A stretch of DNA of 64,000 bases from positions 82,920 through 146,919 of the forward strand of contig JAOZHZ010000027.1 of NCBI GenBank assembly GCA_026014615.1. The letters are read 5' to 3'. The DNA is from Candidatus Bathyarchaeota archaeon. Lineage in GTDB: Archaea > Thermoproteota > Bathyarchaeia > Bathyarchaeales > Bathycorpusculaceae. The notes under the pieces are model-generated. The model was not told the origin of the DNA. It saw nothing but the letters and a program-made list of their open reading frames with translations, and did not search any database. Shown one piece after another: positions 1 to 64,000 of the stretch. Each line of letters starts with the position of its first letter. Position 1 is the stretch's first letter. The position numbers and the translations under genes are program-made.

Positions 1-500
1 GCTATGGCAGCAAACAAACGGATTCTTGGTTTTGAAAGGGATCGGGGCAGGCAAAGTCATCTGTTCTTGGACCAATATATGCGTAAGTTACTTGGACATC
101 AAAAAAAGTTGATGGACGGAAGAAGAACACGGAGAACATCACCTTTTGGGCTTTTGGGGTCAGCAACGCTTTTTAAATCTGCTGCAACAGGAAAACGAAT
201 ACTGTGGCTTTGGGCACCTGAACCTTGGAACAAATAATCCTGTGAAGCAAAGCCAGTTGGCAAATCTTTTACTTGTTTTTCACGCTGATTTGTGAATTCT
301 GCCCCCTCATATTTGGAGCCTAATAGTAATTCTATGCAGGGACCCTATGCAGAACCTATAGGGGGGTCTATGCTGCCGATTTTTAGAGTACATGAACGTG
401 TTTAAACTCTGGTGATAATGCAACTAAGCATGCTTGATAGCGACGTCACTATCCGCTTCTGGAACCGTGTGATTTTTCGCTCACTCTTTTTAATAACTGG
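1..500. other. Left edge, no supported gene
   Basis: A 77-codon frame (4-237) opens in this stretch, but it has no ribosome-binding site in view, no recognisable motif and a composition typical of chance frames. The rest is A/T-rich intergenic sequence with no tRNA or repeat that I can see. It may hold the end of a gene lying outside the window. Confidence 0.4.
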
Positions 501-502
501 GT

Positions 503-934
503 TTAGATTGCTTGAATAATCCTAAGATACAGAATTACTCCTAGCACAATCGATAGTAACCACAAAACAAACGTAATATCCATAACTTTTTTCTTTCTAA
601 AGCAGCCCTGTATGTCTTTCTGCAAATGCCACGCTGAAACCAGCCAAACGCCAAGTACTGACGATATGACGCCTGCAAAGGCATGAACGGCAGTTATTGA
701 TACGTAGGCGTCTGCAAAACTGAGTGCGTCGGGGGAGCCAAAAAACGCCGCCAACGAAGGAACCATAACCACAAAAATTGATATTAGATGAAGCACCACG
801 GCGGTTAGCATGAGGATTCCGTGTTGCCGAAACTTTTTCTGGTTCTTAAGAATTAACGCGCCGATTAATAATGCGAGGACAACAATTTGAATAATGAAGC
901 TAATCGTGGATGCAGCATAGAAGGTTAAAGCCAA
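503..934 (-). CDS. Four-helix membrane protein, DUF420-like
   Basis: A 143-residue integral membrane protein with four predicted helices (about residues 7-28, 39-62, 78-103 and 118-140) and short basic loops such as KNQKKFRQHG. Histidines sit at helix starts (RQHGILML, VLHLIS, AVHAFAG, SAWHLQ), the arrangement seen in the small DUF420/COG2322 family, where they may bind heme. The function of that family is not established. It is transcribed alone, with an A/T-rich upstream region. Family assignment rests on topology and histidine placement only. Confidence 0.6.
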   Translation of the reverse strand: MALTFYAASTISFIIQIVVLALLIGALILKNQKKFRQHGILMLTAVVLHLISIFVVMVPSLAAFFGSPDALSFADAYVSITAVHAFAGVISSVLGVWLVSAWHLQKDIQGCFRKKKVMDITFVLWLLSIVLGVILYLRIIQAI

Positions 935-1074
935 AACTTTTCACTCAATAACATTATCGTTTGTTGCACATATAAAATTTCACTTTAACCCACCCCTCCC
1001 CACTGCGTCGGCTATTCGTTTCTTGATGTGGCTTAAAAGCAACTTCAGCAGATGAACAAAACGGAGGAAAAAAG

Positions 1075-1212
1075 ATGGAACACTGTCAAAATCCTTGGAA
1101 AGACGCATGCCACAGCGAAAACATAAAACTATACATCATGGTGAAAGGCGAAAAACTGCCCATATGCAAACAATGCTGGAGCAACATAGCCGACAAAGAG
1201 GTAGAGTGGTGA
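1075..1212 (+). CDS. 45-aa Cys-rich (zinc-finger-like) miniprotein
   Basis: A short gene with a strong site (GGAGG at 1063-1067, 7 nt before ATG). The 45-residue product carries cysteines at MEHC, KDAC and in a CKQC pair, a layout that could hold one zinc ion. Its TGA overlaps the next frame as GTGA, so the two small genes are probably translationally coupled. The function is unknown. The ribosome-binding site, the cysteine pattern and the coupling are what support it as a real gene. Confidence 0.55.
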   Translation: MEHCQNPWKDACHSENIKLYIMVKGEKLPICKQCWSNIADKEVEW

Positions 1213-1217
1213 ACGGC

Positions 1218-1457
1218 ATGGAAAGTTTTAGTTTAAACAGCGCCAAATCTTTCATAGGCAAAAACGTGAACCTACACCTCAAGGACGGCTCCGTCATAGT
1301 CAACGTCCACTTAACCAATATCCGAAAAAACGATTTCGGAAAAGGCAGCCTTATCGAATACACACCCTACAAAAACCGTAAATCAACACGGATACCTCTT
1401 AGAAACGTCGCGTGGGCTGAACTGCTAAACCTCAACCTCATGAACCTAGCAGGTTAG
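1218..1457 (+). CDS. Small Sm-like or beta-barrel protein
   Basis: A 79-residue protein read from ATG 1218; an in-frame GTG at 1209 overlaps the stop of the preceding miniprotein gene and is an alternative start. The middle (GKNVNLHLKDGSVIVNVHL, then SLIEYTP and IPLRNVAWAELL) alternates short hydrophobic strands around an LKDG turn. This resembles the Sm1/Sm2 arrangement of LSm proteins, though the canonical RGD-type Sm2 loop is absent. An RNA-binding role would fit but is only an inference from the strand pattern. A longer frame reaches back to 1095 but overlaps the zinc miniprotein completely. Confidence 0.5.
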   Translation: MESFSLNSAKSFIGKNVNLHLKDGSVIVNVHLTNIRKNDFGKGSLIEYTPYKNRKSTRIPLRNVAWAELLNLNLMNLAG

Positions 1458-1510
1458 CTTTCGTTTTTTCTTAAACAACGCTGAAATAGACGCCTGCCCC
1501 CCTTACTATT

Positions 1511-1888
1511 ATGCGTTGTACCCGCTGCGGAATATGCTGTCAAGAAACCGACATGTTGCTTTCATCAGCCGACATTACTCGTCTCGAACAACAAGGTTAC
1601 CCTAAAGATTCTTTCGTGCGGTTCGACACAGAAGGATATGCACTTCTTCGGAACCGACAAGGGCACTGTGTATTTTACAACCCCCAAGAACATCGATGTA
1701 ACGTCTACGAATTCAGGCCTGCTGGCTGCCAAGTTTACCCTGTAATCTTCGACGAAGAAACCGGCATAGTCATTGACTCCATTTGTCCCGCTCAAGAAAC
1801 GATTTCCAAAGAAGAAAAGACTGAAAAGGGCAAGCGGGTGCTTAGACTTTTGGAGCAAATTGACAAGGAAGCCGAAAACCGCCGTTAA
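1511..1888 (+). CDS. YkgJ-family CxxCxxCC metal-chelating protein
   Basis: A 125-residue protein opening with CTRCGICC, the CxxCxxCC signature of the YkgJ/PF03692 family. Further conserved cysteines lie in HCVFY, RCNVYEFRPAGCQVYP and SICPAQ. The family is predicted to chelate zinc or iron through these eight cysteines; the biological role is not defined. Length and cysteine order fit the family well. The C-terminal 25 residues are charged and probably helical. The next gene is convergent and begins only a few bases downstream. Confidence 0.85.
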   Translation: MRCTRCGICCQETDMLLSSADITRLEQQGYPKDSFVRFDTEGYALLRNRQGHCVFYNPQEHRCNVYEFRPAGCQVYPVIFDEETGIVIDSICPAQETISKEEKTEKGKRVLRLLEQIDKEAENRR

Positions 1889-1891
1889 CAC

Positions 1892-2074
1892 CTACGACTC
1901 TGGTTTGTTTCCATTTCGTGTTTCTTTGCAATTGTGGCAAATAACCCTTTTTTTCCTGATGGCTTCTACTTGTGATTTGAGCATAACCCTGCTTCCGATG
2001 AATTTTCCGCAATCATCACAGATTAGCCGTACTTCTGCAACGCGGCTATTTGAATCTATGATTTCAAATGGCAT
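1892..2074 (-). CDS. Small zinc-ribbon protein
   Basis: A 60-residue product with two CxxC knuckles (CDDC and CHNC) about 30 residues apart, as in zinc ribbons. The ATG at 2074 is chosen because AAGGAG lies about 7-9 nt upstream on the minus strand. A longer frame to 2125 exists but lacks such a site. The start sequence MPFEIIDSNSR is followed by strand-rich sequence. It may bind nucleic acid or act as a small structural zinc protein. There is no family that I recognise with certainty. It converges on the YkgJ-like gene. Confidence 0.6.
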   Translation of the reverse strand: MPFEIIDSNSRVAEVRLICDDCGKFIGSRVMLKSQVEAIRKKRVICHNCKETRNGNKPES

Positions 2075-2205
2075 TTTAAGGCTCCTTGAATTGATGGGTG
2101 AGATTTTGAGTTCCGACGCTTGCATAAGCCTAAGCCAATAAATTGATGGTTTCCCAAATCTGAAATCCAGCGTGCTGTCCTAAAGCCCTTAGAAATCCTT
2201 GTTTG

Positions 2206-2346
2206 TTATGCGGTTTCTTTGGTGCTGTCTTGAAGCAGGTGTTTTATGTATTCCGGTATGGTACGGTTGGTGTCTTTGGCTCTTTTCTGGATGCAGCGGT
2301 AAACTTCGTCAGTGACGCATATTGTTCGGTATTCCTTGCGTGGCAA
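2206..2346 (-). CDS. 46-aa ribbon-helix-helix (CopG/Arc-like) protein
   Basis: A very short gene starting with TTG at 2346; AGGAGG lies 8 nt upstream and decides the start. The product begins with the strand RTICVTDEVYRCI and continues with a helix-turn-helix-like pair (KRAKDTNRTIPEYIKHLL), the layout of ribbon-helix-helix DNA-binding proteins and VapB/CopG antitoxins. No toxin gene is adjacent. A divergent second RHH-like gene starts at 2526, and both promoters carry a CCGTA-n-TACGG palindrome, so autoregulation or cross-regulation is likely. Confidence 0.6.
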   Translation of the reverse strand: MPRKEYRTICVTDEVYRCIQKRAKDTNRTIPEYIKHLLQDSTKETA

Positions 2347-2372
2347 CTCCGTTACCTCCTTTAATACCTTCC

Positions 2373-2385
2373 CCGTACTTTACGG
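2373..2385 (-). promoter_or_regulatory. Operator palindrome CCGTA-CTT-TACGG
   Basis: A perfect 5-bp inverted repeat lies just downstream of a minus-strand TATA-like box (about 2391-2402) and upstream of the TTG-start RHH gene. It would sit between the TATA box and the transcription start, where a bound dimer would block initiation. The same half-sites recur at 2497-2508. Confidence 0.55.
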
Positions 2386-2480
2386 TACTTCCAGATATAA
2401 ACATTTTTTTGCTTAAAAAGTTCAGAGTTGAAAACTGCTATTACACAATCGGTGACATTATTCGCGTGTGACGTTAAACC

Positions 2481-2508
2481 TTAAATATCGAAATTTCCGT
2501 ACATACGG
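2481..2508 (+). promoter_or_regulatory. TATA box plus operator palindrome CCGTA-CA-TACGG
   Basis: TTAAATAT at 2481-2488 is the likely TATA box of the RHH-like gene at 2526. The palindrome at 2497-2508 matches the half-sites at 2373-2385 and again lies between TATA box and predicted start of transcription, mirroring the arrangement on the other side of the divergent pair. Confidence 0.55.
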
Positions 2509-2525
2509 GTTAGAGGGGACATTCA

Positions 2526-2711
2526 ATGCCGAAACAAGGATTTAAAAGCATTACTGTAAAGGCAGAAATCTACGACTACTTCTACAACGAGTGGCTAAAA
2601 GTAAAAGACGAGTACACCATCAAAAAAGGCATCCGAAGCTTCTCTGCATACGTTACCTACAGATTATCGCAGTTGATGAGCGAAGACACAAAACGTGGCG
2701 AAGAAGAGTAG
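2526..2711 (+). CDS. Small RHH-like DNA-binding protein
   Basis: A 61-residue protein: strand FKSITVKAEIYDYF, helix EWLKVKDEY, then GIRSFSAYVTYRLSQLM, which matches the strand-helix-turn-helix order of small archaeal ribbon-helix-helix regulators. AGAGGGG precedes the ATG by about 8 nt. The promoter carries the same palindrome as the divergent RHH gene at 2206-2346, so the two proteins may regulate each other. An antitoxin role is possible but no toxin is seen. Confidence 0.6.
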   Translation: MPKQGFKSITVKAEIYDYFYNEWLKVKDEYTIKKGIRSFSAYVTYRLSQLMSEDTKRGEEE

Positions 2712-2823
2712 CCAAAAAACCAAGCCACGAAACTCCCGTCATGATATTTTTCCCGTTTACACTTTCTTTCTAAAGCCTGAAACAGTGTGTTACATATAGC
2801 TTGACCAGAGTGGGGTGCCAACA

Positions 2824-2833
2824 GTTTTAAATA
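2824..2833 (+). promoter_or_regulatory. TATA box of purA
   Basis: GTTTTAAATA lies about 35-40 bases before the purA ATG, the usual archaeal spacing for a short-leader transcript. Confidence 0.5.
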
Positions 2834-2866
2834 TTCTTGGTTGACCCCTTACAAGGGTGAACTAAC

Positions 2867-3868
2867 ATGCCGTGCACAGTTATTGTTGGAGCTTTTTGGG
2901 GCGACGAAGGCAAAGGTAAAATCATCAGCTACCTCGCCCTGAAAGATAATCTTGATTTTTGCGTAAGAACGGGTTCGGTTAACGCTGCACACACCGTTTG
3001 GGTTGAAGGCCAGAAATACGCGCTACACGTGGTTCCCGCAGGCTTCATTAACGAAAACTGCAAGTTGCGCGTAGCTGCGGGTGCTAACGTTCACGTTGCC
3101 CAGTTTTTCAAAGAGCTTGAACAAACAAAAGCTCACAGCCGGATAGGTATTGACCAGAACGCTTCAATAATTGAAGAAAAACACAGTGCCCAAGACAAAG
3201 CCAGCGCAGTCAACAAAGGCATTGGCACAACAGGATGGGGCGTTGGACCTGCCATAGAGGAACGCGTTAGACGCACTGCTAAACTCGCCAAAGATGTCCC
3301 TGAGCTCAAACCCTACGTGGTTGACTCAATAACCGAAATCAACGACGCCATTGACCAAGGCAAACAAGTTCTATTGGAAGGCACACAAGGATTCATGTTG
3401 TCCCTGTTTCTTGGCGGTGGCTACCCATACGTGACAAGCCGAGATACGGGCGCTTCAGCAATCGCTTCAGAAGCAGGCGTAGGGCCTACCCGAGTAGACG
3501 ACGTAATTATCGTGTTCAAAAGTTTCATAACCCGTGTAGGAGGAGGACCACTGCCAGGCGAAATCAGTAAAGAAGATGCTCTCAAACGTGGCTGGTTTGA
3601 AGTTGCTGCTGGTACAGGACGCGAAAGACGTAGTGCTCCCTTCGATTTTGATTTGGCAAGGAAAACGGCGAAAATTAACGGTGCAACTCAAGCAGCGCTG
3701 ACAAAACTTGATGTAATCTTTCCTGAATGCCAAGGCAAACGCAACTTCGAAGACCTATCTGACAAAGCCAAAGAGTTCGTGAAGGAAGTGGAAGACAAAA
3801 CAGGCGTGCCCGTAACTTTAATCGGTACAGGTCCCGATGCGTTAGATATTATAGACCGAAGAAAATAG
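2867..3868 (+). CDS. purA: Adenylosuccinate synthetase
   Basis: Catalyses GTP-dependent ligation of IMP and aspartate to adenylosuccinate, the first committed step from IMP to AMP, in the cytoplasm. The 333-residue protein starts with VIVGAFWGDEGKGK, the GDEGKGK phosphate-binding signature, followed by VRTGSVNAAHTV (the conserved NAxHT segment). It also has LLEGTQGF, YPYVTSRDTGAS, the RRSAPFDFDL segment that corresponds to the bacterial GRxRRxGWxD region, and TKLDVI near the end. The length is that of the short archaeal enzymes, about 100 residues less than the bacterial form. It stands alone with its own promoter. Confidence 0.93.
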   Translation: MPCTVIVGAFWGDEGKGKIISYLALKDNLDFCVRTGSVNAAHTVWVEGQKYALHVVPAGFINENCKLRVAAGANVHVAQFFKELEQTKAHSRIGIDQNASIIEEKHSAQDKASAVNKGIGTTGWGVGPAIEERVRRTAKLAKDVPELKPYVVDSITEINDAIDQGKQVLLEGTQGFMLSLFLGGGYPYVTSRDTGASAIASEAGVGPTRVDDVIIVFKSFITRVGGGPLPGEISKEDALKRGWFEVAAGTGRERRSAPFDFDLARKTAKINGATQAALTKLDVIFPECQGKRNFEDLSDKAKEFVKEVEDKTGVPVTLIGTGPDALDIIDRRK

Positions 3869-3955
3869 CCAGTTTCTTTTTTCATCTTTTTGGTTGAAAA
3901 TGGGAATAATTTTATTTATCACTTTTTGTGAAATTGTGGTCAGAGGTTGACGTGT

Positions 3956-5119
3956 ATGTTCAGTTGTGGTAGAGATTCTCGTAAGGCGTATGCAAGTTTT
4001 TTCGTTTTGCTTTTTATTCTGGGGACGCTGGTGGGTGGTTTAGGCAGTTACTTCGTTAATACTCGACAAGTAAACAACCTGGCGAACCAAGTTGACACCT
4101 TGCAGCATCAAGTTTCAACGTTTTCTCTTCATCAAAATCAAACCGTAAACAACCAAACAATTACCCTTTACCAAAATAGCACCTCAATAGTTGAGATATA
4201 CGAAAAAGCAAGCCCCTCTGTCGTTCTTATTCGCGGAACAACTGAAGAGGGTGATGTGCAGGGTTCAGGATTTGTCTACAATTACACTGGTAGAATGGTG
4301 GTGCTTACTAACTTCCATGTTGTGCAAGACACGACAAGTGTGAGTGTTACCTTCTCAAATGGCAACGGGTACGCAGCAGAGGTTTTGGGAACTGACCCCT
4401 ATGCTGACTTGGCAGTTCTGTCTGTTGCTGCCCCCAGCGAAGAGTTAAAGCCCCTGCCCATAGTTAGCTCAAGCAGCCTCCGTGTCGGAGAACAAGTGAT
4501 TGCTATAGGCAACCCCTACGGATTAGTAGGTTCCCTTTCATCAGGGTTAATCAGCGCGTTAGGTCGCTCGGAACAGATGGATTTCACTTCAAGCTTTTCA
4601 ATGGCAAACATGATTCAAACCAGTACCCCTATTAATCCGGGAAATTCTGGTGGTCCGTTGCTGAATATGCTTGGGGAAGTTGTGGGGATAACTAACTCGG
4701 GAGTTTTTAATTCTCAAAGTTTGGTTTTTGCTGTGCCTTCTAACACAGTACTGCGGGAATTGCCCTCTTTGATTGAAATAGGCACTTACGGTGGGCACTC
4801 GTATTTGGGTATTCATGTGGTAGATATGAGTTACGAGTTGGCGCAGGAGTTGGGTCTAAACGTTACTTATGGTGTGTGGATTCCGTCAGAAACAGGGCAG
4901 ACAATAATTGTGCCTTCTGGTCCGTCGGATGGAAAGATTCAGGAAGGCGACGTAGTTATTGCAATGAACGGCACCCGAATCAAGAGCAACGATGACATGG
5001 CAAGCTATTTGGAAGAAAACACGTTGCCTGACGACGTGCTGGTGATAACTGTGTTGCGAGACAACTCAACGGTGGATGTAAACGTAACTTTAGGCACAAG
5101 ACCGCCACCTAGCCTCTAA
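3956..5119 (+). CDS. HtrA/DegP-type membrane-anchored serine protease with PDZ domain
   Basis: A 387-residue protein with one N-terminal membrane helix (about residues 13-34), so the protease faces outward. It then has a short coiled or linker region, a trypsin-like domain and a C-terminal PDZ domain. The triad is visible: His in TNFHVV (about 121), Asp in DPYADLAVL (about 151) and Ser in PGNSGGPL (about 231). The PDZ part holds LGIHVV and a GKIQEGDVVIAMNG loop. It is expected to degrade or refold misfolded exported proteins. ATG 3956 is preferred over TTG 3947 because AGAGG lies 8 nt upstream of it. Family S1C assignment is firm. Confidence 0.9.
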   Translation: MFSCGRDSRKAYASFFVLLFILGTLVGGLGSYFVNTRQVNNLANQVDTLQHQVSTFSLHQNQTVNNQTITLYQNSTSIVEIYEKASPSVVLIRGTTEEGDVQGSGFVYNYTGRMVVLTNFHVVQDTTSVSVTFSNGNGYAAEVLGTDPYADLAVLSVAAPSEELKPLPIVSSSSLRVGEQVIAIGNPYGLVGSLSSGLISALGRSEQMDFTSSFSMANMIQTSTPINPGNSGGPLLNMLGEVVGITNSGVFNSQSLVFAVPSNTVLRELPSLIEIGTYGGHSYLGIHVVDMSYELAQELGLNVTYGVWIPSETGQTIIVPSGPSDGKIQEGDVVIAMNGTRIKSNDDMASYLEENTLPDDVLVITVLRDNSTVDVNVTLGTRPPPSL

Positions 5120-5133
5120 ACTTTCTTTGCCCT

Positions 5134-5494
5134 TCACGGGCTTTCTTTTTTGCGTTCGCAATCTATGCATATGTCGTTTTGTCTGTTTGTCCAGTAAACT
5201 TTGCCGCATTCTTTACAGGTAGTTTTCCAAAGCATATCCTTCTTTTCATTAACTTGAGCTGCGCTGAAGACAGGTTTAGGGAAGCTTATCGCCTTATTAT
5301 GACATAGCGGTTCACACGCGCGGCAACCGTTTACGCAGTTGAAAGGTTGAGTTACTTGGGCTTTCCCGTTGTTGAAAGAAAAAACGTTGTTGGGGCAGTA
5401 CTCGATGCAGCGCGGCTTTCCCGTTTTGATGCATCCATCACATTTCTCAGGGAAAACCGTTGGGTACCAGACGCTTGCAGTCGTGACTGTTCAC
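5134..5494 (-). pseudogene. Frameshifted ferredoxin-like protein with C-terminal zinc ribbon
   Basis: Read with one frame change near 5450-5456 (a GGGAAAA run on the + strand), this encodes CDGCIKTGKPRC, EYCPNN and GCRACEPLCHNKAI, that is two 4Fe-4S cluster motifs. These are followed by CKECGKVY and ICIDCE, a zinc ribbon. Upstream of the shift the frame starts at GTG 5494. A single extra base in the run breaks the gene; it is either a sequencing indel or true decay. It lies just downstream of another broken ferredoxin gene in the same orientation, so the two probably formed an operon for electron transfer. Confidence 0.6.
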
Positions 5495-5542
5495 CTAAAA
5501 ATAAATGCGGAAGTTTTTCTTTTTACCGAATGCAAAATCGCC

Positions 5543-5839
5543 CTATGCGTTGACTTTTTTCAGTTCGTCGATTATTTTCTGTGTTTCCTCTTCTGACTGG
5601 TGAGTAATGGCGCCAGCTGGGCAGATATCTTCGCAGCCCCTGCAAAACACCACGCAAGTACTTGGATTTTTCGCAACTGTAATTTTCTTTCCATCTTTTT
5701 CTTGGTATTCAAATGCTTCCATATGGCAAAAATCAACGCACTTCCCACAAGTAACACATTTCTCGTAATCTATTATCGGACCCCACGGTATCTGATTTCG
5801 GGGGATACCCTCATATGTCTCTTCTGGCGTGTTGTTTGT
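5543..5839 (-). pseudogene. Frameshifted 4Fe-4S ferredoxin-like protein
   Basis: In one frame the sequence gives TYEGIPRNQIPW, DYEKCVTCGKCVDFCHMEAF; after a shift in the AAAA run at 5644-5647 it continues CRGCEDICPAGAIT and ends KKVNA-stop. Together these are the eight cysteines of a 2[4Fe-4S] ferredoxin. No ATG, GTG or TTG exists in the N-terminal frame after the GGAG site near 5840-5843, so the start is also damaged or unusual. A TATA-like TATTTAAATATT lies at about 5881-5892. The partner gene downstream is broken in a similar way. Confidence 0.6.
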
Positions 5840-5912
5840 CTCCTTCTTGTTTGATTATTAAATGGAGAAGAATATAACAATATTTAAATATTATTAAGAG
5901 TTGCGGGCTGAA

Positions 5913-7259
5913 TCATGCACCCTTTGATGTCCTCTGTCTGAATAAAGTGATCACCAAAGTCCCCAACATTACAATAGCCGCCAAAACAACCACGGTGTAT
6001 TGGGGGAACTCTGGAATTGTCGGAGAAGGCGAGGGCAAAGGCGTGTTATCTGCTGATTCAGACCCGAAAGCATAAACCATATGGTCCCATGAACCCACAT
6101 ACACATAGTCGCCTACAACAGCTGGAGACGAATTCACATGGTTCCCAGTTGCATAGCTCCATACCTTTTCTCCTGTTGACGCGTCAAGACAATAGAAATT
6201 CCCATCCCAACCCCCAACATAGACATAGCCGCCACTAACCGCGGGGGACGAATTAACGCCGCCGAACGTTGTGTAATTCCAGATTTTCACACCCGTTACC
6301 GCGTCAAGGCAATAAACGTTTGAAGCAATATCGTAAGAATCTGGACCTAGCTCCCATGACCCCACGTAAACGTAGCCATCGGCAACAGCGGGTGATGAGT
6401 CAACCCAGCCGGGAGTGGTATAATTCCAGATTTTAGAGCCGTCTGCGGCGCTAAGGCAGTAGACATTGTTGTCTTCAGAGCCGATGTACACGCAATCATT
6501 AACAACTGCAGGTGAAGACTGTATGACATTTCCAGTTGTGTATTTCCAGATTTCTGCTCCTGAAGCTGCATCCAGACAATACACATTAAAGTTGGTGGAC
6601 CCGATGTACACTCGACCGTTGACGACTGCAGGCGATGACTCAATTAAGCCTCCCGCTGTGAAGTTCCAGATTTTGGCGCCCGTACCCGAATCGAGGCAAT
6701 ACACCTCTCCGTCCCACGACCCAACGTAGACGCGGTTATCCGAAATAGCTGGGCAAGATTGAACTGCGTTGCCTGTAGTAAAATTCCATACTTTCTCGCC
6801 TGTGAGGGCGTCCAGACAATAGATGTTGCGGTCGTAACATCCAAAGTAAACATAGCCGTCAGCAACTGCCATGGAAGAACCTATCGCTGGACCTAAGGCG
6901 CCCGGCATGCCCCGCCCTGGTGAAGGGATCGTGTAGTTCCATATCAAAGAACCGTCTGATGAATTGAGGCAATAAGCGATTCCCCCATCAGAGCCTATGT
7001 AGAGTCGTCCATCAACAATTGCGGGAGAAGCCCAAACCACGTGGTTGGTCATGTAGCTCCATAATAAATTATCTGAAGTAGTTGTTGGTGCGTTGGTGGT
7101 GAACCCAGCGTGAGTGAGGTCATGACGAAACATTGACCAGTCATCCGAGGCAGAACTGGCTATAGCTTGTGATGCAGCGCTGAATGACAATAGAACTGAA
7201 ATGATCAAAATAATACAAAGCCTTTTTTTGGGGTCCATTTTGCTCGTTTTGTCCGCCAT
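5913..7259 (-). CDS. Secreted PQQ-like beta-propeller protein with PEFP-type C-terminal anchor
   Basis: A 448-residue protein with a signal peptide (about residues 12-35). It has eight blade repeats of the form YCLDAxTGxxxWN-YTT-VxSSPAVxxGxVYVGS, which carry the Trp-docking motif of PQQ-type propellers. These are followed by a P/S/T linker, IPEFPQY, a TM helix and RQRTSK. The PEFP segment before the helix resembles archaeal PEF-CTERM sorting tails. It has no Ig-like domains and no downstream structured element, so it is a simpler cousin of the large propellers at 15-63 kb. An ArsR-type regulator is transcribed divergently 70 bp away and probably controls it. No catalytic residues are evident; binding or adhesion is the safest guess. 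Confidence 0.85.
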   Translation of the reverse strand: MADKTSKMDPKKRLCIILIISVLLSFSAASQAIASSASDDWSMFRHDLTHAGFTTNAPTTTSDNLLWSYMTNHVVWASPAIVDGRLYIGSDGGIAYCLNSSDGSLIWNYTIPSPGRGMPGALGPAIGSSMAVADGYVYFGCYDRNIYCLDALTGEKVWNFTTGNAVQSCPAISDNRVYVGSWDGEVYCLDSGTGAKIWNFTAGGLIESSPAVVNGRVYIGSTNFNVYCLDAASGAEIWKYTTGNVIQSSPAVVNDCVYIGSEDNNVYCLSAADGSKIWNYTTPGWVDSSPAVADGYVYVGSWELGPDSYDIASNVYCLDAVTGVKIWNYTTFGGVNSSPAVSGGYVYVGGWDGNFYCLDASTGEKVWSYATGNHVNSSPAVVGDYVYVGSWDHMVYAFGSESADNTPLPSPSPTIPEFPQYTVVVLAAIVMLGTLVITLFRQRTSKGA

Positions 7260-7294
7260 GTTTCTTCCTCGGTTAGAGTTAACTGGAAAAATGT

Positions 7295-7310
7295 CAATAT
7301 TTAAATATTG
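7295..7310. promoter_or_regulatory. Bidirectional promoter palindrome CAATATTTAAATATTG
   Basis: A perfect 16-bp palindrome in the 70-bp gap between the propeller gene and the ArsR-like gene. Its centre TATTTAAATA can serve as a TATA box in both directions and its arms as an operator for the ArsR protein. TATTTAAATATT also occurs in front of the ferredoxin-like gene near 5881. Confidence 0.6.
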
Positions 7311-7329
7311 TTATGCATTGCGTTTAGTC

Positions 7330-7659
7330 ATGCCCCCAAGAGCAGAAAGCAACCTTCGCCTCAAAGCCCGAGTTTTCTATGCCCTCTCAGACGCAGTAAG
7401 ATTGGAGATTTTGGAGTTTTTGCGTGACGGCGAAAAATGCGTCTGTGAAATTGTGCCCCATCTAGAGCTTGTTCAACCAGTGGTTTCGCGGCACCTAAGA
7501 ATTCTGCGAGATTTGGGACTGGTGCGTTGTCGCAAAGATGGCAACAAACGGTTGTATTCCGTCACGGACGCGAAAATTTTTGGGTTGGTTGACGCGTTGT
7601 CTCCTGAGTTAGCGGATTTTTTAGCCAAGGAAATTATGGAGTATGCCGTTTGTCGTTGA
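7330..7659 (+). CDS. ArsR-family winged-helix regulator
   Basis: A 109-residue wHTH repressor: LSDAVRLEILEFL, then CVCEIVPHLELVQPVVSRHLRILRDLGLV (recognition helix) and the wing RKDGNKRLYSV. The CVC in front of the recognition helix corresponds to the ELCVC metal-binding position of ArsR/SmtB, so thiol-sensitive or metal-sensitive control is possible. The rest of the metal site cannot be judged. ATG 7330 is chosen; a longer frame from 7201 would run into the divergent propeller gene. It sits head to head with that propeller gene, sharing the palindrome at 7295-7310. Confidence 0.85.
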   Translation: MPPRAESNLRLKARVFYALSDAVRLEILEFLRDGEKCVCEIVPHLELVQPVVSRHLRILRDLGLVRCRKDGNKRLYSVTDAKIFGLVDALSPELADFLAKEIMEYAVCR

Positions 7660-7665
7660 GGCGCG

Positions 7666-8001
7666 TCAGGTGGTCCAGAAACTGTAGATTTCCAAGTTCT
7701 GCCCTGTGAACTCTTTTTGCAGGTAAGTTTTGACTTCTTTGTCTTCCAGATAACGCATGCCTGATTTATCTGCGTGTAACGGGATGTTTGTTTGTCTTAG
7801 CTGGTTTTCTCGGGGTGAATCAATGAAAATGTAGTAATGGCGCTCGTGGAGCATGATGACGCGCAGGATGGTAACTTCTTTGTTTGCGGAAAAACCGTTT
7901 TGCTCTAAAATGTACACAATACTTTGAGGTTTCTTCTCTTTTACTTGCTGCTTGAATTCTTGCCATGTACGTATCCGTGTTTGTCCTTGGTCTTGGCTCA
8001 A
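7666..8001 (-). CDS. Hypothetical 111-aa protein
   Basis: Starts with TTG at 8001, with GAGG about 8-10 nt upstream. The product is soluble and mixed alpha/beta (RTWQEFKQQVKEKK, SIVYILEQNGF, EVTILRVIMLHERHYYIFID, VKTYLQKEF). I do not recognise a family. It converges on the ArsR gene with only 6 bp between their ends. Its good codon structure and plausible start support it as a real gene. Confidence 0.55.
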   Translation of the reverse strand: MSQDQGQTRIRTWQEFKQQVKEKKPQSIVYILEQNGFSANKEVTILRVIMLHERHYYIFIDSPRENQLRQTNIPLHADKSGMRYLEDKEVKTYLQKEFTGQNLEIYSFWTT

Positions 8002-8172
8002 ATGTTTTTCCTCTATTATACTTTGGGTTTTGTGGCTCTTGTTTTTTGCTGTAGTGCTTGATGTGCTGTGCTGTGGTTGTTGTAGTGTGGTGACTACAGC
8101 AATGTCTTATTTAGTGTTCTTTCTTAAGATAGTTGATGCTGGTTGCAGCGGCTTTTGTTCGGAGGCGTTTTT

Positions 8173-8484
8173 GTGAAAAAGAATCTGTTTCGCGGCGCCA
8201 TTTTAGAAACGGTGTTGCTTACTCTCATCAAAGACTCTCCTATCTGCGGGCTGCACGGTTACGCAATGCTTTTGACTATGCACAAAAAGTATGGTGTGCG
8301 GTTGGGTCCTTCGTCATTGTATCCCACGTTAAATCTCATGGAGAAACGTGGACTTATTGAGTCCAGCTGGGAAATCGGCTTAGGCAAACCTCGCAGACAG
8401 TATCGCATTACACGTAAAGGTCAAAATCAGCTAAAAGAATACTCCGCAGAGTTCAAAGTTGTGCTCCCCGCATTTACAGTTTGA
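8173..8484 (+). CDS. PadR-family winged-helix regulator
   Basis: A 103-residue protein from GTG 8173, with GGAGG at 8161-8165. Sequence features are typical of PadR: LFRGAILETVLLTLIKD, CGLHGYAMLLTMHKKYGVRLGPSSLYPTLNLMEKRGLI, then the wing ESSWEIGLGKPRRQYRITRKG. The C-terminal dimerisation helix is short. PadR proteins repress nearby genes in response to small aromatic or cationic compounds; the target here is unclear, as neighbours are unrelated. Confidence 0.8.
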   Translation: MKKNLFRGAILETVLLTLIKDSPICGLHGYAMLLTMHKKYGVRLGPSSLYPTLNLMEKRGLIESSWEIGLGKPRRQYRITRKGQNQLKEYSAEFKVVLPAFTV

Positions 8485-8693
8485 AGTCTTGACTTTGTTT
8501 TCTGAAATAGGCGTTTGCTCATAAGTTGTTTGCGGGATAGCCGTAGAAGTAGAATTTGTTTTAGCGATGCTTATCCATGTTCAGAAGGACAGCGCCCTCG
8601 AATGGTTTTAGCTAACGGGATGCGGCTGTGAACTAAGTTTGGCAGCAAATCATGGATAGCTTAAATATCTCTTGTTGTAATTGGATGTAACTT

Positions 8694-9404
8694 ATGTGTG
8701 CGGCAGAAAGTTCCACAACTGTGTTTAGTCAGTATCTGGAGCTTTTTGCTCATACAGAAATATTTATCTTTGTTTTCATGGAAATCGCCACAAAACTGGC
8801 AGTTGTCCAGCGGGTAATGTTCACAAAGACGAAGCTAAACGACTACGCCGTTTTTGTGGTGCTTTTCGGCTTGTTTTCCATATTCGGCACTTACATCGGA
8901 ATAGCGGATAATTCGGGAGCAATCAGCAACATCCGAGACCTTGCACCCATGATTGCAGGGCTGGTTGGGGGACCCGTTGTAGGTTTGGCGGTTGGGTTAA
9001 TCGGCGGCATTCATCGGCTTTTCCTTGGCGGCGTATCTGCTGTTCCCTGTGCATTGGCAACTATTTTGGCGGGAGTTCTCGCAGGTATGGTTTTTCGTTT
9101 AAACAAAGGTAAACTACTAGGTATTATCCCAGCGATAATATTTGCTGTTGGCATCGAAGTGTTGCATGCTGGATTTGCTCTGTTGCTAATCAGCCCCTTC
9201 TCCTTAGCGCTTGATATAGTGGTTACTAACATTCCTCCGATGATAGTGGCGGTCTCGTTGGGTGTGGGCATTAGCGTCATCATTATTCATTCTGTGAAGG
9301 AGTCCCTACATCTGGGAAGCCAAAAAACTGTGCACGAAGAAGCCGCATCCACAGTGAGTAGGTTTGCTCGGAAGATTCAAATGTACCTAATATTGAAAAA
9401 TTAA
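8694..9404 (+). CDS. LytS-type 5TM membrane protein without a kinase
   Basis: A 236-residue protein with about six hydrophobic segments. The core, from YAVFVVLFGLFSIFGTYIGI through SNIRDLAPMIAGLVGGPVVG and IHRLFLGGVSAVPCALATIL, matches the 5TM-5TMR_LYT sensor domain (PF07694). In bacteria this domain precedes a histidine kinase or GGDEF module. Here the protein ends in a short charged tail (HLGSQKTVHEEA), and no kinase follows. It may be a stand-alone receptor or transport-like subunit. A TATA-like TTAAATATC lies near 8660. Confidence 0.75.
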   Translation: MCAAESSTTVFSQYLELFAHTEIFIFVFMEIATKLAVVQRVMFTKTKLNDYAVFVVLFGLFSIFGTYIGIADNSGAISNIRDLAPMIAGLVGGPVVGLAVGLIGGIHRLFLGGVSAVPCALATILAGVLAGMVFRLNKGKLLGIIPAIIFAVGIEVLHAGFALLLISPFSLALDIVVTNIPPMIVAVSLGVGISVIIIHSVKESLHLGSQKTVHEEAASTVSRFARKIQMYLILKN

Positions 9405-9461
9405 ATTGTTTAAATGTGTATTTGCAACTCTTGTAATTGAAAACATCCTGAGTGTGATTCA

Positions 9462-10964
9462 ATGGCAGAAACGTCTATAATAATTATAGGCGCAGGTTTG
9501 GCTGGTTTATCTACTGGCTGTTATGGTCAAATGAACGCCTACAAAACCAAAATCTTTGAACTGCAAAACAAACCTGGAGGTGTCTGTGTTTCATGGAAAC
9601 GTAACGGCTACAGTTTTGACTATGCCGCCCACAACATTTTTGGTGTCTCAACTAAGCCAACTGGGTCATTATACAATCAAGTATGGCAAGAACTTGGCGC
9701 TCTGAAAGGAACCCGTGCATACGTTTTTGACGAGTTTGTTCAGGTTGAAGACACTGACGGCAAAGTCTTCACCGTCTACTCTGACATTGACAAACTTGAA
9801 AGGCACATGAAAGAGCTTTCACCTGCCGATGCAAAACTGATCGAAGGGTTCACCAAGACAATTCGGAAATTAAGCGGTAAAGATGTGTTGGGCTCAATGT
9901 CTGGCGGCATAGGCGCAAAACTGAAGATGCTGCCCCTAATGGGTTCCCTAATGAAGTACAGCAAAATCAACTTGAAGGAGTACGCTCAAAACTTTTCGGA
10001 TCCCTTTCTTAAAAAAGCAATTCCTACCATACAATACGACATAGAAGAAGTACCCGTAATAGTGCCTATAGTTTTCATATCAACGTTAAGTGTGGGCGAT
10101 GCTGGATGGCCAATCGGGGGCTCAGCAGCGTTTTCACACAACATCGAGAAACGTTACATTGAACTTGGCGGAGAAGTCCACTACAACTCAAAGGTAACAA
10201 AAATTATCGTGGAAAACGATGTGGCGAAGGGAGTGCAGCTTGAAGATGGCTCCGAACATTTTGCGGATTTAGTGATTTCCGCAGCAGACGGCTACTCCAC
10301 AATATTTGGTATGCTTAATGAGAAGTACATCAATCAGTTTATCCGTTCATACTATCAATCATATTCCAAGACTCAATCGTTTGGGCTAGAAATATGGTAT
10401 GGCGTCAACAGAAGCTTTTCTGACGAACCTCACGCTATGGTTCTCTTCTTAGAGCAACCCATAAAGGTAGAAGGTGAAGAAAAAGGCCGTCTTGATATAG
10501 AGATTTTGAATTTTGACCCAACTTTGTCTCCGCAAGGTAAGACTGTTATCAAAGTAAACTTTGAATCGACCTATGATTACTGGAAAGAACTATCGGCAAA
10601 TCAAGAACGATATCGTGCCCAAAAACAGGAAATAGCTGATGAGGTCGCAGAGCGGTTAGAGAAACGTTTCCCGGGGTTCAAAAAGCAAATTGAAGCAGTT
10701 GATGTTGCGACACCAGTTACTGTGGAACATTGGACAGGTGGTTTTCGTGGTTTTGCTCAGCCTTGGCCCCCAAATGAAGAATTGGCAAAAGAAATTAACA
10801 AGAACGGAGTCAGCAAAACATTGCCGGGGTTACAGAATTTTTACATGGTTGGACAATGGGCTGGAGGAACATACGGGATCAGTACAGTTTGTTTAATGGG
10901 ACGAGACCTTATCCGTGAACTATGTAAAAAAGATGATAAACCGTTTAAAGTAACCATCGCCTAA
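9462..10964 (+). CDS. FAD-dependent CrtI/retinol-saturase-like oxidoreductase
   Basis: A 500-residue flavoprotein. The N-terminus IIIIGAGLAGLSTGCYG is a dinucleotide-binding motif, followed by ELQNKPGGVC and the C-terminal VGQWAGGTYGISTVCLMGRDL motif shared by phytoene desaturases, carotene isomerases and retinol saturases. The family desaturates, saturates or isomerises polyene or isoprenoid chains. Archaeal members may act on isoprenoid lipids or quinones, but the substrate cannot be read from sequence. Length and motif order fit well. It is transcribed alone, 58 bp after the 5TM gene. Confidence 0.85.
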   Translation: MAETSIIIIGAGLAGLSTGCYGQMNAYKTKIFELQNKPGGVCVSWKRNGYSFDYAAHNIFGVSTKPTGSLYNQVWQELGALKGTRAYVFDEFVQVEDTDGKVFTVYSDIDKLERHMKELSPADAKLIEGFTKTIRKLSGKDVLGSMSGGIGAKLKMLPLMGSLMKYSKINLKEYAQNFSDPFLKKAIPTIQYDIEEVPVIVPIVFISTLSVGDAGWPIGGSAAFSHNIEKRYIELGGEVHYNSKVTKIIVENDVAKGVQLEDGSEHFADLVISAADGYSTIFGMLNEKYINQFIRSYYQSYSKTQSFGLEIWYGVNRSFSDEPHAMVLFLEQPIKVEGEEKGRLDIEILNFDPTLSPQGKTVIKVNFESTYDYWKELSANQERYRAQKQEIADEVAERLEKRFPGFKKQIEAVDVATPVTVEHWTGGFRGFAQPWPPNEELAKEINKNGVSKTLPGLQNFYMVGQWAGGTYGISTVCLMGRDLIRELCKKDDKPFKVTIA

Positions 10965-11142
10965 CTGAAGCCCTGATAGTTTGCGCCAATCAAATGCCTC
11001 TTTTCTCACAAGAGTATGGGGAACGCTAATGTTGGTGGTGGACTGCATGGTCTAAATTGAAGAATCCGCGAAAGCCGACGCCATAACCTTTCCGCGCGTT
11101 TCATGACGCCCTGCAAAGCTCCAGAACTTTTAATGTTTAGCC

Positions 11143-11718
11143 TTAACCTGAACTTGCAGTTTTCTCCCAGTAAATAGTCGTTATAGTTGTGTTTATTTGG
11201 TCAATCACGCGTCCGTTTTTTGTTATGGCCGCAAGGTATTCCTTGACTTCGCTAATTTCGTCGGGTGTCAGCTGTTTAGCAATCGATGCTCTGCCGATGT
11301 AGTAGGAGCGGGTATCCTCATATGATTGGTTCATGTTCCACACCTGCTTTTCGTAAGCAAGTTTTGGTAAATAGCCCAGCTGAAACAGCATATCTATAAT
11401 GTAGCTGCGGTCGTTTCCGCAGTTTCCGTCATTATCCGCTAAACCCGCAATTTTTTGAACTGCATGTAAAACGGGCTCCACCATTTTGCTATGATTAGAT
11501 ATAACACAAAACCGTTTGCTGGTGTCATTCATTTTTTGGAAGGTGGCTGCATCACAAATTGCAGGTGTGGTATGCGCAAACACCAAATCAAAACGTTCCT
11601 TGAAGCCTTGCTGCACAAGGTCCACAGCGTTCCAATCCATGCAGTTGAGAGTTACGTTGGTTATGTTTTCTTTTTCCAGTTTTTCTTTCCCGTTCTGTAA
11701 TTTTTGGCGATATGTCAA
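11143..11718 (-). CDS. SAM-dependent methyltransferase, C-terminal part (frameshifted)
   Basis: This frame encodes the second half of a class I methyltransferase: LQNGKEKLEKENITNVTLNCMDWN (strand and loop after the GxGxG region), ERFDLVFAHTTPAI (the motif IV-like strand) and a C-terminal alpha/beta cap. The first half lies in another frame at 11588-11968. Removing one base from the T run at 11701-11705 would join them as ...GIDISPKLQNG.... The lesion is therefore one homopolymer indel, either real or a sequencing error. The annotated start of this frame is not a genuine gene start. Confidence 0.7.
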   Translation of the reverse strand: MTYRQKLQNGKEKLEKENITNVTLNCMDWNAVDLVQQGFKERFDLVFAHTTPAICDAATFQKMNDTSKRFCVISNHSKMVEPVLHAVQKIAGLADNDGNCGNDRSYIIDMLFQLGYLPKLAYEKQVWNMNQSYEDTRSYYIGRASIAKQLTPDEISEVKEYLAAITKNGRVIDQINTTITTIYWEKTASSG

Positions 11719-11968
11719 TTCCTGTTACTGACTGCATCCGTTTAACCAAAGCCATGGAGTAAACGCCAATACCGTATCCGATATCCAATACGCCATAGGT
11801 TTCATCTATCATGTGCTCTTGCTCTAATAACTGCAAAAACTTGTTGTCTTGGAAAGTCGGCATCAAATTATAGACTGGGTCTTCTGCGTGAGAAGCCCAT
11901 AATTCCACTTGGTACTGGGCATCCTTATTTTGGGCTACCCATTTCTTTGCGATTTCCTCAACGTTCAT
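11588..11968 (-). CDS. SAM-dependent methyltransferase, N-terminal part (frameshifted)
   Basis: The start MNVEEIAKKWVAQNKDAQYQ leads into GVLDIGYGIGVYSMALVKRM and VTGIDISPK, the SAM-binding motif I (DIGxGxG) and post-I acidic residue of class I methyltransferases. Homology-like sequence stops at about 11706, where the frame should change to continue in the 11143-11718 frame; the residues after that are out of frame. The substrate is unknown. The intact product would be about 270 residues. Confidence 0.7.
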   Translation of the reverse strand: MNVEEIAKKWVAQNKDAQYQVELWASHAEDPVYNLMPTFQDNKFLQLLEQEHMIDETYGVLDIGYGIGVYSMALVKRMQSVTGIDISPKITERERKTGKRKHNQRNSQLHGLERCGPCAARLQGTF

Positions 11969-12253
11969 GGGGTGTTAGCTTATGATTATGTGGTGTTGCT
12001 GTGCTTTCGTGTTTCAATAGGTTGATATAAACGTTTTAGTCACCTGAAACCCAAAAATCTTGAGTGAAGCGTGGATTCTTAAAAGGGCTGGAGGTCAATA
12101 CTCTAATGAGAGGCTCACCTTCGGGGTTTAGCAAAAATACAGGACGCCAAAGAACTGCATAAAATCCAAGTAAGTTAAGACCCAAAATGACTGTTTTTAG
12201 TTAACAATAATTATAATGGCTTGGTGAGTTCTAACAGTTTGGTGTGTTTAGCT

Positions 12254-12727
12254 ATGAAATTTGGTTGTCCATTAATTGCGGTAACTGATCTTGATGTTTC
12301 TAAAAAGTTCTATCAAGAAGTTCTGAATCAAGAAGTAGGGCTTGACCTTGGTTGGAACGTTTGGTTTAGTGGGGGTTTTGCCATACAATTGAACTTTGCA
12401 GACATAATAGGCATTGACAAAACAACAATCAAAACCAAGTCCAACAATTTCGAGTTATATTTTGAGGAAGACGACTTTGATGGCTTTCTTGAAAAACTCA
12501 AAACTATCTCAGGCATTGAGTATGTTCATCCGCCAAAAAAGTATGCGTGGCAACAAAGAGTTGTGAGGTTCTATGACCCTGACAAACACATAGTCGAAGT
12601 TGGAGAATCAATGGCAGTGGTGGCAAAGCACTTTTTAGATCAAGGCGTCTCTGTTGAAGAAACAGCCAAACTTATCCAGCATCCTGTAGAATTCGTACAA
12701 ATGGTACAAGCAAAAACTAAGGAATAA
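12254..12727 (+). CDS. VOC (glyoxalase/bleomycin-resistance) family protein
   Basis: A 157-residue protein with the beta-alpha-beta-beta-beta module of the VOC fold: CPLIAVTDLDVSKKFYQEVL, then WFSGGFAIQLN, FELYFEEDDFDGFLEKL and VVRFYDPDKHIVEVGESM. The C-terminal helix pair is extra. DPDKHIVEVGES resembles the glyoxalase/dioxygenase C-terminal metal-ligand Glu strand. ATG 12254 is favoured because a TATA box (AATTATAAT near 12209-12217) would give an almost leaderless transcript there. The substrate cannot be assigned. Confidence 0.8.
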   Translation: MKFGCPLIAVTDLDVSKKFYQEVLNQEVGLDLGWNVWFSGGFAIQLNFADIIGIDKTTIKTKSNNFELYFEEDDFDGFLEKLKTISGIEYVHPPKKYAWQQRVVRFYDPDKHIVEVGESMAVVAKHFLDQGVSVEETAKLIQHPVEFVQMVQAKTKE

Positions 12728-12825
12728 ACCACAAAAATTACCTATAAACAAGAAAAAACTTGACTGCATGGGACTCGTTATAAGTATAAATTTGAAAGTG
12801 TACTGTTATTTAACTTGGGTTTATC

Positions 12826-13188
12826 ATGAAGTACACCACGCTTTACATAGATGCTGACGGCGATTCGCACTTCAAAGATGTTGAAGTCGGATTTGGGTCT
12901 GTCAATTTTGCGCCTCCTGCTCCCCCTTTAGACCTTTCAAGTTTTATGCCCGTTAGTCAGATGGTTTTCTTCAGGACACCGTCTGGTTGGTATGGTGACT
13001 GGCATCCAGCGCCCAAGCGGCAGTTTTTCTGTTGCCTTTCTGGTGAAATTGAACTCACAGCAAGCGATGGCGAAATACGTGTTTTCCGTTCGGGTGATGT
13101 TTTCCTTCTTGAGGATACAACGGGTAAGGGTCATAGATCTAGGGTTTTAAGCGGGGTGGATTTTACGGCGGCGGTCGTGCAACTGTAG
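12826..13188 (+). CDS. Cupin-domain protein
   Basis: A 120-residue single-domain protein. WYGDWHPAPKRQFFCCLSGEIEL and VFRSGDVFLLEDTTGKGHRS correspond to cupin motifs 1 and 2, with His in DWHP and GKGHRS and Gln/Glu in between as possible metal ligands. Small cupins bind metals or small molecules or act as isomerases. A TATA-like ATAAGTATAAAT lies about 35 bp upstream. No operon partner gives a clue to its job. Confidence 0.75.
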   Translation: MKYTTLYIDADGDSHFKDVEVGFGSVNFAPPAPPLDLSSFMPVSQMVFFRTPSGWYGDWHPAPKRQFFCCLSGEIELTASDGEIRVFRSGDVFLLEDTTGKGHRSRVLSGVDFTAAVVQL

Positions 13189-13258
13189 CATTGAAATGCA
13201 TAATTATAGTAAGTCCACTACAGTTTGAAATGCTATAACGCTTTGGGGCAAGGATGTA

Positions 13259-14155
13259 ATGAAAAATGCTTTTGGTTTAGAGATGCCTGAAATAAAAGAC
13301 ATCGTGACTGATAAAAAAGTCAACGAAACTATAAGTTCCATGCTTTTTCCCGTCTTAACTTATCTGGGAATTCCTTCCAAAAAAGCAACAGAAATAATCA
13401 CTAATTGTTTACAGGTGGCTTCTAATTATCGCACACTTGCGGAGTATGAAGGGCAGGCGCATGATATCTTAGCTGAAGAACAGGTTGCGGCGAGAATTCC
13501 TGAAAAGCTTTTGGCAAGGGCAGATTTGATGTATTCGCAAATAGAGCGTTATCTGTTGCCGGGTAACGTTTTGGATTATGGTTGTGGTGATGGGCGAGTA
13601 GCAGAACTCATCGCTAAGCACAGAAAACAAGAGTTGACTCTCGCAGATGTGTATGAGCATAAACATGTAAAAGAAACAGGTTTACGGTTTGAACTGTTTG
13701 AGCAAGGAGCATCAATGCCATTTGATGAGGCTGAATTTGATAATACTCTTGCTCTGACGGTTTATCATCATAGCAGTACGCCGTTGGATTCTGTGAAAGA
13801 TACCTGTAGAGTCACTAAACCAAATGGTAGACTGTTAGTTATAGAATCAGTTTATGGAGTAGATGGGAAAGAATTGCCCGCGGCAATGCAGGAAAAGATT
13901 ACCCGCTACCTCTCGTTGACTCCTGAACAGCAAATGAAAGCGAACACCTTTTTTGACCATTTCTATAATCGGGTTATACACTACAGCAAAAATTCTGACA
14001 CAAAAGTGAACGTTCCATTTAATTTCAACACCCCAGAAAACTGGGAGAAACTTTTTACAAAATGTGGCTTAAAACAAGAGACAATTATCCATCTTGGTTT
14101 AGACCAACCAACTGCCCCCGAATATCATACTTTGTACATATTAAGAAAAATTTGA
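13259..14155 (+). CDS. Class I SAM-dependent methyltransferase
   Basis: A 298-residue protein. The N-terminal 100 residues are helical; then come NVLDYGCGDGRVAELIAK (motif I), LTLADVYEH (motif II acidic residue), FDNTLALTVYHHS (motif IV region) and GRLLVIESVYG. The C-terminal cap (TRYLSLTPEQQ onward) probably forms the substrate site. The fold assignment is firm; the substrate is not known. ATG 13259 follows a short A/T-rich leader with a TATA-like sequence near 13200. Confidence 0.8.
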   Translation: MKNAFGLEMPEIKDIVTDKKVNETISSMLFPVLTYLGIPSKKATEIITNCLQVASNYRTLAEYEGQAHDILAEEQVAARIPEKLLARADLMYSQIERYLLPGNVLDYGCGDGRVAELIAKHRKQELTLADVYEHKHVKETGLRFELFEQGASMPFDEAEFDNTLALTVYHHSSTPLDSVKDTCRVTKPNGRLLVIESVYGVDGKELPAAMQEKITRYLSLTPEQQMKANTFFDHFYNRVIHYSKNSDTKVNVPFNFNTPENWEKLFTKCGLKQETIIHLGLDQPTAPEYHTLYILRKI

Positions 14156-14314
14156 TGCCGCGCTCCCCATTTTCACGGAAGCACCCCGTATGCTAAGAAA
14201 ACGCAAGTAAATCCCCCTAGGGTGAGATTTGTATAGGAACAAAGATTAGGATGCCTCGCAAACCTCTTCTTAGCAAAACGGAAAACGTGGGGTTGCAGCC
14301 TGAACTTGGATTGT

Positions 14315-15307
14315 TTAGAAGTCTGGAAGGTGTTCTTTAGGGTATGGCATTAGTGGCATTCGGTTGAGTACGGAGGTTTCCATTCTAACAATTCCCGGTG
14401 TCTTGGAAAATTCGTCGTGTATAGCTAGTAGGTGCTCTAAACTTTTTATTTTAATGAAAATGGATAGGTCAAAGAAGCCGCTGGTCTTCCAAAGTCCTTC
14501 AATATCTGGAGTGTTCAAGAGTTTTTCAATAATCTGGTTCATTTTTTCCTGTGTGGAAATTGCCACGCTGATGATTACATTGCCAATATACCCTAACTTT
14601 AGGGTGTTAATTTGGATTAAGGTTTTAATTATGCCCTCTTGTTTAAGGATAGAATATCTTTTTGAGGCGGTGCTGGTTGAAATTTTCAACTCTTTGGCAA
14701 TTTTGTTAAAAGATGCCCTCCCGTCAACAGCTAGTTTTTCTATTATCTGGAGATCTATTTCGTCAAGCTCGTGCCTACTTTTTTCTTTCTCCCTTCTTTC
14801 TGTTGGTTCTTTTTTGTTGGTTTTTTTCGATTCTGCTGTTGTAGAAAAAACGGATAGGTTTTCTGGCATGTTTTTGATGCCGGTTAAGATTTCTGTTCGT
14901 AGTCCGATGACGGATGGTACTCTTTTTATGGAATGTTTGACCTGTTCCAGTTCAGTTGTGCTTTTGAAGGTACCAATTGTCCATAGTTCTGAGTTGCAGC
15001 CGCATGGGTACGCGTCGTATATGCCTGGTATTCTTTGTAAGTTTTTTATAATCTCATCCTGTTTTTGTAATTCTACGCTAACAAAAAAGCTCGTTGAAAA
15101 AATGTATCCTAAAGCGGCATAGTTAAGCTGAACTGTTGATCCAACAATTACGCCGTCTTTCTTCATTTTTGTGTAGTGCTGCCATATGATGTCTTTCGAA
15201 ACTCCTGCCTCTTTTGCGATTTCTGTGAATTCTTTGCGTCCGTCTACAAGTAAGTCTCTAAGAATTTTAGCGTCAATTTCGTCGATTTTCTGTGCTAAGT
15301 CCCTCAT
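14315..15307 (-). CDS. Tandem two-domain Lrp/AsnC-type regulator
   Basis: About 330 residues, made of two complete Lrp units in one chain. Unit one has HTH IDEIDAKILRDLL...VSKDIIWQHYTKMKKDGVI and a RAM-like ligand/oligomerisation domain. A charged linker (KKTNKKEPTERREKEKS) leads to unit two, LDEIDLQIIEKLAVDGRAS...ISTSTASKRYSILKQEGII, and a second RAM domain. ATG 15307 is preferred; the longer frame to 15364 lacks a supported start. It is divergent from the propeller gene at 15502 and probably controls it. A shared motif (15403-15419) lies in the gap. A covalent dimer of Lrp units is unusual; the same proteins appear as a split pair at 25.5-26.5 kb. Confidence 0.85.
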   Translation of the reverse strand: MRDLAQKIDEIDAKILRDLLVDGRKEFTEIAKEAGVSKDIIWQHYTKMKKDGVIVGSTVQLNYAALGYIFSTSFFVSVELQKQDEIIKNLQRIPGIYDAYPCGCNSELWTIGTFKSTTELEQVKHSIKRVPSVIGLRTEILTGIKNMPENLSVFSTTAESKKTNKKEPTERREKEKSRHELDEIDLQIIEKLAVDGRASFNKIAKELKISTSTASKRYSILKQEGIIKTLIQINTLKLGYIGNVIISVAISTQEKMNQIIEKLLNTPDIEGLWKTSGFFDLSIFIKIKSLEHLLAIHDEFSKTPGIVRMETSVLNRMPLMPYPKEHLPDF

Positions 15308-15402
15308 CTTTTCGCCGCCAATTAAAGTGAAACATGTATCGGCTTTTAAGTATTCTTGAAGCATCTGGGGGAAATTGTTGTTGTGTTTCGTAATTGTTTT
15401 TT

Positions 15403-15419
15403 AATTTTATGCGATTTTG
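15403..15419 (-). promoter_or_regulatory. Shared TTYGCATAA-type motif (Lrp-cluster site 1)
   Basis: On the minus strand it reads CAAAATCGCATAAAATT. Related sites (core YGCATA with A/T flanks) lie upstream of the propeller genes at 19.7, 22.8 and 27.1 kb, all in the Lrp part of the array. It may be an Lrp-type operator. Confidence 0.4.
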
Positions 15420-15446
15420 TTTTCAATGTGGCCTTTTTTGCAAAAG

Positions 15447-15455
15447 TTTTATAAA
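15447..15455 (+). promoter_or_regulatory. TATA box of propeller gene 15502
   Basis: TTTTATAAA lies about 50 bases before the start codon, within CAAAAGTTTTATAAACC, a good archaeal BRE/TATA arrangement. Confidence 0.55.
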
Positions 15456-15501
15456 CCAAAAAACTAACCTGCTTCCACCAAAAAATGGAGAATGAGAACT
15501 A

Positions 15502-18201
15502 ATGGAAATAAATTTAAATAAATCCAAAACCTTGATTGCGCTGATTCTGTTGTTTGCTATTGCCGCTTCTACACTTACTGTCCTGCCTCCCACTGCTGCA
15601 CATGATCCTCCTTGGGAAATCCCAACATGGGCATACCTTAGCACCTCACCAACAACCGTAGGAGTTAACGAACCAGCACTGCTTATTATGTGGTTAAATA
15701 TACCTCCCCCAACTGCACAAGGACGTTACGGCGACAGGTGGGCTGGCTTCACAGTGGATGTTACGCGGCCTGATGGTTCAAAAGAAACGCTTGGACCGTT
15801 CACTTCTGACCCAGTCGGATCATACGCCACGCTGTACACTCCAGATCAAGTCGGCACCTACACTATGGTGTTCAATTTTGCAGGAGATACACTTAGAGGC
15901 GAAAATCTGCCAACATCAGGTTACGTATCTGGCAGCTACGACACCAACGCCATTTTCGGATACGACAATATCAATGATACATACCTAGCCAGCCAAAGTG
16001 ACCCAGTTTATCTTACTGTTCAACAGAACCCTATACCAGCCTATGATGAAACTCCTGTTCCAACAGGATTCTGGAATAGACCCATAAACGGTGCTAACCG
16101 GTTGTGGAGTGCCGTTGCAGGCAACTGGCTTGACGGCGCAGCTCAAAACGTTGGTCCTACGGAGCGTTTTGCTTTTGGAAAAGGTCCTGAAAGTGCTCAC
16201 GTTATGTGGACGCGACCCTTTTGGGAAGGCGGCATCATGGATGAACGCTTTGGCGACATATCCTATTACACCGGCCTAGACTACGAAAAATTCTGGGACA
16301 ACCCACTAATAATGAACGGAAAACTTTACTATAACGTAGATGTGGCACCCTCCTATGGGTGGTACTGCGTTGACCTCCTTACAGGCGAAACCGACTTCTT
16401 CCACAACACTACCGGTCCCATCATTAGCTCATACGAGCAACGCTACGACTGGAACGAAGTAAACGGTCTACTTGGCGGCCAAAGATTATCTTTTGGTCAA
16501 ATACTCGACTTTGAATCGCCCAACCAGCACGGAGGCTTCCCATACCTATGGAGCACCCCCTATTCAAGCTACGACTTCACTCCTACCGGAAACGTTCAAG
16601 AAGACTGGATGATGTTCGACGCATTTACAGGCAATTACATCTGCAGTATCGCTAACGTTTCCGACTCTGGCACTCAAGTGTACGGTAAAGACGGAAGCAT
16701 ACTCTACTACAACATTGTTGGAACATCTGATCCTAATGACCCTTGGGGACCACAGCAACAGCCATTTTATCTACAAGTCTGGAACTCAACACGAGCAATC
16801 TGGTTCAATGATCCCTGGTATGGCGTTGACGAATGGCTCTGGAGACCCTTCCTGAATGTTACGTTTGATGGAAACAACGGCTTCGCGCTAAATGTCCCAA
16901 TACCTGACGTATCAGGCGGTGACATTCTCGCTGTTCGCGAAGGTCAATTCGTGCTCGTAGGTGCTTCTGGCAAAAACAACGGCACATTCGTACAAGAAGG
17001 CTGGATCGCTACACTGAACCTCGACCCCGCAAAAGGTGAGATAGGACAAATGCTGAAAAACACAACCTACATACCCCCCGAACAAACACCCGATGTCGTC
17101 AGCCCAGGATTCTATGGCGGAGCATACCAGCAAGGACCATTTGTTGACCCCGAAGATGGCGTTTTCATCTTCAAAGACCTGCTGACCAGACAATGGTTTG
17201 GTTTTAGCCTAGAAACCGGAGAGCAAATTTGGGGTCCAACTGCATCCGAACAATCATGGGGCTTCTATGACGGAATGGACTTGCCTTACTCAATCTACGA
17301 CGGTAAACTGCTATCCTACGGCTACAGCGGCGTCTTAACTGCATACGATATAAAAACAGGAACCTTCCTGTGGAACTGGACTTCAGACCCGATTGGCTTA
17401 GAAAGCTACTATCCATACACTCCACTCTCGCTGGGCACAATTGCTGACGGAAAAATCTATCTCGTCTCATGGGAACATTCGCCTAATACGCCACTCAGAC
17501 GTGATGCGCAACTTTGGTGCGTTAACATCGCAGACGGGCAGTTGCTTTGGAAGATTCAGCACTGGGGAAGCAGCCCCGCTATCGGAGACGGATACCTCGT
17601 GGACCTTAACAACTTTGATAACCAAATTTACTGTTTCGGCAAAGGACCAAGCGCAACAACTGTCTCGACGCCAGACACAGCGATACCTTTAGGCACAGAA
17701 GTCTTGATAAAAGGAACGGTAACTGACCAGACTCCTTCCGCTGAAGCAAAAGGCACCCCTGCGATTTCGGACGTAGACCAAGAAGCATGGATGGAATACT
17801 TATATCAACAGCGACCAATGCCAACTGACGCAACAGGTGTTGAAGTTCATTTAACAGCAATTGATCCCAACGGCAATTTCCAAGAAATCGGCACAGTGAC
17901 CAGTGACTCAAACGGTAACTATGGCATTACATGGACTCCACCAGTTCCAGGCACCTACAAGGTCGTAGCGACGTTTGACGGAAGCAAATCTTACGGAGGC
18001 TCCTCAGCAACATCATACTTTGCAGTCGCTGCATCAAGCAGTGCAGCAATATCGCCAGCGCCAACAGTAACAACTCCACCGCCGAGCCAAGCAGAAGCGC
18101 CAGCCAGCGGTACGTCAACAGCTACCTACATCGCTATCGCCGCAGTAGTCGTTATCATTGCAGTAGCCGCAGCAGCGGTTCTCCTAAGAAGACGAAAATA
18201 A
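15502..18201 (+). CDS. Large surface PQQ-like beta-propeller protein
   Basis: An 899-residue protein: signal peptide (residues 8-34), N-terminal Ig-like domain (about 40-150, with GDRWAGFTVDVTRPDGS and TPDQVGTYTMVF) and a propeller of about 550 residues with blades such as TAYDIKTGTFLWNW and LETGEQIWGP. It then has an Ig-like domain (VHLTAIDPNGNFQEIG to TYKVVATFDGS) with the inserted AISDVDQEAWMEYLYQQ signature, a P/T/S linker, a TM helix (about 872-893) and the tail RRRK. The protein should stand on the outer face, anchored by the C-terminal helix. No enzyme motif is visible; ligand binding or adhesion is likely. GGAG at 15487-15490 precedes ATG. It is divergent from the tandem Lrp gene and is followed by the structured element at 18274. 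Confidence 0.85.
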   Translation: MEINLNKSKTLIALILLFAIAASTLTVLPPTAAHDPPWEIPTWAYLSTSPTTVGVNEPALLIMWLNIPPPTAQGRYGDRWAGFTVDVTRPDGSKETLGPFTSDPVGSYATLYTPDQVGTYTMVFNFAGDTLRGENLPTSGYVSGSYDTNAIFGYDNINDTYLASQSDPVYLTVQQNPIPAYDETPVPTGFWNRPINGANRLWSAVAGNWLDGAAQNVGPTERFAFGKGPESAHVMWTRPFWEGGIMDERFGDISYYTGLDYEKFWDNPLIMNGKLYYNVDVAPSYGWYCVDLLTGETDFFHNTTGPIISSYEQRYDWNEVNGLLGGQRLSFGQILDFESPNQHGGFPYLWSTPYSSYDFTPTGNVQEDWMMFDAFTGNYICSIANVSDSGTQVYGKDGSILYYNIVGTSDPNDPWGPQQQPFYLQVWNSTRAIWFNDPWYGVDEWLWRPFLNVTFDGNNGFALNVPIPDVSGGDILAVREGQFVLVGASGKNNGTFVQEGWIATLNLDPAKGEIGQMLKNTTYIPPEQTPDVVSPGFYGGAYQQGPFVDPEDGVFIFKDLLTRQWFGFSLETGEQIWGPTASEQSWGFYDGMDLPYSIYDGKLLSYGYSGVLTAYDIKTGTFLWNWTSDPIGLESYYPYTPLSLGTIADGKIYLVSWEHSPNTPLRRDAQLWCVNIADGQLLWKIQHWGSSPAIGDGYLVDLNNFDNQIYCFGKGPSATTVSTPDTAIPLGTEVLIKGTVTDQTPSAEAKGTPAISDVDQEAWMEYLYQQRPMPTDATGVEVHLTAIDPNGNFQEIGTVTSDSNGNYGITWTPPVPGTYKVVATFDGSKSYGGSSATSYFAVAASSSAAISPAPTVTTPPPSQAEAPASGTSTATYIAIAAVVVIIAVAAAAVLLRRRK

Positions 18202-18221
18202 GCTATGGGAAACAACATCAA

Positions 18222-18241
18222 TTTCCCTCTTTTCCTTTTTT
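18222..18241 (+). terminator. Oligo-T terminator tract
   Basis: TTTCCCTCTTTTCCTTTTTT follows the stop codon by 20 bases, as expected for archaeal U-tract termination. The same pyrimidine tract follows every large propeller gene. Confidence 0.55.
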
Positions 18242-18273
18242 GAACAGGAAAAAGTGAATTGGATTAACCGAGA

Positions 18274-18371
18274 GGGGCTGAGTGGGCTCTGGAGAAGTGG
18301 ATTTCCAACTTCTAGTTGGGTTTCATTTTCTTTCTCTCCTAAAGATTTGCGTTCCAGAGCCCCAGCAAACC
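18274..18371 (+). ncRNA. Conserved structured 3' element, copy 1
   Basis: Starts GGGGCTGAGTGGGCTCTGG and ends CCAGAGCCCCAGCAAACC. It folds as GGG/CCC and GCUG/CAGC outer stems and a GGGCUCUGG/CCAGAGCCC stem. The inner hairpin CCAACU-UCU-AGUUGG has its own compensating extension compared with other copies. The C/U tract TTTCTCTCCT is present. Confidence 0.7.
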
Positions 18372-18540
18372 TTTCTTGTAATGAATTCGACGGGCGAAAA
18401 ACGTCCCTTTTTGTTAGACTGGCGGAATTGTATAGGTTTTTAAATTTTACGTTATCTCATTGCTTGCTTCTATCTCAACAGTTATGACCTGTACTTAGTG
18501 TTTTACGTGTTTAGCTTTCTTCTTACGGTATGGTCAAAGA

Positions 18541-19527
18541 TTATTTGAGGTGCTTGTTGAAAAGGTCCATTGGCCACCATTGTGGTATTCTAACTATGGC
18601 TGTGTCCACTTTTTCAATTCCCTGAATTTTGTGAATTATTTCGTTGAAGGCAAAGATGTCGTCGATGTTTGAAATTGCAAAATCAACTCTTAAATCGTAT
18701 CTCCCGATGTACTTGATAAGGTGAATCATATTTTGAACTTTAAGCAGCTGGTCGACTATTTCGGGCATCTTGATTTTGTTTGAAATTTTTATGAAATTTG
18801 CATATGAGGCTTTGTATCCAAGTTTGTTTAGGTCAACTGCAATTGTTGAACGAGTGAGTACATTTCCCTCTCTAAGCCTATTGTACCTGTTAATTACATT
18901 GTGAATTGAAATTTGCAGCCTCTTTGCGATTTCGTTAAATGACATGCGGGAGTTTTCTGAGAGTATTTTCGCTATTTTCCTATCAATCTCGTCTATGTCT
19001 GCTTTGTAAAACTCGACTGGGCTCTTGTTTTCTTTTTCGTTTTTCTCCCCAAATTCTGGAAGCTGTTCAATTATCAAGTTTTCAGCATGGTCAATGTTTT
19101 GGTCTTCAGCCCAGATGAACGCTTCTGTGAGTTTAATGTGTGGATTAGCTTCTATTTCTTGTAGTAATCTACCTAGTTTTCCGATTGTAGGTAGCAAGAT
19201 TAAACAAAAACAGTTATACCTCCCGAAAGGGCCCACAAGGGTAATGTAGCGTTTATTTTGAAGAAATTGTTTTACTTCTTTTTCGTAGCCGATAGCGGTT
19301 TCGATTCCTACATCAGCTACTGCTTCGTACCCCCAAAACTTGGGATTCATGTACATTTGTTCGCCTACAATTATTCCTGCTTTTTTTAGGCGATTGAAGC
19401 GCATTCTAACAGCGCAGACAGAGATATTGCAAACCTTTGATAGTTGAGTGAAGCTAGTTCGTGACTCTTTCAGCAGAATTTTTAGGATTGTGGCATCAAT
19501 TTCATCGATTTTTTTTCTGTTTTCCAA
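18541..19527 (-). CDS. Tandem two-domain Lrp/AsnC-type regulator
   Basis: 328 residues in two Lrp units. The first HTH is IDEIDATILKILLKESRTS...CAVRMRFNRLKKAGII, followed by a RAM-like domain; a charged linker (NEKENKSPVEFYKA) follows; the second HTH is IDEIDRKIAKILSENSRMS...HNVINRYNRLREGNVL, with a second RAM domain. It is the same architecture as 14315-15307 but clearly diverged. Head to head with the propeller gene at 19732. The next propeller gene (22890) has no regulator of its own but carries the same YGCATA motif, so this protein may serve both. Confidence 0.85.
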   Translation of the reverse strand: MENRKKIDEIDATILKILLKESRTSFTQLSKVCNISVCAVRMRFNRLKKAGIIVGEQMYMNPKFWGYEAVADVGIETAIGYEKEVKQFLQNKRYITLVGPFGRYNCFCLILLPTIGKLGRLLQEIEANPHIKLTEAFIWAEDQNIDHAENLIIEQLPEFGEKNEKENKSPVEFYKADIDEIDRKIAKILSENSRMSFNEIAKRLQISIHNVINRYNRLREGNVLTRSTIAVDLNKLGYKASYANFIKISNKIKMPEIVDQLLKVQNMIHLIKYIGRYDLRVDFAISNIDDIFAFNEIIHKIQGIEKVDTAIVRIPQWWPMDLFNKHLK

Positions 19528-19644
19528 TGCGCTTCCACTTCAACCATGTATGTCAACATATGTGAGTTAGTTAAGTTTTTCCGAAATCTAACAACACACA
19601 ACCCAAAAACCAGATATTTTGTATTTTTGTTGTGATTTTCTGTT

Positions 19645-19663
19645 CGTATTTTGCATAATTTGG
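19645..19663 (+). promoter_or_regulatory. Shared TTYGCATAA-type motif (Lrp-cluster site 2)
   Basis: CGTATTTTGCATAATTTGG lies 16 bp upstream of the TATA box of the propeller gene, in the gap shared with the tandem Lrp gene. Confidence 0.4.
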
Positions 19664-19678
19664 TCGTAATCTAGCAAG

Positions 19679-19687
19679 TTTTTTATA
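19679..19687 (+). promoter_or_regulatory. TATA box of propeller gene 19732
   Basis: TTTTTTATA about 50 bases before the GTG start, with purine-rich AAG at the BRE position. Confidence 0.5.
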
Positions 19688-19731
19688 GTAAATGGGGTGA
19701 ATCATATCGTCTAAAAATGGAGAGAAAATAT

Positions 19732-22431
19732 GTGACTGACTCAAATAGAAAAAAAATCTCCTCGACTGTCAAGCGACATTGTTTTAAAGCAAACTCAATC
19801 GCGAACCTAAAGGTCTCTGCGGCAATCGCGCTATGTTTTATGCTGACTTTCGCTATGTTTCTTTTAATAGCTTTGCCTGCTAACGCTGCAACAGAAACCA
19901 CCACCACAATCTATCCTTACATTGTTGTTTCACCAAGCACAACAGGTGTTACCCAACCAGTGTTCGTCTCTGGCTTCACTGCAGACCCTCCGCCCAGTGG
20001 CACCTACTTCAGTGACGTTACAGTGACAATCACCGATCCTGAAGGTGTTTCAACGGTGAAATCATTTGATAAAACCGACACGTTGGGCGCCATATACTTC
20101 CAGTTTACGCCAACAATGGTAGGTACCTACACTTTCCAATCGCATTACCCACAGCAGGAAGATTATGGCTTTAACGGCTTTGACTTTGTCAATTTCATTA
20201 ATACAACAATCTTAGCTGCCGACAGCAACGTAGCCACATTGACCGTTCAACAACAACCGCTAACTGAACCGATTGCGCAAACTTCGCTTCCTACGAATTA
20301 TTGGACTCGCCCAATAAGTGGTGATAATCATTTGTGGTCTGAAATTTCAAGCAACTGGCTAATGGGCTCTTATGACTACATATCGCGATCCTTTGACACA
20401 GCATTTGCAAACCAACTATACGGCACTGCGCCGAACCGTGCGCACATCTTATGGACCAGACCTTATGATGGCTCATTTGGAGGTCTCGTAGGCGGTGAAT
20501 ACGGCGATATGCCCTACTATTCAGGCATTTCCTACCAGAACTACTTCAAACCACCAGTAATCATAAACGGCTACCTCTACTACAATACTCCCTTTGCAAA
20601 CCAAGCTGGTTCAGGCGCTACTGGAGCTGTCGGTTATACAAACCAGAATGGTGCTGTCTGCGTGGACATGGCTACTGGAGAAACCGTTTGGTCTAATCCT
20701 AACTTGACAATAAGCTTTGGTCAAGTGCAATCGCACATTAACCTTAACGAGGGCGGAGCGTATGCATACCTGTGGAGTCAAAAAGGTACGACTTGGAGTA
20801 TGTATGATGCAGTAACTGGAAAATACATTCTAAGCATCGCAGATGTACCAAGCGGTATTATAATGCTGAACAATCCACCTAGCGGAATTGGTGAAATCCT
20901 AGTTTACAGTCTGGACGCATCTTCTGGAACACTGACCTTATGGAACTCCACTTTGGCTATCGACAATGTACCATATAAGGCGGGTAATATGCACTGGCCT
21001 GCGTTAAAATTCTACGGGCAAACCCTTAATGCATCAGACGGTATACAGTGGACGAAGGTTTTAGATGATTTTCCGCAATCTGGCTACCTAGTGCAGGTAA
21101 ATCCGGAAACCGGAGTGCTTGTGCGCAATGGAACGGGTACCGGATCTGGTGGATATAGTTTCCCTGATGTTATGACTTGGTGCTCTTACTCAATAACTGA
21201 TGGATCCAAGCAGTGGGGACCAACAACTATAGACCTTGCTTCGTATATTCCGCCGAACTCTTCTGCGGCGAACATGCTAGGAGGGACTTTTTTTGGAAGC
21301 ACTAGCGGTGCGCACTCAGTGGGCGACAACAATATCCTAGCTGCGTTTATTAAAGGAACATTACAAACAATTGCTTTCGATGTCCAAACAGGTCAGAAAC
21401 TGTGGGGACCCTCTAACACTTTGACGAACGGTTTTGCAGTATTCAATTGGCAACAAATTTTCACAGTTGACGACTTCATCTACAACTGTGGCTATGACGG
21501 GCACCTATACGCATATGACGCCAACACTGGAAGTCTTGTCTGGGATTTCTATAGCGGAGATGCAGGCACCCTTACTCCATACGGTACTTGGCCTTTCTAT
21601 GCTGGCTTGACGTTTGCTGACGGGAAAGTTTATGCAACTACTGGAATGCATGGCACAGGCGTAGCAACGCTTTATCGAGGGCAAGCATTGTACGCGATAG
21701 ATGCGATGTCAGGTGAACAAGTGTGGAACATGAGTGGATGGTTTGAACAACCAGCCATAGCTGACGGAAAATTAGTGACCAAGAACAACTACAACAACGA
21801 GATATACTGCTTTGGTCAAGGTCCAACCCAAACAACAGTTACAGTGCCAATGCCTGTTATAACACAAGGTTCAGCCGTGCTGATACAAGGTACTGTAACT
21901 GACCAATCGCCAGGCGCAAAGGGCACACCAGCCATATGCGACGAAGATATGAGTGCATGGATGGTGTATTTGTACAACCAGAAAGAACTACCTACAACCG
22001 CTAAAGGTGTTCAAGTGAAACTTACCGCCATCGACCCCAACGGCAACTGGCAAGACATTGGCACAGCAACCAGTGACATCCACGGCAACTTTGCAATTGA
22101 TTGGACTCCACCAGTACCTGGCATGTACCAAGTAACTGCTACTTTCGAAGGCACCAACTCCTACTACAGTTCGTCACAGACAACATACTTCACAGTTAGC
22201 AGCCCAACCTCAACGGCTCCAGCAGCAGTTGCCACACCAACGACAAATCCACCCCAATCCACAGAAGAACCCACACCTCCGTCAGTGCCTGTTTCAGCAT
22301 CACCTTCGCCAAGCCAAGTTCCACAGCCAACTAGCGCCCAACCAACTACAACATACATCGCAATCGCAGCAGCTGTTGTTGTCATTGCAGTTATTGTAGC
22401 GGCTGTACTAGTGCTCCGAAGGCGTAAGTAA
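19732..22431 (+). CDS. Large surface PQQ-like beta-propeller protein
   Basis: About 899 residues from GTG 19732. GGAGAG at 19719-19724, 7 nt before this GTG, decides the start; an ATG at 19717 lies inside the site itself. The domain order is that of the family: signal peptide ending near LPANAAT; N-terminal Ig-like domain (PSTTGVTQPVFVSGF to GTYTFQSHYPQQ); propeller blades (AYDANTGSLVWDFYSG, AIDAMSGEQVWNMSG); Ig-like domain with the AICDEDMSAWMVYLYNQ insertion; a long P/T/S linker; TM helix; and the tail RRRK. It is outward-facing and membrane-anchored; its ligand is unknown. It is divergent from the tandem Lrp gene at 18541. Confidence 0.85.
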   Translation: MTDSNRKKISSTVKRHCFKANSIANLKVSAAIALCFMLTFAMFLLIALPANAATETTTTIYPYIVVSPSTTGVTQPVFVSGFTADPPPSGTYFSDVTVTITDPEGVSTVKSFDKTDTLGAIYFQFTPTMVGTYTFQSHYPQQEDYGFNGFDFVNFINTTILAADSNVATLTVQQQPLTEPIAQTSLPTNYWTRPISGDNHLWSEISSNWLMGSYDYISRSFDTAFANQLYGTAPNRAHILWTRPYDGSFGGLVGGEYGDMPYYSGISYQNYFKPPVIINGYLYYNTPFANQAGSGATGAVGYTNQNGAVCVDMATGETVWSNPNLTISFGQVQSHINLNEGGAYAYLWSQKGTTWSMYDAVTGKYILSIADVPSGIIMLNNPPSGIGEILVYSLDASSGTLTLWNSTLAIDNVPYKAGNMHWPALKFYGQTLNASDGIQWTKVLDDFPQSGYLVQVNPETGVLVRNGTGTGSGGYSFPDVMTWCSYSITDGSKQWGPTTIDLASYIPPNSSAANMLGGTFFGSTSGAHSVGDNNILAAFIKGTLQTIAFDVQTGQKLWGPSNTLTNGFAVFNWQQIFTVDDFIYNCGYDGHLYAYDANTGSLVWDFYSGDAGTLTPYGTWPFYAGLTFADGKVYATTGMHGTGVATLYRGQALYAIDAMSGEQVWNMSGWFEQPAIADGKLVTKNNYNNEIYCFGQGPTQTTVTVPMPVITQGSAVLIQGTVTDQSPGAKGTPAICDEDMSAWMVYLYNQKELPTTAKGVQVKLTAIDPNGNWQDIGTATSDIHGNFAIDWTPPVPGMYQVTATFEGTNSYYSSSQTTYFTVSSPTSTAPAAVATPTTNPPQSTEEPTPPSVPVSASPSPSQVPQPTSAQPTTTYIAIAAAVVVIAVIVAAVLVLRRRK

Positions 22432-22442
22432 ACACAAAATCG

Positions 22443-22460
22443 CCCCTTTTCCTTTTTTTC
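22443..22460 (+). terminator. Oligo-T terminator tract
   Basis: CCCCTTTTCCTTTTTTTC lies 11 bases after the stop codon of the propeller gene. Confidence 0.5.
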
Positions 22461-22482
22461 TTAGTTGCATAGGCAAAACATT

Positions 22483-22576
22483 GGGGCTGAGTGGGCTTTG
22501 GAGGTGAATTTCCAACTTTGCTCGTTGGTTTTTCATTCTTCTCTCCTAGATTCCGTTCCAGAGCCCCAGCAAACCC
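22483..22576 (+). ncRNA. Conserved structured 3' element, copy 2
   Basis: GGGGCTGAGTGGGCTTTGG pairs with CCAGAGCCCCAGCAAACCC, using one U-G wobble in the main stem. The inner hairpin is CCAAC-UUUGCUC-GUUGG. The tract TTCTCTCCT is kept. Confidence 0.7.
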
Positions 22577-22750
22577 AGTTGTTTTTATGCCACTAAAACA
22601 AAAGGGAAAGCAGTTGAGACGTGGCTTTTTTCTTGATCGAAGCGTTTTTTGTGGTGATGTATATGCTCCAACTTTATGGTTGTGACCAATTATTTTACTA
22701 AATTATGTGGTTTATTAGTAAATTCATTGTTTATATCCGTGCAATTCACG

Positions 22751-22783
22751 ACATATTTCGCATAAAATGGGGGGTTTTAAAAA
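22751..22783 (+). promoter_or_regulatory. YGCATA motif (site 3) next to TATA box
   Basis: CATATTTCGCATAAAATGG is followed 5 bp later by TTTTAAAAA, the likely TATA box of the propeller gene near 22832/22890. Here the motif almost touches the TATA box, so a bound regulator could block TBP/TFB. Confidence 0.45.
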
Positions 22784-22889
22784 GACTGCGCGACAAATGT
22801 CCTGTTTCATAAATGAAATGGAGAGTTAAAATTGGAAATTTAAGAAAACGTTTAACACGCTATTTTATCCCGCTAAAACCAAAACATTC

Positions 22890-25439
22890 GTGTTCCTTGC
22901 AGTTGCTTTGCTGCTGACCTCTTGTTTGCTGTTAACTGGCACCGTAATGGCACAAATAACGAGTCAGCCAACCTATGGATTCCTTTCTGTCGAACCAAAT
23001 TCCATCGGAGTTGGGCAAACAACGCTTGCCGTCTTTTGGATGGCTGATCCTCCTCCATTGGGTGGAATTGTCACAGCATATTCATATACTGGCGTAACCG
23101 TCGACATCATGAAACCTGACGGCACAAATCAAACCATGGGGCCATACACGCTGAACTCTCTCGGAAGTGGATATTTTAGTTACACTCCCACAGCTGCCGG
23201 TACCTATCAATTCCAATTAATTTACCCTGGAAACACGTTCGCTGACCTAAACCTAGACTTCTTACCTAGCCGAAGCAACGTAGTCACACTTGTTGTGCAG
23301 CAAGGTCCAGTGACCCCATTGCCTCAAACTCCACTGCCGACAACTTACTGGACTAGACCCATAAATGCAATGAATTACGAATGGAGCCAAGTTTCCGGAA
23401 ACTGGCTAATGGCAGGTTGGAACAGTACTGCACGAGCCTCGGAATTTGATTGCGGCTCGGCTTTCTGCCCCGAAGGCACATCGCCTGCAAGCGCGCACAT
23501 ATTGTGGACCACACCGCTTGCCACTGGGGGACTTGTTGGCGGACAAATGGGCAATATAGCTTACTATCAAGGGATTTCCTACCAACAATACTTCCAGCCA
23601 CCAGTGATAATAAACGGACGACTATACTATAACAGTATCGTGGCACAAGAGCCAACCCTAAACCCCTTCAGCGGTCAAGCTCTCGGTTCCAATATCGAAA
23701 GCATAATCTGTTTGGACATGAGAACTGGAGAGAAAGTTCTTACAATCCCTAACGCGACACTAGGTATTGGCCAAATCTACAATTACGTTACAGAAAACCA
23801 AGCTGGCGCCTATGCTTATCTGTGGGATACAGCAACACGAGCCACAGAAGGCACATGGACAATGTATGATCCATACACAGGCAGTAAAATACTAGACGTT
23901 TCCAACGTTCCCTCTGGAAATGCAGGAACAGTGATTGCGCAATCATCTGACGGCAGCATCATAGTATACACTCTTGACTACAATTTAACAGGAAACGGTG
24001 ACTACCAGTTGTCTTTGTGGAATTCGAGCAAAGCGGTTCCAAATGGAGGTCCAACAGGCGCTACAGTACTATCGCTTCACGGACAGACGATTGACGGAAC
24101 TGCTGGACATGAATGGACCGTGACCGAACCTAATACTGCTGAGGGCCTGACTTTGAATCCGACTTGGTGTCAGGGTGCGTGGTTTGCTGGTAATTACATA
24201 CTTGCTGAAAGTATTCCAAACGGTGGCGTAAACGGATTCTTCGATTACTGGGATGTTACCAGCAAGGCTCCGATTTATGTTGCAGCTTATGATCTGGCTA
24301 CTGGGCAATTTGCATGGAACTCCACAATTTTGCCTCCTGAAGGTATGTTGAATAACTTTGGGAATAGTGGTGAGGGTCAGTACGAATTTGATGGCATATA
24401 CTACTGTTGGCAGAAGCAAACAATGCAGTGGATTGCTTGGGATGTACAAACAGGCGAACAACTTTGGGTCAGTGAACCCTACACAAATCCTTGGGGGCAC
24501 TATGTACAATCTGGCGGTGTAATGAGCGCTTTCGACATGTTTTACGCGGCAGGAATGGACGGCGAAATACACGCGTATGATACCCAAACAGGCACAAAGG
24601 TATTCGACTTCAAGGCCGCACCTTCTGGACTTGAAACACCATACGGCGTTTACCCATTCTACAACGGAATAACTGTTACCGGCGATGGCAAAATATTTGC
24701 GCAGACGGGGCAACACGGGAACGGCGTTGAACCAATGTACCGCGGACAGGCATTGTATGTTGTAGATGCAAAAACTGGGCAGAGCCTTTGGAACATGACA
24801 GGCTGGTTTGGGCAAGGTGCACTCGCAGACGGTATGTATGTCGCTCCGAACTTCTATGACGGCCAAATATACTGCTTCGGAAAAGGTCCCTCGGCAACAA
24901 CTGTTGAAGCACCTTTGACGGCAGTACCAACAGGTTCCAGCATGGTAATTCAGGGAACCATAACCGATCAATCTCAGGGCGCGAAAGGTTCACCTGCAAT
25001 TTCTGACCAGTACATGAGCGAATGGATGTCTTACCAATATGAACAGCAAGCTTTGCCATCGACTTTTCCATACGAAACAGCAGGCGTTCAAGTGACGATA
25101 ACTGCAACTAGCCAGAACGGAAATACTGTAACCATCGGCACCGTTAACTCTGACAGCAACGGCAACTTTGCTATACAATGGAATCCACAAACTCAGGGCT
25201 TCTACACGATTACTGCTACATTTGCAGGGAGCAACTCGTACTACAAATCAAGCGCAGAGACTCACGTCACCGTTGACGCCGCCTCATCTTCCGTCGCATC
25301 AGCATCAATTTCGCCTTTACCAAGCCAAGCTCCACAACCGAGTAGTGACGCTGCAACCACAACGACCATCGCAATAGCCGCCGCGATCATAATAATCTTG
25401 ATTGCAGCCGTAGCTCTGGTGCTCAGAAGACGCAAATAA
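22890..25439 (+). CDS. Large surface PQQ-like beta-propeller protein, start frame disturbed
   Basis: 849 residues from GTG 22890, though the true N-terminus is probably longer. The in-frame sequence upstream (KFKKTFNTLFYPAKTKTFVF) is a typical signal-peptide n-region. GGAGAG at 22820-22825 is followed by TTG 22832, as in sister genes, but the TTG is out of frame by one base (TTGGAAA where TTGAAA would fit). Downstream come the Ig-like domain (SIGVGQTTLAVFWMADPPP), propeller blades (AYDTQTGTKVFDF, VDAKTGQSLWNMTG), the Ig-like domain with AISDQYMSEWMSYQYEQQ, linker, TM and RRRK. It lacks a dedicated divergent regulator and is the only large propeller without the downstream structured element. 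Confidence 0.8.
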   Translation: MFLAVALLLTSCLLLTGTVMAQITSQPTYGFLSVEPNSIGVGQTTLAVFWMADPPPLGGIVTAYSYTGVTVDIMKPDGTNQTMGPYTLNSLGSGYFSYTPTAAGTYQFQLIYPGNTFADLNLDFLPSRSNVVTLVVQQGPVTPLPQTPLPTTYWTRPINAMNYEWSQVSGNWLMAGWNSTARASEFDCGSAFCPEGTSPASAHILWTTPLATGGLVGGQMGNIAYYQGISYQQYFQPPVIINGRLYYNSIVAQEPTLNPFSGQALGSNIESIICLDMRTGEKVLTIPNATLGIGQIYNYVTENQAGAYAYLWDTATRATEGTWTMYDPYTGSKILDVSNVPSGNAGTVIAQSSDGSIIVYTLDYNLTGNGDYQLSLWNSSKAVPNGGPTGATVLSLHGQTIDGTAGHEWTVTEPNTAEGLTLNPTWCQGAWFAGNYILAESIPNGGVNGFFDYWDVTSKAPIYVAAYDLATGQFAWNSTILPPEGMLNNFGNSGEGQYEFDGIYYCWQKQTMQWIAWDVQTGEQLWVSEPYTNPWGHYVQSGGVMSAFDMFYAAGMDGEIHAYDTQTGTKVFDFKAAPSGLETPYGVYPFYNGITVTGDGKIFAQTGQHGNGVEPMYRGQALYVVDAKTGQSLWNMTGWFGQGALADGMYVAPNFYDGQIYCFGKGPSATTVEAPLTAVPTGSSMVIQGTITDQSQGAKGSPAISDQYMSEWMSYQYEQQALPSTFPYETAGVQVTITATSQNGNTVTIGTVNSDSNGNFAIQWNPQTQGFYTITATFAGSNSYYKSSAETHVTVDAASSSVASASISPLPSQAPQPSSDAATTTTIAIAAAIIIILIAAVALVLRRRK

Positions 25440-25446
25440 AAACAAC

Positions 25447-25465
25447 CTTTCCTTTTCCTTTTTTG
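25447..25465 (+). terminator. Oligo-T terminator tract
   Basis: CTTTCCTTTTCCTTTTTTG follows the stop codon. No structured element follows this copy. Confidence 0.5.
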
Positions 25466-25531
25466 TTAAGAAAAACCAAGCAAAATAGCGTTAAAAGTTG
25501 TTCGATTGAACTATCTTTGGTTATCGAAAGG

Positions 25532-25999
25532 TCAAATCGGCGTTATTCCAGTTTCCAATGGCATAGCAAACGGTATCGACCATTCTTGCAAGGTATACAT
25601 CATTGGTTCAATAGACACTACTTCCTTGATTTTCCTCAGGATAGCGATCACGTCGGCTATTTCTTGAAAGTCTCTGAAGAAAAAGTCAACGTAAAAATCA
25701 TACTCACCCCAGGTCGGGTGTGCAATAATTAGCCACGTGGTCTTCATTAGTTTGTCCTTAACGATTGATGAGTTTGAGCCAGATTTCAATTTAATGAACA
25801 ATCCACAGAGGCCTTTAATTCCACAGGCTTTGGAACTAAGAATAATTGTGGACCCCGTAATTATGCCCTCTTTTTTGAGCTTATCAAATCTTCTGAAAAC
25901 CGTATCTGTTCCTATGCCTAGCATTTTTCCTATTTTTTTAAATGGTGTTCGTGCATCGTTACAAAGAATCCTTATTATTTCGCTGTCTATTTCATCCAA
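25532..25999 (-). CDS. Single-domain Lrp/AsnC regulator (C-half equivalent)
   Basis: 155 residues: HTH MDEIDSEIIRILCNDARTPFK...GTDTVFRRFDKLKKEGII and a RAM-like domain (CGLFIKLKSGSNSSIV, WGEYDFYVDFFFRDFQEI). The tail ...LQEWSIPFAMPLETG resembles the ends of the tandem Lrp proteins (NRMPLMPYPKEH, RIPQWWPMDL), so it matches their second unit. It lies 6 bp after its partner gene (26006-26491), and the two together equal one tandem Lrp. They probably work as a heteromer controlling the propeller gene at 27071. Confidence 0.85.
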   Translation of the reverse strand: MDEIDSEIIRILCNDARTPFKKIGKMLGIGTDTVFRRFDKLKKEGIITGSTIILSSKACGIKGLCGLFIKLKSGSNSSIVKDKLMKTTWLIIAHPTWGEYDFYVDFFFRDFQEIADVIAILRKIKEVVSIEPMMYTLQEWSIPFAMPLETGITPI

Positions 26000-26005
26000 A
26001 CTGAC

Positions 26006-26491
26006 TTACTCCTTGAACAATTTTTTTAATTCCAGCTCCTCAAATGATTCGGCGAGATTATCGTTTAGGTTTACGGCTGCTAGGCTGATGCTAACTTCCA
26101 GAACTGCAGGGTGCTGTTTGATTAATTGCTTTATTTTGTGAACTTCGAGGAGGTCTTTGGAAAATATTGCCATGGAAATATTATACCTGCCAAATGTTGT
26201 CCAGGAAAAAATTCTGGCTTTTTCAATCTTCAACCCTTTGACATAATTATTAACCTCATCCAGTTCAGACTCTATAGTTTTAATGCCGATACTTGCGGTG
26301 AACGTTTTTCCCATTTTGGTTGTGTTCACTATTAGTGTGGAGCCTTTTATTACGCCTGCTTTTTTCATCCTATAAAAACGTGCTTGAACCAAACCAGGCG
26401 ACACCTCAAGTTCTCTAGCAATATCCGCAAAAGTAATACGTGCATCTTTCTGCAATACACTTATTATTTTCATATCTAACGAGTCAAGCAT
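26006..26491 (-). CDS. Single-domain Lrp/AsnC regulator (N-half equivalent)
   Basis: 161 residues: HTH LDMKIISVLQKDARITFADIARELEVSPGLVQARFYRMKKAGVIKGS and a RAM-like domain (FTASIGIKTIESELDEV, WTTFGRYNISMAIFSKDLLEV). It is first gene of a two-gene operon with the Lrp at 25532 (6-bp gap). The pair mirrors the two halves of the tandem regulators at 14.3 and 18.5 kb, so the family shows gene fusion or fission. Its divergent target is probably the propeller gene at 27071, although the gap here is long (579 bp). Confidence 0.85.
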   Translation of the reverse strand: MLDSLDMKIISVLQKDARITFADIARELEVSPGLVQARFYRMKKAGVIKGSTLIVNTTKMGKTFTASIGIKTIESELDEVNNYVKGLKIEKARIFSWTTFGRYNISMAIFSKDLLEVHKIKQLIKQHPAVLEVSISLAAVNLNDNLAESFEELELKKLFKE

Positions 26492-26620
26492 CTATTTTCC
26501 AACTGTTACTTTTACTGCCTGTTTAATGTTTGCGGGGGTATTTTTCAGTTTTGACTTGTTTTTGCGATTTTGAATAGCGAAGAGTGCTATAATAATCTTT
26601 TTTTCTTGTCTTAATGTCGA

Positions 26621-26638
26621 TGAATTTCGCATAGTTGT
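26621..26638 (+). promoter_or_regulatory. Shared TTYGCATA-type motif (site 4)
   Basis: TGAATTTCGCATAGTTGTG lies 130 bp upstream of the Lrp pair. An opposite-facing relative (TTTGCGATTTTGA) lies at 26561-26573. The rest of the 26.5-27.07 kb gap shows no supported gene; an 84-codon frame at 26733 has no good start or motif. Confidence 0.35.
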
Positions 26639-27018
26639 GTCTCGTTAATAAGGGGGGAAATCATTTTTCTTCGGCAAGTTGAACAGTTAATAGGCCTGAA
26701 ACGAGATTTTTCGGCTTGAGGCGCGTTCGTTTTTGTTCAATCAAACCAAGATTCTTGTGTTTTTTGGGTTTGTATTTTTTTGGGGTGCTATTTCCTTTTG
26801 TCTTACCTGGTTACCTAAATCTAAATTCGTTCGGTGCTTGATCGTGCTTGGCATAAGTTGGGGTGTGGTGCTGCTGTTTGACTTTTTAGCTGACTGTTAC
26901 TTTGCAAAAGTGCAGAAAGGAGTGGTGACATTTTTTTCGCTTTTTAACATCCAAATTAGGGTAAAACATCGTTATTTATTTCATTAAAAACGCTGTTTTT
27001 CGCTTAAAGTGAGAAGGC

Positions 27019-27026
27019 TTTTAAGG
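27019..27026 (+). promoter_or_regulatory. TATA box of propeller gene 27071
   Basis: CTTTTAAG within GAAGGCTTTTAAGGC, about 45 bases before the ATG. Confidence 0.5.
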
Positions 27027-27070
27027 CATGAAAAACAATCCGCGTTCTTATGCAAAATGGAGCGCTTAAA

Positions 27071-29794
27071 ATGAATAAAAATAGACAAAGAACTTTGATA
27101 GTATTGTCCTTGGTGTTCGCTATCGCTGCTTCAACATTTGCTGTTGTGCCTTCCGCTGCTGCGCATGACCCTGCATGGGCTATTCCTACTTGGATGTATG
27201 TCTCTGTTTCGAATAATGTCATAGGTGTCAACCAAGAACTCACGATTGTTTTTTGGCTCAACGAGTTCCCGCCTACAGCAAGTGGAGCTTTCGGTGACAG
27301 GTGGACTTTCACTGTTGAAGTCACCAAGCCTGACAACTCAAAAGAAACTTTGGGACCATTCACCTCCGACCCTGTAGGCAGCGGTTGGGCTGCATACACG
27401 CCCACTCAGGTGGGTACGTATACTGTCGTTGCTAAATTTGCTGAGCACACAATAACAGGTATCCCTGTGCCCCCTGGTGGTTATGTTTATGGCGAAGACG
27501 CTTATATCAACGATATTTATCAAGCCAGCACTAGCGACCTATTAACATTTACCGTGCAAGAAGAGCAAGTACAATCGTGGCGTGAAACTCCGCTTCCGAC
27601 GAGTTTTTGGACTCGGCCGTTAAACAATATGAACCGGAATTGGGATGTTCTTGCAGGTAACTGGTTGTCTGGTTCGGCGCAGAACGTTGGTTCAACTACT
27701 AGCTTTGGGTATGGTGTAGCTCCGGAAAGTGCTCATGTTATGTGGGCTACGCCGTATTGGGCTGGCGGCACCATGGACGCGAGGTTTGACGACGTAGGCT
27801 ACTATACAGGGCAATCATACGAAGGTTTTGGGCTCAATCCCCCAATAATTCTCGATGGAAAACTTTACTATACTGTGGAAACGCCGCCCCGTGAAGGTTG
27901 GTATTGTCTTGATTTGTACACTGGCGAAGTGGACTACTTCCACAACACCACTGGTCCCGTGACAGGAGTGCATGGTGGTTTAGCCGACAGTTCAGGAAGC
28001 GTCGGCGGCGAAGTGTTGTCGTTTGGTCAGATATACAATTATGAGTCGCCTAACCAGCACGGAGGCTTTCCATACCTATGGAGCACCAATGGTGGAACTT
28101 CTGTGGAGGAGATGAGTGTGTTTGGGCTGTCGGTTACATATCCCACTTGGATGATGTTCGACGCATACACAGGAAACTACATTTGCAGCATAGCCAATGT
28201 GTCTACTGCGGGTACACAGGTCTACGGCAAAGATGGAAGCATATTATACTATAACATCAACGACGGACGGCTAACAGTATGGAACACAAGCCGAGCTATC
28301 TGGTACGAACCTGTATGGTTTACCAACGAATACTGGATGTGGAGACCCGATTTAAACAACACATTTGATGGTAACAACGGTTACTCTTTGAATGTGTCAA
28401 TACCTGAGGTGCAGGGTAGCATCCTAGCAATTCGTGAAGACCAATACGTAATCGGTGGGACTTCAGGGAAGAACAACGGTGACACCGTTGAACAAGGCAA
28501 TCTGTGGGCTTTGAGCCTCAAGGCAGGCGAAGAAGGCACGCTCTTATGGAACATAACCTACACACCACCACAAACAGTAGCATCAGATGCGAGTGGCGGC
28601 TTATGGGGCCAAATCATGAGCGGACCAACTGTGGACCCAGAAGACGGCGTTTTCACCTTTGCGGAAACATTAACGAGACAACGGTGGGGCTACAGCCTCG
28701 AAACAGGACAACAACTATGGGGCCCAACTGAGCCAGAACCAGCAATGAACTACTATGGCATGGATACCAACATCTACAAGGGTATGCTACTCTCTACTGG
28801 CTACAGCGGAGTATTGATGGCCTATGATATTAAGACAGGTGAGGTCTTGTGGAATTACACGGCTGCGCAAGAAGGCTTTGAATCTCCCTATGGTAACTAT
28901 CCATTGACTATCAGTCTTGTTGCTGACGGAAAAATTTACCTGACTTCAAGTGAACATTCACCGACTATGCCTCTTTGGCGTGGTTCATACGTGCGCTGTG
29001 TTAATGCTTCGAACGGTGCAGAGCTGTGGAAGATAAACTGTTGGGCAAGCGGTTCCAGTGGAGCCGGCAGTGGCGGTCTTGCTCTTGGGGATGGTTTCAT
29101 AATTACCCTCAACTTATACGACAACCAGATCTATTGTTTTGGCAAGGGTCCAAGTGCGACGACGGCATATATACAGAACGATGTTATATCTCAGGGCAGC
29201 ACCGTACTCATTAAGGGTACAGTCACAGATCAAAGTGCAGGTGCAGAAAAATTAGCTGACAATTTTGGCTTTGTTAATGGTGTTCCAGCAGTAGCAGACG
29301 AAGATATGCAGGCGTGGATGGAGTACATTTACATGCAGCAAGCTAAGCCCACTGACGCAGCAGGTGTAAAAGTACACCTAACCGCCGTTGACCCAAACGG
29401 CAACTTCCAAGACATTGGCTATGCTACAAGTGACCTTCAGGGCGACTTTGCTCTGCAGTGGACGCCGCCTGTTCCAGGTATGTACAAAGTCACAGCTACA
29501 TTCGAAGGCTCAGCAGCCTACTACGGAAGCCAAGCAGGAACCTCCTTCTATGTGACAGAAGAGACAGCTAACCCCGCAATAACTCAAAGTCAGCCAAGTC
29601 AGCCTAGTGCAGCGCCAGCGCAAACCCCGGTACCGACTCTTGTACAACCAACACCTGAATCTTCTTCACCTAGCGAAGCTCCACAGCCGCCAACAAGCAG
29701 CGGTGTGCCAGCAATGACCTACGTTGCTATCGGCGCAGCTGTGGTTGTGGTTGTTGCTGTTGCAGTTGCTTTGTTGCTTAGAAGACGCAAGTAA
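27071..29794 (+). CDS. Large surface PQQ-like beta-propeller protein
   Basis: 907 residues from ATG 27071, with GGAGCG about 10 nt upstream; an earlier ATG at 27050 lies upstream of that site. Signal peptide ends near SAAAHD. The N-terminal Ig-like domain (GDRWTFTVEVTKPDNSKETLG) closely resembles those of 15502 and 55602. Then come propeller blades (AYDIKTGEVLWNY, LETGQQLWGP), the Ig-like domain with AVADEDMQAWMEYIYMQQ, a P/S/T linker, a TM helix and RRRK. A 10-residue loop before the insertion (KLADNFGFVNG) is shared only with 55602, linking these two copies. It is the probable target of the split Lrp pair. Confidence 0.85.
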   Translation: MNKNRQRTLIVLSLVFAIAASTFAVVPSAAAHDPAWAIPTWMYVSVSNNVIGVNQELTIVFWLNEFPPTASGAFGDRWTFTVEVTKPDNSKETLGPFTSDPVGSGWAAYTPTQVGTYTVVAKFAEHTITGIPVPPGGYVYGEDAYINDIYQASTSDLLTFTVQEEQVQSWRETPLPTSFWTRPLNNMNRNWDVLAGNWLSGSAQNVGSTTSFGYGVAPESAHVMWATPYWAGGTMDARFDDVGYYTGQSYEGFGLNPPIILDGKLYYTVETPPREGWYCLDLYTGEVDYFHNTTGPVTGVHGGLADSSGSVGGEVLSFGQIYNYESPNQHGGFPYLWSTNGGTSVEEMSVFGLSVTYPTWMMFDAYTGNYICSIANVSTAGTQVYGKDGSILYYNINDGRLTVWNTSRAIWYEPVWFTNEYWMWRPDLNNTFDGNNGYSLNVSIPEVQGSILAIREDQYVIGGTSGKNNGDTVEQGNLWALSLKAGEEGTLLWNITYTPPQTVASDASGGLWGQIMSGPTVDPEDGVFTFAETLTRQRWGYSLETGQQLWGPTEPEPAMNYYGMDTNIYKGMLLSTGYSGVLMAYDIKTGEVLWNYTAAQEGFESPYGNYPLTISLVADGKIYLTSSEHSPTMPLWRGSYVRCVNASNGAELWKINCWASGSSGAGSGGLALGDGFIITLNLYDNQIYCFGKGPSATTAYIQNDVISQGSTVLIKGTVTDQSAGAEKLADNFGFVNGVPAVADEDMQAWMEYIYMQQAKPTDAAGVKVHLTAVDPNGNFQDIGYATSDLQGDFALQWTPPVPGMYKVTATFEGSAAYYGSQAGTSFYVTEETANPAITQSQPSQPSAAPAQTPVPTLVQPTPESSSPSEAPQPPTSSGVPAMTYVAIGAAVVVVVAVAVALLLRRRK

Positions 29795-29817
29795 TTTTCC
29801 CCTTTTTCCTTTTTTTG
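29795..29817 (+). terminator. Oligo-T terminator tract
   Basis: A run of C and T ending in seven T's begins directly at the stop codon. Confidence 0.5.
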
Positions 29818-29846
29818 TTAGGAAAATTTGCGTAGGAAACAAGACA

Positions 29847-29944
29847 GGGGCTGAGTGGGCTCTGGAAGGTGAATTTCCAACTTGTTTGTTGGGTTTTCAT
29901 TTCTTTCTCTCCTAAGATTTCCGTTTCAGAGCCCCAGCAAACCC
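29847..29944 (+). ncRNA. Conserved structured 3' element, copy 3
   Basis: GGGCTCTGGAA pairs with TTTCAGAGCCC over 11 positions with one G-U. Inner hairpin CCAAC-UUGUUU-GUUGG, then TTTCTTTCTCTCCTAAG. On the minus strand the same tract reads as GGAGAG plus ATG, giving a 40-codon frame that I do not treat as a gene. Confidence 0.7.
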
Positions 29945-30005
29945 TTGAACTGACGTAGTTACTGCTTGAAAACTTTTCTAGCCGCAATTTGGTGAACGCA
30001 AAGTC

Positions 30006-30347
30006 ATGGCGCGGAGAAAGACAAAGGGCACAGAACTATCGGTCTTTTCTGGGCGGGAAGCTAGGTTGAACCGCGTTGTTTTTTTGGTTCTTGGTTCTGG
30101 TCGGCTTTTGTCTAGTTATGAGGTTTTTTTGGAGGTTCGGCGTGTTAAGGGTTTTAGGCATGTTAAGCGGCAGTGTGTGGATAGGCGGGTGAAAGCTCTT
30201 TGTGCGCAGCGTTGGCTTGAGAAGAGAGGTGTCCGGCCTGCTAAGGCGCATTTTCTTTCGCCCCTTTATGCCTTAAGCATTAGGGCAAAAGCAGCCATGG
30301 CTCTAAACAAGGCTGACTTGAACGTTTTTGTTCAGGATTGCGCCTGA
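30006..30347 (+). CDS. Small winged-helix-like protein
   Basis: A 113-residue basic protein: VVFLVLGSGRLLSSYEVFLEVRR, then KRQCVDRRVKALCAQRWLEKRGVRPAKAHFLSPLYALSIRAKAAMALNKADLNVF. The order of strand-helix, recognition-like helix (VDRRVKALCAQRWL) and a following basic wing is that of archaeal winged-helix proteins, but the family is not recognised for certain. It is flanked by structured element copy 3 and a partial copy, so it sits inside the array without being part of a propeller module. Confidence 0.5.
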   Translation: MARRKTKGTELSVFSGREARLNRVVFLVLGSGRLLSSYEVFLEVRRVKGFRHVKRQCVDRRVKALCAQRWLEKRGVRPAKAHFLSPLYALSIRAKAAMALNKADLNVFVQDCA

Positions 30348-30608
30348 ATGTCACTTGCAGCTTTTTGTGGAACTGCTTTCGGTAGATCTTTAAAATATGT
30401 CTTTAAACATGAATTTGGCTAGGTCCTCTATATAGCCTTTGATTTCTGCAGAATGAGGTGATAGTTAGTCATCCGGAGCTGTTTGTCATTTGGAAGGTTA
30501 GGAATATTTCTTCTTTGGGCAATAACCAAATTCCATGGTTCTCTGTTCGTGGATATGTTCTATTTGCTTTTGTTCTTCCGCGTGGGGAGTGTGCAAAGGT
30601 AAAATGCT

Positions 30609-30638
30609 GCTTCCGTTCAAAAAGCCCCAGCAAACCCC
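30609..30638 (+). repeat. Degenerate 3' half of the structured element
   Basis: GCTTCCGTTCAAAAAGCCCC followed by AGCAAACCCC matches the 3' strand of the element (TTCCGTTCCAGAGCCCCAGC...), but no 5' partner strand is present. It marks a lost module between the genes at 30.0 and 30.7 kb. The surrounding 30348-30679 gap holds no other supported feature. Confidence 0.5.
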
Positions 30639-30679
30639 TTTATAGTCTTTTGTTTCGATTAAACCTACTTGCCCATTAT

Positions 30680-31456
30680 TCAGTTCGGTTTCTCTTTCGC
30701 CGCTTCCCATAGTACGTCAAAGTAGTTCTGAAGCATCCCAACAAAGCACGGATGATTCGAAGTCAACACCGCAACCTCCATTGCCGCAGAAATATTTCTA
30801 TCTGGATAGACAGCCATATGCGCTCGTTCTTTATTGTATATTACCATTTCAACAGGAATACGATAGCTCACAAACTTGATCTTTTGGTTTCGGCGGGTTG
30901 GCCAAGATTTGATAGCTGCTTCGGTAGCATCTGTTACTATTCTCGTTTCTATATTCTTTCTATGCCTAATTCCCTTCACTTCTAGTTCTTCAGTAATGTG
31001 GCGCATGAGGGGGTCAAATTTGAGAACACTATCCGTTGTTCTTGCGCTTTGCTCCCACTCATAAAGGGCACTCTTAACTCTTTCTTTTCCTGTGATCAAC
31101 TCAAACGCATAATCAACTTTTTCGGAAGATTCTCGTAAAATCGCACTGAAGTTCTTCGTTATTTCTGCGGTTTTCTTTTCCATCTCAGAAACCCATTTCG
31201 ATTTCCTGTCAAGCAAGATCGCGAATATCTGGTCTATTGGTAATGTTTTGAACTGACTTGGCCTGCCAAGCCGCTCCGTTACTAAACCTGCTTTGTGCAG
31301 TTCGTTTAGTGCAGGATAGATTTGTTGTCTGTGAACATCTAGCGTCACTGAGAGGTCTTTAGCAGTCGTGTTATTGTGCTTTTGCAGAGCAACTAAAATT
31401 TTTGCTTCCAGTTCTGTCAAGCCTAACTCAATGAGGGCTTTCACAACATCTTCCAT
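30680..31456 (-). CDS. TrmB-family regulator
   Basis: About 258 residues from ATG 31456 (MEDVVKALIELGLTELEAKI); the frame is open to a GTG at 31501, so the start is uncertain. The N-terminal winged helix (LTELEAKILVALQKHNNTTAKDLSVTLDVHRQQIYPALNELHKAGLV) is the TrmB domain (PF01978). It is followed by a coiled-coil-like helix (SKWVSEMEKKTAEITKNFS) and a C-terminal alpha/beta domain ending LTSNHPCFVGMLQNYFDVLWEAAKEK, a motif shared with the other TrmB copies here. TrmB proteins usually repress sugar-related genes and respond to sugar ligands; the ligand here is unknown. It is divergent from the propeller gene at 31607. Confidence 0.85.
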   Translation of the reverse strand: MEDVVKALIELGLTELEAKILVALQKHNNTTAKDLSVTLDVHRQQIYPALNELHKAGLVTERLGRPSQFKTLPIDQIFAILLDRKSKWVSEMEKKTAEITKNFSAILRESSEKVDYAFELITGKERVKSALYEWEQSARTTDSVLKFDPLMRHITEELEVKGIRHRKNIETRIVTDATEAAIKSWPTRRNQKIKFVSYRIPVEMVIYNKERAHMAVYPDRNISAAMEVAVLTSNHPCFVGMLQNYFDVLWEAAKEKPN

Positions 31457-31521
31457 TCCTTTTAGTCTCTCCATTATGGCGACAGTATTGAGCACAGGCA
31501 CGTTTAGCTTTTTTGGGCTTT

Positions 31522-31540
31522 AGACAATAAAAAGTTGTCT
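31522..31540. promoter_or_regulatory. Operator palindrome AGACAA-n7-TTGTCT
   Basis: A perfect 6-bp inverted repeat midway between the TrmB gene and the divergent propeller gene, 20 bp upstream of the latter's TATA box. Its A/T centre may also act as the TATA box of the TrmB gene. Confidence 0.5.
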
Positions 31541-31559
31541 TAACTTTAGTTTATTACCA

Positions 31560-31571
31560 GTTTTTAAAAAC
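31560..31571 (+). promoter_or_regulatory. TATA box of propeller gene 31607
   Basis: GTTTTTAAAAAC, about 36-47 bases before the start codon. The identical core TTTTTAAAAA is used at 51668. Confidence 0.55.
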
Positions 31572-31606
31572 CTTTGAAGCGTTTTCAAGGTTCAGGAGTA
31601 AAAAAC

Positions 31607-34600
31607 ATGAAAGAAAAAAACAAAAATATTAGAGTTATAACTGCGCTTTGCTTGGCTTTGCTGATGCTTTCTTCAGCTATCTTTGTGTTCTCAGATTCCA
31701 CAATGCCTACTGTTAAAGCTGCGACCGCGAAAGACTTAATGCAGTACGAATATCCGAAATTAGCAGGAGGTGCCAGTAACACATATTTCACCGCTGGTCC
31801 AGCTCCAAACGCCCCTAACATACAGTGGATAGCCACACTACCTACTACCTTACACAGCCAAATAGTGGCCTTCGGCGGCTTAGTTCTTGTTAGTGACGTT
31901 CCACAAATCTATTCGAGTCAACCTGGGACATTATATGCTCTTGACCCTGCAACTGGACAAATCATCTGGTCAAGACCGACCATCGGTACTCTCTCCATCA
32001 ACAGCATCTTTGGTATCGACAGCACCTACATGATATATGGTTCTAACTGCGTCAAAATCGCTGATGGCACAACAGTATGGACAGGCCCACCAGGGTTCAG
32101 CGCTGGATTGGGGTATATCCCTGAGCTTAAAATGTTCCTCAGCGTAGCCATTGGCTGGAAACTCAACGACCCATCGCAACCTCCAACTGTGGCGTGGAAC
32201 AGAACAACCAATTTAGACTACGGGAAATATGGTAGTGAATCAGCGGTAGCATACGGTGACGGAATAGTGGCTATGTCGACCAGTCTAAATTACTTGACCG
32301 GCGTTAACGCTTCAACTGGCGCGACAATGTGGACAGTAAATACAAAGCGTGGTGGAAACAGCGGGATGACCTATGTCGATGGCGTATTCTCTGCTGCTGG
32401 TATCAACGGCGTAATGGAAGGTTGGAATGCCACCACGGGCGAACAACTTTGGTCTTACAACCCAAACAGCTTCTTTAATGAATTCTTTGGATACCACGGT
32501 GCAGCATACGGCATGATATACTCAAAGAACCAAGATGGGTATCTCTACGCTGTAAATGCAACAACTGGTCAGCTCGTTTGGAAACAGAAAGGACCCGGCG
32601 TCGGATTCACAAACCAACTTTCAATTGCAGATGGTAAAGTCTACGTCCAAATGGGCGAAAATCAATACGCTGATCCATTAACAGGTATTCCCTGCCACTC
32701 GGAATTTGACTGTTTCGACGCTTACACTGGAGAACTTATGTGGAGTCTTCCTATTGAAGACGGGGCGCCCCGCAACCTTCAGTGCGTAGCTTATGGAAAT
32801 CTGTACATAATTCCGACTACGTCAAAATGGGACAACGGTACATTCACATATTCAGGTGAAACTGGTTATGCTGGCGGCAGCAATGAAGTCTGGTGCATAG
32901 GGGATACCCCTAGGGATTGGTCAATGTTCATGAACGATCCAGAGCACTCTGGAGTCGGTTATGGTCCAACACACTTGTCGCTTAAATGGAGCGTTCAAAC
33001 AGACGGTGCCTTAGTGTCCTCGCCAACGCTTGTTAATGGTGTAGCGTACATCGGCTCTTGGGATGGTAATATCTACGCTTTCAATGCTAACAGTGGCGCA
33101 AAGATTTGGAACTACTCGATAGGTAAAATCGGCTTTAGCAGTACAGTGGCGGTTGTTAATGGCAAGCTTTACACAGGTCCAGATGATGGTAATGTCTACT
33201 GTTTGGATGCAACGACTGGAACTAAGTTGTGGCAAGCAAGCGCTACAGTAGGTACTGGCTCTCCGATAGTTTCAGGCGGCAAGGTGTACGTGGCTGGAGG
33301 TAGCACGCTTTACTGTTTCGACGCGACCAGTGGATCCCAAGTTTGGAAATACGATGCGGGTGCAATGATAGGTGGTACATCCGCAGCGGCTACACGTGGA
33401 TATGTAGCTGGAACTCCAGCAGTTGACGACGGCGCAGTCTACATCGGCGTTAACGGTCTGTTTACAGGCATCGGGTTTAACGTAACAAAGCTTGACGCAG
33501 AAACAGGCGCGGTCATTTTCAACGTTGTATGCCCTGGTTATTATGCCGGTGGCCCGACTGGTGCTGCTTATCCGTTTATGCAACTGGGGTCTGTCGTGGT
33601 CGGTGATGGCATGGTCTTTGTGCAAGGGACATACAGAAACAACTATGCTCTGAACGCTACTACAGGCGAAATAATCTGGCTGTATCAGACTGGAAACAAT
33701 CCGGGCACTCCGGAGCAGAACCAAGGGACAGGTCAGGCTGGCTTGTTATACCACGGCGGTTTGGTCTACCTAAGTGACTACTACTCTACAAGCTGTGTCA
33801 ACGCTACTACTGGAATCAAAGTATGGAGTACGTACATGTCGCGCGAGGGCTTAGCCCCGGGGTTATCCTACTCATACGGTGTGGTCTACGTCGTTAATGA
33901 AGTGGGCACTTTGTATGTGCTGGATGCCGCGACCGGAGCAAAGCAGTCCTGGTATCAGCTTGGTGGCGACGAGTTGCATTCAATACCAACGCCTTACAAC
34001 GGTTCATTGTATTTGACGAGCATGGACTGGAAGCTTTACTGCTTCGAAGAAGCACCCACCGCGCAGGATACAGGTCCAGCATTGCCTACTGTAGCAACTT
34101 TGTCTGTTGCGCCTAAATTCCAGACGTTGGGTTCTACGGTGCTGTTTGAGGGCACAGTTATCGCGCAGTCTCTGGATACACAGGCAGGTGTTCCTGTTGC
34201 GGTACATTTGACGGCTATTGACCCGAACAACAACTTCCAAGACATAGCCACTGTAGCTTGTGATGATGCTGGTTTCTTCTGCACTACATGGACTCCGCCT
34301 GTTCCTGGTTCGTACGTTGTTACTGCATGCTTTGAGGGTGACCAATACTTCCTAGCTTCCGCAGCGAAAACAGCTTTCGTTGTAACTGAAGTACCCGCAA
34401 CTAACGCTATTGTCTCCCCAACTCCAACACCCGCGGTAACTCCCGCCCCAACCGTGCCAACTTCCACTCCTCTGCAATCTGTTTCGCCTTTGCCCAGCGA
34501 AGCTCCGCAGCCATCTACGAGCGAAGCTCCCGCAACACTGACCTATATTGCTATCGCCGTTGCAGTTATCGTTATCGTTGTAGTCGCAGCAGCACTTGTC

Positions 34601-34618
34601 CTTCGCAGACGCAAGTGA
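31607..34618 (+). CDS. Large surface PQQ-like propeller protein, long subtype
   Basis: 1003 residues from ATG 31607, which follows AGGAGT by 9 nt. After the signal peptide there is no N-terminal Ig-like domain; instead DLMQYEYPKLAGGASNTYF leads into a first set of propeller blades (ALDPATGQIIWSR, GVNASTGATMWTV, AVNATTGQLVWKQ). A junction DWSMFMNDPEHSGVGYG then starts a second propeller (AFNANSGAKIWNY, CLDATTGTKLWQA, ALNATTGEIIWLY). The Ig-like domain (VHLTAIDPNNNFQDIATV, CTTWTPPVPGSYVVTA) lacks the WMEYLY insertion. Linker, TM and RRRK close the protein. Only 59758 shares this plan. DWSMF(x)DPEHSG also resembles the propeller start of the 5913 protein (DWSMFRHDLTHAG). Confidence 0.85.
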   Translation: MKEKNKNIRVITALCLALLMLSSAIFVFSDSTMPTVKAATAKDLMQYEYPKLAGGASNTYFTAGPAPNAPNIQWIATLPTTLHSQIVAFGGLVLVSDVPQIYSSQPGTLYALDPATGQIIWSRPTIGTLSINSIFGIDSTYMIYGSNCVKIADGTTVWTGPPGFSAGLGYIPELKMFLSVAIGWKLNDPSQPPTVAWNRTTNLDYGKYGSESAVAYGDGIVAMSTSLNYLTGVNASTGATMWTVNTKRGGNSGMTYVDGVFSAAGINGVMEGWNATTGEQLWSYNPNSFFNEFFGYHGAAYGMIYSKNQDGYLYAVNATTGQLVWKQKGPGVGFTNQLSIADGKVYVQMGENQYADPLTGIPCHSEFDCFDAYTGELMWSLPIEDGAPRNLQCVAYGNLYIIPTTSKWDNGTFTYSGETGYAGGSNEVWCIGDTPRDWSMFMNDPEHSGVGYGPTHLSLKWSVQTDGALVSSPTLVNGVAYIGSWDGNIYAFNANSGAKIWNYSIGKIGFSSTVAVVNGKLYTGPDDGNVYCLDATTGTKLWQASATVGTGSPIVSGGKVYVAGGSTLYCFDATSGSQVWKYDAGAMIGGTSAAATRGYVAGTPAVDDGAVYIGVNGLFTGIGFNVTKLDAETGAVIFNVVCPGYYAGGPTGAAYPFMQLGSVVVGDGMVFVQGTYRNNYALNATTGEIIWLYQTGNNPGTPEQNQGTGQAGLLYHGGLVYLSDYYSTSCVNATTGIKVWSTYMSREGLAPGLSYSYGVVYVVNEVGTLYVLDAATGAKQSWYQLGGDELHSIPTPYNGSLYLTSMDWKLYCFEEAPTAQDTGPALPTVATLSVAPKFQTLGSTVLFEGTVIAQSLDTQAGVPVAVHLTAIDPNNNFQDIATVACDDAGFFCTTWTPPVPGSYVVTACFEGDQYFLASAAKTAFVVTEVPATNAIVSPTPTPAVTPAPTVPTSTPLQSVSPLPSEAPQPSTSEAPATLTYIAIAVAVIVIVVVAAALVLRRRK

Positions 34619-34630
34619 CACCAAAAATCA

Positions 34631-34650
34631 TTTTCCTTTTTTCTTTTTTT
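34631..34650 (+). terminator. Oligo-T terminator tract
   Basis: TTTTCCTTTTTTCTTTTTTT 12 bases after the stop codon. Confidence 0.55.
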
Positions 34651-34662
34651 GGAGAAAAGTGA

Positions 34663-34760
34663 GGGGCTGAGTGGGCTCTGGAGTGAATTTCCAACTTTGT
34701 TTGTTGGTTTTTCATTTCTTTCTCTCCTATAGGTTTCCGTTCCAGAGCCCCAGCAAACCC
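34663..34760 (+). ncRNA. Conserved structured 3' element, copy 4 (reference copy)
   Basis: Best-formed copy. Outer stems: GGG (34663-34665) with CCC (34758-34760), and GCTG (34666-34669) with CAGC (34751-34754), separated by AAA on the 3' side. An AGT bulge (34670-34672) precedes the main stem GGGCTCTGGA (34673-34682) / TCCAGAGCCC (34741-34750). Inside is the hairpin CCAAC (34691-34695) / GTTGG (34703-34707), then an unpaired U/C-rich strand containing TTTCTCTCC (34719-34727). Nine full copies exist in the window, eight behind intact propeller genes and one behind a decayed one, always in the same orientation and 37-73 bp after the stop. I know of no named RNA family with this shape. Confidence 0.75.
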
Positions 34761-35234
34761 CCAGAAATCCTTTTCGCCGGACGAACTAACACGGTTTTAG
34801 GTTTCAAGGAAACCGCGTCTTTTTCAGTTTGGCGCCTGCTCATTTAGTTGTGTTCCCCTCTCAAACTGTTACATGTAATAGTGGAGACAGGCGGCAGTGA
34901 ACATGCACCCATAACCCACACCCCATCCGCAAAACATGCGACATGCAGAAAGTGGAAAAACAACCCGCAACTCACACAACAAAACAAACAAAAAACAACC
35001 CACAAAACCAGAAAAACGAACCCAAACAAGCCGAAAAGAAGCAAAACAACCACACAAACCAAAAACACCCCTGTATAAACAAAACGTATATCAAATTGTA
35101 TAAACAAGCCGACCTACCCCCCCGTTTATTGCACGCAAACAAACTTTGAACTAAAATCAACGCACATTTTCGCAACACAACCCAGAAACCTTTAGAAAAA
35201 AGTTTTAAATATACAAGTTCAACTTTCCAATACC
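34761..35234 (+). other. Intergenic stretch with A/C-rich low-complexity segment
   Basis: From about 34910 to 35110 the + strand is very rich in A and C (runs such as AAACAAACAAAAAACAACCC) with almost no T or G. Frames on both strands here are products of this skew. A repeated TGTATAAACAA lies at about 35072 and 35098. TTTTAAATATACAAG (about 35203-35217) is the probable TATA box of the solute-binding gene that follows. Confidence 0.5.
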
Positions 35235-36083
35235 ATGTCTCGACGTTACGCCTATTACTTTCTAATCATTGTCCTCATAGTTTCATTGGCGGCAGCATCT
35301 GTATATGTTTTTAAAATTGGGCAGCAACCTACAAGCCCCCGTACTCTTACTTATTTCACTGAACAGTTTCCACCCTGCAACTACCAAGAAGATGGCATAG
35401 TGAAAGGAATTGCTGTTGATTTTTTAACTGAAATTACCGATAGACTGGGCAGCAAAGTAACATCTGATCAGGTTCAAATCGTTCCTTGGACAGAAGCGTA
35501 TCAAGCCACTCTTAACGGCGCGAGTACGGTTCTTTTTTCGACGGCGCGATTGCCTGCGCGAGAGCAGTTTTTCAAGTGGGCAGGACCCCTATTCACAGAC
35601 ACCTACGCCCTCTTCACCAGATGGGACAATGACGTCGAAATCAACGTCGCCAGCGATCTAAACGGATACCAAATCGGCGTAATCAAGGACTCCGCTGCTA
35701 TCACGCAACTCACCAACGCAGGAGTAGTTGAGAGCCAACTGGTATACTTCACAAACGCGTCGGCGATCGTAGATAACCTTTCAAGTGGTGAGATAGACTT
35801 TTGGTGTTACGCGCAAGTGGTTGGTCGAACTCTCACCGAACAGATAACCGGCAACTATTATGCTTTCAAAAACGCCTTCGAATTAAGCTATTATGACTAC
35901 TATTACGCGTTTAGCAAAGATGTACCCGACTCGACGGTAAACAGTTTCCAGCAGGCAATTGATGAGCTTAAACAAGAAAAGGATGCCTCCGGCACCTCCG
36001 TCTACGAACAAATCCTACAGCGCTATAGTCCAACCCAAGGAACAGCCACCTCCCCGAAGAACTCGTCGAATTCGTTCAAGTAG
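35235..36083 (+). CDS. Family 3 extracellular solute-binding protein (receptor part, frameshifted)
   Basis: 282 residues: an N-terminal membrane anchor (YYFLIIVLIVSLAAASVYVF), then a type 2 periplasmic-binding fold (LTYFTEQFPPCNYQEDGIVKG, VDFLTEITDRLG, QIVPWTEAYQATLNG, STARLPAREQFFKWAGPL, GYQIGVIKDSA, DFWCYAQVVG). This is the SBP_bac_3 pattern used for amino-acid or small-molecule binding. The last residues (PKNSSNSFK) are out of frame: after the CCCC run at 36052-36055 the other frame continues with a Cache-like domain. The intact protein was probably a binding-protein/Cache fusion. No ABC permease is adjacent. The leaderless start fits the TATA box about 25 bp upstream. Confidence 0.8.
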   Translation: MSRRYAYYFLIIVLIVSLAAASVYVFKIGQQPTSPRTLTYFTEQFPPCNYQEDGIVKGIAVDFLTEITDRLGSKVTSDQVQIVPWTEAYQATLNGASTVLFSTARLPAREQFFKWAGPLFTDTYALFTRWDNDVEINVASDLNGYQIGVIKDSAAITQLTNAGVVESQLVYFTNASAIVDNLSSGEIDFWCYAQVVGRTLTEQITGNYYAFKNAFELSYYDYYYAFSKDVPDSTVNSFQQAIDELKQEKDASGTSVYEQILQRYSPTQGTATSPKNSSNSFK

Positions 36084-36187
36084 CCTGCGAGTATGCGCAG
36101 CAAAACGGTCAAGAAACGGCTCTAAGCGAATTCAATAACCCAACGGGGCAATTCGTAGAAGGCGAACTATACATATTTGCCTATGAC

Positions 36188-36439
36188 ATGTCAGGCAACA
36201 CCCTAGCCCTTCCATTTCAACCAGACCTTATTGGCACAAATCGATGGAACGCAACAGACGCGAACGGAACCGCGTTTATTCAACACATAATCCAAACTGC
36301 GCAGTCTGGCGGAGGCTTTGTACGCTACTCATATTTGGACCCTGCAGACAACTTCACTGTAAAACCTAAAGTCAGCTACGTCATGATGGTAAATCAGGAT
36401 TGGCTCATCGGAGCAGGCATCTACGAAGCCCAAAAGTAA
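36188..36439 (+). CDS. Cache-type sensor domain fragment (continuation of the solute-binding gene)
   Basis: In this frame homology-like sequence begins at about 36056 (EELVEFVQVACEYAQQNG), upstream of the first ATG. It runs through YIFAYDMSGNTLALPFQPDLIG, RWNATDANGTAFIQHIIQTAQSGGGFVRYSYLDP and VSYVMMVNQDWLIGAGIYE. This is the extracellular Cache_2/single-Cache ligand-binding domain pattern found in chemoreceptors and kinases. It lacks its own start and signal sequence, so it is most likely the broken-off 3' half of 35235-36083, separated by one indel. Confidence 0.65.
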   Translation: MSGNTLALPFQPDLIGTNRWNATDANGTAFIQHIIQTAQSGGGFVRYSYLDPADNFTVKPKVSYVMMVNQDWLIGAGIYEAQK

Positions 36440-36728
36440 AAATCCTTCACAATACATGTTCCAAATTGTTGTTGCGTTCTTCGTAGTGTTCATGCTATCC
36501 TTAGTGTTCTTTTATGCGGGAAGGTTCCTTCAGAGGTCTCTCGTAGTTTTATGTTTTTATTTTATAAGTAATCTAAATTTTTAAAGCCTGTAGCCGCCAT
36601 TTTTCACTCTATCCAAGCCATATGTGTTTGTTCTTCGATATTTCGATAGCACAATGCGAGTTAGTTTAATCCTGTTTCTTACAAGCTAAGGTATAAGCGA
36701 TTTTATTATGGTTATTTTCTCTTATATC

Positions 36729-36778
36729 GGTTATAAAATGGGTTTGGTAAAGCTTATAAGTACTATATGCATTATAAG
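36729..36778 (+). promoter_or_regulatory. Promoter region with two TTATAAG repeats
   Basis: TTATAAAAT near 36731 can serve as the TATA box. TTATAAG occurs at 36754-36760 and 36772-36778, just before the start of the GHKL locus at 36797, and may be an operator or overlapping initiation signal. The rest of the 36440-36728 gap shows nothing recognisable. Confidence 0.35.
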
Positions 36779-36796
36779 CATTGTGTGGGGGGTTAT

Positions 36797-37264
36797 ATGC
36801 CGGAAGAGATAGTGACTATCGTTAAAATACCCTTATCAGAAATAGAGGGGTCGATTAGAGAAAAGTATGTGCTGCCATCAAAATTAACTGAAGCCCGAAT
36901 TGATGGAGCAAATCTTGTTCTGAGTTTTGTTCAAGACCCCGAAATGGCATTGGAAGAGGAAAAGCCTCCAGTTTCGCCTGCCTCTCAAGTACCACGGAGA
37001 ACAAGAAGACTTCGAAAAAAGAGAAATAGAATGAAAACAAGAGGCTGGATCGTAGTTGCCAGGATAACAAATTCTAGGGGGCAAAAATGCTCAATTTACA
37101 AACCTTTTATTGATGCTCTCCGAGGAAAACAATTGTCCGCTGAGGAACAGTGGAAAGCGGTAGAAAAAATTCTGAGATCAAACAAGAATAGGCCTACTGA
37201 GGATTCAATCAGGTATTTTCTTGACAATACATTGGAATATCTCGGTGGAGGGACTGAAAATTAA
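36797..37264 (+). CDS. Small basic partner protein of the GHKL ATPase
   Basis: 155 residues from ATG 36797, which follows a GGGGGG tract. An earlier ATG at 36767 has no site. The N-terminal 60 residues (EEIVTIVKIPLSEIEGSIREKY) are followed by a very basic central stretch (RRTRRLRKKRNRMKTRG) and a helical C-terminus (KCSIYKPFIDALRGKQLSAEEQWKAVEKILRSN). The basic stretch suggests nucleic-acid or phosphate binding. It overlaps the start of the ATPase gene by about 20 bp, so the two are probably coupled. No family recognised. Confidence 0.6.
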   Translation: MPEEIVTIVKIPLSEIEGSIREKYVLPSKLTEARIDGANLVLSFVQDPEMALEEEKPPVSPASQVPRRTRRLRKKRNRMKTRGWIVVARITNSRGQKCSIYKPFIDALRGKQLSAEEQWKAVEKILRSNKNRPTEDSIRYFLDNTLEYLGGGTEN

Positions 37265-38003
37265 AGACTTACTAAGTTTTTCATCGGCTCAGACTAAAGC
37301 ACAGCCTAATCTGGAAAACTTTTGTATTAGCTTAATCAAAGCTGAATCTGAGCTGGAAGTAATTTCTCTCTTGGAAAAGGTAGGGGTTTGGCATAACGAG
37401 GAAAATTGGGCCTTTTTTGGCAATAATGAGAACAATTTCTCTACTGTGGGGAATCAAGCTAGCTTTCCTGAGACTGCGATTGCCGAAAAGATAGTAAATT
37501 CAGTTGATGCTGTGTTAATGCGGGAATGTCTAAGGCTAAATATTGATCCAACAAGTTCTTTAGCGCCTCAAACAATAATTGAAGCAGTTGAGCATTTTTT
37601 TGGTATTAGTCAAGGTAGTCTCTCAAGAGTGGGTTCAGGTTCTCGTACAGAACTAGCAAAGAACATCTGTCTTGTTGCTACTGGAAGAAAAGAATCTCCC
37701 TGCTATGTTATCGCTGATTTAGGTGAAGGTCAAACGCCAAAGAAAATGCCTCAAACTCTGCTATCTCTATCAGCCTCAAACAAACTTAGGATCCCCTTTG
37801 TACAAGGTAAATTCAACATGGGTGGAACAGGAGTTTTGCGCTTTTGTGGACACAATAATTTGCAACTTATTGTTACCCGCAGGGATCCTCTGATTTTGTC
37901 AGACGATTCTGATGAAACCAAAGATTATTGGGGCTTTACTATTATTAGACGAGAAGACCCTGGCGGGTCGAAAAAGCTCAGCATATACCTATTTAGTAAT
38001 TAA
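37245..38003 (+). CDS. GHKL (Hsp90/MutL-type) ATPase, N-terminal part (frameshifted)
   Basis: From GTG 37245, overlapping the preceding gene. It carries the Bergerat fold: FPETAIAEKIVNSVDAVLM (N box), then YVIADLGEGQTPKKMPQTL (G1 box) and GKFNMGGTGVLRFCG (G2 box). The last residues, after the AAAAA run at 37971-37975, are out of frame. With one A removed the protein continues ...GGSKSSAYTYLVINGKIP... in the next frame. GHKL ATPases of this size beside a small basic protein occur in several phage-defence and DNA-repair contexts; the function here is not known. Confidence 0.75.
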   Translation: MEGLKIKDLLSFSSAQTKAQPNLENFCISLIKAESELEVISLLEKVGVWHNEENWAFFGNNENNFSTVGNQASFPETAIAEKIVNSVDAVLMRECLRLNIDPTSSLAPQTIIEAVEHFFGISQGSLSRVGSGSRTELAKNICLVATGRKESPCYVIADLGEGQTPKKMPQTLLSLSASNKLRIPFVQGKFNMGGTGVLRFCGHNNLQLIVTRRDPLILSDDSDETKDYWGFTIIRREDPGGSKKLSIYLFSN

Positions 38004-39612
38004 TGGAAAGATTCCAATGTTTAGCTCGAATTCACTACCGATTCTTCCTGGTGATTATCCAACAGCTTATCAAAACGGAATGGAGTGGGGAACATACATT
38101 AAACTTTACAATTACCAAATTTCTGGGAGTCTTAAGTCGATAGTTTCTTTTGACCTTTACGACCGTTTATGTTTATTGTTACCCAAAATAGCCCTCCCCG
38201 TACGGTTCTACGAACGACGAGAAGGCTACCGTGGGCATAGTATGGAGTCAACAATGGCTGGATTAAGCGTAAGACTTGATGAAGATAGAAATTCAAATCT
38301 AGAAGCAAACTTCCCCAGTTCCAGTGTTCTTAATATTTCTGGAGAAAAACTAGCTTGTCAGATTTTTGCCTTTAAGCCAGGCAAATCTGAAAAGTATATG
38401 AAAGACGAGGGCATAATTTTCACCGTTAACGGTCAAACCCATGGTAATATTTCAAAATCCTTCTTTGGGCGTAAAGCTGTCAAGCTGTCTTATCTTTCCA
38501 ATTCGATTTTGATAGCGGTTGACTGCTCGAACTTGAAAGGGCGCTCCAGAGAAGACCTTTTTATGAATAGCAGAGACCGTCTAAGTACCAATGATCTTAG
38601 ATATCAAATTGAAAGACAATTGGAGGAATTAATCTCAAAACATCCAGGACTCAAAGCACTGAGTGAAAGGCGACGAAGAGAAGAGATACAGAATAAATTT
38701 GAAGATTCTAAACCTTTGAAAGACGTGTTAGAAAAACTCATAAAAAAATCGCCAGAATTAGCATCCTTATTTATTCCTGGTTATAAACTGAAAAATCCTT
38801 TTGATTTTCGAGATGTTGGGCAGCAACAACAGGTTTGGGTTGGTGAAGAATTTCCTACATTTTTCAAATTAAAGCTAGATGGCGTTAAACAATGCCCAAT
38901 AAATCATAAATTTAGAGTTCAATATGAGACGAATGCTGCCAATGATTATTTCGATAGAGACAGATTGCCGGGAAAGTTTGAGCTTCACTTAGGTGACGAA
39001 AAAGTTGAGAATGTCCTTCATCTTTGGAATGGATTTGCAACACTGACAGTTCCTTTGCCTGAAAACATTTCAATTGGTAATCTTCTGGAATACAAATCAA
39101 TCGCGACAGACGAAACACAGTTTAGACCTTTTGAAAGTTACTTCAAAGTCAGAGTCTTACCCGAGGTCAAGGATCAGAAAACAATAATTGGTCAACGTAA
39201 AGCGCCCCCGTCTACACTTGATGGTAATGAACGAAAATCTCCTTCTGGGCTTTCCATGCCACATATCTGGGAAGTGAACAAGAATGAATGGTTTTTACAC
39301 CAATTTAACGACCACAGCGCGCTCAATGTCAAAGATGGGGGTGATGCAGGATACGATTTCTATGTGAATATGGACAATATCTACCTTTTATCAGAGATAA
39401 AAAGAAAGTCCGATATAGCGGCAAGACTTATACAAAACAGGTTCAAATATGCAATCTTCCTAATCGGCTTTGCTCTCTTAAAAGACAAGGCTGCAGAAGC
39501 TAAAGAGAATTCAAATAAAAATATTTTCAAAGAAATTTTTGAGGTGACAGCTAAACTCTCTCCGATTATTCTTCCAATGATTTCTTATCTGAGCGAATTA
39601 ACTGACGAGTGA
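37912..39612 (+). CDS. GHKL ATPase, C-terminal part (frameshifted)
   Basis: The genuine sequence in this frame starts at about 37976 (SSAYTYLVINGKIPMFSS) and is about 545 residues long. It holds the transducer-like region after the GHKL domain (GMEWGTYIKLYNYQISG, FYERREGYRGHSM), a helical segment (LRYQIERQLEELISKHPGLKAL), and a beta-rich domain. A C-terminal region has DAGYDFYVNMDNIYLLSEIKRKSD, whose D...ExK spacing could be a PD-(D/E)XK nuclease core but is too weak to assert. The joined protein would be about 795 residues. It lies next to tRNA-Pro, a common island insertion site. Confidence 0.7.
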   Translation: MKPKIIGALLLLDEKTLAGRKSSAYTYLVINGKIPMFSSNSLPILPGDYPTAYQNGMEWGTYIKLYNYQISGSLKSIVSFDLYDRLCLLLPKIALPVRFYERREGYRGHSMESTMAGLSVRLDEDRNSNLEANFPSSSVLNISGEKLACQIFAFKPGKSEKYMKDEGIIFTVNGQTHGNISKSFFGRKAVKLSYLSNSILIAVDCSNLKGRSREDLFMNSRDRLSTNDLRYQIERQLEELISKHPGLKALSERRRREEIQNKFEDSKPLKDVLEKLIKKSPELASLFIPGYKLKNPFDFRDVGQQQQVWVGEEFPTFFKLKLDGVKQCPINHKFRVQYETNAANDYFDRDRLPGKFELHLGDEKVENVLHLWNGFATLTVPLPENISIGNLLEYKSIATDETQFRPFESYFKVRVLPEVKDQKTIIGQRKAPPSTLDGNERKSPSGLSMPHIWEVNKNEWFLHQFNDHSALNVKDGGDAGYDFYVNMDNIYLLSEIKRKSDIAARLIQNRFKYAIFLIGFALLKDKAAEAKENSNKNIFKEIFEVTAKLSPIILPMISYLSELTDE

Positions 39613-39810
39613 TAAATCACCCTTTGGGCTCAATTTAGATTTGAAAATGGGCGAAAGGCATGTTGTATATACTTCGGGAAATAGAAGAAATACAAAAGTT
39701 TTGGCTTCAACTTGAGCCGAACATTCAAAATTTCTTAAAACAACTAATTACTCAGTTCTCAAACTGACCCTTTATTCATAATAATCAAACAACTGAAAAT
39801 AAGCTTCGAG

Positions 39811-39888
39811 TGGTGGGGCTGCCCGGATTTGAACCGGGGTCTATAGAGCCCAAGTCTACAAGCCTAGACCAAGCTAGCCGACAGCCCC
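39811..39888 (-). tRNA. tRNA-Pro (anticodon UGG)
   Basis: The acceptor GGGGCUG pairs with CAGCCCC, discriminator A, and CCA is encoded. The anticodon stem GUAGA/UCUAU carries the loop CUUGGGC, giving anticodon UGG. The T arm CCCGG-UUCAAAU-CCGGG is canonical and the D loop AGCUUGGUCU has the conserved GG. The D stem seems to contain one G-G mismatch. No intron is needed. Confidence 0.9.
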
Positions 39889-40298
39889 ATGCTGACGGGG
39901 ATTCAGAGAACATAATTTACCATGAACCATAAAAACCTTAGCCACGCGGCGCCGACGTATTGACCTTTTGGGTGCGTGTGCAGGCGCCTGTTCTGAAAAA
40001 CGCGTTAGACGTCAAGCCTTCACAATATGCCTATGTTGCTGCTCCTGCGAAATCCGCCTTTTCTTGCCTTTTCCTGACGTTTTGTGCCTTTTCCAGCCGC
40101 AAGAAACGCCCGTTTCAGGTTCCGAAGCGGGAAAGCAGCCCAAAACACAAACATCAAAACTATAGGGGGGAGGGTGTGTTTAAAGCACACAACGCTACTC
40201 TGCTAAAAGCGGAGCCCTGCTGCTTTAGCGGCTAGCGTCTTTTTGGAGTGTGTGTTTTCTGGTTTTGGGCTTTTCTGTTCTGAGAAAACTTGTTCTGG
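39889..40298. other. Intergenic stretch without supported gene
   Basis: Frames of 65-91 codons at 39960-40235 lack ribosome-binding sites and look like chance frames in C-rich sequence. No repeat or RNA that I recognise. Confidence 0.4.
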
Positions 40299-40586
40299 TT
40301 ACTTAGGTTCTTGGTTGTCTGGGTTGTTTGGGCTGTTTTTGGTAGGTTTGTTTAAGCCAAAGAATTTGAGCACTTTAATGCCTGTGGCAGATACAGTGTA
40401 GTGGGTCGCTTTTTTTCCACAAGATTGTTGATTTAGTATTTCTTGTTCAACCAAAAAATCCAGTTGTTCCTTTAACCTTTTGCTATCCGTTTTGGTTTGC
40501 TCTGATATCTGCAGAGGCGATAAGGGTCCTTGCTGGGCAACGATTTTGGTGATGATTACATATTCCTCTAGCTTTGTCGGTTTCAT
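40299..40586 (-). CDS. Small winged-helix regulator
   Basis: 95 residues: KLEEYVIITKIVAQQGPLSPLQISEQTKTDSKRLKEQLDFLVEQEIL (wHTH), then a wing (GKKATHYTVSATGIKVLKFFG) and a disordered tail rich in N, P and K. Typical of small archaeal DNA-binding proteins. It lies downstream of the UbiA gene on the same strand, 208 bp away, with an A/T-rich gap, so it may have its own promoter. Confidence 0.7.
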   Translation of the reverse strand: MKPTKLEEYVIITKIVAQQGPLSPLQISEQTKTDSKRLKEQLDFLVEQEILNQQSCGKKATHYTVSATGIKVLKFFGLNKPTKNSPNNPDNQEPK

Positions 40587-40794
40587 TCGGCTTCATGTTG
40601 TACTATCCGTAATGATGTTATAAATTTTAACGTAATCACCTGGCTCAACAAATCACGGGTGCGTGGCGAAAATAACGGTTTTTTGTTCTGTTGCATAGAC
40701 ACTGTTTGAATTTTGATTTTTTTTTTAAAAAAAGGCTGGTGCGATGATTTGGGGCGGAACGGTTTGTCTGAGTTGGGCGATGGATGTGGGGTCG

Positions 40795-41628
40795 TTAAAA
40801 GTGACGCATGTTCATGAGAATCACTATGGGAAACCATTGCCCATCTACTAAGACTTCCGCGAGTAGTCTAGGGCAGTTGCCTCTCATGAAATGCCAGATA
40901 AGCACGTAACTGTAGAAGACACCAAATCCCAGCGCAGGCAGGTAACTTATGAAGACACCTTCGATTCCACAAAAAACTAGCCAGACACATAATATACTGT
41001 TTGTAGCGATGAGAAAAAGTTTTGTTCTGCGTTTACCTAAAATTATTGGCAGGGTTTTCATTCCTGACGCCGCGTCGCCTTTTGTATCTAATGAATCGAA
41101 CAGAATGGTGTTTACAATCACTTGAATGAAGATGTAGGAAAAAACTAGCTCTATTCTTGGGGCAGACACCCAACCTGTGGTTAACGGTAAAAAGGTGCCT
41201 GATAGACTCCACGTAAAGGCGACAAACACGCTTTTCGCGCCAACAATTTCTTTAAGTCTAGGCAGCTTAGACGATATTTTGACACTGTACAAAAACCCCA
41301 CTATAATCGGGGTCATAAGGATTAAGAGGGCAAAGACGCTTACGGAGACCGCTATCATGAAGCTAACACTCATGGTCACGAGCGAAGGTATCACGTAGTA
41401 AGCCGTTGATTTTGTTGCCATTTCAGGTCGGTTGATTGCGTCTTCAGCCTTGTCTGTAGCCTTATTTAAGTTGTAAACGGAAAAAACTGCCAGAAATGAG
41501 GCAATTATTATCTTGGGGTTTATCGGAATGCCGTAGAGCAGATAACCAAAAAAAACTATGAGCGGGCCATCTATGGCAAGAAGGAGCGATGTGGAAGTAA
41601 GGAGGGTTGCAGTTTTTTTCCAAACCAT
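40795..41628 (-). CDS. UbiA-family prenyltransferase
   Basis: 277 residues with eight to nine membrane helices. The first acidic motif lies in YNLNKATDKAEDAINRPE (NxxxDxxED-type) and the second in DSLDTKGDAASGMKTLP, both typical of the UbiA superfamily, which attaches prenyl chains to aromatic or glycerol-phosphate acceptors. In archaea members make geranylgeranylglyceryl lipids, quinones or heme/chlorin side chains; which one applies cannot be told. It starts 12 bp after the FilR1-type regulator gene, so the two form an operon. Confidence 0.85.
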   Translation of the reverse strand: MVWKKTATLLTSTSLLLAIDGPLIVFFGYLLYGIPINPKIIIASFLAVFSVYNLNKATDKAEDAINRPEMATKSTAYYVIPSLVTMSVSFMIAVSVSVFALLILMTPIIVGFLYSVKISSKLPRLKEIVGAKSVFVAFTWSLSGTFLPLTTGWVSAPRIELVFSYIFIQVIVNTILFDSLDTKGDAASGMKTLPIILGKRRTKLFLIATNSILCVWLVFCGIEGVFISYLPALGFGVFYSYVLIWHFMRGNCPRLLAEVLVDGQWFPIVILMNMRHF

Positions 41629-41640
41629 ACTCAGCTCCCC

Positions 41641-42426
41641 TTACGTCATAGTTTCAGATGTAATGCTCCTGCTGGTTTTGAGGTACTCCAAAAAAAGTTG
41701 TTTCCCCCATTTGATAGCTTGGGGGCTAAGAGATACAAGGTCCATGCGGTCATCATATTCCCCGTTTAAGTTAAAGAGGCCTAACGAAAAGTTTTTCTCG
41801 GTGACCGTAAGCGCAATGTTCAGATTCTCTTGAAGATATATTTTGAGGGTTTCGCTTTCAACAGCTTTTTTGAGGTCCGCGGTTTCTACAGTGGAGTAGA
41901 TTTTGTTAAGAACGGGCGTGGTCAGTATGAGTTCTACAGTGTTACCTTGGCTAAGTAGGATTGCGATGGCTCTAACGTAATCGGGGTGGAATATGGGTGA
42001 GATGCCAACCACTTTTTTGGACATCATGAGGATTTGGAGGTATGTTTCGTAGACCTTTCCAAGCTCCACAGTGTCCGTTCGAATTAAGTAAGCGCCTTTG
42101 AGCGCACCAATTTTGGACATTAAGTTCAAGGGTATTGCAGACGTGTCATGGAGTAGCCAAAACTCTTTAAATTCTTTCAACACGTCAGCGGATTCAGCGA
42201 CTTCTTTGCATATCTGCGCAGATAACGTGCCCAATGATGTTAACCGATAGGTCCCAGCGGTTTTTGAGGTGAGCTTTTCTGCTTCGAACTCTTTTAAGAC
42301 ATGGAGGATTGTCGTTTCTCTGGCTGCAATTTCGGTTTTTAGTTCCGCTGTTTTCTTCTCTCCACTCAAAAGGCTCAGCAGGATTTTCAGCTTGAGTTCT
42401 GAACGGAGAGGTGCAAGATACTCCAA
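41641..42426 (-). CDS. FilR1-type (DUF1724) winged-helix regulator
   Basis: 261 residues from TTG 42426. The N-terminal wHTH is LRSELKLKILLSLLSGEKKTAELKTEIAARETTILHVLKEFEAEKL; the C-terminal domain (WLLHDTSAIPLNLMSKIGALKGAYLIRTD, GISPIFHPDYVRAIAILLSQGNTVELILTTPVLNKI) matches DUF1724, the ligand domain of FilR1. A TATA box on the minus strand (about 42454-42464) lies so close that the transcript should be leaderless. It probably regulates itself and the UbiA gene behind it. Confidence 0.85.
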   Translation of the reverse strand: MEYLAPLRSELKLKILLSLLSGEKKTAELKTEIAARETTILHVLKEFEAEKLTSKTAGTYRLTSLGTLSAQICKEVAESADVLKEFKEFWLLHDTSAIPLNLMSKIGALKGAYLIRTDTVELGKVYETYLQILMMSKKVVGISPIFHPDYVRAIAILLSQGNTVELILTTPVLNKIYSTVETADLKKAVESETLKIYLQENLNIALTVTEKNFSLGLFNLNGEYDDRMDLVSLSPQAIKWGKQLFLEYLKTSRSITSETMT

Positions 42427-42606
42427 GCAAATCCCGAGATGTAGTTGAGTGGGTTTATATTTAAGGGTTGGTTCGCGTTTGTGTATTAATGCAGCAGCTT
42501 GTGGGCTGGTTTTAATTGCTTAAACTGAGCAATTTTGCTTGTGGTTAACAAGATTTATATTGGGAGTTTGCTAACTTTTGGATTCTCAATGCCGAAAGGA
42601 GAATTG

Positions 42607-42840
42607 ATGGCGATAGATGGCTACTGGTATTCAAAGGCGCGTTTGCCAATTATAAAATGTGAGTGTGGCGCCGAGATTTTGCTGGTTCCAGATGTGTCTC
42701 TTATGAGTCACGCAATCGATGATCACGTTGAAAAACACAGAAAACTGGAATCTGATCCCGACAGAGCGGAAGCAGTAGCTGAACGGGTTCGAACGTTTCT
42801 GATTAAGCAGGTTTTAAAGAAAGCTGCCGCGCAAACATAG
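42607..42840 (+). CDS. Conserved-looking small protein with CEC and His residues
   Basis: 77 residues from ATG 42607, with AAAGGAG 5 nt upstream; frames from 42535 or 42589 lack this site. The sequence has IKCECGAEILLVPD and SHAIDDHVEKHRK, so two cysteines and three histidines that could bind a metal, then a helical tail (RAEAVAERVRTFLIKQVLKK). Function unknown. Confidence 0.6.
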   Translation: MAIDGYWYSKARLPIIKCECGAEILLVPDVSLMSHAIDDHVEKHRKLESDPDRAEAVAERVRTFLIKQVLKKAAAQT

Positions 42841-43003
42841 AGTTTAGATATCTGCGTGTGGTTAATCGAAAAGGATGTGGCTTAGTTCTGGTTTTTTTGT
42901 AGATACTTTTAGTCGTGGTTTAGAACGGTACCTTGATTAGCTAGAATAATCTTGGTATGTGAAGTCAATTAAGGCAAGTTAAGCTAGAAGGAAAAGTTAC
43001 GCG

Positions 43004-43801
43004 ATGAAAAGTAAAGGAACAGCATCTCTGCTTGTGGTACTTACACTGAGCGCCGTAATTCTTTTTACAACAGGGATAAACAATGCCCCCGTTGCTCCGT
43101 CCCCACCCACACAGGTATACCAGCCCACAATACCCTCCGCTGACCAAAAAGTAGCTGTCATAGTTTTTGACGACGGTTGGGAGTCACAGCTTAATGCCAT
43201 CCCCATTATGGACAACTACGGCTTCAAAGCCTCTTTTGCTATAGTTACCTCGTACGTCGGCTACCCCGACTTCATGGACTGGCAACAAGTAGCCCAAATC
43301 GCCCAAAAAGGTAACGACATTGTCAGCCATACCCACACCCACCAAAACCTCTCCATCGCAAACCCCGAAACCCTAAACAACGAGCTTGCCAAAAGCCAAC
43401 AAATCCTCCGCAGCAAAGGCTACGCAACCGACATTCTGATTTACCCTTACGGTGAAGGATTTGACAACGAAACCGTCAGAGATGCGACGGCGCAGCATTA
43501 CCTATTGGCTAGAGGCACTAAATCAGGTAAATGCAACCTTTCCACGGCGGACAGGTACGGCTTGAAATCTTACGGCATCTACCACAACATAACCTCCTCT
43601 CAATTTGCCTCGTACGTTAACGGCACCAAAGGCAGCACCATAAGCATCCTGTTCTACCATAAAATTGGCAACGGAACCGACGACATGTCCATCACCGAAG
43701 AAACCTTCCAAGAACAAATGCAGTACCTCCGCGACAACAATTTCACCGTCAAAACCATGAGCCAACTCTTCCTAAAACCTCAACCGCAACCAACAAACTA
43801 G
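43004..43801 (+). CDS. Secreted polysaccharide deacetylase (NodB domain)
   Basis: 265 residues: signal peptide (about 7-24), proline-rich linker, then a NodB/CE4 domain. Metal and catalytic motifs are visible: VFDDGWES (first Asp pair), SHTHTHQNL (the HxxxH-type metal ligands), YPYGEGFD and ILFYHKIGNG (late motif). It should remove acetyl groups from amino-sugar polymers outside the cell, either host surface sugars or environmental chitin-like polymers. Monocistronic; a tRNA gene follows on the other strand. Confidence 0.85.
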   Translation: MKSKGTASLLVVLTLSAVILFTTGINNAPVAPSPPTQVYQPTIPSADQKVAVIVFDDGWESQLNAIPIMDNYGFKASFAIVTSYVGYPDFMDWQQVAQIAQKGNDIVSHTHTHQNLSIANPETLNNELAKSQQILRSKGYATDILIYPYGEGFDNETVRDATAQHYLLARGTKSGKCNLSTADRYGLKSYGIYHNITSSQFASYVNGTKGSTISILFYHKIGNGTDDMSITEETFQEQMQYLRDNNFTVKTMSQLFLKPQPQPTN

Positions 43802-43834
43802 TAACTATACGACAAAATGAAGCCAAAAAGTTGG

Positions 43835-43911
43835 TGGAGCCCCGAGCGGGCTTTGCTCCCGCGGCCTGCTGCTTACGAGGCAGCCGCTCTGCTGGGCTGA
43901 GCTATCGAGGC
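43835..43911 (-). tRNA. tRNA-Thr (anticodon CGU) with atypical T and D loops
   Basis: The acceptor GCCUCGA/UCGGGGC, discriminator U and encoded CCA are clear. D stem GCUC/GAGC, anticodon stem GCUGC/GCAGC with loop CUCGUAA (anticodon CGU), T stem GCGGG/CCCGC. The T loop reads AGCAAAG rather than UUCRANU, and the D loop AGCCCAGCA has no GG pair. The usual U54-A58 and G18-Psi55 contacts are therefore missing. The stems are perfect, so the gene is not simply decayed. Confidence 0.85.
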
Positions 43912-44020
43912 ACGCTTTCAGCCGTAAAGTGTGATAACGGGGAACTTTTTAAATGTAACCGCATAGAAGAGACATTTAGCCCCAAACCATAAACAAAATG
44001 CGACTACAGGGAAGAAAACC

Positions 44021-45031
44021 ATGTGTAAACCCGAAAAACAGCCGTCCGCAAAAAGCCTTGGTGAACATGCCATCATTGAGTTGATGCGCAGCCGCTTCGA
44101 AGCAATGCCTGATGTGGTGGTGCCGTTTGGCGACGACGTTTCTGCTTTGCCGTTTGGAGAGGGTGACGTGGCGGTTTTGAAGGCGGACATGCTGGTGGGC
44201 AAGACGGATGTTCCTGCTGGGATGAGTTTTTGGCAGGCAGCACGCAAAGCCGTGGTTATGAATGTGAGTGACTTCGCCTCCAAAGGCGCTGTGCCACGGG
44301 CGGTTATGGTTTCGCTTGGGCTGCCGCCGAATTTGACGCAAAGCGATTTGGTGGCGCTTGCTGATGGCTTAAATGCGGGTGCACGCGAGTACGGTTGCTA
44401 TGTGGTGGGTGGTGACACCGCAGAAACCAGCGGCCTCATCGTAAGCGTACAGGTTTACGGCGCTTCCAAAAAGGACGGGCTGATGCTGCGTGGCGGCGCA
44501 GTGGTGGGTGATGTTTTGGCGGTTACGGGTTTGTTTGGTAAATCTGTGGCTGGGCTTCAGTTGCTCTTGAATGGCAGTCTTCGGGTTCCTGAACGTTCGT
44601 GTGGTGCTCTTGTGGATGCGGTTTTGATGCCTCAGGCTCGTTTGCGGGAAGGTTTGGCTTTGCGTGCTTCGGGTGCGGTTTCAGCGTGTATGGACAGTAG
44701 CGACGGGTTAGTTTGGTGCCTGAACGAGCTGGGTGTTCAGAGCGGGGTTGGGTTTGTGGTTTCCAATTTACCTGTTGCCAAAGAAGCCCAAGAATTTGCG
44801 GAGTTGAATATGTTGGATGCGGCTGAGTTGGCTTTGTATGGAGGCGAAGAGTACGAGTTGGTGCTAACGGTTAAGCCTGATTTGTGGGCTGCTGCGGAGG
44901 CTGCTGTCGCTGGGGTTGGCGGAAAGCTTTTGCCCATCGGGAAAGCCACTGCGGGTAAGCGGGTACTTCTGGACCTGAACGGGAAACAACGTGTCATCCA
45001 TGCCCGCGGTTATGAGCACTTCAAAACTTAA
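44021..45031 (+). CDS. thiL: Thiamine-monophosphate kinase
   Basis: 336 residues. Phosphorylates thiamine monophosphate to the active diphosphate. The PurM/AIR-synthase-like fold is seen in VVPFGDDVSALPFGEG (GDD metal site), FWQAARKAVVMNVSDFASKGAVPRA (MNxSDxxAxGA signature), GCYVVGGDTAET (second metal site), VLAVTGLFGKSVAGLQLL and CMDSSDGLVWCLNELG. Length is usual for ThiL. The downstream trmY gene is convergent with an 8-bp gap. Confidence 0.9.
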   Translation: MCKPEKQPSAKSLGEHAIIELMRSRFEAMPDVVVPFGDDVSALPFGEGDVAVLKADMLVGKTDVPAGMSFWQAARKAVVMNVSDFASKGAVPRAVMVSLGLPPNLTQSDLVALADGLNAGAREYGCYVVGGDTAETSGLIVSVQVYGASKKDGLMLRGGAVVGDVLAVTGLFGKSVAGLQLLLNGSLRVPERSCGALVDAVLMPQARLREGLALRASGAVSACMDSSDGLVWCLNELGVQSGVGFVVSNLPVAKEAQEFAELNMLDAAELALYGGEEYELVLTVKPDLWAAAEAAVAGVGGKLLPIGKATAGKRVLLDLNGKQRVIHARGYEHFKT

Positions 45032-45038
45032 ACTGCCC

Positions 45039-45608
45039 TCACTGTTCCAGATTCTTTTCCTTCTGGTCCAGCAGGTAGTTGATTACGGTGATGCATGAAG
45101 CCGCCAGATAAGGCGTTTTGCCTAAACTGATTTTTTCTCCAAACCGCAACGCAAACCGCTCAGCATTTTTGGGTAAACCCACATGGTCGCCAAGCACAAA
45201 AAGCGGTTCCTTATCGAAATCCATGGTTTGCGCGTTTTTTCCGCCTTCCTCCAAAACATAGACACTGTTGGTTTCTGCTTTGGCTTTGAGGAGGGCTTCG
45301 AAGCTGGTTTTTTCTGTGGTAACTCCTGGATGTGCCTTGCCGCCTAAGGCTTTCTTTAGAATGGTGTTCCATGTGTCGATGTCTGTGCGCACGTCGAAAA
45401 GCTGTTTCCCGTTAATTTGCAGGTGCATGGGTGGGTTGGGGGCGCCGTTGAGGACTGCATGGAACGTTACGTCCCTGCGTAGTCCATGTGACAAAAACAA
45501 GCTTGCGACAATGCACTCGTAGGCGATGTCTAATCTTCCCGCGTCATGCAGGTTACTCCAGTGCGGCTCGGTTTTGCCCATGCGCGAGTAAAGCAAGTAT
45601 TCCCTCAT
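45039..45608 (-). CDS. trmY: tRNA (pseudouridine(54)-N1)-methyltransferase
   Basis: 189 residues from ATG 45608 (MREYLLYSRMGKTEPHWSNL); a longer frame to 45665 is less likely. SPOUT-fold methyltransferase: GRLDIAYECIVASLFLSHGLRRDVTFH at the N-terminal side and the knotted SAM site EPLFVLGDHVGLPK with KISLGKTPYLAASCI. TrmY methylates N1 of pseudouridine 54 in archaeal tRNA T loops. It lies about 1.1 kb from a tRNA-Thr gene whose position 54 appears to be A. Confidence 0.88.
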   Translation of the reverse strand: MREYLLYSRMGKTEPHWSNLHDAGRLDIAYECIVASLFLSHGLRRDVTFHAVLNGAPNPPMHLQINGKQLFDVRTDIDTWNTILKKALGGKAHPGVTTEKTSFEALLKAKAETNSVYVLEEGGKNAQTMDFDKEPLFVLGDHVGLPKNAERFALRFGEKISLGKTPYLAASCITVINYLLDQKEKNLEQ

Positions 45609-45749
45609 TGCAGGCCACGTTAACTCGAATATTTCCACCCAGGTTAATATGGGTTGAGTACACACAGCTTTGACCGATTTTTCTTCTACCCTCCTACCTT
45701 TCGGCGAAGCCCAATTTGGGTTGGTTTTTGAATTCAGGACTTGAAACGG

Positions 45750-45808
45750 ACTTAAATTGCGGCTAGAAAGGGCTGAAAAAGGCTAGAAACGGTGGAAAAC
45801 GGCTGATT
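45750..45808 (+). repeat. Short GGCTAGAAA-type iterated repeats
   Basis: GCGGCTAGAAAGGGCTGAAA, then AAGGCTAGAAACGGTGGAAA and ACGGCTGATTTT form about three degenerate ~18-bp units. A related cluster lies at 50408-50448. Both sit in non-coding gaps of the array, ahead of a regulator or pseudogene. Confidence 0.4.
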
Positions 45809-45882
45809 TTTTGTTTTTGGCTTTATGATTTGCTTTTTTCTTACTGCATTTGGCTCAACACGGCTAAAGAACGAGAAGTTGT

Positions 45883-46203
45883 GTGCAGCCCTTTTATGGC
45901 AATTTGGGAGTCAGAGATGTATTTTGCTCCAAACTCTGCAACGTTTTCCTATGCACCGACTTCTATGACTGGAATCTCTACTGCTTCGGTGCCTCACTGC
46001 AAACAACAGAGCCGACCGCTATTCTGGCATCGACAGAAAAGCTTGAACCAACGCTGGCTGTTACTCAAACACCAGACGTAGCAAACACGTCAACTTAAGC
46101 ACCCGCAGCTTTTCTTTGAAACTACTTCGTACTTAGCAATCGCGGTCGTGGTCCTCATTATTGCATTACTGTCGCAGTTTTGTTGCTTCGGAAACGCAAG
46201 TAA
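45883..46203 (+). pseudogene. Decayed 3' end of a large propeller gene
   Basis: The frame from 45883 contains DFYDWNLYCFGASLQTTEPT, which matches the propeller-end motif of the family (WKLYCFEEAPTAQ), then a T/P-rich linker-like stretch. After a stop near 46096 and frame changes, remnants of the TM helix (TSYLAIAVVVLIIAL) and of the basic tail (AVLLLRKRK-stop) can be read up to 46203. No Ig-like domain or upstream propeller remains. The oligo-T tract and structured element 5 behind it are well kept. Confidence 0.75.
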
Positions 46204-46240
46204 AACCAAACAACCCTTTCCTTTTTGCTTCGGAGAACAG

Positions 46241-46332
46241 GGGGCTGAGTGGGCTTTGGCGTTGATTTCCAATCTGCGTTGGTTTTCCTTTTCTCTCTCC
46301 TAAGGTTTCCGTTCCGGAGCCCCAGCAAACCC
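46241..46332 (+). ncRNA. Conserved structured 3' element, copy 5 (behind the pseudogene)
   Basis: Intact shape despite the dead gene in front: GGGCTTTGG pairs with CCGGAGCCC (two U-G wobbles), the inner hairpin is shortened to CCAA-UCUGCG-UUGG, and TTTTCTCTCTCC is kept. An oligo-T tract lies at about 46215-46226. Confidence 0.7.
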
Positions 46333-46357
46333 TTTTGGTTCTCCAGAAAACATTGTT

Positions 46358-46852
46358 TTACTGTAGTGGCAATAAATAACTTTCTCTTTCGCTCTTTATG
46401 GTTGCTTTCTTAGGCAGTTTTTTGTTGTCTTCAGCGGCTCTACTCCATAGTATTTCAAAATAGTTTTGAAGTGTGGCGACAAGACAGGGGTTGTCTGAAA
46501 ATAAACTTGGTGCTTCCAGCGAATGCCTCGCTGTTGGCGCAATGCATAAGGTTGCTTGCTTGTTGTCTTCGATTCTTATTGAAGTAGGCGGTGGAGATGG
46601 TATGTACCTTATTTCTACCCAGCCTTTTTTCTCCCAAGCCTGAAAGATGTTTGGTGCGGTCTCTCCTTTTTTTGGTTTGTCGGTTATGTATCGGAATTTT
46701 ACGTTCCTTTTCGCACCTTTTTCTATTTGTTCGGCGTAAACCAAAATGCAGTACTTGAAACTTTCCCATGAATCAATAACATCTACGCTTTTTCTGGTGC
46801 AGTTTGCTCCCTCGTTTACTCTGCGGGCGTTTGCGTCTTTTGTTGTTATCAT
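46358..46852 (-). CDS. TrmB-family regulator, C-terminal part (behind an in-frame stop)
   Basis: The C-terminal domain of a TrmB protein: WESFKYCILVYAEQIEKGAKRNVKFRY, AWEKKGWVEIRYIPS and the closing motif SDNPCLVATLQNYFEILWSRAAED. It is in the same frame as 46913-47212; the only break is one TAA at 46913-46915, after which 20 sense codons lead to the ATG at 46852. That ATG is probably not a natural start, so the gene is either a recent pseudogene or makes two chains. Confidence 0.75.
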   Translation of the reverse strand: MITTKDANARRVNEGANCTRKSVDVIDSWESFKYCILVYAEQIEKGAKRNVKFRYITDKPKKGETAPNIFQAWEKKGWVEIRYIPSPPPTSIRIEDNKQATLCIAPTARHSLEAPSLFSDNPCLVATLQNYFEILWSRAAEDNKKLPKKATIKSERESYLLPLQ

Positions 46853-46912
46853 TACAAACTCGGATTCATTGATTGTTTTCTCTATGCTGTTTATTGTGAA
46901 ATTATTGATTAT

Positions 46913-47212
46913 TTATTCAGCTTTTTTTTCGTTTTCGTTGTATTCTTTTATTTTCTGTTTCAGTAATGCGGAGATTCCGTTTTGTACTGGGGTAGGTTTA
47001 TACTTATTTGGTTTGGCAATTATTTTTTCTGCTAATCCCTTTTCTTGGAGCTCGGTGAGTACGCGGTAAACATCTTGTGAAGCTACGTTAGCTGCTTTAG
47101 CTGTTATTCTTCCTGTTGTGGTGCCTACCGTGACAAGAGCCAAGTAGACTTTTGCCTGCAAAACGGTGAGCCCCAAATTGACTAACGTTTGGATGGCTTC
47201 CTCTGTTTTCAT
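46913..47212 (-). CDS. TrmB-family regulator, N-terminal DNA-binding part (truncated by TAA)
   Basis: 99 residues from ATG 47212, preceded by GGAGGAGAG. MKTEEAIQTLVNLGLTVLQAKVYLALVTVGTTTGRITAKAANVASQDVYRVLTELQEKGLAEK is the TrmB winged helix, followed by the start of the coiled-coil helix (LLKQKIKEYNENEKKAE) and then TAA. A free DNA-binding domain could still bind the operator without ligand control. It is divergent from the propeller gene at 47407. Confidence 0.75.
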   Translation of the reverse strand: MKTEEAIQTLVNLGLTVLQAKVYLALVTVGTTTGRITAKAANVASQDVYRVLTELQEKGLAEKIIAKPNKYKPTPVQNGISALLKQKIKEYNENEKKAE

Positions 47213-47352
47213 CTTCTCTCCTCCTATATTTATACTTAAATTATCTGCATATAAGTTTTTTACAAAGTAGCAAGCGGTCAAAAGAATCGCGTAAAACCGT
47301 ATATCTGCCGATGAGCTTTCGTGTTTTGGTAGTCGGATGACTTACTGGGCGG

Positions 47353-47363
47353 TCTTAAATATT
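47353..47363 (+). promoter_or_regulatory. TATA box of propeller gene 47407
   Basis: TCTTAAATATT about 45-50 bases before the GTG start. Confidence 0.5.
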
Positions 47364-47406
47364 GTTCACGCGGTTGTATGGGCATTAACTGAACGGAGAG
47401 AAAAAA

Positions 47407-49968
47407 GTGAAACAAAGTTCTAGAAATTTGTTTTCTTTCAAAAAACCGCGACTTGTGTTGATGACTCTGTTTCTGATGCTAACTATAACAGCGACTCTCG
47501 TTACTTTGCCGCTGGCTACAGCTCATGATCCTCCATGGACGATTCCAACCTACGCGTACATAAGTGTCGCGCCAGACCCTGTCGGAGTTGGTCAAACATG
47601 CCTTATTGTGTTTTGGCTTAACCAACTGCCGCCTTCTGCAGCGGGTCTAGGTGGTGACCGCTGGCGAGACTTAACAATTGACGTCGAAAAGCCTGATGGG
47701 TCAACAACCGTTTTGGGTCCATTCAATTCAGACCCAGTTGGTTCCTGCTATGCACAGTTTACGCCTGATCAACCTGGTATGTACACTTTGACATTCATTT
47801 TCCCTGGTCAAGTAGCTTCCTTATACGGGCCCACTGGAATTGCTGGTTCTAACAGCGCTTACGTCAATGACACCTACGTGGAGAGCAGTGCAACAACAAC
47901 GTTAACCGTGCAGGCTGATCCTGTACAGGGTTTACCTGAATATCCCCTTCCGACCGAGTACTGGTCACGCCCCGTAGAAGGACAGAACTTAGCATGGGCT
48001 AGTCTTGTTTCAAACTGGCTAGGAACTCCACAGATCGTAGCAAAGCTGCAACCAGACGGCATAGCTCCAAGCAGCGCCCACATTATGTGGACAAGGCCTA
48101 TTTCTTTCGGAGGAATTGCTGGAGGTCAATACACAACTGATAACGCGATGCCTTACTATTCAGGGACTGCATATGAGGGCAAGTTTGGGTCACCGCTGAT
48201 TTTGTACGGACGACTCTACTACGATTTGCCGCAAAGCAACTCACGTTCCGGAGATGGCTATGTTTGTGTGGATCTTCAAACAGGTGAAGAAATCTACTGG
48301 CAAAACATGACAGCGCCAACATTTGGACAACTTTACGATTACGAGTCGATGAATCAACACGGCATAATCCCCAACGGTTATCTCTGGAAGAGCGTTACTG
48401 ACCCCGCCAATGGTGGCACGGTGTGGATGGCTCATGACCCAATGAATGGTAACTGGTTATTCAACGAAACAAATGTTCCTAGAGGTACACAAGTTTATGG
48501 TCCAAACGGCGAAATACTCATCTACCAACTTAACTACGACGGACGCTGGCTAGCATGCTGGAATAACACCGCAGCACACGGCTTAACAAGCTCAAGCGAC
48601 CCAACAGATTTGACCAGCAGCGGTTACTATCAATGGAGACCCCTCGGTAAGAACGTCAACGCAAGCGAGGCATATTCATGGAACGTAACTATACCTGATT
48701 TGCCTGGATTAAATAACCCTTCAATTGCTAGCATAATTCAAGATGATGTAATGATTGGCACTAGTAGCAACATGGGTGGTCTTTTAGCCTCTGGTACCCC
48801 AGATCCTTACACAATTTGGGCAGTTAGCTTGAAACCAGAGAATAGAGGACAACTTCTGTGGATCAAAGACTTCCCCGCTCCTGTAAACAACCTAACGCGT
48901 TCAATTGCCCAAGTAGATCCAGTAACCAGAGTTATAGTAATCTTAGAGAAGGAAACTCTTTGCTACTATGGTTTAAGCGTAGATGACGGAAGTGAACTTT
49001 GGGGTCCAACTCCACGTGAAGCTGACTTCAACTACTACGCTGATGTGGGTCTGCCACGCAACAACATCGCTTACGGTCGACTTTACTCAGTAGGCTACGG
49101 CGGATTCTGTTACTGCTATGACCTCACAGACGGTGATTTACTTTGGACTTACGAGGCTCCTGCAGGCTTTGCAACTCCTTACGGACGCTACCCACTCGGT
49201 ATTGGCGCAATCGCTGACGGAAAAGTCTACCTATACTCCACTGAACACTCAGCCAACTCGCCACTGACTCCCGGCGCAAAGATACGCTGTGTTGACGCGT
49301 ACAGTGGAGATGAGGTCTGGAGCATATTTTCTTACGGAACACAGAACGGCATGGCTGTCGCAGACGGATACTTGGTTTTCCTCGACCTCTATGACATGCA
49401 AATCTACTGTGTTGGTGAGGGACCAAGCGCAACTACCGTAACAGCACCGCCGACAGCAGTACCATTAGGAACACCCGCTTTGCTCACTGGTACAGTCACC
49501 GACCAGACTCCCGCTAACTTAGACACTCCTGCAATATCAGACGCTGACATGGTTGATTGGATGCAGTACATGCACATGCAAAAGCCGCTTCCAGAGAACG
49601 CTAACGGTGTAGAAGTGACTTTGACCGCTGTTGATTCTAACTGCAACGTGCACACAATCGGAACCGTCACAAGCGACATCGGCGGTAGCTATGGTATTTC
49701 GTGGACTCCACCCGTTGAAGGCACATACATGATTAAGGCCACCTTTGGCGGCACGGAATCTTATGGCAGCTCTTACGCAACAACCTATCTGCTCGTCGGA
49801 CCCGAAGAAACGGCATCGCCAACTATTTCCTCCTCGCCATCTCCTTCGCCCTCTGTTGCGCCTTCACCCAAAGAAAGCCCGAACACAACCGTATACATCG
49901 TTGTCACCGCAGTAGTTCTGATTGCAGCAGTCGCCGCAGCAGCCTTAATTCTTAGAAGGCGCCGATAA
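47407..49968 (+). CDS. Large surface PQQ-like beta-propeller protein
   Basis: 853 residues from GTG 47407, with GGAGAG at 47395-47400. Signal peptide ends near LATAHD. N-terminal Ig-like domain (YAYISVAPDPVGVGQTCLIVFWLNQLPP, GDRWRDLTIDVEKPDGS), propeller (CYDLTDGDLLWTY, LSVDDGSELWGP, CVDAYSGDEVWSI), Ig-like domain with AISDADMVDWMQYMHMQK, a short S/P linker, TM helix and RRRR. Its regulator at 46.4-47.2 kb is interrupted by a stop codon. The stretch GGAGAGAAAAAAGUGAAAC around the start is almost fully complementary to the C/U tract of the structured elements. Confidence 0.85.
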   Translation: MKQSSRNLFSFKKPRLVLMTLFLMLTITATLVTLPLATAHDPPWTIPTYAYISVAPDPVGVGQTCLIVFWLNQLPPSAAGLGGDRWRDLTIDVEKPDGSTTVLGPFNSDPVGSCYAQFTPDQPGMYTLTFIFPGQVASLYGPTGIAGSNSAYVNDTYVESSATTTLTVQADPVQGLPEYPLPTEYWSRPVEGQNLAWASLVSNWLGTPQIVAKLQPDGIAPSSAHIMWTRPISFGGIAGGQYTTDNAMPYYSGTAYEGKFGSPLILYGRLYYDLPQSNSRSGDGYVCVDLQTGEEIYWQNMTAPTFGQLYDYESMNQHGIIPNGYLWKSVTDPANGGTVWMAHDPMNGNWLFNETNVPRGTQVYGPNGEILIYQLNYDGRWLACWNNTAAHGLTSSSDPTDLTSSGYYQWRPLGKNVNASEAYSWNVTIPDLPGLNNPSIASIIQDDVMIGTSSNMGGLLASGTPDPYTIWAVSLKPENRGQLLWIKDFPAPVNNLTRSIAQVDPVTRVIVILEKETLCYYGLSVDDGSELWGPTPREADFNYYADVGLPRNNIAYGRLYSVGYGGFCYCYDLTDGDLLWTYEAPAGFATPYGRYPLGIGAIADGKVYLYSTEHSANSPLTPGAKIRCVDAYSGDEVWSIFSYGTQNGMAVADGYLVFLDLYDMQIYCVGEGPSATTVTAPPTAVPLGTPALLTGTVTDQTPANLDTPAISDADMVDWMQYMHMQKPLPENANGVEVTLTAVDSNCNVHTIGTVTSDIGGSYGISWTPPVEGTYMIKATFGGTESYGSSYATTYLLVGPEETASPTISSSPSPSPSVAPSPKESPNTTVYIVVTAVVLIAAVAAAALILRRRR

Positions 49969-49980
49969 AACAACAAACAA

Positions 49981-49998
49981 CCCCTTCTTTTTTATTTT
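49981..49998 (+). terminator. Oligo-T terminator tract
   Basis: CCCCTTCTTTTTTATTTT begins 12 bases after the stop codon. Confidence 0.45.
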
Positions 49999-50020
49999 AA
50001 AAGAAAATTTGAGAAAGTTT

Positions 50021-50117
50021 GAGGGCTGAGTGAGCTCTGGAGGAAATGCTTTCCAACTTGCCAGTTGGGTGTTTATCTTTTCCCCTATACTTTCGCGTTC
50101 AGGGCTCCAGTAAACCC
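50021..50117 (+). ncRNA. Conserved structured 3' element, copy 6 (most divergent)
   Basis: The main stem reads GAGCTCTG here and its partner CAGGGCTC: the second pair has changed from G-C to A-T on both strands, a compensatory change. The inner hairpin is CCAACU-UGCC-AGUUGG. The C/U tract is weaker (TTTTCCCC). Ends AGTAAACCC. Confidence 0.65.
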
Positions 50118-50731
50118 TACTATCTCTTAAAACATCAAAACTTGCCCTACAGGTTTTCTGTGTATTGAGTTTTTATTTGTAATTTTTTCAGGGAACGTAG
50201 TTGCTTAACAACCATCTTGGCTTTTTGGTTGCTTACTTTTTTAGTTTTCAGTTTTCTGTTTAGGTTTGTTCAAGTTGCTCTGTGTGGTGAAGTTCGGTTT
50301 GATTTATTGATCCTCTTTTCCGCGTTTTGGGTCTCCCCCCTCTTTTTTGAGAACCTTAATTTGGGTTGTTTTTTCGCTTCAGAGCTTAATTTGGGCGTAA
50401 CCCGCGTCTGGAAAAGGTTGAAAATGGCAGAAAACGGCTAGAAATGGCGGGAATTGGTGAATTGGTTTTTGGGATTACACGTGCCAATTTTGTCAGTGGG
50501 GCTGTGTGGCATTACGTGGATTAATGTTGAAGGCAAGTTAGGTTATGGTTTACTCTTCATAGGCTTTCTTTTTGTGTCTTGCAGACTGCTTAGTATACTC
50601 CTGTATGTCAACTAAAGTGAAGCAGGAAATAATCATACTTTTATGGGCTAAGAAAACATTGACTTTTTAAAAAAATGGTAAGCCGTTTAGTTGTAACCGT
50701 TGAGCGTGTTCATAACCTTTTTTGCCGAAGA
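50118..50731. other. Intergenic stretch with a second GGCTAGAAA-type repeat cluster
   Basis: GGTTGAAAATGGCAGAAAAC followed by GGCTAGAAATGGCGGG lies at about 50416-50451, related to 45750-45808. A 74-codon frame at 50217 is G/T-rich chance sequence. No gene supported. Confidence 0.4.
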
Positions 50732-51583
50732 TTAGTTATTGTCCCCCGATTTTTGTTTTGTGACTTGTTTTTCTTGTGCTTTTTGCCACATTTTTTCGAA
50801 GTATCCTTGTGCCATGGCAACTATAACGGGGTTGTTTGATGTTAAGCTTGGTTTTTCATGTACATTTGATGCTGTGCCTGTAAGCATGTATGTTTCTTTC
50901 CCATCGATTATTCCAAACTGTGAAGCTGTACCATCCCTCGTGTATCTGATGTCAAATGTGCCTTTCTGGTTTAACTTCTTAATAGCTTCTATTATTTTCG
51001 TCGGAACTTTCTTTTCTTCAATATTGCAGATTATAAGGCGAAATTTTACGTCGTTATCTAATAGTTTTCGAGTTGTTATTTCTGTTCCGTCTAAAATTCT
51101 TAATATGTAGCGACAAAAGTTTTCGGGGCATATGAAAATTCCGTCATAGGTTGTTTTGATGTTTTTGAAAAGCTTTGCGAAGATTCGCATATTCGCTTCT
51201 TTGCCCTCTGTAAGCACAATTCGAGATTCTTCATTTTGAACCAATCTGTCCAATTCTTGTTGCTTGATACCTTCAATTTTTTTTCTTGTGTTCTCCTCAA
51301 ATTCCTTGAATTCTGCGATTTTGCGTTCAAATAGTATTTGCATTCCTTCCTGTAAGGGAAGAGGATTGAAAAGGTTTGGTTTTGAGACGATTTTTTGAAC
51401 TAACCCCATTTCTTGAAGTTTAGCGATTACCTGATAAGTGTGGGCTCTGTCGATTCGGGCGTTTTCTGCGATTGCTTTTATGGGTGCGTTGCCAAGTTTG
51501 TTGAGAACCAAGTAAATATTGATTTGTAGCTTGGTAAGTCCAAGTTCTGTCAATATCCCATAACAATCTTCTTGGACTGTCAC
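50732..51583 (-). CDS. TrmB-family regulator
   Basis: 283 residues from GTG 51583, which follows GGAGAG by 6 nt. N-terminal TrmB domain (LTELGLTKLQINIYLVLNKLGNAPIKAIAENARIDRAHTYQVIAKLQEMGLVQK), coiled coil (FERKIAEFKEFEENTRKKIEG) and the C-terminal domain (RIVLTEGKEANMRIFAKLF, FRLIICNIEEKKVPT, FDIRYTRDGTASQFGIIDG) ending LTSNNPVIVAMAQGYFEKMWQKAQEK. Divergent from the propeller gene at 51721, with two palindromes in the gap. It is the most complete example of the TrmB module. Confidence 0.87.
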   Translation of the reverse strand: MTVQEDCYGILTELGLTKLQINIYLVLNKLGNAPIKAIAENARIDRAHTYQVIAKLQEMGLVQKIVSKPNLFNPLPLQEGMQILFERKIAEFKEFEENTRKKIEGIKQQELDRLVQNEESRIVLTEGKEANMRIFAKLFKNIKTTYDGIFICPENFCRYILRILDGTEITTRKLLDNDVKFRLIICNIEEKKVPTKIIEAIKKLNQKGTFDIRYTRDGTASQFGIIDGKETYMLTGTASNVHEKPSLTSNNPVIVAMAQGYFEKMWQKAQEKQVTKQKSGDNN

Positions 51584-51606
51584 CTGTCTCTCTCCTAGTG
51601 TGCCTA

Positions 51607-51618
51607 AATCTGTAGATT
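51607..51618. promoter_or_regulatory. Operator-like palindrome AATCT-GT-AGATT
   Basis: A perfect 5-bp inverted repeat 24 bp upstream of the TrmB start, in the gap shared with the propeller gene. Confidence 0.4.
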
Positions 51619-51645
51619 ATAAGATCAAAACTTAAATTTTGTGTT

Positions 51646-51661
51646 AGTGCACGTATGCACT
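51646..51661. promoter_or_regulatory. Operator palindrome AGTGCACGTATGCACT
   Basis: Arms AGTGCA and TGCACT around CGTA, ending 6 bp upstream of the TTTTTAAAAA TATA box. A regulator bound here would touch the BRE. Good candidate for the TrmB 50732 operator. Confidence 0.5.
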
Positions 51662-51667
51662 CGCCAG

Positions 51668-51677
51668 TTTTTAAAAA
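51668..51677 (+). promoter_or_regulatory. TATA box of propeller gene 51721
   Basis: TTTTTAAAAA, 44-53 bases before the TTG start. It lies inside the longer open frame that begins at 51655, which shows that translation starts at 51721 instead. Confidence 0.55.
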
Positions 51678-51720
51678 TCTTCAAAACCATCTCCATAACA
51701 TAAAAAATGGAGAGAAAAAT

Positions 51721-54327
51721 TTGTACAAAAAATTTAATGTTGAAACAAAAAGTAAAACGTTGTTTCTGATAATTGCTTTGATTCTGATGCTAACTTCGCC
51801 TATGCTAATGATGAGCGTGCCTGCCGCAGAAGCTGCAGATTACGATACTTACGCCTACCTTGCCCTTTCCACCAACCCCTTAGGAGTAAATCAAAATGTC
51901 GTCGTCGTTTGCTGGCTGTCCCTACCCCCACCAACCGCCTTCGGAATCGCAGGCGAACAATGGGAAAACTTGACCGTAACGATTACAACTCCCGAAGGAA
52001 ACACGGAAACCAAAGGACCCTATTCTTCCGATGCCATTGGGCAAATATACTTCAGCTACGTCCCAACTGAAATCGGCTCATACCAGTTTCAATTCCACTT
52101 CCCAGGACAGCTAAGCCAAAACGGAAACTACTACAATCCTAGCGACAGCCCTATAGTATCGTTAACTGTACAACAAGAACAAGTAGAACCATACCCCTAC
52201 ATCCCACTTCCTGACTCAAACACCTACTGGGAACGTCCCATAAACGGCCAAAATCTTCTATGGACAACCTTTTCAGGAAACTGGCTGGGCTTAGGTTCTG
52301 CATCCTTTGGATCCAGAGCATTTGATTCATCATCCAACTACGGTAACTTCAACCCCTACACCGCAGCACCAAACACCGCACACATAGTCTGGACAAAAGA
52401 AAACGGCTTTGGAGGCATAATAGGCGGCGAATATAACGACCCACCAACATACTACACAGGAAACTCCTACGAGGCACAATTCACTCCACCCGTAATCATA
52501 AACGGAGTTCTATACTATAACACTGCAATCCCACCAAAATACGGCTTCCAAGCAGTAGACCTAAGAACTGGGCAAACACTCTGGTTCCAAAACAGCACAG
52601 GACAACAACCAGACCCCCAAATTTGCACTGGAACACTTGGCGGCATATACTGGCCTGGAATAACCAACGGGCAAGTGTTGAATTACATAACCGAGAACCA
52701 GTACGGCGGCATCCCATACCTTTGGAACACAGCAGGCTCCGTTTGGTCCATGTATGACGCCTTTACGGGAAACTGGATACTCAACTTAGCAAATGCAAGT
52801 GTATCATCGCCGAATTTCGTCACGGATGAAACAGGTACTTTGTTCACGTACCAAATGGGTGATGACTGGATAGCTATGTGGAATTCAACCAAAGCGGTTC
52901 CAACATCAACGACAATACCTGGCTACCGAACTTGGAGACCCGTCACGGGCAGCACAACGGACTGGAGAAACGGCTTAGAATGGAACGTAACATTAGACGA
53001 AGCAGTACCTGGGCAATCAATTGCCCGAGTGAGTTCTGACATAATCCTCGCTACTTCCTCAAGGGATGCAGCTCCAGGCACGCGGCTAGAAATTGGTTAC
53101 GACGCAAAAACAGGCGAACAACTCTGGGTGGAAAACAGAACGCACCTCATTCCTGGATCAAACAACTACAACCTTCAAGGACCCATGGCTGAAGGCGTCT
53201 ACACAGAATACGTGCAAGAAGAGCAAGCATGGTACGGTTTTAGCGCCCTGACAGGGGAACAACTGTGGGGACCAACCGAAGCAACTTCTAATGCATGGAG
53301 CATGTACAACACTGGGTCAGCAATAGCTTACGGCACACTCTATTCGCTCTGCTTTGATGGACTACACGCCTATGACCTAGCCACTGGAGCACACCTGTGG
53401 GATTTCGCAGCTTTAAGCAGCGGCGTACAAACAATATACGGTATCTGGCCCTTCGACCTAGGCAGCTTCACCATAGCAGACGGAAAAGTCTACATCGCAG
53501 TAGGACACTCACACGGAGTTTTACCCCAGTTTGCAGACGCAGAAATGTTTTGCATCAACGCCACAACAGGAGACGTAGTTTTCAGTGTTCTAGGTTGGAT
53601 GCAGGACGGCTGGACAAACGCACCCGCAGTTGCAGACGGCTACCTAGTAACCGAGAACGGCTATGACAAACAAATATACTGCTTTGGCAAAGGGCAAACC
53701 GAAACCACAGTGTCCTATGAGTCGGTAATAGGCAGCAGCACCAGTGTTCTAATCAAAGGCTCTGTAACAGATCAATCTCCTGGTGATACTTGTCTTGGAA
53801 TTCCCGCAGCAGGCACACCCGCAATCTCTGATGAATGCATGAGTGATTGGATGGAGTACTTGTATATGCAGCAGCCAAAACCAACGGACGCCACAGGTGT
53901 ATCAGTGCATTTGACGGCTATTGACCCGAACGGTAACTTCCAGGACATCGGCACAGTCACCAGCGACATGGACGGCAACTTCGCGGTAGAATGGACTCCT
54001 CCTGTTCCAGGTGTCTACACAGTAAAAGCATCATTCGACGGTTCTGGTTCATACTTTATGTCCTACGGAACAACCTCGTTTGCCATATCCGAACCTCCAG
54101 CAGCCTCCTCGTCAACTTCGTCCCAACTGACTCCAACCCCACCACAAACAACAACAGCATCACCGCCGGTTTCATTGACCCCCACAACGCAAACTGAAGC
54201 ACCACAACCTTCCGTCGCCCCGCAGCCATCCAGTGAAACACCCGTAGCCGTTTACATCACTATTGCAGCCGCCATTATCGCCATAATTGTCGTTGCAGCA
54301 GCAATCGCTCTGAAAAGACACAGATAA
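51721..54327 (+). CDS. Large surface PQQ-like beta-propeller protein
   Basis: 868 residues from TTG 51721, with GGAGAG at 51709-51714. Signal peptide ends near AAEAAD. N-terminal Ig-like domain (TNPLGVNQNVVVVCWLSLPPPTAFG, GSYQFQFHFPGQ), propeller (AYDLATGAHLWDF, GYDAKTGEQLWVE, CINATTGDVVFSV), Ig-like domain with AISDECMSDWMEYLYMQQ, a long P/T/S linker, TM helix and the tail KRHR in place of RRRK. Divergent from TrmB 50732 and followed by element copy 7. Binding substrate unknown. Confidence 0.85.
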   Translation: MYKKFNVETKSKTLFLIIALILMLTSPMLMMSVPAAEAADYDTYAYLALSTNPLGVNQNVVVVCWLSLPPPTAFGIAGEQWENLTVTITTPEGNTETKGPYSSDAIGQIYFSYVPTEIGSYQFQFHFPGQLSQNGNYYNPSDSPIVSLTVQQEQVEPYPYIPLPDSNTYWERPINGQNLLWTTFSGNWLGLGSASFGSRAFDSSSNYGNFNPYTAAPNTAHIVWTKENGFGGIIGGEYNDPPTYYTGNSYEAQFTPPVIINGVLYYNTAIPPKYGFQAVDLRTGQTLWFQNSTGQQPDPQICTGTLGGIYWPGITNGQVLNYITENQYGGIPYLWNTAGSVWSMYDAFTGNWILNLANASVSSPNFVTDETGTLFTYQMGDDWIAMWNSTKAVPTSTTIPGYRTWRPVTGSTTDWRNGLEWNVTLDEAVPGQSIARVSSDIILATSSRDAAPGTRLEIGYDAKTGEQLWVENRTHLIPGSNNYNLQGPMAEGVYTEYVQEEQAWYGFSALTGEQLWGPTEATSNAWSMYNTGSAIAYGTLYSLCFDGLHAYDLATGAHLWDFAALSSGVQTIYGIWPFDLGSFTIADGKVYIAVGHSHGVLPQFADAEMFCINATTGDVVFSVLGWMQDGWTNAPAVADGYLVTENGYDKQIYCFGKGQTETTVSYESVIGSSTSVLIKGSVTDQSPGDTCLGIPAAGTPAISDECMSDWMEYLYMQQPKPTDATGVSVHLTAIDPNGNFQDIGTVTSDMDGNFAVEWTPPVPGVYTVKASFDGSGSYFMSYGTTSFAISEPPAASSSTSSQLTPTPPQTTTASPPVSLTPTTQTEAPQPSVAPQPSSETPVAVYITIAAAIIAIIVVAAAIALKRHR

Positions 54328-54343
54328 AAATGCATCACCAAAA

Positions 54344-54359
54344 CCCCTTTTCCTTTTTT
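54344..54359 (+). terminator. Oligo-T terminator tract
   Basis: CCCCTTTTCCTTTTTT about 17 bases after the stop codon. Confidence 0.5.
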
Positions 54360-54383
54360 GGTATGAAACTGCTTAAACAAAAC

Positions 54384-54475
54384 GGGGCTGAGAGGGCTCT
54401 AAAAGAATTGATTTCCAACTTGCCTTGTTGGTTTTCATTTCTTCTCTCCTAGGCTTCCAGAGCCCCAGCAAACCC
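54384..54475 (+). ncRNA. Conserved structured 3' element, copy 7
   Basis: GGGGCTGAGAGGGCTCT pairs with AGAGCCCCAGCAAACCC; the stem is shorter at the inner end (TAAAAG facing CTTCC). The inner hairpin is CCAAC-UUGCCUU-GUUGG and TTCTTCTCTCC is kept. Confidence 0.68.
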
Positions 54476-54651
54476 TCTTCCAGACAAACAAGGAATACAC
54501 AAACGTAACCGATGGAAGGAGTAAATAATTGATTGGAGGGGAACTTCTGATATTGAATGCTTTGGTTACGTGGGTTACTGAATTGTTGTACCGCTGATTT
54601 TTTGGTTTTTCTTTATTGGTCTCGGTGAGGTGAAGTCTTTTTTCTGCTGGC

Positions 54652-55440
54652 TCAAATAGGGTCTGCTTTTTGCCATGCGCGACAAAAATAGTCATCTACA
54701 ATTGTTATGATACCGAAGTTGTTTGTACATAGGACGCAGGTAGCTGTTGGGTCACGGTTTGTTTCTAAATTTAAAAAGAGTTCCCTTTGGTCGACTAAAC
54801 AACACATTACCGGAAGAGGGACCTTCGAGTATCTTACCTCACAGAAGTCGCGCTTTCTGGGTGAAACGGTTTCGTGTTCATTCTGAACTTTTTTTGGCTG
54901 GTTTGAAAGAATTTGGACTTCCACTCCCCTATCGATGGCTTTTTGTAACGAATCTGGGATGTCTTCAGGACTCCAAAAGGTTGACATAGGTAAGGTCATG
55001 ATAGATTTTACACCTTCTTGGGCGCCATCTATCAATTCAAAAATTCTGCGGCGGTGAGCTTCCCCTTTAGGTATCAAAACAAGCTCGCAGTTTTCTTCAA
55101 AGACATACTCATGCTCTGTTTTCTCGGACAGTTTTTTGGTTGCTGTCTTCAATGTTTGGAGTTGTTGCCTTTTTTTATTTAAAAGCATTTCAGCCGCCTT
55201 TTTGAGCGGAAGCGGCTTAAACTTGGGCGGAGACTCCAGTATTTTTTCCACTAAATCAAGTTCTTGAAGTGATAACATAGTTTGGTTAACGTTTTGGCGC
55301 GCAGTAGCCGAAGTCTTTGCAATTAATTTTATTGGAGCTGCGCCAATACTTGTGCATAAATCGTAGGTGGCAAGGTATATTTTTGCCTGTTGATACGTGA
55401 GACCCAAACCCATGAACGTCTTGAGGTTGTCCTCTCTCAC
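54652..55440 (-). CDS. TrmB-family regulator
   Basis: About 262 residues from GTG 55440, chosen because GGTGAT, the canonical archaeal site, lies 6 nt upstream; the frame is open to 55464. TrmB domain (FMGLGLTYQQAKIYLATYDLCTSIGAAPIKLIAKTSATARQNVNQTMLSLQELDLVEK), coiled coil (LLNKKRQQLQTLKTATKKLSEK) and C-terminal domain ending CTNNFGIITIVDDYFCRAWQKADP. In the C-terminal part RRRIFELIDGAQEGVKSIM resembles the shared TrmB fold. Divergent from the propeller gene at 55602. Confidence 0.85.
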   Translation of the reverse strand: MREDNLKTFMGLGLTYQQAKIYLATYDLCTSIGAAPIKLIAKTSATARQNVNQTMLSLQELDLVEKILESPPKFKPLPLKKAAEMLLNKKRQQLQTLKTATKKLSEKTEHEYVFEENCELVLIPKGEAHRRRIFELIDGAQEGVKSIMTLPMSTFWSPEDIPDSLQKAIDRGVEVQILSNQPKKVQNEHETVSPRKRDFCEVRYSKVPLPVMCCLVDQRELFLNLETNRDPTATCVLCTNNFGIITIVDDYFCRAWQKADPI

Positions 55441-55462
55441 CCTTAAATCACCCTCTCTATTC

Positions 55463-55490
55463 AAATTAGTAATTTTTGGTTTACTAATTT
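55463..55490. promoter_or_regulatory. Operator palindrome AAATTAGTAA-n8-TTACTAATTT
   Basis: Ten-base perfect inverted repeat, the longest in the window, immediately upstream of the TrmB gene and about 35 bp upstream of the TATA box of the propeller gene. Confidence 0.55.
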
Positions 55491-55525
55491 TTTAAATAAA
55501 ATTGGTGCATAGGTTATTCATGCCA

Positions 55526-55534
55526 ATATTTAAA
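55526..55534 (+). promoter_or_regulatory. TATA box of propeller gene 55602
   Basis: ATATTTAAA, about 70 bases before the TTG start, giving a leader of about 45 nt. Confidence 0.45.
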
Positions 55535-55601
55535 TTTTTGCCAAGTTGACTTATTGTCACCTAACCAAAACATATCCTAGTTTGATAAAGGAGAGAGATA
55601 T

Positions 55602-58448
55602 TTGAAAAGAAACCTGAATTGTTTAAGAAAACTGTTGGTGGCGGTAGTAGCAATGTTACTGCTGTCATCTACATTTGCACTATCAGCACAAATGGCAAAT
55701 GCAAGCGACCCTCCGGTGAATGTCCAAACTTGGACATACGTTGCAGTCACAAACGACCCCATAGGTCTAAATCAACAATTAGACATAGTATTCTGGCTCA
55801 ACGCTTATCCGCCAACTGCTGTAGGACAATCTGGTGACAGATGGAGCTTTACCGTTGACGTACTGAAACCTGACGGAACAACCGACACGCTGGGTCCGAT
55901 TACTTCGGATCCTGTGGGAGCCGGCTACGTTAAATATGCACCTGATCAAGTAGGCACGTATTCAGTAGTGGCTAAATTCGCGGAAAAAACGATTGATGGA
56001 ACACCTAATGGCTTTGCACCAGGATATAATCCGTCTAATTTCGGCTATTCAAGCATAAACGACACTTACCTTGCTAGCGCCAGCGACCCCGTAACCTTCG
56101 TTTGTCAAGAACAGGTAATACAACCATGGCAAGAACCTCCAATCCCAAGCGGGTACTGGACTACACCTGTCAACTCCATGAATCGTGGCTGGGAATCCAT
56201 GGTGGCTAACTGGCTGGGCGGCGCAGCACAAAACAATGGGCCAACCACCAACTTCGGCTGGGGCAGAGCGCCTGAAAGCGCCCATGTCCTCTGGACAACA
56301 CCCATGTGGTCAGGCGGAATTATGGACGCAAGATTCGGCGACGCTATGAACTACGAGACAATCCACTACGAAGGCTTAAGCTTCAACCCCATAATCCTCG
56401 ACGGCAGAATCTACTACAATGTGCAGTCTCTTCCAAGGGAAGGCTGGTACTGCCTCAACCTCTACACTGGCGAGACAGAGTACTTCAAGAATACCACAGG
56501 CCCAGTGAGCGGAGTAGGCGGAGGATTCGAACTCACGGGAGCAATCCAAGAAGGAGCACTGAGTTTCGGTCAGATACTCAACTATCAGTCGCCAAACCAG
56601 ATGGGCGGCTACCCATATTTGTGGAGCATCTCTACTGTTACCCAGTTTGGCGGTTCGACCAGCCAAACGGACTGGAGAATGTACGACGCTTACTCTGGCA
56701 ACTACATCTGTAGCATAGCCAACACAACATCGCCACTTATGTTTAACGGACAACCAGTAATGACCATGGGAATGATGGGTCCAACACCAGTAACGATTGG
56801 AGCAACAGGCTACCAAATCTATGGTCATGACGGACGCATATGCTATTATAACATAGTTAATGCTGGATCTATGTCTGAGCCACAATACTATCTGCAAGTC
56901 TGGAACACGAGCAAAGCAATTTCGTACAAAGCAGATCAAAATGCACTCGAAAGCGGCACCAATGCGTATTGGATGTGGAGACCATACCTTAACTTCACCT
57001 TCGACGGGTCCCAAGGCTTCACCTTAAACGTAACAACAGTCGACTTGACTGGTGCAGGAAGTATGCAAACAGTTCGTGAAGGCAAATACGTCATAGGCGG
57101 AACAGCAGGAAAGAACAACGGCACATTCGTACAGCAAGGACAAATGTGGGCATTGAACTTGGATCCAAGCAAAGGCGCAATAGGTTCGCTACTGTGGAAC
57201 ATAACATTCACTCCACCGGTTAGCGATGTACCTGATTCTGCGGCTGGTATGTTCGGCGGCGGAGTTATGTCTTTAGCAGGCGGAGGACTATCTGGAGGAA
57301 CAGGAGTAGACCCTGAAGACGGCGTTTTCTTGTTCTCGCAGACAATGACTAGACAATGGTGGGGTTACAGCCTAGAAACTGGCGAAGAGCTTTGGCACAG
57401 CGAACCTGAAAACCAGTGGAGCTACTACGGTATGAACTTTGACATCTATGATGGCATGTTGCTTTCTTCAGGATGCGGCAGTGCTGGATCCGAACTTAAA
57501 GCCTACGACATAACCACCGGCGAAGTTCTCTGGACATATGTGCCTCATCAAGTCGGCTTTGAATCACCCTACGGTGTGTATCCAATCACCATTTCATGCA
57601 TCGCTGACGGCAAGATTTACCTCACCTCTCGCGAGCACCACCAAATTGGCAACCTGTGGAGAGGTACAACCCTAAGATGCGTCAATGCAACTGACGGGTC
57701 AGAACTTTGGCAACTCGCAAGCTGGGGAGGTAACTACGTCTTATCTAACGGCTACCTAGTAGGATGGAACGCATATGACAACCAAATCTACTGCATTGGA
57801 ATTGGACCCAGCGCCACCACAGTCAACGTACAAAATGATGTCGTAACTAAAGGCAACACGGTATTCATCAAAGGCACCGTTTCCGACCAGAGCCCTGGAG
57901 CTATTAAGGCAGCTAAAACATTTGGTTACCTAAATGGCGTCCCAGCAGTTTCCGACGCTGACCAGCAAGGATGGATGGAATACCTCTATGAGCAGCAGTC
58001 AATGCCAGCCGACGCACAAGGCGTACCCGTACATTTGACGGCTATTGACCCTAACGGCAACTTCCAAGACCTAGGCACAGCAACCACTGATATAGGTGGA
58101 AGCTATGGCATCGAGTGGGTTCCCCCAGTAGAAGGCACCTACCAAGTCACAGCAACCTTCGCAGGAAGCAAATCCTATGGCGGCTCATACGCAACAACTC
58201 AGTTCGCTGTACAGCTACCTTCAGCTGTTTCTCCAGTTGTCACTGCTGCCCCATCACCATCAACTTTGCCTACTCAGCCGACTTCAGCACCTACCTCAGC
58301 GCCTACACAGTCACCTGCCCCATCGCCTAGTGAAGCTCCGCAACCTCCGACCGCTGGCATGCCCACCGAGACCTACATCGCAATCGGCGCAGCTATATTA
58401 GTCGTCGTTGCAGCAGCTGCAGCGCTGGTCCTCAGACGTCGAAAATAA
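55602..58448 (+). CDS. Large surface PQQ-like beta-propeller protein
   Basis: 948 residues from TTG 55602, with GGAGAG at 55590-55595. Signal peptide ends near QMANAS. N-terminal Ig-like domain (NDPIGLNQQLDIVFWLNAYPPTA, GDRWSFTVDVLKPDGT), propeller (AYDITTGEVLWTY, CVNATDGSELWQL, LETGEELWHS), Ig-like domain with KTFGYLNG and AVSDADQQGWMEYLYEQQ, a long P/S/T linker, TM helix and RRRK. It is closest to 27071 and 15502 although its regulator is of another family (TrmB, not Lrp). Followed by element copy 8. Confidence 0.85.
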   Translation: MKRNLNCLRKLLVAVVAMLLLSSTFALSAQMANASDPPVNVQTWTYVAVTNDPIGLNQQLDIVFWLNAYPPTAVGQSGDRWSFTVDVLKPDGTTDTLGPITSDPVGAGYVKYAPDQVGTYSVVAKFAEKTIDGTPNGFAPGYNPSNFGYSSINDTYLASASDPVTFVCQEQVIQPWQEPPIPSGYWTTPVNSMNRGWESMVANWLGGAAQNNGPTTNFGWGRAPESAHVLWTTPMWSGGIMDARFGDAMNYETIHYEGLSFNPIILDGRIYYNVQSLPREGWYCLNLYTGETEYFKNTTGPVSGVGGGFELTGAIQEGALSFGQILNYQSPNQMGGYPYLWSISTVTQFGGSTSQTDWRMYDAYSGNYICSIANTTSPLMFNGQPVMTMGMMGPTPVTIGATGYQIYGHDGRICYYNIVNAGSMSEPQYYLQVWNTSKAISYKADQNALESGTNAYWMWRPYLNFTFDGSQGFTLNVTTVDLTGAGSMQTVREGKYVIGGTAGKNNGTFVQQGQMWALNLDPSKGAIGSLLWNITFTPPVSDVPDSAAGMFGGGVMSLAGGGLSGGTGVDPEDGVFLFSQTMTRQWWGYSLETGEELWHSEPENQWSYYGMNFDIYDGMLLSSGCGSAGSELKAYDITTGEVLWTYVPHQVGFESPYGVYPITISCIADGKIYLTSREHHQIGNLWRGTTLRCVNATDGSELWQLASWGGNYVLSNGYLVGWNAYDNQIYCIGIGPSATTVNVQNDVVTKGNTVFIKGTVSDQSPGAIKAAKTFGYLNGVPAVSDADQQGWMEYLYEQQSMPADAQGVPVHLTAIDPNGNFQDLGTATTDIGGSYGIEWVPPVEGTYQVTATFAGSKSYGGSYATTQFAVQLPSAVSPVVTAAPSPSTLPTQPTSAPTSAPTQSPAPSPSEAPQPPTAGMPTETYIAIGAAILVVVAAAAALVLRRRK

Positions 58449-58466
58449 AGTGGACAAAACAAACAA

Positions 58467-58486
58467 TTTCCCTTTTTTCTTTTCTT
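58467..58486 (+). terminator. Oligo-T terminator tract
   Basis: TTTCCCTTTTTTCTTTTCTT begins 18 bases after the stop codon. Confidence 0.5.
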
Positions 58487-58514
58487 AGAAAAAAAGTTCA
58501 ATGTATCTGCGAGA

Positions 58515-58609
58515 GGGGCTGAGTGGGCTTTGGGAAGATGATTCCAACTTGCTTGTTGGTTTTTCATTTCTTCTCTTCTATGTTTTCGTTCCAGAGCCCC
58601 AGCAACCCC
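58515..58609 (+). ncRNA. Conserved structured 3' element, copy 8
   Basis: GGGCTTTGG pairs with CCAGAGCCC (one U-G), inner hairpin CCAAC-UUGCUU-GUUGG, tract TTCTTCTCTTC (one change from the usual CTCTCC). Ends CAGCAACCCC, with one A fewer than other copies. Confidence 0.68.
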
Positions 58610-58747
58610 TTCAAAAAACAACTACGTTTTAGAAGCAAGAGAAATTAGGTAAGCGTGCTGAATGAATTTACGCCACCTTTTCTATTACGGGCGTATTTCC
58701 CCAAAACTAAAAATAATTTTTTCTCTTCAAGTTGACCAGATTTGTTG

Positions 58748-59587
58748 TTAGTTGTGTTTTGAGTGGGGGCGTATGACTTGGGTGTTTGGGTGGTTCCATA
58801 ATGTTTCAAATTCATGTTTTGCCATTGCGGCTATCACTTTGCTGTCCGTGAGAAGTACACTTGATTTTTCTTTATGCAATTCCACTGGGTAGAGTGGAAT
58901 CCACACTTCCTTGAAGTCTATAATCACGAACCAGAGTTTTTCTTTGGCTTCAAGCGTCCTTAATTCACAATTATCCTTCTTAGGTATTTTACTTGCCATG
59001 TTTTCGATGAAGCTATTGTCCTCCTTGCCATTGCCTGTTATTATCAATATGCGAATTTTTAGCCCACGTTTAGCAATTTCTTCTAAGTAATTATCATCCT
59101 GTCTGAAGTAATTTAACGGGTGCACTGGCACCACGAGATCATATTCTATTTCCATATTTTCGAACGTGGTCTCAACTTTGCTTCGAGAACTATCCAGACT
59201 TTCCGTCTGCAGAACGAAGACCTTAACGTCCTCGATGTCTATAGTGGACTTCTTTATGTTGCGGAAGATTTTCTCGATTTCTGTACGTTTCTGATTTAGG
59301 AATTTTAGTCTTTGTTCTGATCTCTGTTTCTCAAAATCGAGTAGCGCGTCTAGACCTTTTTCGACGGATATTGCTTCCACTTTTACTGGTCTGTTAACTG
59401 TCCTTAGTATTAATCCCTTCTTTTCCAGCATCAACAGCATTTTGTAAATATCCTGAGGATGAATCTTGGTAGCTTTAGAAATTTCGGGAACGGTTGTGCA
59501 TCCAGAACAAGCTACGGCTACGTAAACCTTAGCTTGATTATCTGAAAAGCCAAATTCAGATAATTTCTCAATTAACCTCTCCTTCAT
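58748..59587 (-). CDS. TrmB-family regulator
   Basis: 279 residues: TrmB domain (LSEFGFSDNQAKVYVAVACSGCTTVPEISKATKIHPQDIYKMLLMLEKKGLI), coiled coil (FEKQRSEQRLKFLNQKRTEIEKIF) and a C-terminal domain (IEYDLVVPVHPLNYFRQDDNY, LKIRILIITGNGKED, LWFVIIDFKEVWIPLYP) ending LTDSKVIAAMAKHEFETLWNHPN. ATG 59587 has no clear upstream site and may be leaderless. Divergent from the propeller gene at 59758. Its 3' end and downstream flank are repeated in decayed form at 62960-63125. Confidence 0.87.
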   Translation of the reverse strand: MKERLIEKLSEFGFSDNQAKVYVAVACSGCTTVPEISKATKIHPQDIYKMLLMLEKKGLILRTVNRPVKVEAISVEKGLDALLDFEKQRSEQRLKFLNQKRTEIEKIFRNIKKSTIDIEDVKVFVLQTESLDSSRSKVETTFENMEIEYDLVVPVHPLNYFRQDDNYLEEIAKRGLKIRILIITGNGKEDNSFIENMASKIPKKDNCELRTLEAKEKLWFVIIDFKEVWIPLYPVELHKEKSSVLLTDSKVIAAMAKHEFETLWNHPNTQVIRPHSKHN

Positions 59588-59677
59588 TTGCGCCAGCCTG
59601 CATTTACGTTATGGTGATTTTGGTATTTTACCTATATTGTTCGCATGTATTCCCCGCATTGCATTTAAGAAAATGTG

Positions 59678-59696
59678 GAAAGAGACCCTCTTTCCA
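59678..59696. promoter_or_regulatory. Operator palindrome GGAAAGA-n5-TCTTTCC
   Basis: A perfect 7-bp inverted repeat ending 4 bp upstream of the TATA box of the propeller gene at 59758, in the gap shared with TrmB 58748. Confidence 0.5.
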
Positions 59697-59700
59697 ATAG

Positions 59701-59712
59701 CTTTCTTAAACA
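59701..59712 (+). promoter_or_regulatory. TATA box of propeller gene 59758
   Basis: CTTTCTTAAACA, about 46-57 bases before the ATG. Confidence 0.45.
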
Positions 59713-59757
59713 ATTTTGCCCAATCGGTGTTTCACAAATAAGAGGAAATTTGGTAAA

Positions 59758-62700
59758 ATGAAAAACACAAAAATCAATTTGCGAAAAGTCACCGCAATGA
59801 CCCTTATGCTTCTAATGCTTTCCAGCGCTGCAGTACTTGCGAACGGAAATACAGTCAATGCCCAAACAACAGGCATACCCAGTGATATGCTTCAGTATGA
59901 GTGGCCTCAGTGTGCTGTTGATGCCTCTCGTTCTAATTTCAATTCTGGTCCAGGTCCAACAACGTCAAACATTGAGTGGAGAACTGAAATACCTTACTTA
60001 GCGCGACCAGACCCAGTTGCCTTCAGCGGCATGGTCTTTGTTCAAGACAGCCCGCCAACTGGTGTCGTATCAACGTATGCTTTGAACGCAGCCACGGGCG
60101 ACATAGTTTACAAGGTTGAGGGAGCCAGCGGCAGCGTAGCCAAGCTGGATGACACTTACATGTTGATAGGCAGTAACTGCTATGAAATAGCTGATGGTTC
60201 ACTGGTTTGGCAGGGTCCATCCGGCTTCAGTCCATCCCAAAATCAAATGACTGGCATGGGCTATGTATCGGAGCTGAAGATGGTCTTCAGTAGCGGTCGA
60301 GGTTGGAGCCTTGCAAACCTAGCGCAACCACCAACTTTGCTATGGGACAGAACAACGGAGCCAGATTATGGTGCCTACGGTGCTGAAACAGAAAACATCT
60401 ACGGTAATGGCGTATTAGTGTATAAGACCGAATATAACTACATAGTTGGGGTTGACGCAGAGACTGGAAAAACCCAGTGGACCACAGCAATACCCTCAAT
60501 GGGTTTCTGGAGTTACGGAGCCAGCGTTATTGATGGCGTGCTTGGCCACGGAGACTTAAACGGCAACTTCTACGGTTGGGACATCACTACAGGCGAGCTT
60601 TTGTGGACATACACCCCCGGCACCTACTATAATGAATGGGCATGCGCTTCAGGTGCTGCTTATGGCATGTTCTACGAAAAGAACCAAGACACCTACTTAT
60701 ACGCCATTAATGCCACCACTGGCGAGTTGGTTTGGAAATACAAGGGACCCGGCGTTTCTTATTCTAACAGTCTTAGCATCGCAGGCGGCAAAGTATACGC
60801 TCAAACGGGCGAGAACCAGTATGTTGACTTCGCCACTGGCGAACCCGGGTATTCGGAGTTTGCTTGTCTTGATGCTTTTACTGGTGAAATCATTTGGACA
60901 GAACCTTGGGAAAACAACCCCCCAAACAGCCAACAATGCATTGCATACGGTAAGCTTTTCATTGCCCCCACAATGTCAACTTACCACCCTGGCGTACACG
61001 TTTACGGGTTCACTGAGGGCTCCCTTAGCGAAATCTGGTGTGTAGGCGATACGCCGAAAGACTGGTCTATGTTCCTCAGCGACCCAGAAAACAGTGGTGT
61101 CGGCGATGGTCCAACAAACTTGGTGCTGAACTGGAAGACTTCAACTGGCTGTATTCTTCTTTCGCCGGCAATCGTTAATGGGGTAGTTTACGCAGGTTCC
61201 TTTGATGGAAACATTTATGCATTCAACGCAAATACAGGCGAACAGAAATGGAGTTACGCGACGGGCAAAATTGGTTTCAGCAGCACACCAGCAGTAGCCA
61301 ACGGAAAACTGTACACGGGCGCTGACAACGGCAAAGTCTATTGTTTAAACGCTGAGACAGGTACAGAACTGTGGGCGGCTGATGTTGGCGGAATACCAAT
61401 GCCAGCAGTATCTATCGTTGGTCTTAGCGCGGCAGGCTCTCCAACTGTTGTAGGCGACAGAGTCTACGTTGCAGCTGCTAACAAGCTTATTTATTGTCTT
61501 AATGCAGATAGCGGCGCAGTAATCTGGAGTTACAACGCCACAGGAGACGTAAGTGCTACGACGCCGACAGTGGTTGACGGAGCAGTTTACCTCGGCGCCA
61601 ACGGCGGTTTCACTGAAGGCGGTTTCCATGTCATAAAGCTTAACGCTGCAACAGGCGCAGAGATATTCAACGTTGTTCTTCCAGGATACGTCGGCGGAAC
61701 CTTTGGGTCTTACATGTCAAGCAATATTATAACACCTGTAACAGTCGGCGGCGGCATTGTCTTTGCAAGAGGTCAATACCGGTACAACTACGCTTTGAAC
61801 GCAACCACAGGCGAAACCATCTGGATGATAGACGGCAAATACAATGTAGGCTTCCCTGGCCAAGCCCAAGGAAACAAACAATGCGCTCCCATGCTCTACC
61901 GAGGCGGCGTGGTATACTTCCAAGACTACTATGGCATAACTGCAGTAGATGCTTTCAACGGAACCGAACTGTGGCACACATACCTGTCACGCGAGACAAC
62001 TAGTCCAGGTTTATCGTACTCGTTTGGCAGAATCTACACAGTTAACGAGGCTGGAGCGCTTTACGTTCTTGATGCTTCAACTGGCGAGAAACTATCATAC
62101 TATCAATTCGAACATACATCGTTGAAATCAGTACCGACGCCATACAACGGCTCTCTATACGTCTGTTGCGCCGACTACAACCTATACTGCTTTGAAGAAG
62201 CTCCCACAACTCAAGCTACAGGCTCAGCATTACCTACCTTGACATCAGTGTCTGTTGCGCCGAAATTCCAGACATCGGGTTCAGCGGTTCTGTTTGAGGG
62301 CACAGTTCTGGCAGATTCTATGGGCACGCAAGCAGGCATACCCGTTGAGGTGCATTTGACGGCTATTGACCCTAACAACAACTTCCAAGACATCGCAGTT
62401 GTCACCAGTGATGATGCTGGTTTCTTCTGTACTACGTGGACTCCGCCTGTTCCGGGACCATACGTTGTTACTGCATGCTTTGAAGGTGACCAGTACTTTA
62501 TGCCATCTACAGCGAAAGCAGCCTTTGTTGTGACAGAAGAATCTGCAGCAGCTAACGCCGTTGTTTCCCCAACACCAATACCCGAGACTCCCACTTCAGC
62601 CGTGCCAACTCCGACGCCTGTGCAGTCTGTTTCACCTTCACCACTACCCAGCGAAGCTCCACAGCCTTCTACCAGTGCAGTTACTCCAATATGGACCTAC

Positions 62701-62772
62701 GCAGCCATAGCCGCAGCAGTCATAGTCATCTTAGCAGCGGCGGCCGTGTTAGCGTTAAGGAAGCACACGTAA
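59758..62772 (+). CDS. Large surface PQQ-like propeller protein, long subtype
   Basis: 1004 residues from ATG 59758 (MKNTKINLRKVTAMTLML); an earlier ATG at 59716 would add only a basic leader. It is the full-length relative of 31607: the mature chain starts DMLQYEWPQCAVDASRSNF, then a first propeller (ALNAATGDIVYKV, GVDAETGKTQWTT, AINATTGELVWKY), the junction DWSMFLSDPENSGVGDG, a second propeller (AFNANTGEQKWSY, CLNAETGTELWAA, VLDASTGEKLSYY), and an Ig-like domain without the WMEYLY insertion (VHLTAIDPNNNFQDIAVV). It ends with linker, TM helix and the tail LRKHT. Divergent from TrmB 58748 and followed by element copy 9. Confidence 0.85.
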   Translation: MKNTKINLRKVTAMTLMLLMLSSAAVLANGNTVNAQTTGIPSDMLQYEWPQCAVDASRSNFNSGPGPTTSNIEWRTEIPYLARPDPVAFSGMVFVQDSPPTGVVSTYALNAATGDIVYKVEGASGSVAKLDDTYMLIGSNCYEIADGSLVWQGPSGFSPSQNQMTGMGYVSELKMVFSSGRGWSLANLAQPPTLLWDRTTEPDYGAYGAETENIYGNGVLVYKTEYNYIVGVDAETGKTQWTTAIPSMGFWSYGASVIDGVLGHGDLNGNFYGWDITTGELLWTYTPGTYYNEWACASGAAYGMFYEKNQDTYLYAINATTGELVWKYKGPGVSYSNSLSIAGGKVYAQTGENQYVDFATGEPGYSEFACLDAFTGEIIWTEPWENNPPNSQQCIAYGKLFIAPTMSTYHPGVHVYGFTEGSLSEIWCVGDTPKDWSMFLSDPENSGVGDGPTNLVLNWKTSTGCILLSPAIVNGVVYAGSFDGNIYAFNANTGEQKWSYATGKIGFSSTPAVANGKLYTGADNGKVYCLNAETGTELWAADVGGIPMPAVSIVGLSAAGSPTVVGDRVYVAAANKLIYCLNADSGAVIWSYNATGDVSATTPTVVDGAVYLGANGGFTEGGFHVIKLNAATGAEIFNVVLPGYVGGTFGSYMSSNIITPVTVGGGIVFARGQYRYNYALNATTGETIWMIDGKYNVGFPGQAQGNKQCAPMLYRGGVVYFQDYYGITAVDAFNGTELWHTYLSRETTSPGLSYSFGRIYTVNEAGALYVLDASTGEKLSYYQFEHTSLKSVPTPYNGSLYVCCADYNLYCFEEAPTTQATGSALPTLTSVSVAPKFQTSGSAVLFEGTVLADSMGTQAGIPVEVHLTAIDPNNNFQDIAVVTSDDAGFFCTTWTPPVPGPYVVTACFEGDQYFMPSTAKAAFVVTEESAAANAVVSPTPIPETPTSAVPTPTPVQSVSPSPLPSEAPQPSTSAVTPIWTYAAIAAAVIVILAAAAVLALRKHT

Positions 62773-62789
62773 CCGCGCAAAACCACAAT

Positions 62790-62803
62790 CCCTTCCTTTT
62801 TTT
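62790..62803 (+). terminator. Oligo-T terminator tract
   Basis: CCCTTCCTTTTTTT about 17 bases after the stop codon. Confidence 0.5.
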
Positions 62804-62825
62804 GTTAAGAAAGCCCGTTGAAAAC

Positions 62826-62920
62826 GGGGGCTGAGTGGGCTTTGGAGACCGATTTCCAACTTACGTTGGTTTTCATTTCTCTCTCCTAAGAGATTTCCGT
62901 TCCAAAGCCCCAGCAAACCC
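62826..62920 (+). ncRNA. Conserved structured 3' element, copy 9
   Basis: The main stem is GGGCTTTGGA with TCCAAAGCCC: relative to copy 4 the fifth and sixth stem positions show a C-G to U-A double change, direct evidence that pairing is selected. The inner hairpin is CCAAC-UUAC-GUUGG and the tract TTTCTCTCTCC is kept. Confidence 0.72.
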
Positions 62921-62954
62921 CTTCATAAGAAAAACAAACTACCCTTTAGAGTCT

Positions 62955-63125
62955 GCGAAAAATTAGGCAAACGGGACTAAAGGAATTTACGCCACTACTT
63001 TTTATCATAAGGAGTTTTTCTCCTAAGGCATATTCTTCTTTTTAAGTTGACCCGAATTGTTGTAGTTGTGTTTTGAATTGGGGTGTATGACTTGAATGAC
63101 TTGGGCGTTTGCCACGCATAATTTA
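62955..63125 (-). pseudogene. Duplicated flank with remnant TrmB 3' end
   Basis: This stretch matches the sequence behind element copy 8 (58630-58800): AATTAGG, GGAATTTACGCCAC, AAGTTGACC, then TTGTAGTTGTGTTTTGAATT and GGGGTGTATGACTTG. Read on the minus strand it gives VIHPNSKHN, the C-terminus of TrmB 58748 (VIRPHSKHN), but with the stop codon changed to TAC. It is therefore the stump of a second TrmB gene, left after deletion of a further module. Confidence 0.6.
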
Positions 63126-63229
63126 ACTGCTGTTGTTCTCTTTGATTAATTTCACTTGAGCATTGCCCATTTTATAACTCACTAAGTTCTTTTCGTGAAG
63201 AGTTTGTTACCCAGTGAAGGGCAGGTTCG

Positions 63230-63553
63230 CTATAGTTGTTCCATGGCGCGCAGGTGGTCTAGCAGTTTTTTTCCTTTTTCTGTTGGTTGGTAAATGGTTC
63301 TTATTGGTCTTGAGTCAACTATGGACCGTCTGATTAAGCCTAATGTCGTTAGGTTACGAATGATTAATGTGACGGTTGCTCGGCTTTCAACAATAGGCGT
63401 TTTGAGGTTGTAGTCAAGAATTTCGGCGTAGTGTACTGAACCCTTTTGGCAGATAAAACACAGTGTTTCGTAATATCCCTTTTTGGACATTTTCCTGAGA
63501 AGATGCGCTAAAATTGGCTTTTCTTTCTTCAACGGCATTTCCTGTACTTTCAT
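63230..63553 (-). CDS. MarR/HxlR-like winged-helix regulator
   Basis: 107 residues from ATG 63553 (a longer frame reaches 63586). Helical N-terminus (PILAHLLRKMSKKGYYETLCFICQKGSVHYAEIL), recognition helix region (VESRATVTLIIRNLTTLGLIRRSIVDSRPIRTIYQPTEKGKKLLDHL). The wing DSRPIRTIYQPTEKGKKLL is typical of MarR/HxlR proteins. It stands where the next TrmB gene of the array would be expected, between a remnant TrmB end and a new partial TrmB-like gene. Confidence 0.7.
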   Translation of the reverse strand: MKVQEMPLKKEKPILAHLLRKMSKKGYYETLCFICQKGSVHYAEILDYNLKTPIVESRATVTLIIRNLTTLGLIRRSIVDSRPIRTIYQPTEKGKKLLDHLRAMEQL

Positions 63554-63863
63554 CTTGAAATAGCATGATAAGGGGTAAGCATACAAAACGAGTACTTGGC
63601 TTTCATTTCGAAAGCCTCAAATATGGGCACACATAATGAACACGTCAAGCAAAGACTGAATAAACAGGGGGGACCAAAGGGGGTTCTTCAGGTTTCACCT
63701 AAACAATAATGGCTTACACAGGTATTTGGAGTTTTGCTTGGACGACGCGTTTTTCCTAGACCTAAAAGCGTCACGCCTAACAGAACAGACAGCAGCAAGA
63801 TGTTTCCGCTTAAACTCAGTCTCAGAACCCTAAAACTGGCAAACTAAAAACGAGCTAGAGAAA

Positions 63864-64000
63864 ATGCAATCAAAAATAACTAAGCTGCAACAAGATGCCT
63901 CTCAAATGTTTAACCATTGCGGCGGGTTAAGCGTATCTGGAGTTGGAGTGGAAGATGTGGAGGTTTTGGTGGCTTTGGGTCTTACCGGCAGACAAACCAG
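63864..64000 (+). CDS. TrmB-like regulator, truncated by the window edge
   Basis: A frame open from ATG 63864 (also ATG 63906) to the edge. Its last visible residues, VEDVEVLVALGLTGRQT, match the opening of the TrmB domain in this array (AIQTLVNLGLTVLQAKVY). It would be the first regulator on the + strand in this array. Only about 45 residues are visible, so the call is tentative. Confidence 0.5.
   Translation, partial: MQSKITKLQQDASQMFNHCGGLSVSGVGVEDVEVLVALGLTGRQT

Follow-up and report, generated by a model that had tools for sequence, protein, structure and literature searches.

A BHB-like structured element repeated downstream of surface beta-propeller genes in Bathyarchaeia

The window, a 64,000-nucleotide stretch of a Candidatus Bathyarchaeota archaeon genome (GCA_026014615.1), carries genes for a family of large, membrane-anchored surface proteins with beta-propeller (PQQ_2) and Ig domains, hereafter the host family. 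For example, the gene at 15502–18201 (+ strand) encodes an 899-aa protein with a PQQ_2 beta-propeller, filamin/Ig-like domains, and a C-terminal membrane anchor ending in RRRK. Copy 1 of a repeated element (18274–18373, +) lies 72 nt past the stop codon of this gene. Copies 2, 3, and 4 (22483–22577, 29847–29945, and 34663–34761, all +) lie 51, 52, and 44 nt past the stops of the surface-protein genes at 19717–22431, 27050–29794, and 31574–34618, respectively. Copies 6 (50022–50118, +), 7 (54384–54476, +), 8 (58515–58610, +), and 9 (62827–62921, +) follow the genes at 47407–49968, 51655–54327, 55602–58448, and 59716–62772 by 53, 56, 66, and 54 nt. Copy 5 (46241–46333, +) is situated behind what remains of the tail of a surface-protein gene: tblastn of region 45601–46240 matched residues 813–895 of a relative (36% over 83 aa, E 1.5e-6). 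All nine copies of the original prediction were thus recovered, on the + strand and with starts at most 1 nt from those given there.

The copies share a near-invariant core, GGG-GCUG-ARW-helix...helix-CAGC-AAA-CCC, consisting of an outer helix (GGG/CCC), a 4-bp helix (GCUG/CAGC), 3-nt bulges on the 5' strand (ARW) and the 3' strand (AAA), and a covarying inner helix. In copy 3, the 5' side of the core (29847–29866, +) comprises GGG (29847–29849), GCTG (29850–29853), the bulge AGT (29854–29856), and the inner helix strand (29857–29866); the 3' side (29925–29944, +) comprises the other inner strand (29925–29934), CAGC (29935–29938), the bulge AAA (29939–29941), and CCC (29942–29944). The compensatory changes reported for copy 9 (GGGCTTTGG/CCAAAGCCC) and copy 6 (GAGCTCTG/CAGGGCTC) are present, and the extra U-A pair in the inner hairpins of copies 1 and 6 reads CCAACT...AGTTGG. 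Seven window copies folded better than shuffled sequences (0–6 of 200 shuffles equal or better), and the folding of copies 5 and 6 was not above shuffles (42 and 61 of 200 folded at least as well).

The family far exceeds the window, with 47 matches in the source genome. Identical elements occur in two contig-end pairs of this genome, and each pair may represent one locus. Carriers make up 43 of the 256 genomes of the class and represent two families of the order; the named ones are archaea labelled Bathyarchaeota or Crenarchaeota, among them Ca. Bathyarchaeum tardum, which is maintained as an enrichment, plus two contigs that are probably misbinned. The first alignment used 37 of 42 matches at E < 1e-6 (omitting three duplicates, one partial, and one diverged match), and a reduced alignment kept 30 of these 37 source-genome copies, omitting seven diverged ones. 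Element model R2 was built from 46 chosen elements. A search of the window plus 94 of 138 loci yielded 117 element matches, and a search of 67 named-carrier loci yielded 76. We analysed 160 distinct elements out of 161, one being omitted because of a differing anchor. Rfam models matched only two tRNAs in the whole window, both distant from the element copies; a search of 351 bases around copy 4 gave three matches far under the gathering scores (best E 1.1). Among the open papers listed in searches on Bathyarchaeia RNA motifs and on BHB motifs with untranslated regions, none dealt with this element.

Among the 160 distinct elements, pair-to-pair double changes numbered 51 in the proposed register and 0–9 in 16 slid registers, three of which held 8–10 pairs instead of 11. 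Within the 30 source-genome copies, covariation was modestly greater than in shuffles (10 to 46 of 500 reached the observed value, over five measures). In our own implementation of an R-scape-like simulated null, no single pair was significant (best E-value 0.42), and 11 of the 12 best of 676 column pairs in this scoring were proposed pairs. With homologs from many genomes added, it was the slid-register test that proved decisive. The proposed selection on pairing was upheld by the double changes, and so was the new structured family, by this selection together with the lack of an Rfam family at the gathering threshold.

Single changes in the helices gave G-U 121 times and A-C 49 times, a 2.5-fold excess where 1.3 to 1 is expected, and the excess stayed (p = 1e-4) once the transition bias of unpaired columns was corrected. 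This asymmetry implies folding of one strand alone, the one with the same sense as the upstream gene, and points to RNA (or single-stranded DNA), as judged from sequence. The element had been proposed as RNA or DNA; the G-U excess leaves RNA or single-stranded DNA standing and rules out a palindrome acting as double-stranded DNA. A coding reading of the reverse strand, where a ribosome-binding-site-like sequence precedes an ATG, was also considered and rejected. The ATG occurs in 31 source-genome copies, 29 of which remain open up to the element end, and the 14 readings inspected terminate in three different frames, so that no conserved peptide results.

Is the repeat a functionless by-product of recent gene duplication? 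The host gene family is expanded and its 3' ends have been exchanged, as this explanation would have it. However, the compensatory changes contradict it, the element occurs in two families of the order, and among eight ortholog pairs between genomes G000 and G006 there are seven in which the element is better conserved than the sequence on either side (the exception is copy 6). Median identity in the eight pairs was 0.83 in the element, 0.58 in the stretch from stop codon to element, and 0.53 in the 95 nt downstream. We consider such a by-product highly improbable. The original view that the copies reflect more than recent duplication is therefore retained on the compensatory changes, with the addition that gene 3' ends being exchanged or duplicated also plays a part. 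Three features go beyond the original account: the link of the copies to a single surface-protein gene family, the BHB geometry of the nested stem, and the homogenisation of copies within genomes.

The element is tightly placed. In the source genome, 40 of 47 copies lie at most 160 nt downstream of the end of a host-family gene on the same strand, and none of the 47 is near the end of an opposite-strand one; for this count, gene ends were taken from the 57 of 66 tail-profile matches that reach the profile end. In full-length host genes the element begins 33–101 nt past the stop. Ten clear host-family genes of the genome have no element, and a search for decayed elements behind eight of them found none above chance (best E 0.2). 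A stand-alone small RNA gene behind the surface-protein genes would explain copy 5, whose neighbouring gene is decayed, and the copies at two orphan sites, but it fits poorly with the almost constant tie to one gene family on one strand, and we regard it as unlikely. Few TATA-like hexamers were found 16–45 nt upstream of the element (TTTATA 1, TTATAT 0, TATATA 0, TTTAAA 10, and TTAAAT 2 in 155). This argues weakly in the same direction, since other ORFs seldom have such hexamers in front of them either (TTTATA 4, TTATAT 7, TTTAAA 11, and TTAAAT 17 in 122).

A selfish or mobile repeat (REP-, MITE-, or BHB-intron-like) that inserts beside U tracts would account for the many copies, the single dominant type per genome, the orphans, one site with a double copy, and the contigs that break off at the element. 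Against it stand the association with one gene family and the narrow range of distances from the stop in full-length host genes. In the ortholog comparison (limited to the 85 of 117 elements that follow a full-length gene), orthologous genes of different genomes carried the element at the same place with a different interior, and the pattern used for scanning viral contigs gave 0 matches. Mobility is very unlikely as the explanation.

Within a genome, the elements and the 3' ends of the genes before them are homogenised, and the homogenisation is graded along the gene (83 of the 117 elements, with full-length upstream genes, in seven clades). Such concerted evolution recalls the integron attC site, which the element also resembles as a folded repeat per gene with a variable interior and genome-wide homogeneity (the end box was compared by eye). 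In an attC-like reading, a recombinase would exchange folded single strands of DNA and shuffle surface-gene cassettes. Consistent with this, clusters of copies share one orientation (all + on contig C6, all − on C23), and a propeller block has been swapped between two close genomes whose flanks are 98% identical. Unlike at attC, however, the exchange breakpoints seen for element genes fall inside the gene: the lone swapped block examined ends within the coding region and not at the element, and the exchange is compatible with ordinary homologous recombination. We find a recombination site distinctly improbable.

The core has the shape of a splicing substrate. The archaeal splicing endonuclease EndA cuts bulge-helix-bulge (BHB) motifs in tRNA introns and pre-rRNA stems, and on each strand of a BHB the bulge follows the helix on its 3' side, as the tRNA arrangement implies. 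As described in PMC7714728 and PMC4090602, the motif has a central helix of 4 bp flanked by two bulges of 3 nt, one on either strand, with further helices beyond them. This geometry, in the register given above for copy 3, was found in 155 of the 160 distinct elements, counting those in which the 4-bp helix was paired along with no fewer than 3 of the 4 inner and 2 of the 3 outer pairs. The genome contains two PF01974 (EndA) matches above the cut-off and one PF01139 (RtcB) match. As a control for the motif in rRNA stems of this lineage, the 23S flanks of G047 and G006 were examined; one of the two held a BHB candidate that was not unique, and the other held none that was convincing.

The same core can be read otherwise. 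Because GCUG/CAGC is near-invariant, covariation gives no proof of pairing in the 4-bp helix, and EndA alone should not demand this sequence. A 3'-UTR element bound by a lineage-specific protein that acts on mRNA stability or membrane localisation, with no endonuclease cut and a coincidental BHB look, would fit the near-invariant GCUG/CAGC and AAA, which is more constraint than EndA should impose, as well as the close tie to one membrane-protein family and the fold above shuffles in seven of nine copies. It would, however, make the 3-4-3 geometry in 155 of 160 elements an accident. We take protein binding to be a real if doubtful possibility.

Sequence features around the core bear on expression. 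In copy 3, a pyrimidine/U tract (29795–29816, +) lies between the stop codon and the element. Runs of T6 or longer follow 34 of 34 surface-protein genes, compared with 15 of the 90 other ORFs that reach 200 aa, and T5 or longer follows all 10 element-less host-family genes inspected; the gene at 22890–25439 (+) is a window example with a U tract and no element. The tract upstream of the element is likely a terminator. As it precedes the element and also trails element-less genes, the element may often stay untranscribed. As a separate observation, a possible second hairpin, whose loop would hold the U tract, scored modestly above shuffled sequences, with a mean of 4.20 compared with 3.31 ± 0.31 (at least 1 of 200 shuffles was higher), with strong stems at 0.27 compared with 0.11 in shuffles.

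Inside the element, a conserved, unpaired UCUCC-type motif (TCTCTCCT in copy 3, 29906–29913, +) is complementary to the GGAGA-type ribosome-binding sites of host genes. Of 35 surface genes, 24 have GGAGA no more than 60 nt from the start, compared with 23 of 128 other ORFs. Pairing was computed for 79 leader–element pairs and motif match for 108, start codons in these pairs being set by a rule that favours ribosome-binding sites. Clade H leaders (G047, G053, and G056) paired with clade H elements at a mean of −15.8 kcal/mol, and more weakly, at −10.5 to −13.5 kcal/mol, with elements from six other clades. Elements paired no better with the leader of their own gene than with others of the same genome (means −15.87 and −16.49, 79 pairs), and the better pairing of surface genes than of other genes disappeared among GGAG-containing leaders (p 0.36–0.66). 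With neither preference, the motif may serve as an anti-ribosome-binding-site mimic of a general kind. CUCC is kept in the elements of 5 of 16 genes whose leaders carry GGTG.

We tentatively favour, with somewhat less than even confidence, a post-transcriptional role, in which the element would be an RNA device that surface beta-propeller mRNAs of Bathyarchaeia carry in their 3' region. When transcription passes the U tract, the element would fold, and EndA would cut both bulges between their second and third nucleotides. The cuts would release an inner RNA of about 85 nt, which RtcB may circularise, and give the mRNA a defined 3' terminus. Whether released or retained in the mRNA, the exposed anti-ribosome-binding-site motif would pair with the family's GGAGA (or GGTG) sites and damp or balance translation of the family, and exchange of gene 3' ends between paralogs would keep the element uniform within a genome. 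A bolder version is that the tRNA-splicing endonuclease of Bathyarchaeia cuts dozens of anti-ribosome-binding-site RNAs, near-identical and possibly circular, out of the 3' ends of surface-protein mRNAs, providing feedback on, or choice among, the surface proteins of the whole family, with gene conversion maintaining uniformity; we consider this rather unlikely.

To our knowledge, archaea offer few examples of structured mRNA elements. In bacteria, 3'-UTR elements of the S. aureus icaR type base-pair with the ribosome-binding site of the mRNA that carries them. The present element likewise sits 3' of the gene with a pyrimidine motif complementary to the ribosome-binding site, but it is archaeal, multi-copy, common to a gene family, and set in a BHB-like fold, and its pairing is predicted. 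BHB sites are rare in archaeal mRNAs; reported cases include the cbf5 mRNA intron (PMC2738675) and the HVO_1309 5'-UTR intron (PMC7714728), and in its passages on the subject the latter paper counts one BHB mRNA before its own leader. The element shares with archaeal BHB sites the 4-bp helix, the 3-nt bulges on opposite strands, and the flanking helices. Unlike BHB introns, it is present in tens of copies per genome behind the stop codons of one surface-protein family, and its core sequence is near-invariant with a covarying inner helix; cleavage is predicted from geometry. The host genes are very probably of the same kind as the expanded PQQ-domain family of Bathy-6, for which PMC11697101 gives 46 PQQ-domain genes in a closed genome; its passages on PQQ and duplication mention no 3' element, and the words 'repeat' and 'untranslated' occur 0 times in it.

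We propose that the element represents a new family of RNAs and puts the BHB motif to a new use, with transcription, EndA cutting, and pairing predicted from sequence. Its shape and motif suggest an unfamiliar control of a whole surface-protein family. With a BHB-shaped element behind tens of surface-protein genes, EndA would become a candidate for regulating gene expression, and Ca. Bathyarchaeum tardum, as a named carrier, would offer a clear test object. If the BHB of the element works, RNA processing would be linked to surface variation in uncultured archaea.

All nine copies in the original prediction are present in the window, on the forward strand and 93–100 nt each, and the nested stem proposed for them was found on folding every copy. 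Covariance model R1 gave 47 matches in the genome holding the window (G000; 2.6 Mb, 29 contigs), including two pairs of identical elements, all at contig ends. Because these ends carry identical elements, the assembly probably breaks at the repeat; the contig ends near a copy are C25:1, C23:109758, C26:342459, and C17:428441. Scans of the whole window and of 351 bases around copy 4 linked the element to no Rfam family. A weak match to a partial element 3′ end (nhmmer E 0.034) lies at 30609–30641, about 660 nt past copy 3, and locus L062 of another genome (G006) carries two elements on the minus strand about 470 nt apart (1236–1334 and 1801–1902).

Selection on pairing, also claimed originally, was borne out on a tree of the elements. 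The two outer arms could be anchored without gaps in 160 of 161 distinct elements, and parsimony counted 51 pair-to-pair double changes in the proposed register versus 0–9 in sixteen slid registers, the counts being not fully independent. Covariation in the first 30-copy alignment was only modestly above shuffles; against our simulated null, no single column pair was significant, and helix pairs made up 11 of the 12 best among 676 column pairs. Single changes off Watson-Crick pairs led to G-U in 121 cases and to A-C in 49, a ratio of 2.5 to 1 versus 1.3 to 1 from unpaired columns (p = 1e-4). This asymmetry indicates that the element folds as the strand sense to the upstream gene. Across eight ortholog pairs between G000 and G006, median identity was 0.83 for the element, 0.58 for the preceding stretch, and 0.53 for the following 95 nt; in one pair, that of copy 6, the element had no excess over its flanks.

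The element has the frame GGG-GCUG-ARW-inner helix...inner helix-CAGC-AAA-CCC. Like the bulge-helix-bulge motif (BHB), the substrate of splicing endonuclease EndA, which is defined as a 4-bp helix with two 3-nt bulges (PMC7714728, PMC4090602), it has two 3-nt bulges, one to either side of a 4-bp helix and each 3′ of that helix on its own strand, with flanking helices outside. With arms anchored on GCUG and CAGC, 155 of 160 elements have the 4-bp helix paired together with at least three of four inner and at least two of three outer positions; three further outer pairs are weakly above shuffles. The GCUG/CAGC helix barely varies, so covariation is no proof of its pairing, and for the same reason its reader may be something more specific than EndA. 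The EndA cut is described as falling between bulge residues 2 and 3 (PMC2738675), and the mRNA BHBs noted in one account are one mRNA and one new 5′ UTR (PMC7714728). In some Bathyarchaeia, 16S rRNA is reported to be circularised if it has a BHB; the same account describes circular 23S rRNA in all archaea that it investigated (PMC12918454). As a control for the motif in rRNA, the 23S flanks of G047 and G006 were inspected: one holds a BHB candidate that is not unique, the other no convincing one. G000 has gene matches to two EndA and one RtcB, and EndA would process the element at its BHB-like core.

R1 found the element in 16 of 60 genomes searched as relatives, G000 included. A broader model, R2, built on 46 elements, detected 43 carriers among 256 genomes of the class, and every carrier belongs to one of two families in a single order; a congener of G000 (G005) has a copy at contig position 2472–2572. 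An exact degenerate pattern, whose fixed form lets diverged members escape, matched 67 stretches among 84,980 species (one genome each). Their labels were Bathyarchaeota throughout, counting one miscellaneous Crenarchaeota group-1 record and one Crenarchaeota record of the AS06 series, a series otherwise labelled Bathyarchaeota in this set, apart from one Tenericutes and one Bacteroidales bin (L155, L197). These two contigs are probably misbinned Bathyarchaeia, because their sample series (M17C, Zod) are shared with Bathyarchaeota carriers. Viral contigs searched with the fixed pattern gave no matches.

In G000, 40 of 47 copies lie at most 160 nt downstream of the end of a tail-family gene, that is, a surface-protein gene matched by a C-terminal tail profile; four others are at contig ends, copy 5 is preceded by the remnant of a gene, and the last two are orphans. 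No copy had an opposite-strand tail-family gene end nearby (0/47). One orphan, L016:11933–12029 (−), comes directly after what appears to be the start of a surface gene, cut short and bearing a ribosome-binding-site-like sequence; a propeller search upstream of this orphan gave no match. Counted from the genes, the element accompanies 40 of 57 tail matches; of the 17 that lack it, one is at a contig end, six are weak, and ten are clear family genes. Among 60 genomes, 17 have a strong tail-family match, with a best E under 1e-40 (a threshold chosen afterwards), and 14 of these carry the element, versus 2 of the 43 others. Host products carry an Ig-like domain, membrane anchor, and basic tail at their C-terminus; those examined have 850–1020 aa, with PQQ_2 beta-propellers and Ig/filamin-like domains (Pfam scan of three proteins). 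Bathy-6 genomes are described as having expanded PQQ genes, 46 in a closed genome, and the sections seen of that account do not mention a 3′ element (PMC11697101). Lrp/AsnC or TrmB-type regulators stand divergent before several surface-protein genes (window 14315–15364, 18541–19527, 30680–31501, 50732–51583, 54652–55464, and 58748–59587, all on the minus strand), which suggests one regulator per gene.

Within G000, median identity was 0.83 for elements versus 0.43 for proteins (465 pairs), whereas the G000 gene at 51655–54327 is 82–86% identical to a G001 gene but their elements are only 61% identical, mostly in the outer frame. The nearest relative belonged to the same clade, of 83 cases, in 58 for N-terminal, 62 for middle, and 65 for C-terminal parts, 75 for tails, and 78 for elements (27 expected by chance). 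This rise toward the tail and element indicates that surface-gene 3′ ends are homogenised within genomes by concerted evolution. At one locus in two close genomes (L206 in G047, L207 in G056), flanks are about 98% identical and a propeller block of about 1.8 kb is replaced, yet gene start, C-terminus, and element all match, an exchange of surface-gene alleles.

All 34 of 34 surface genes have a U tract (T6 or longer) after the stop, versus 15 of 90 other large ORFs, and the tract mostly ends 20–36 nt before the element. Each of the ten clear family genes without the element has a U tract as well. Since U tracts are described as taking part in archaeal termination (PMC8716108), the element would be transcribed by read-through. 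TATA-like hexamers 16–45 nt upstream are rare; they are infrequent before other ORFs too, so the element may still have a promoter of its own. Past the tail gene at G000:C8:129109 (−), locus L226 has a CCCCC-T7-GAGGGGG hairpin whose loop contains the U tract; pairing around other U tracts is similar and weaker.

Among the unpaired stretches, conservation is highest in a pyrimidine motif, UCUCUCC(UA) or one of its variants. GGAGA occurs in start regions of 24 of 35 surface genes versus 23 of 128 other ORFs, some of whose starts may be wrong. Among 108 gene–element pairs, the 75 with GGAG leaders have CUCC in 66 elements and CACC in one, and the 16 with GGTG leaders have CUCC in five, CACC in four, and neither in seven. 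By computed pairing, clade H elements are the best binders of clade H leaders, a result resting on one clade switch. Elements paired no more strongly with their own leaders than with those of other family members in the same genome; among GGAG leaders the preference for surface genes over other genes disappears. The element thus represents a genuine new family of structured RNAs that is linked to a single surface-protein family, and its fold, folding strand, gene context, and concerted evolution are established from sequence. It combines BHB geometry with a putative anti-ribosome-binding-site motif, through which it would exert translational control.
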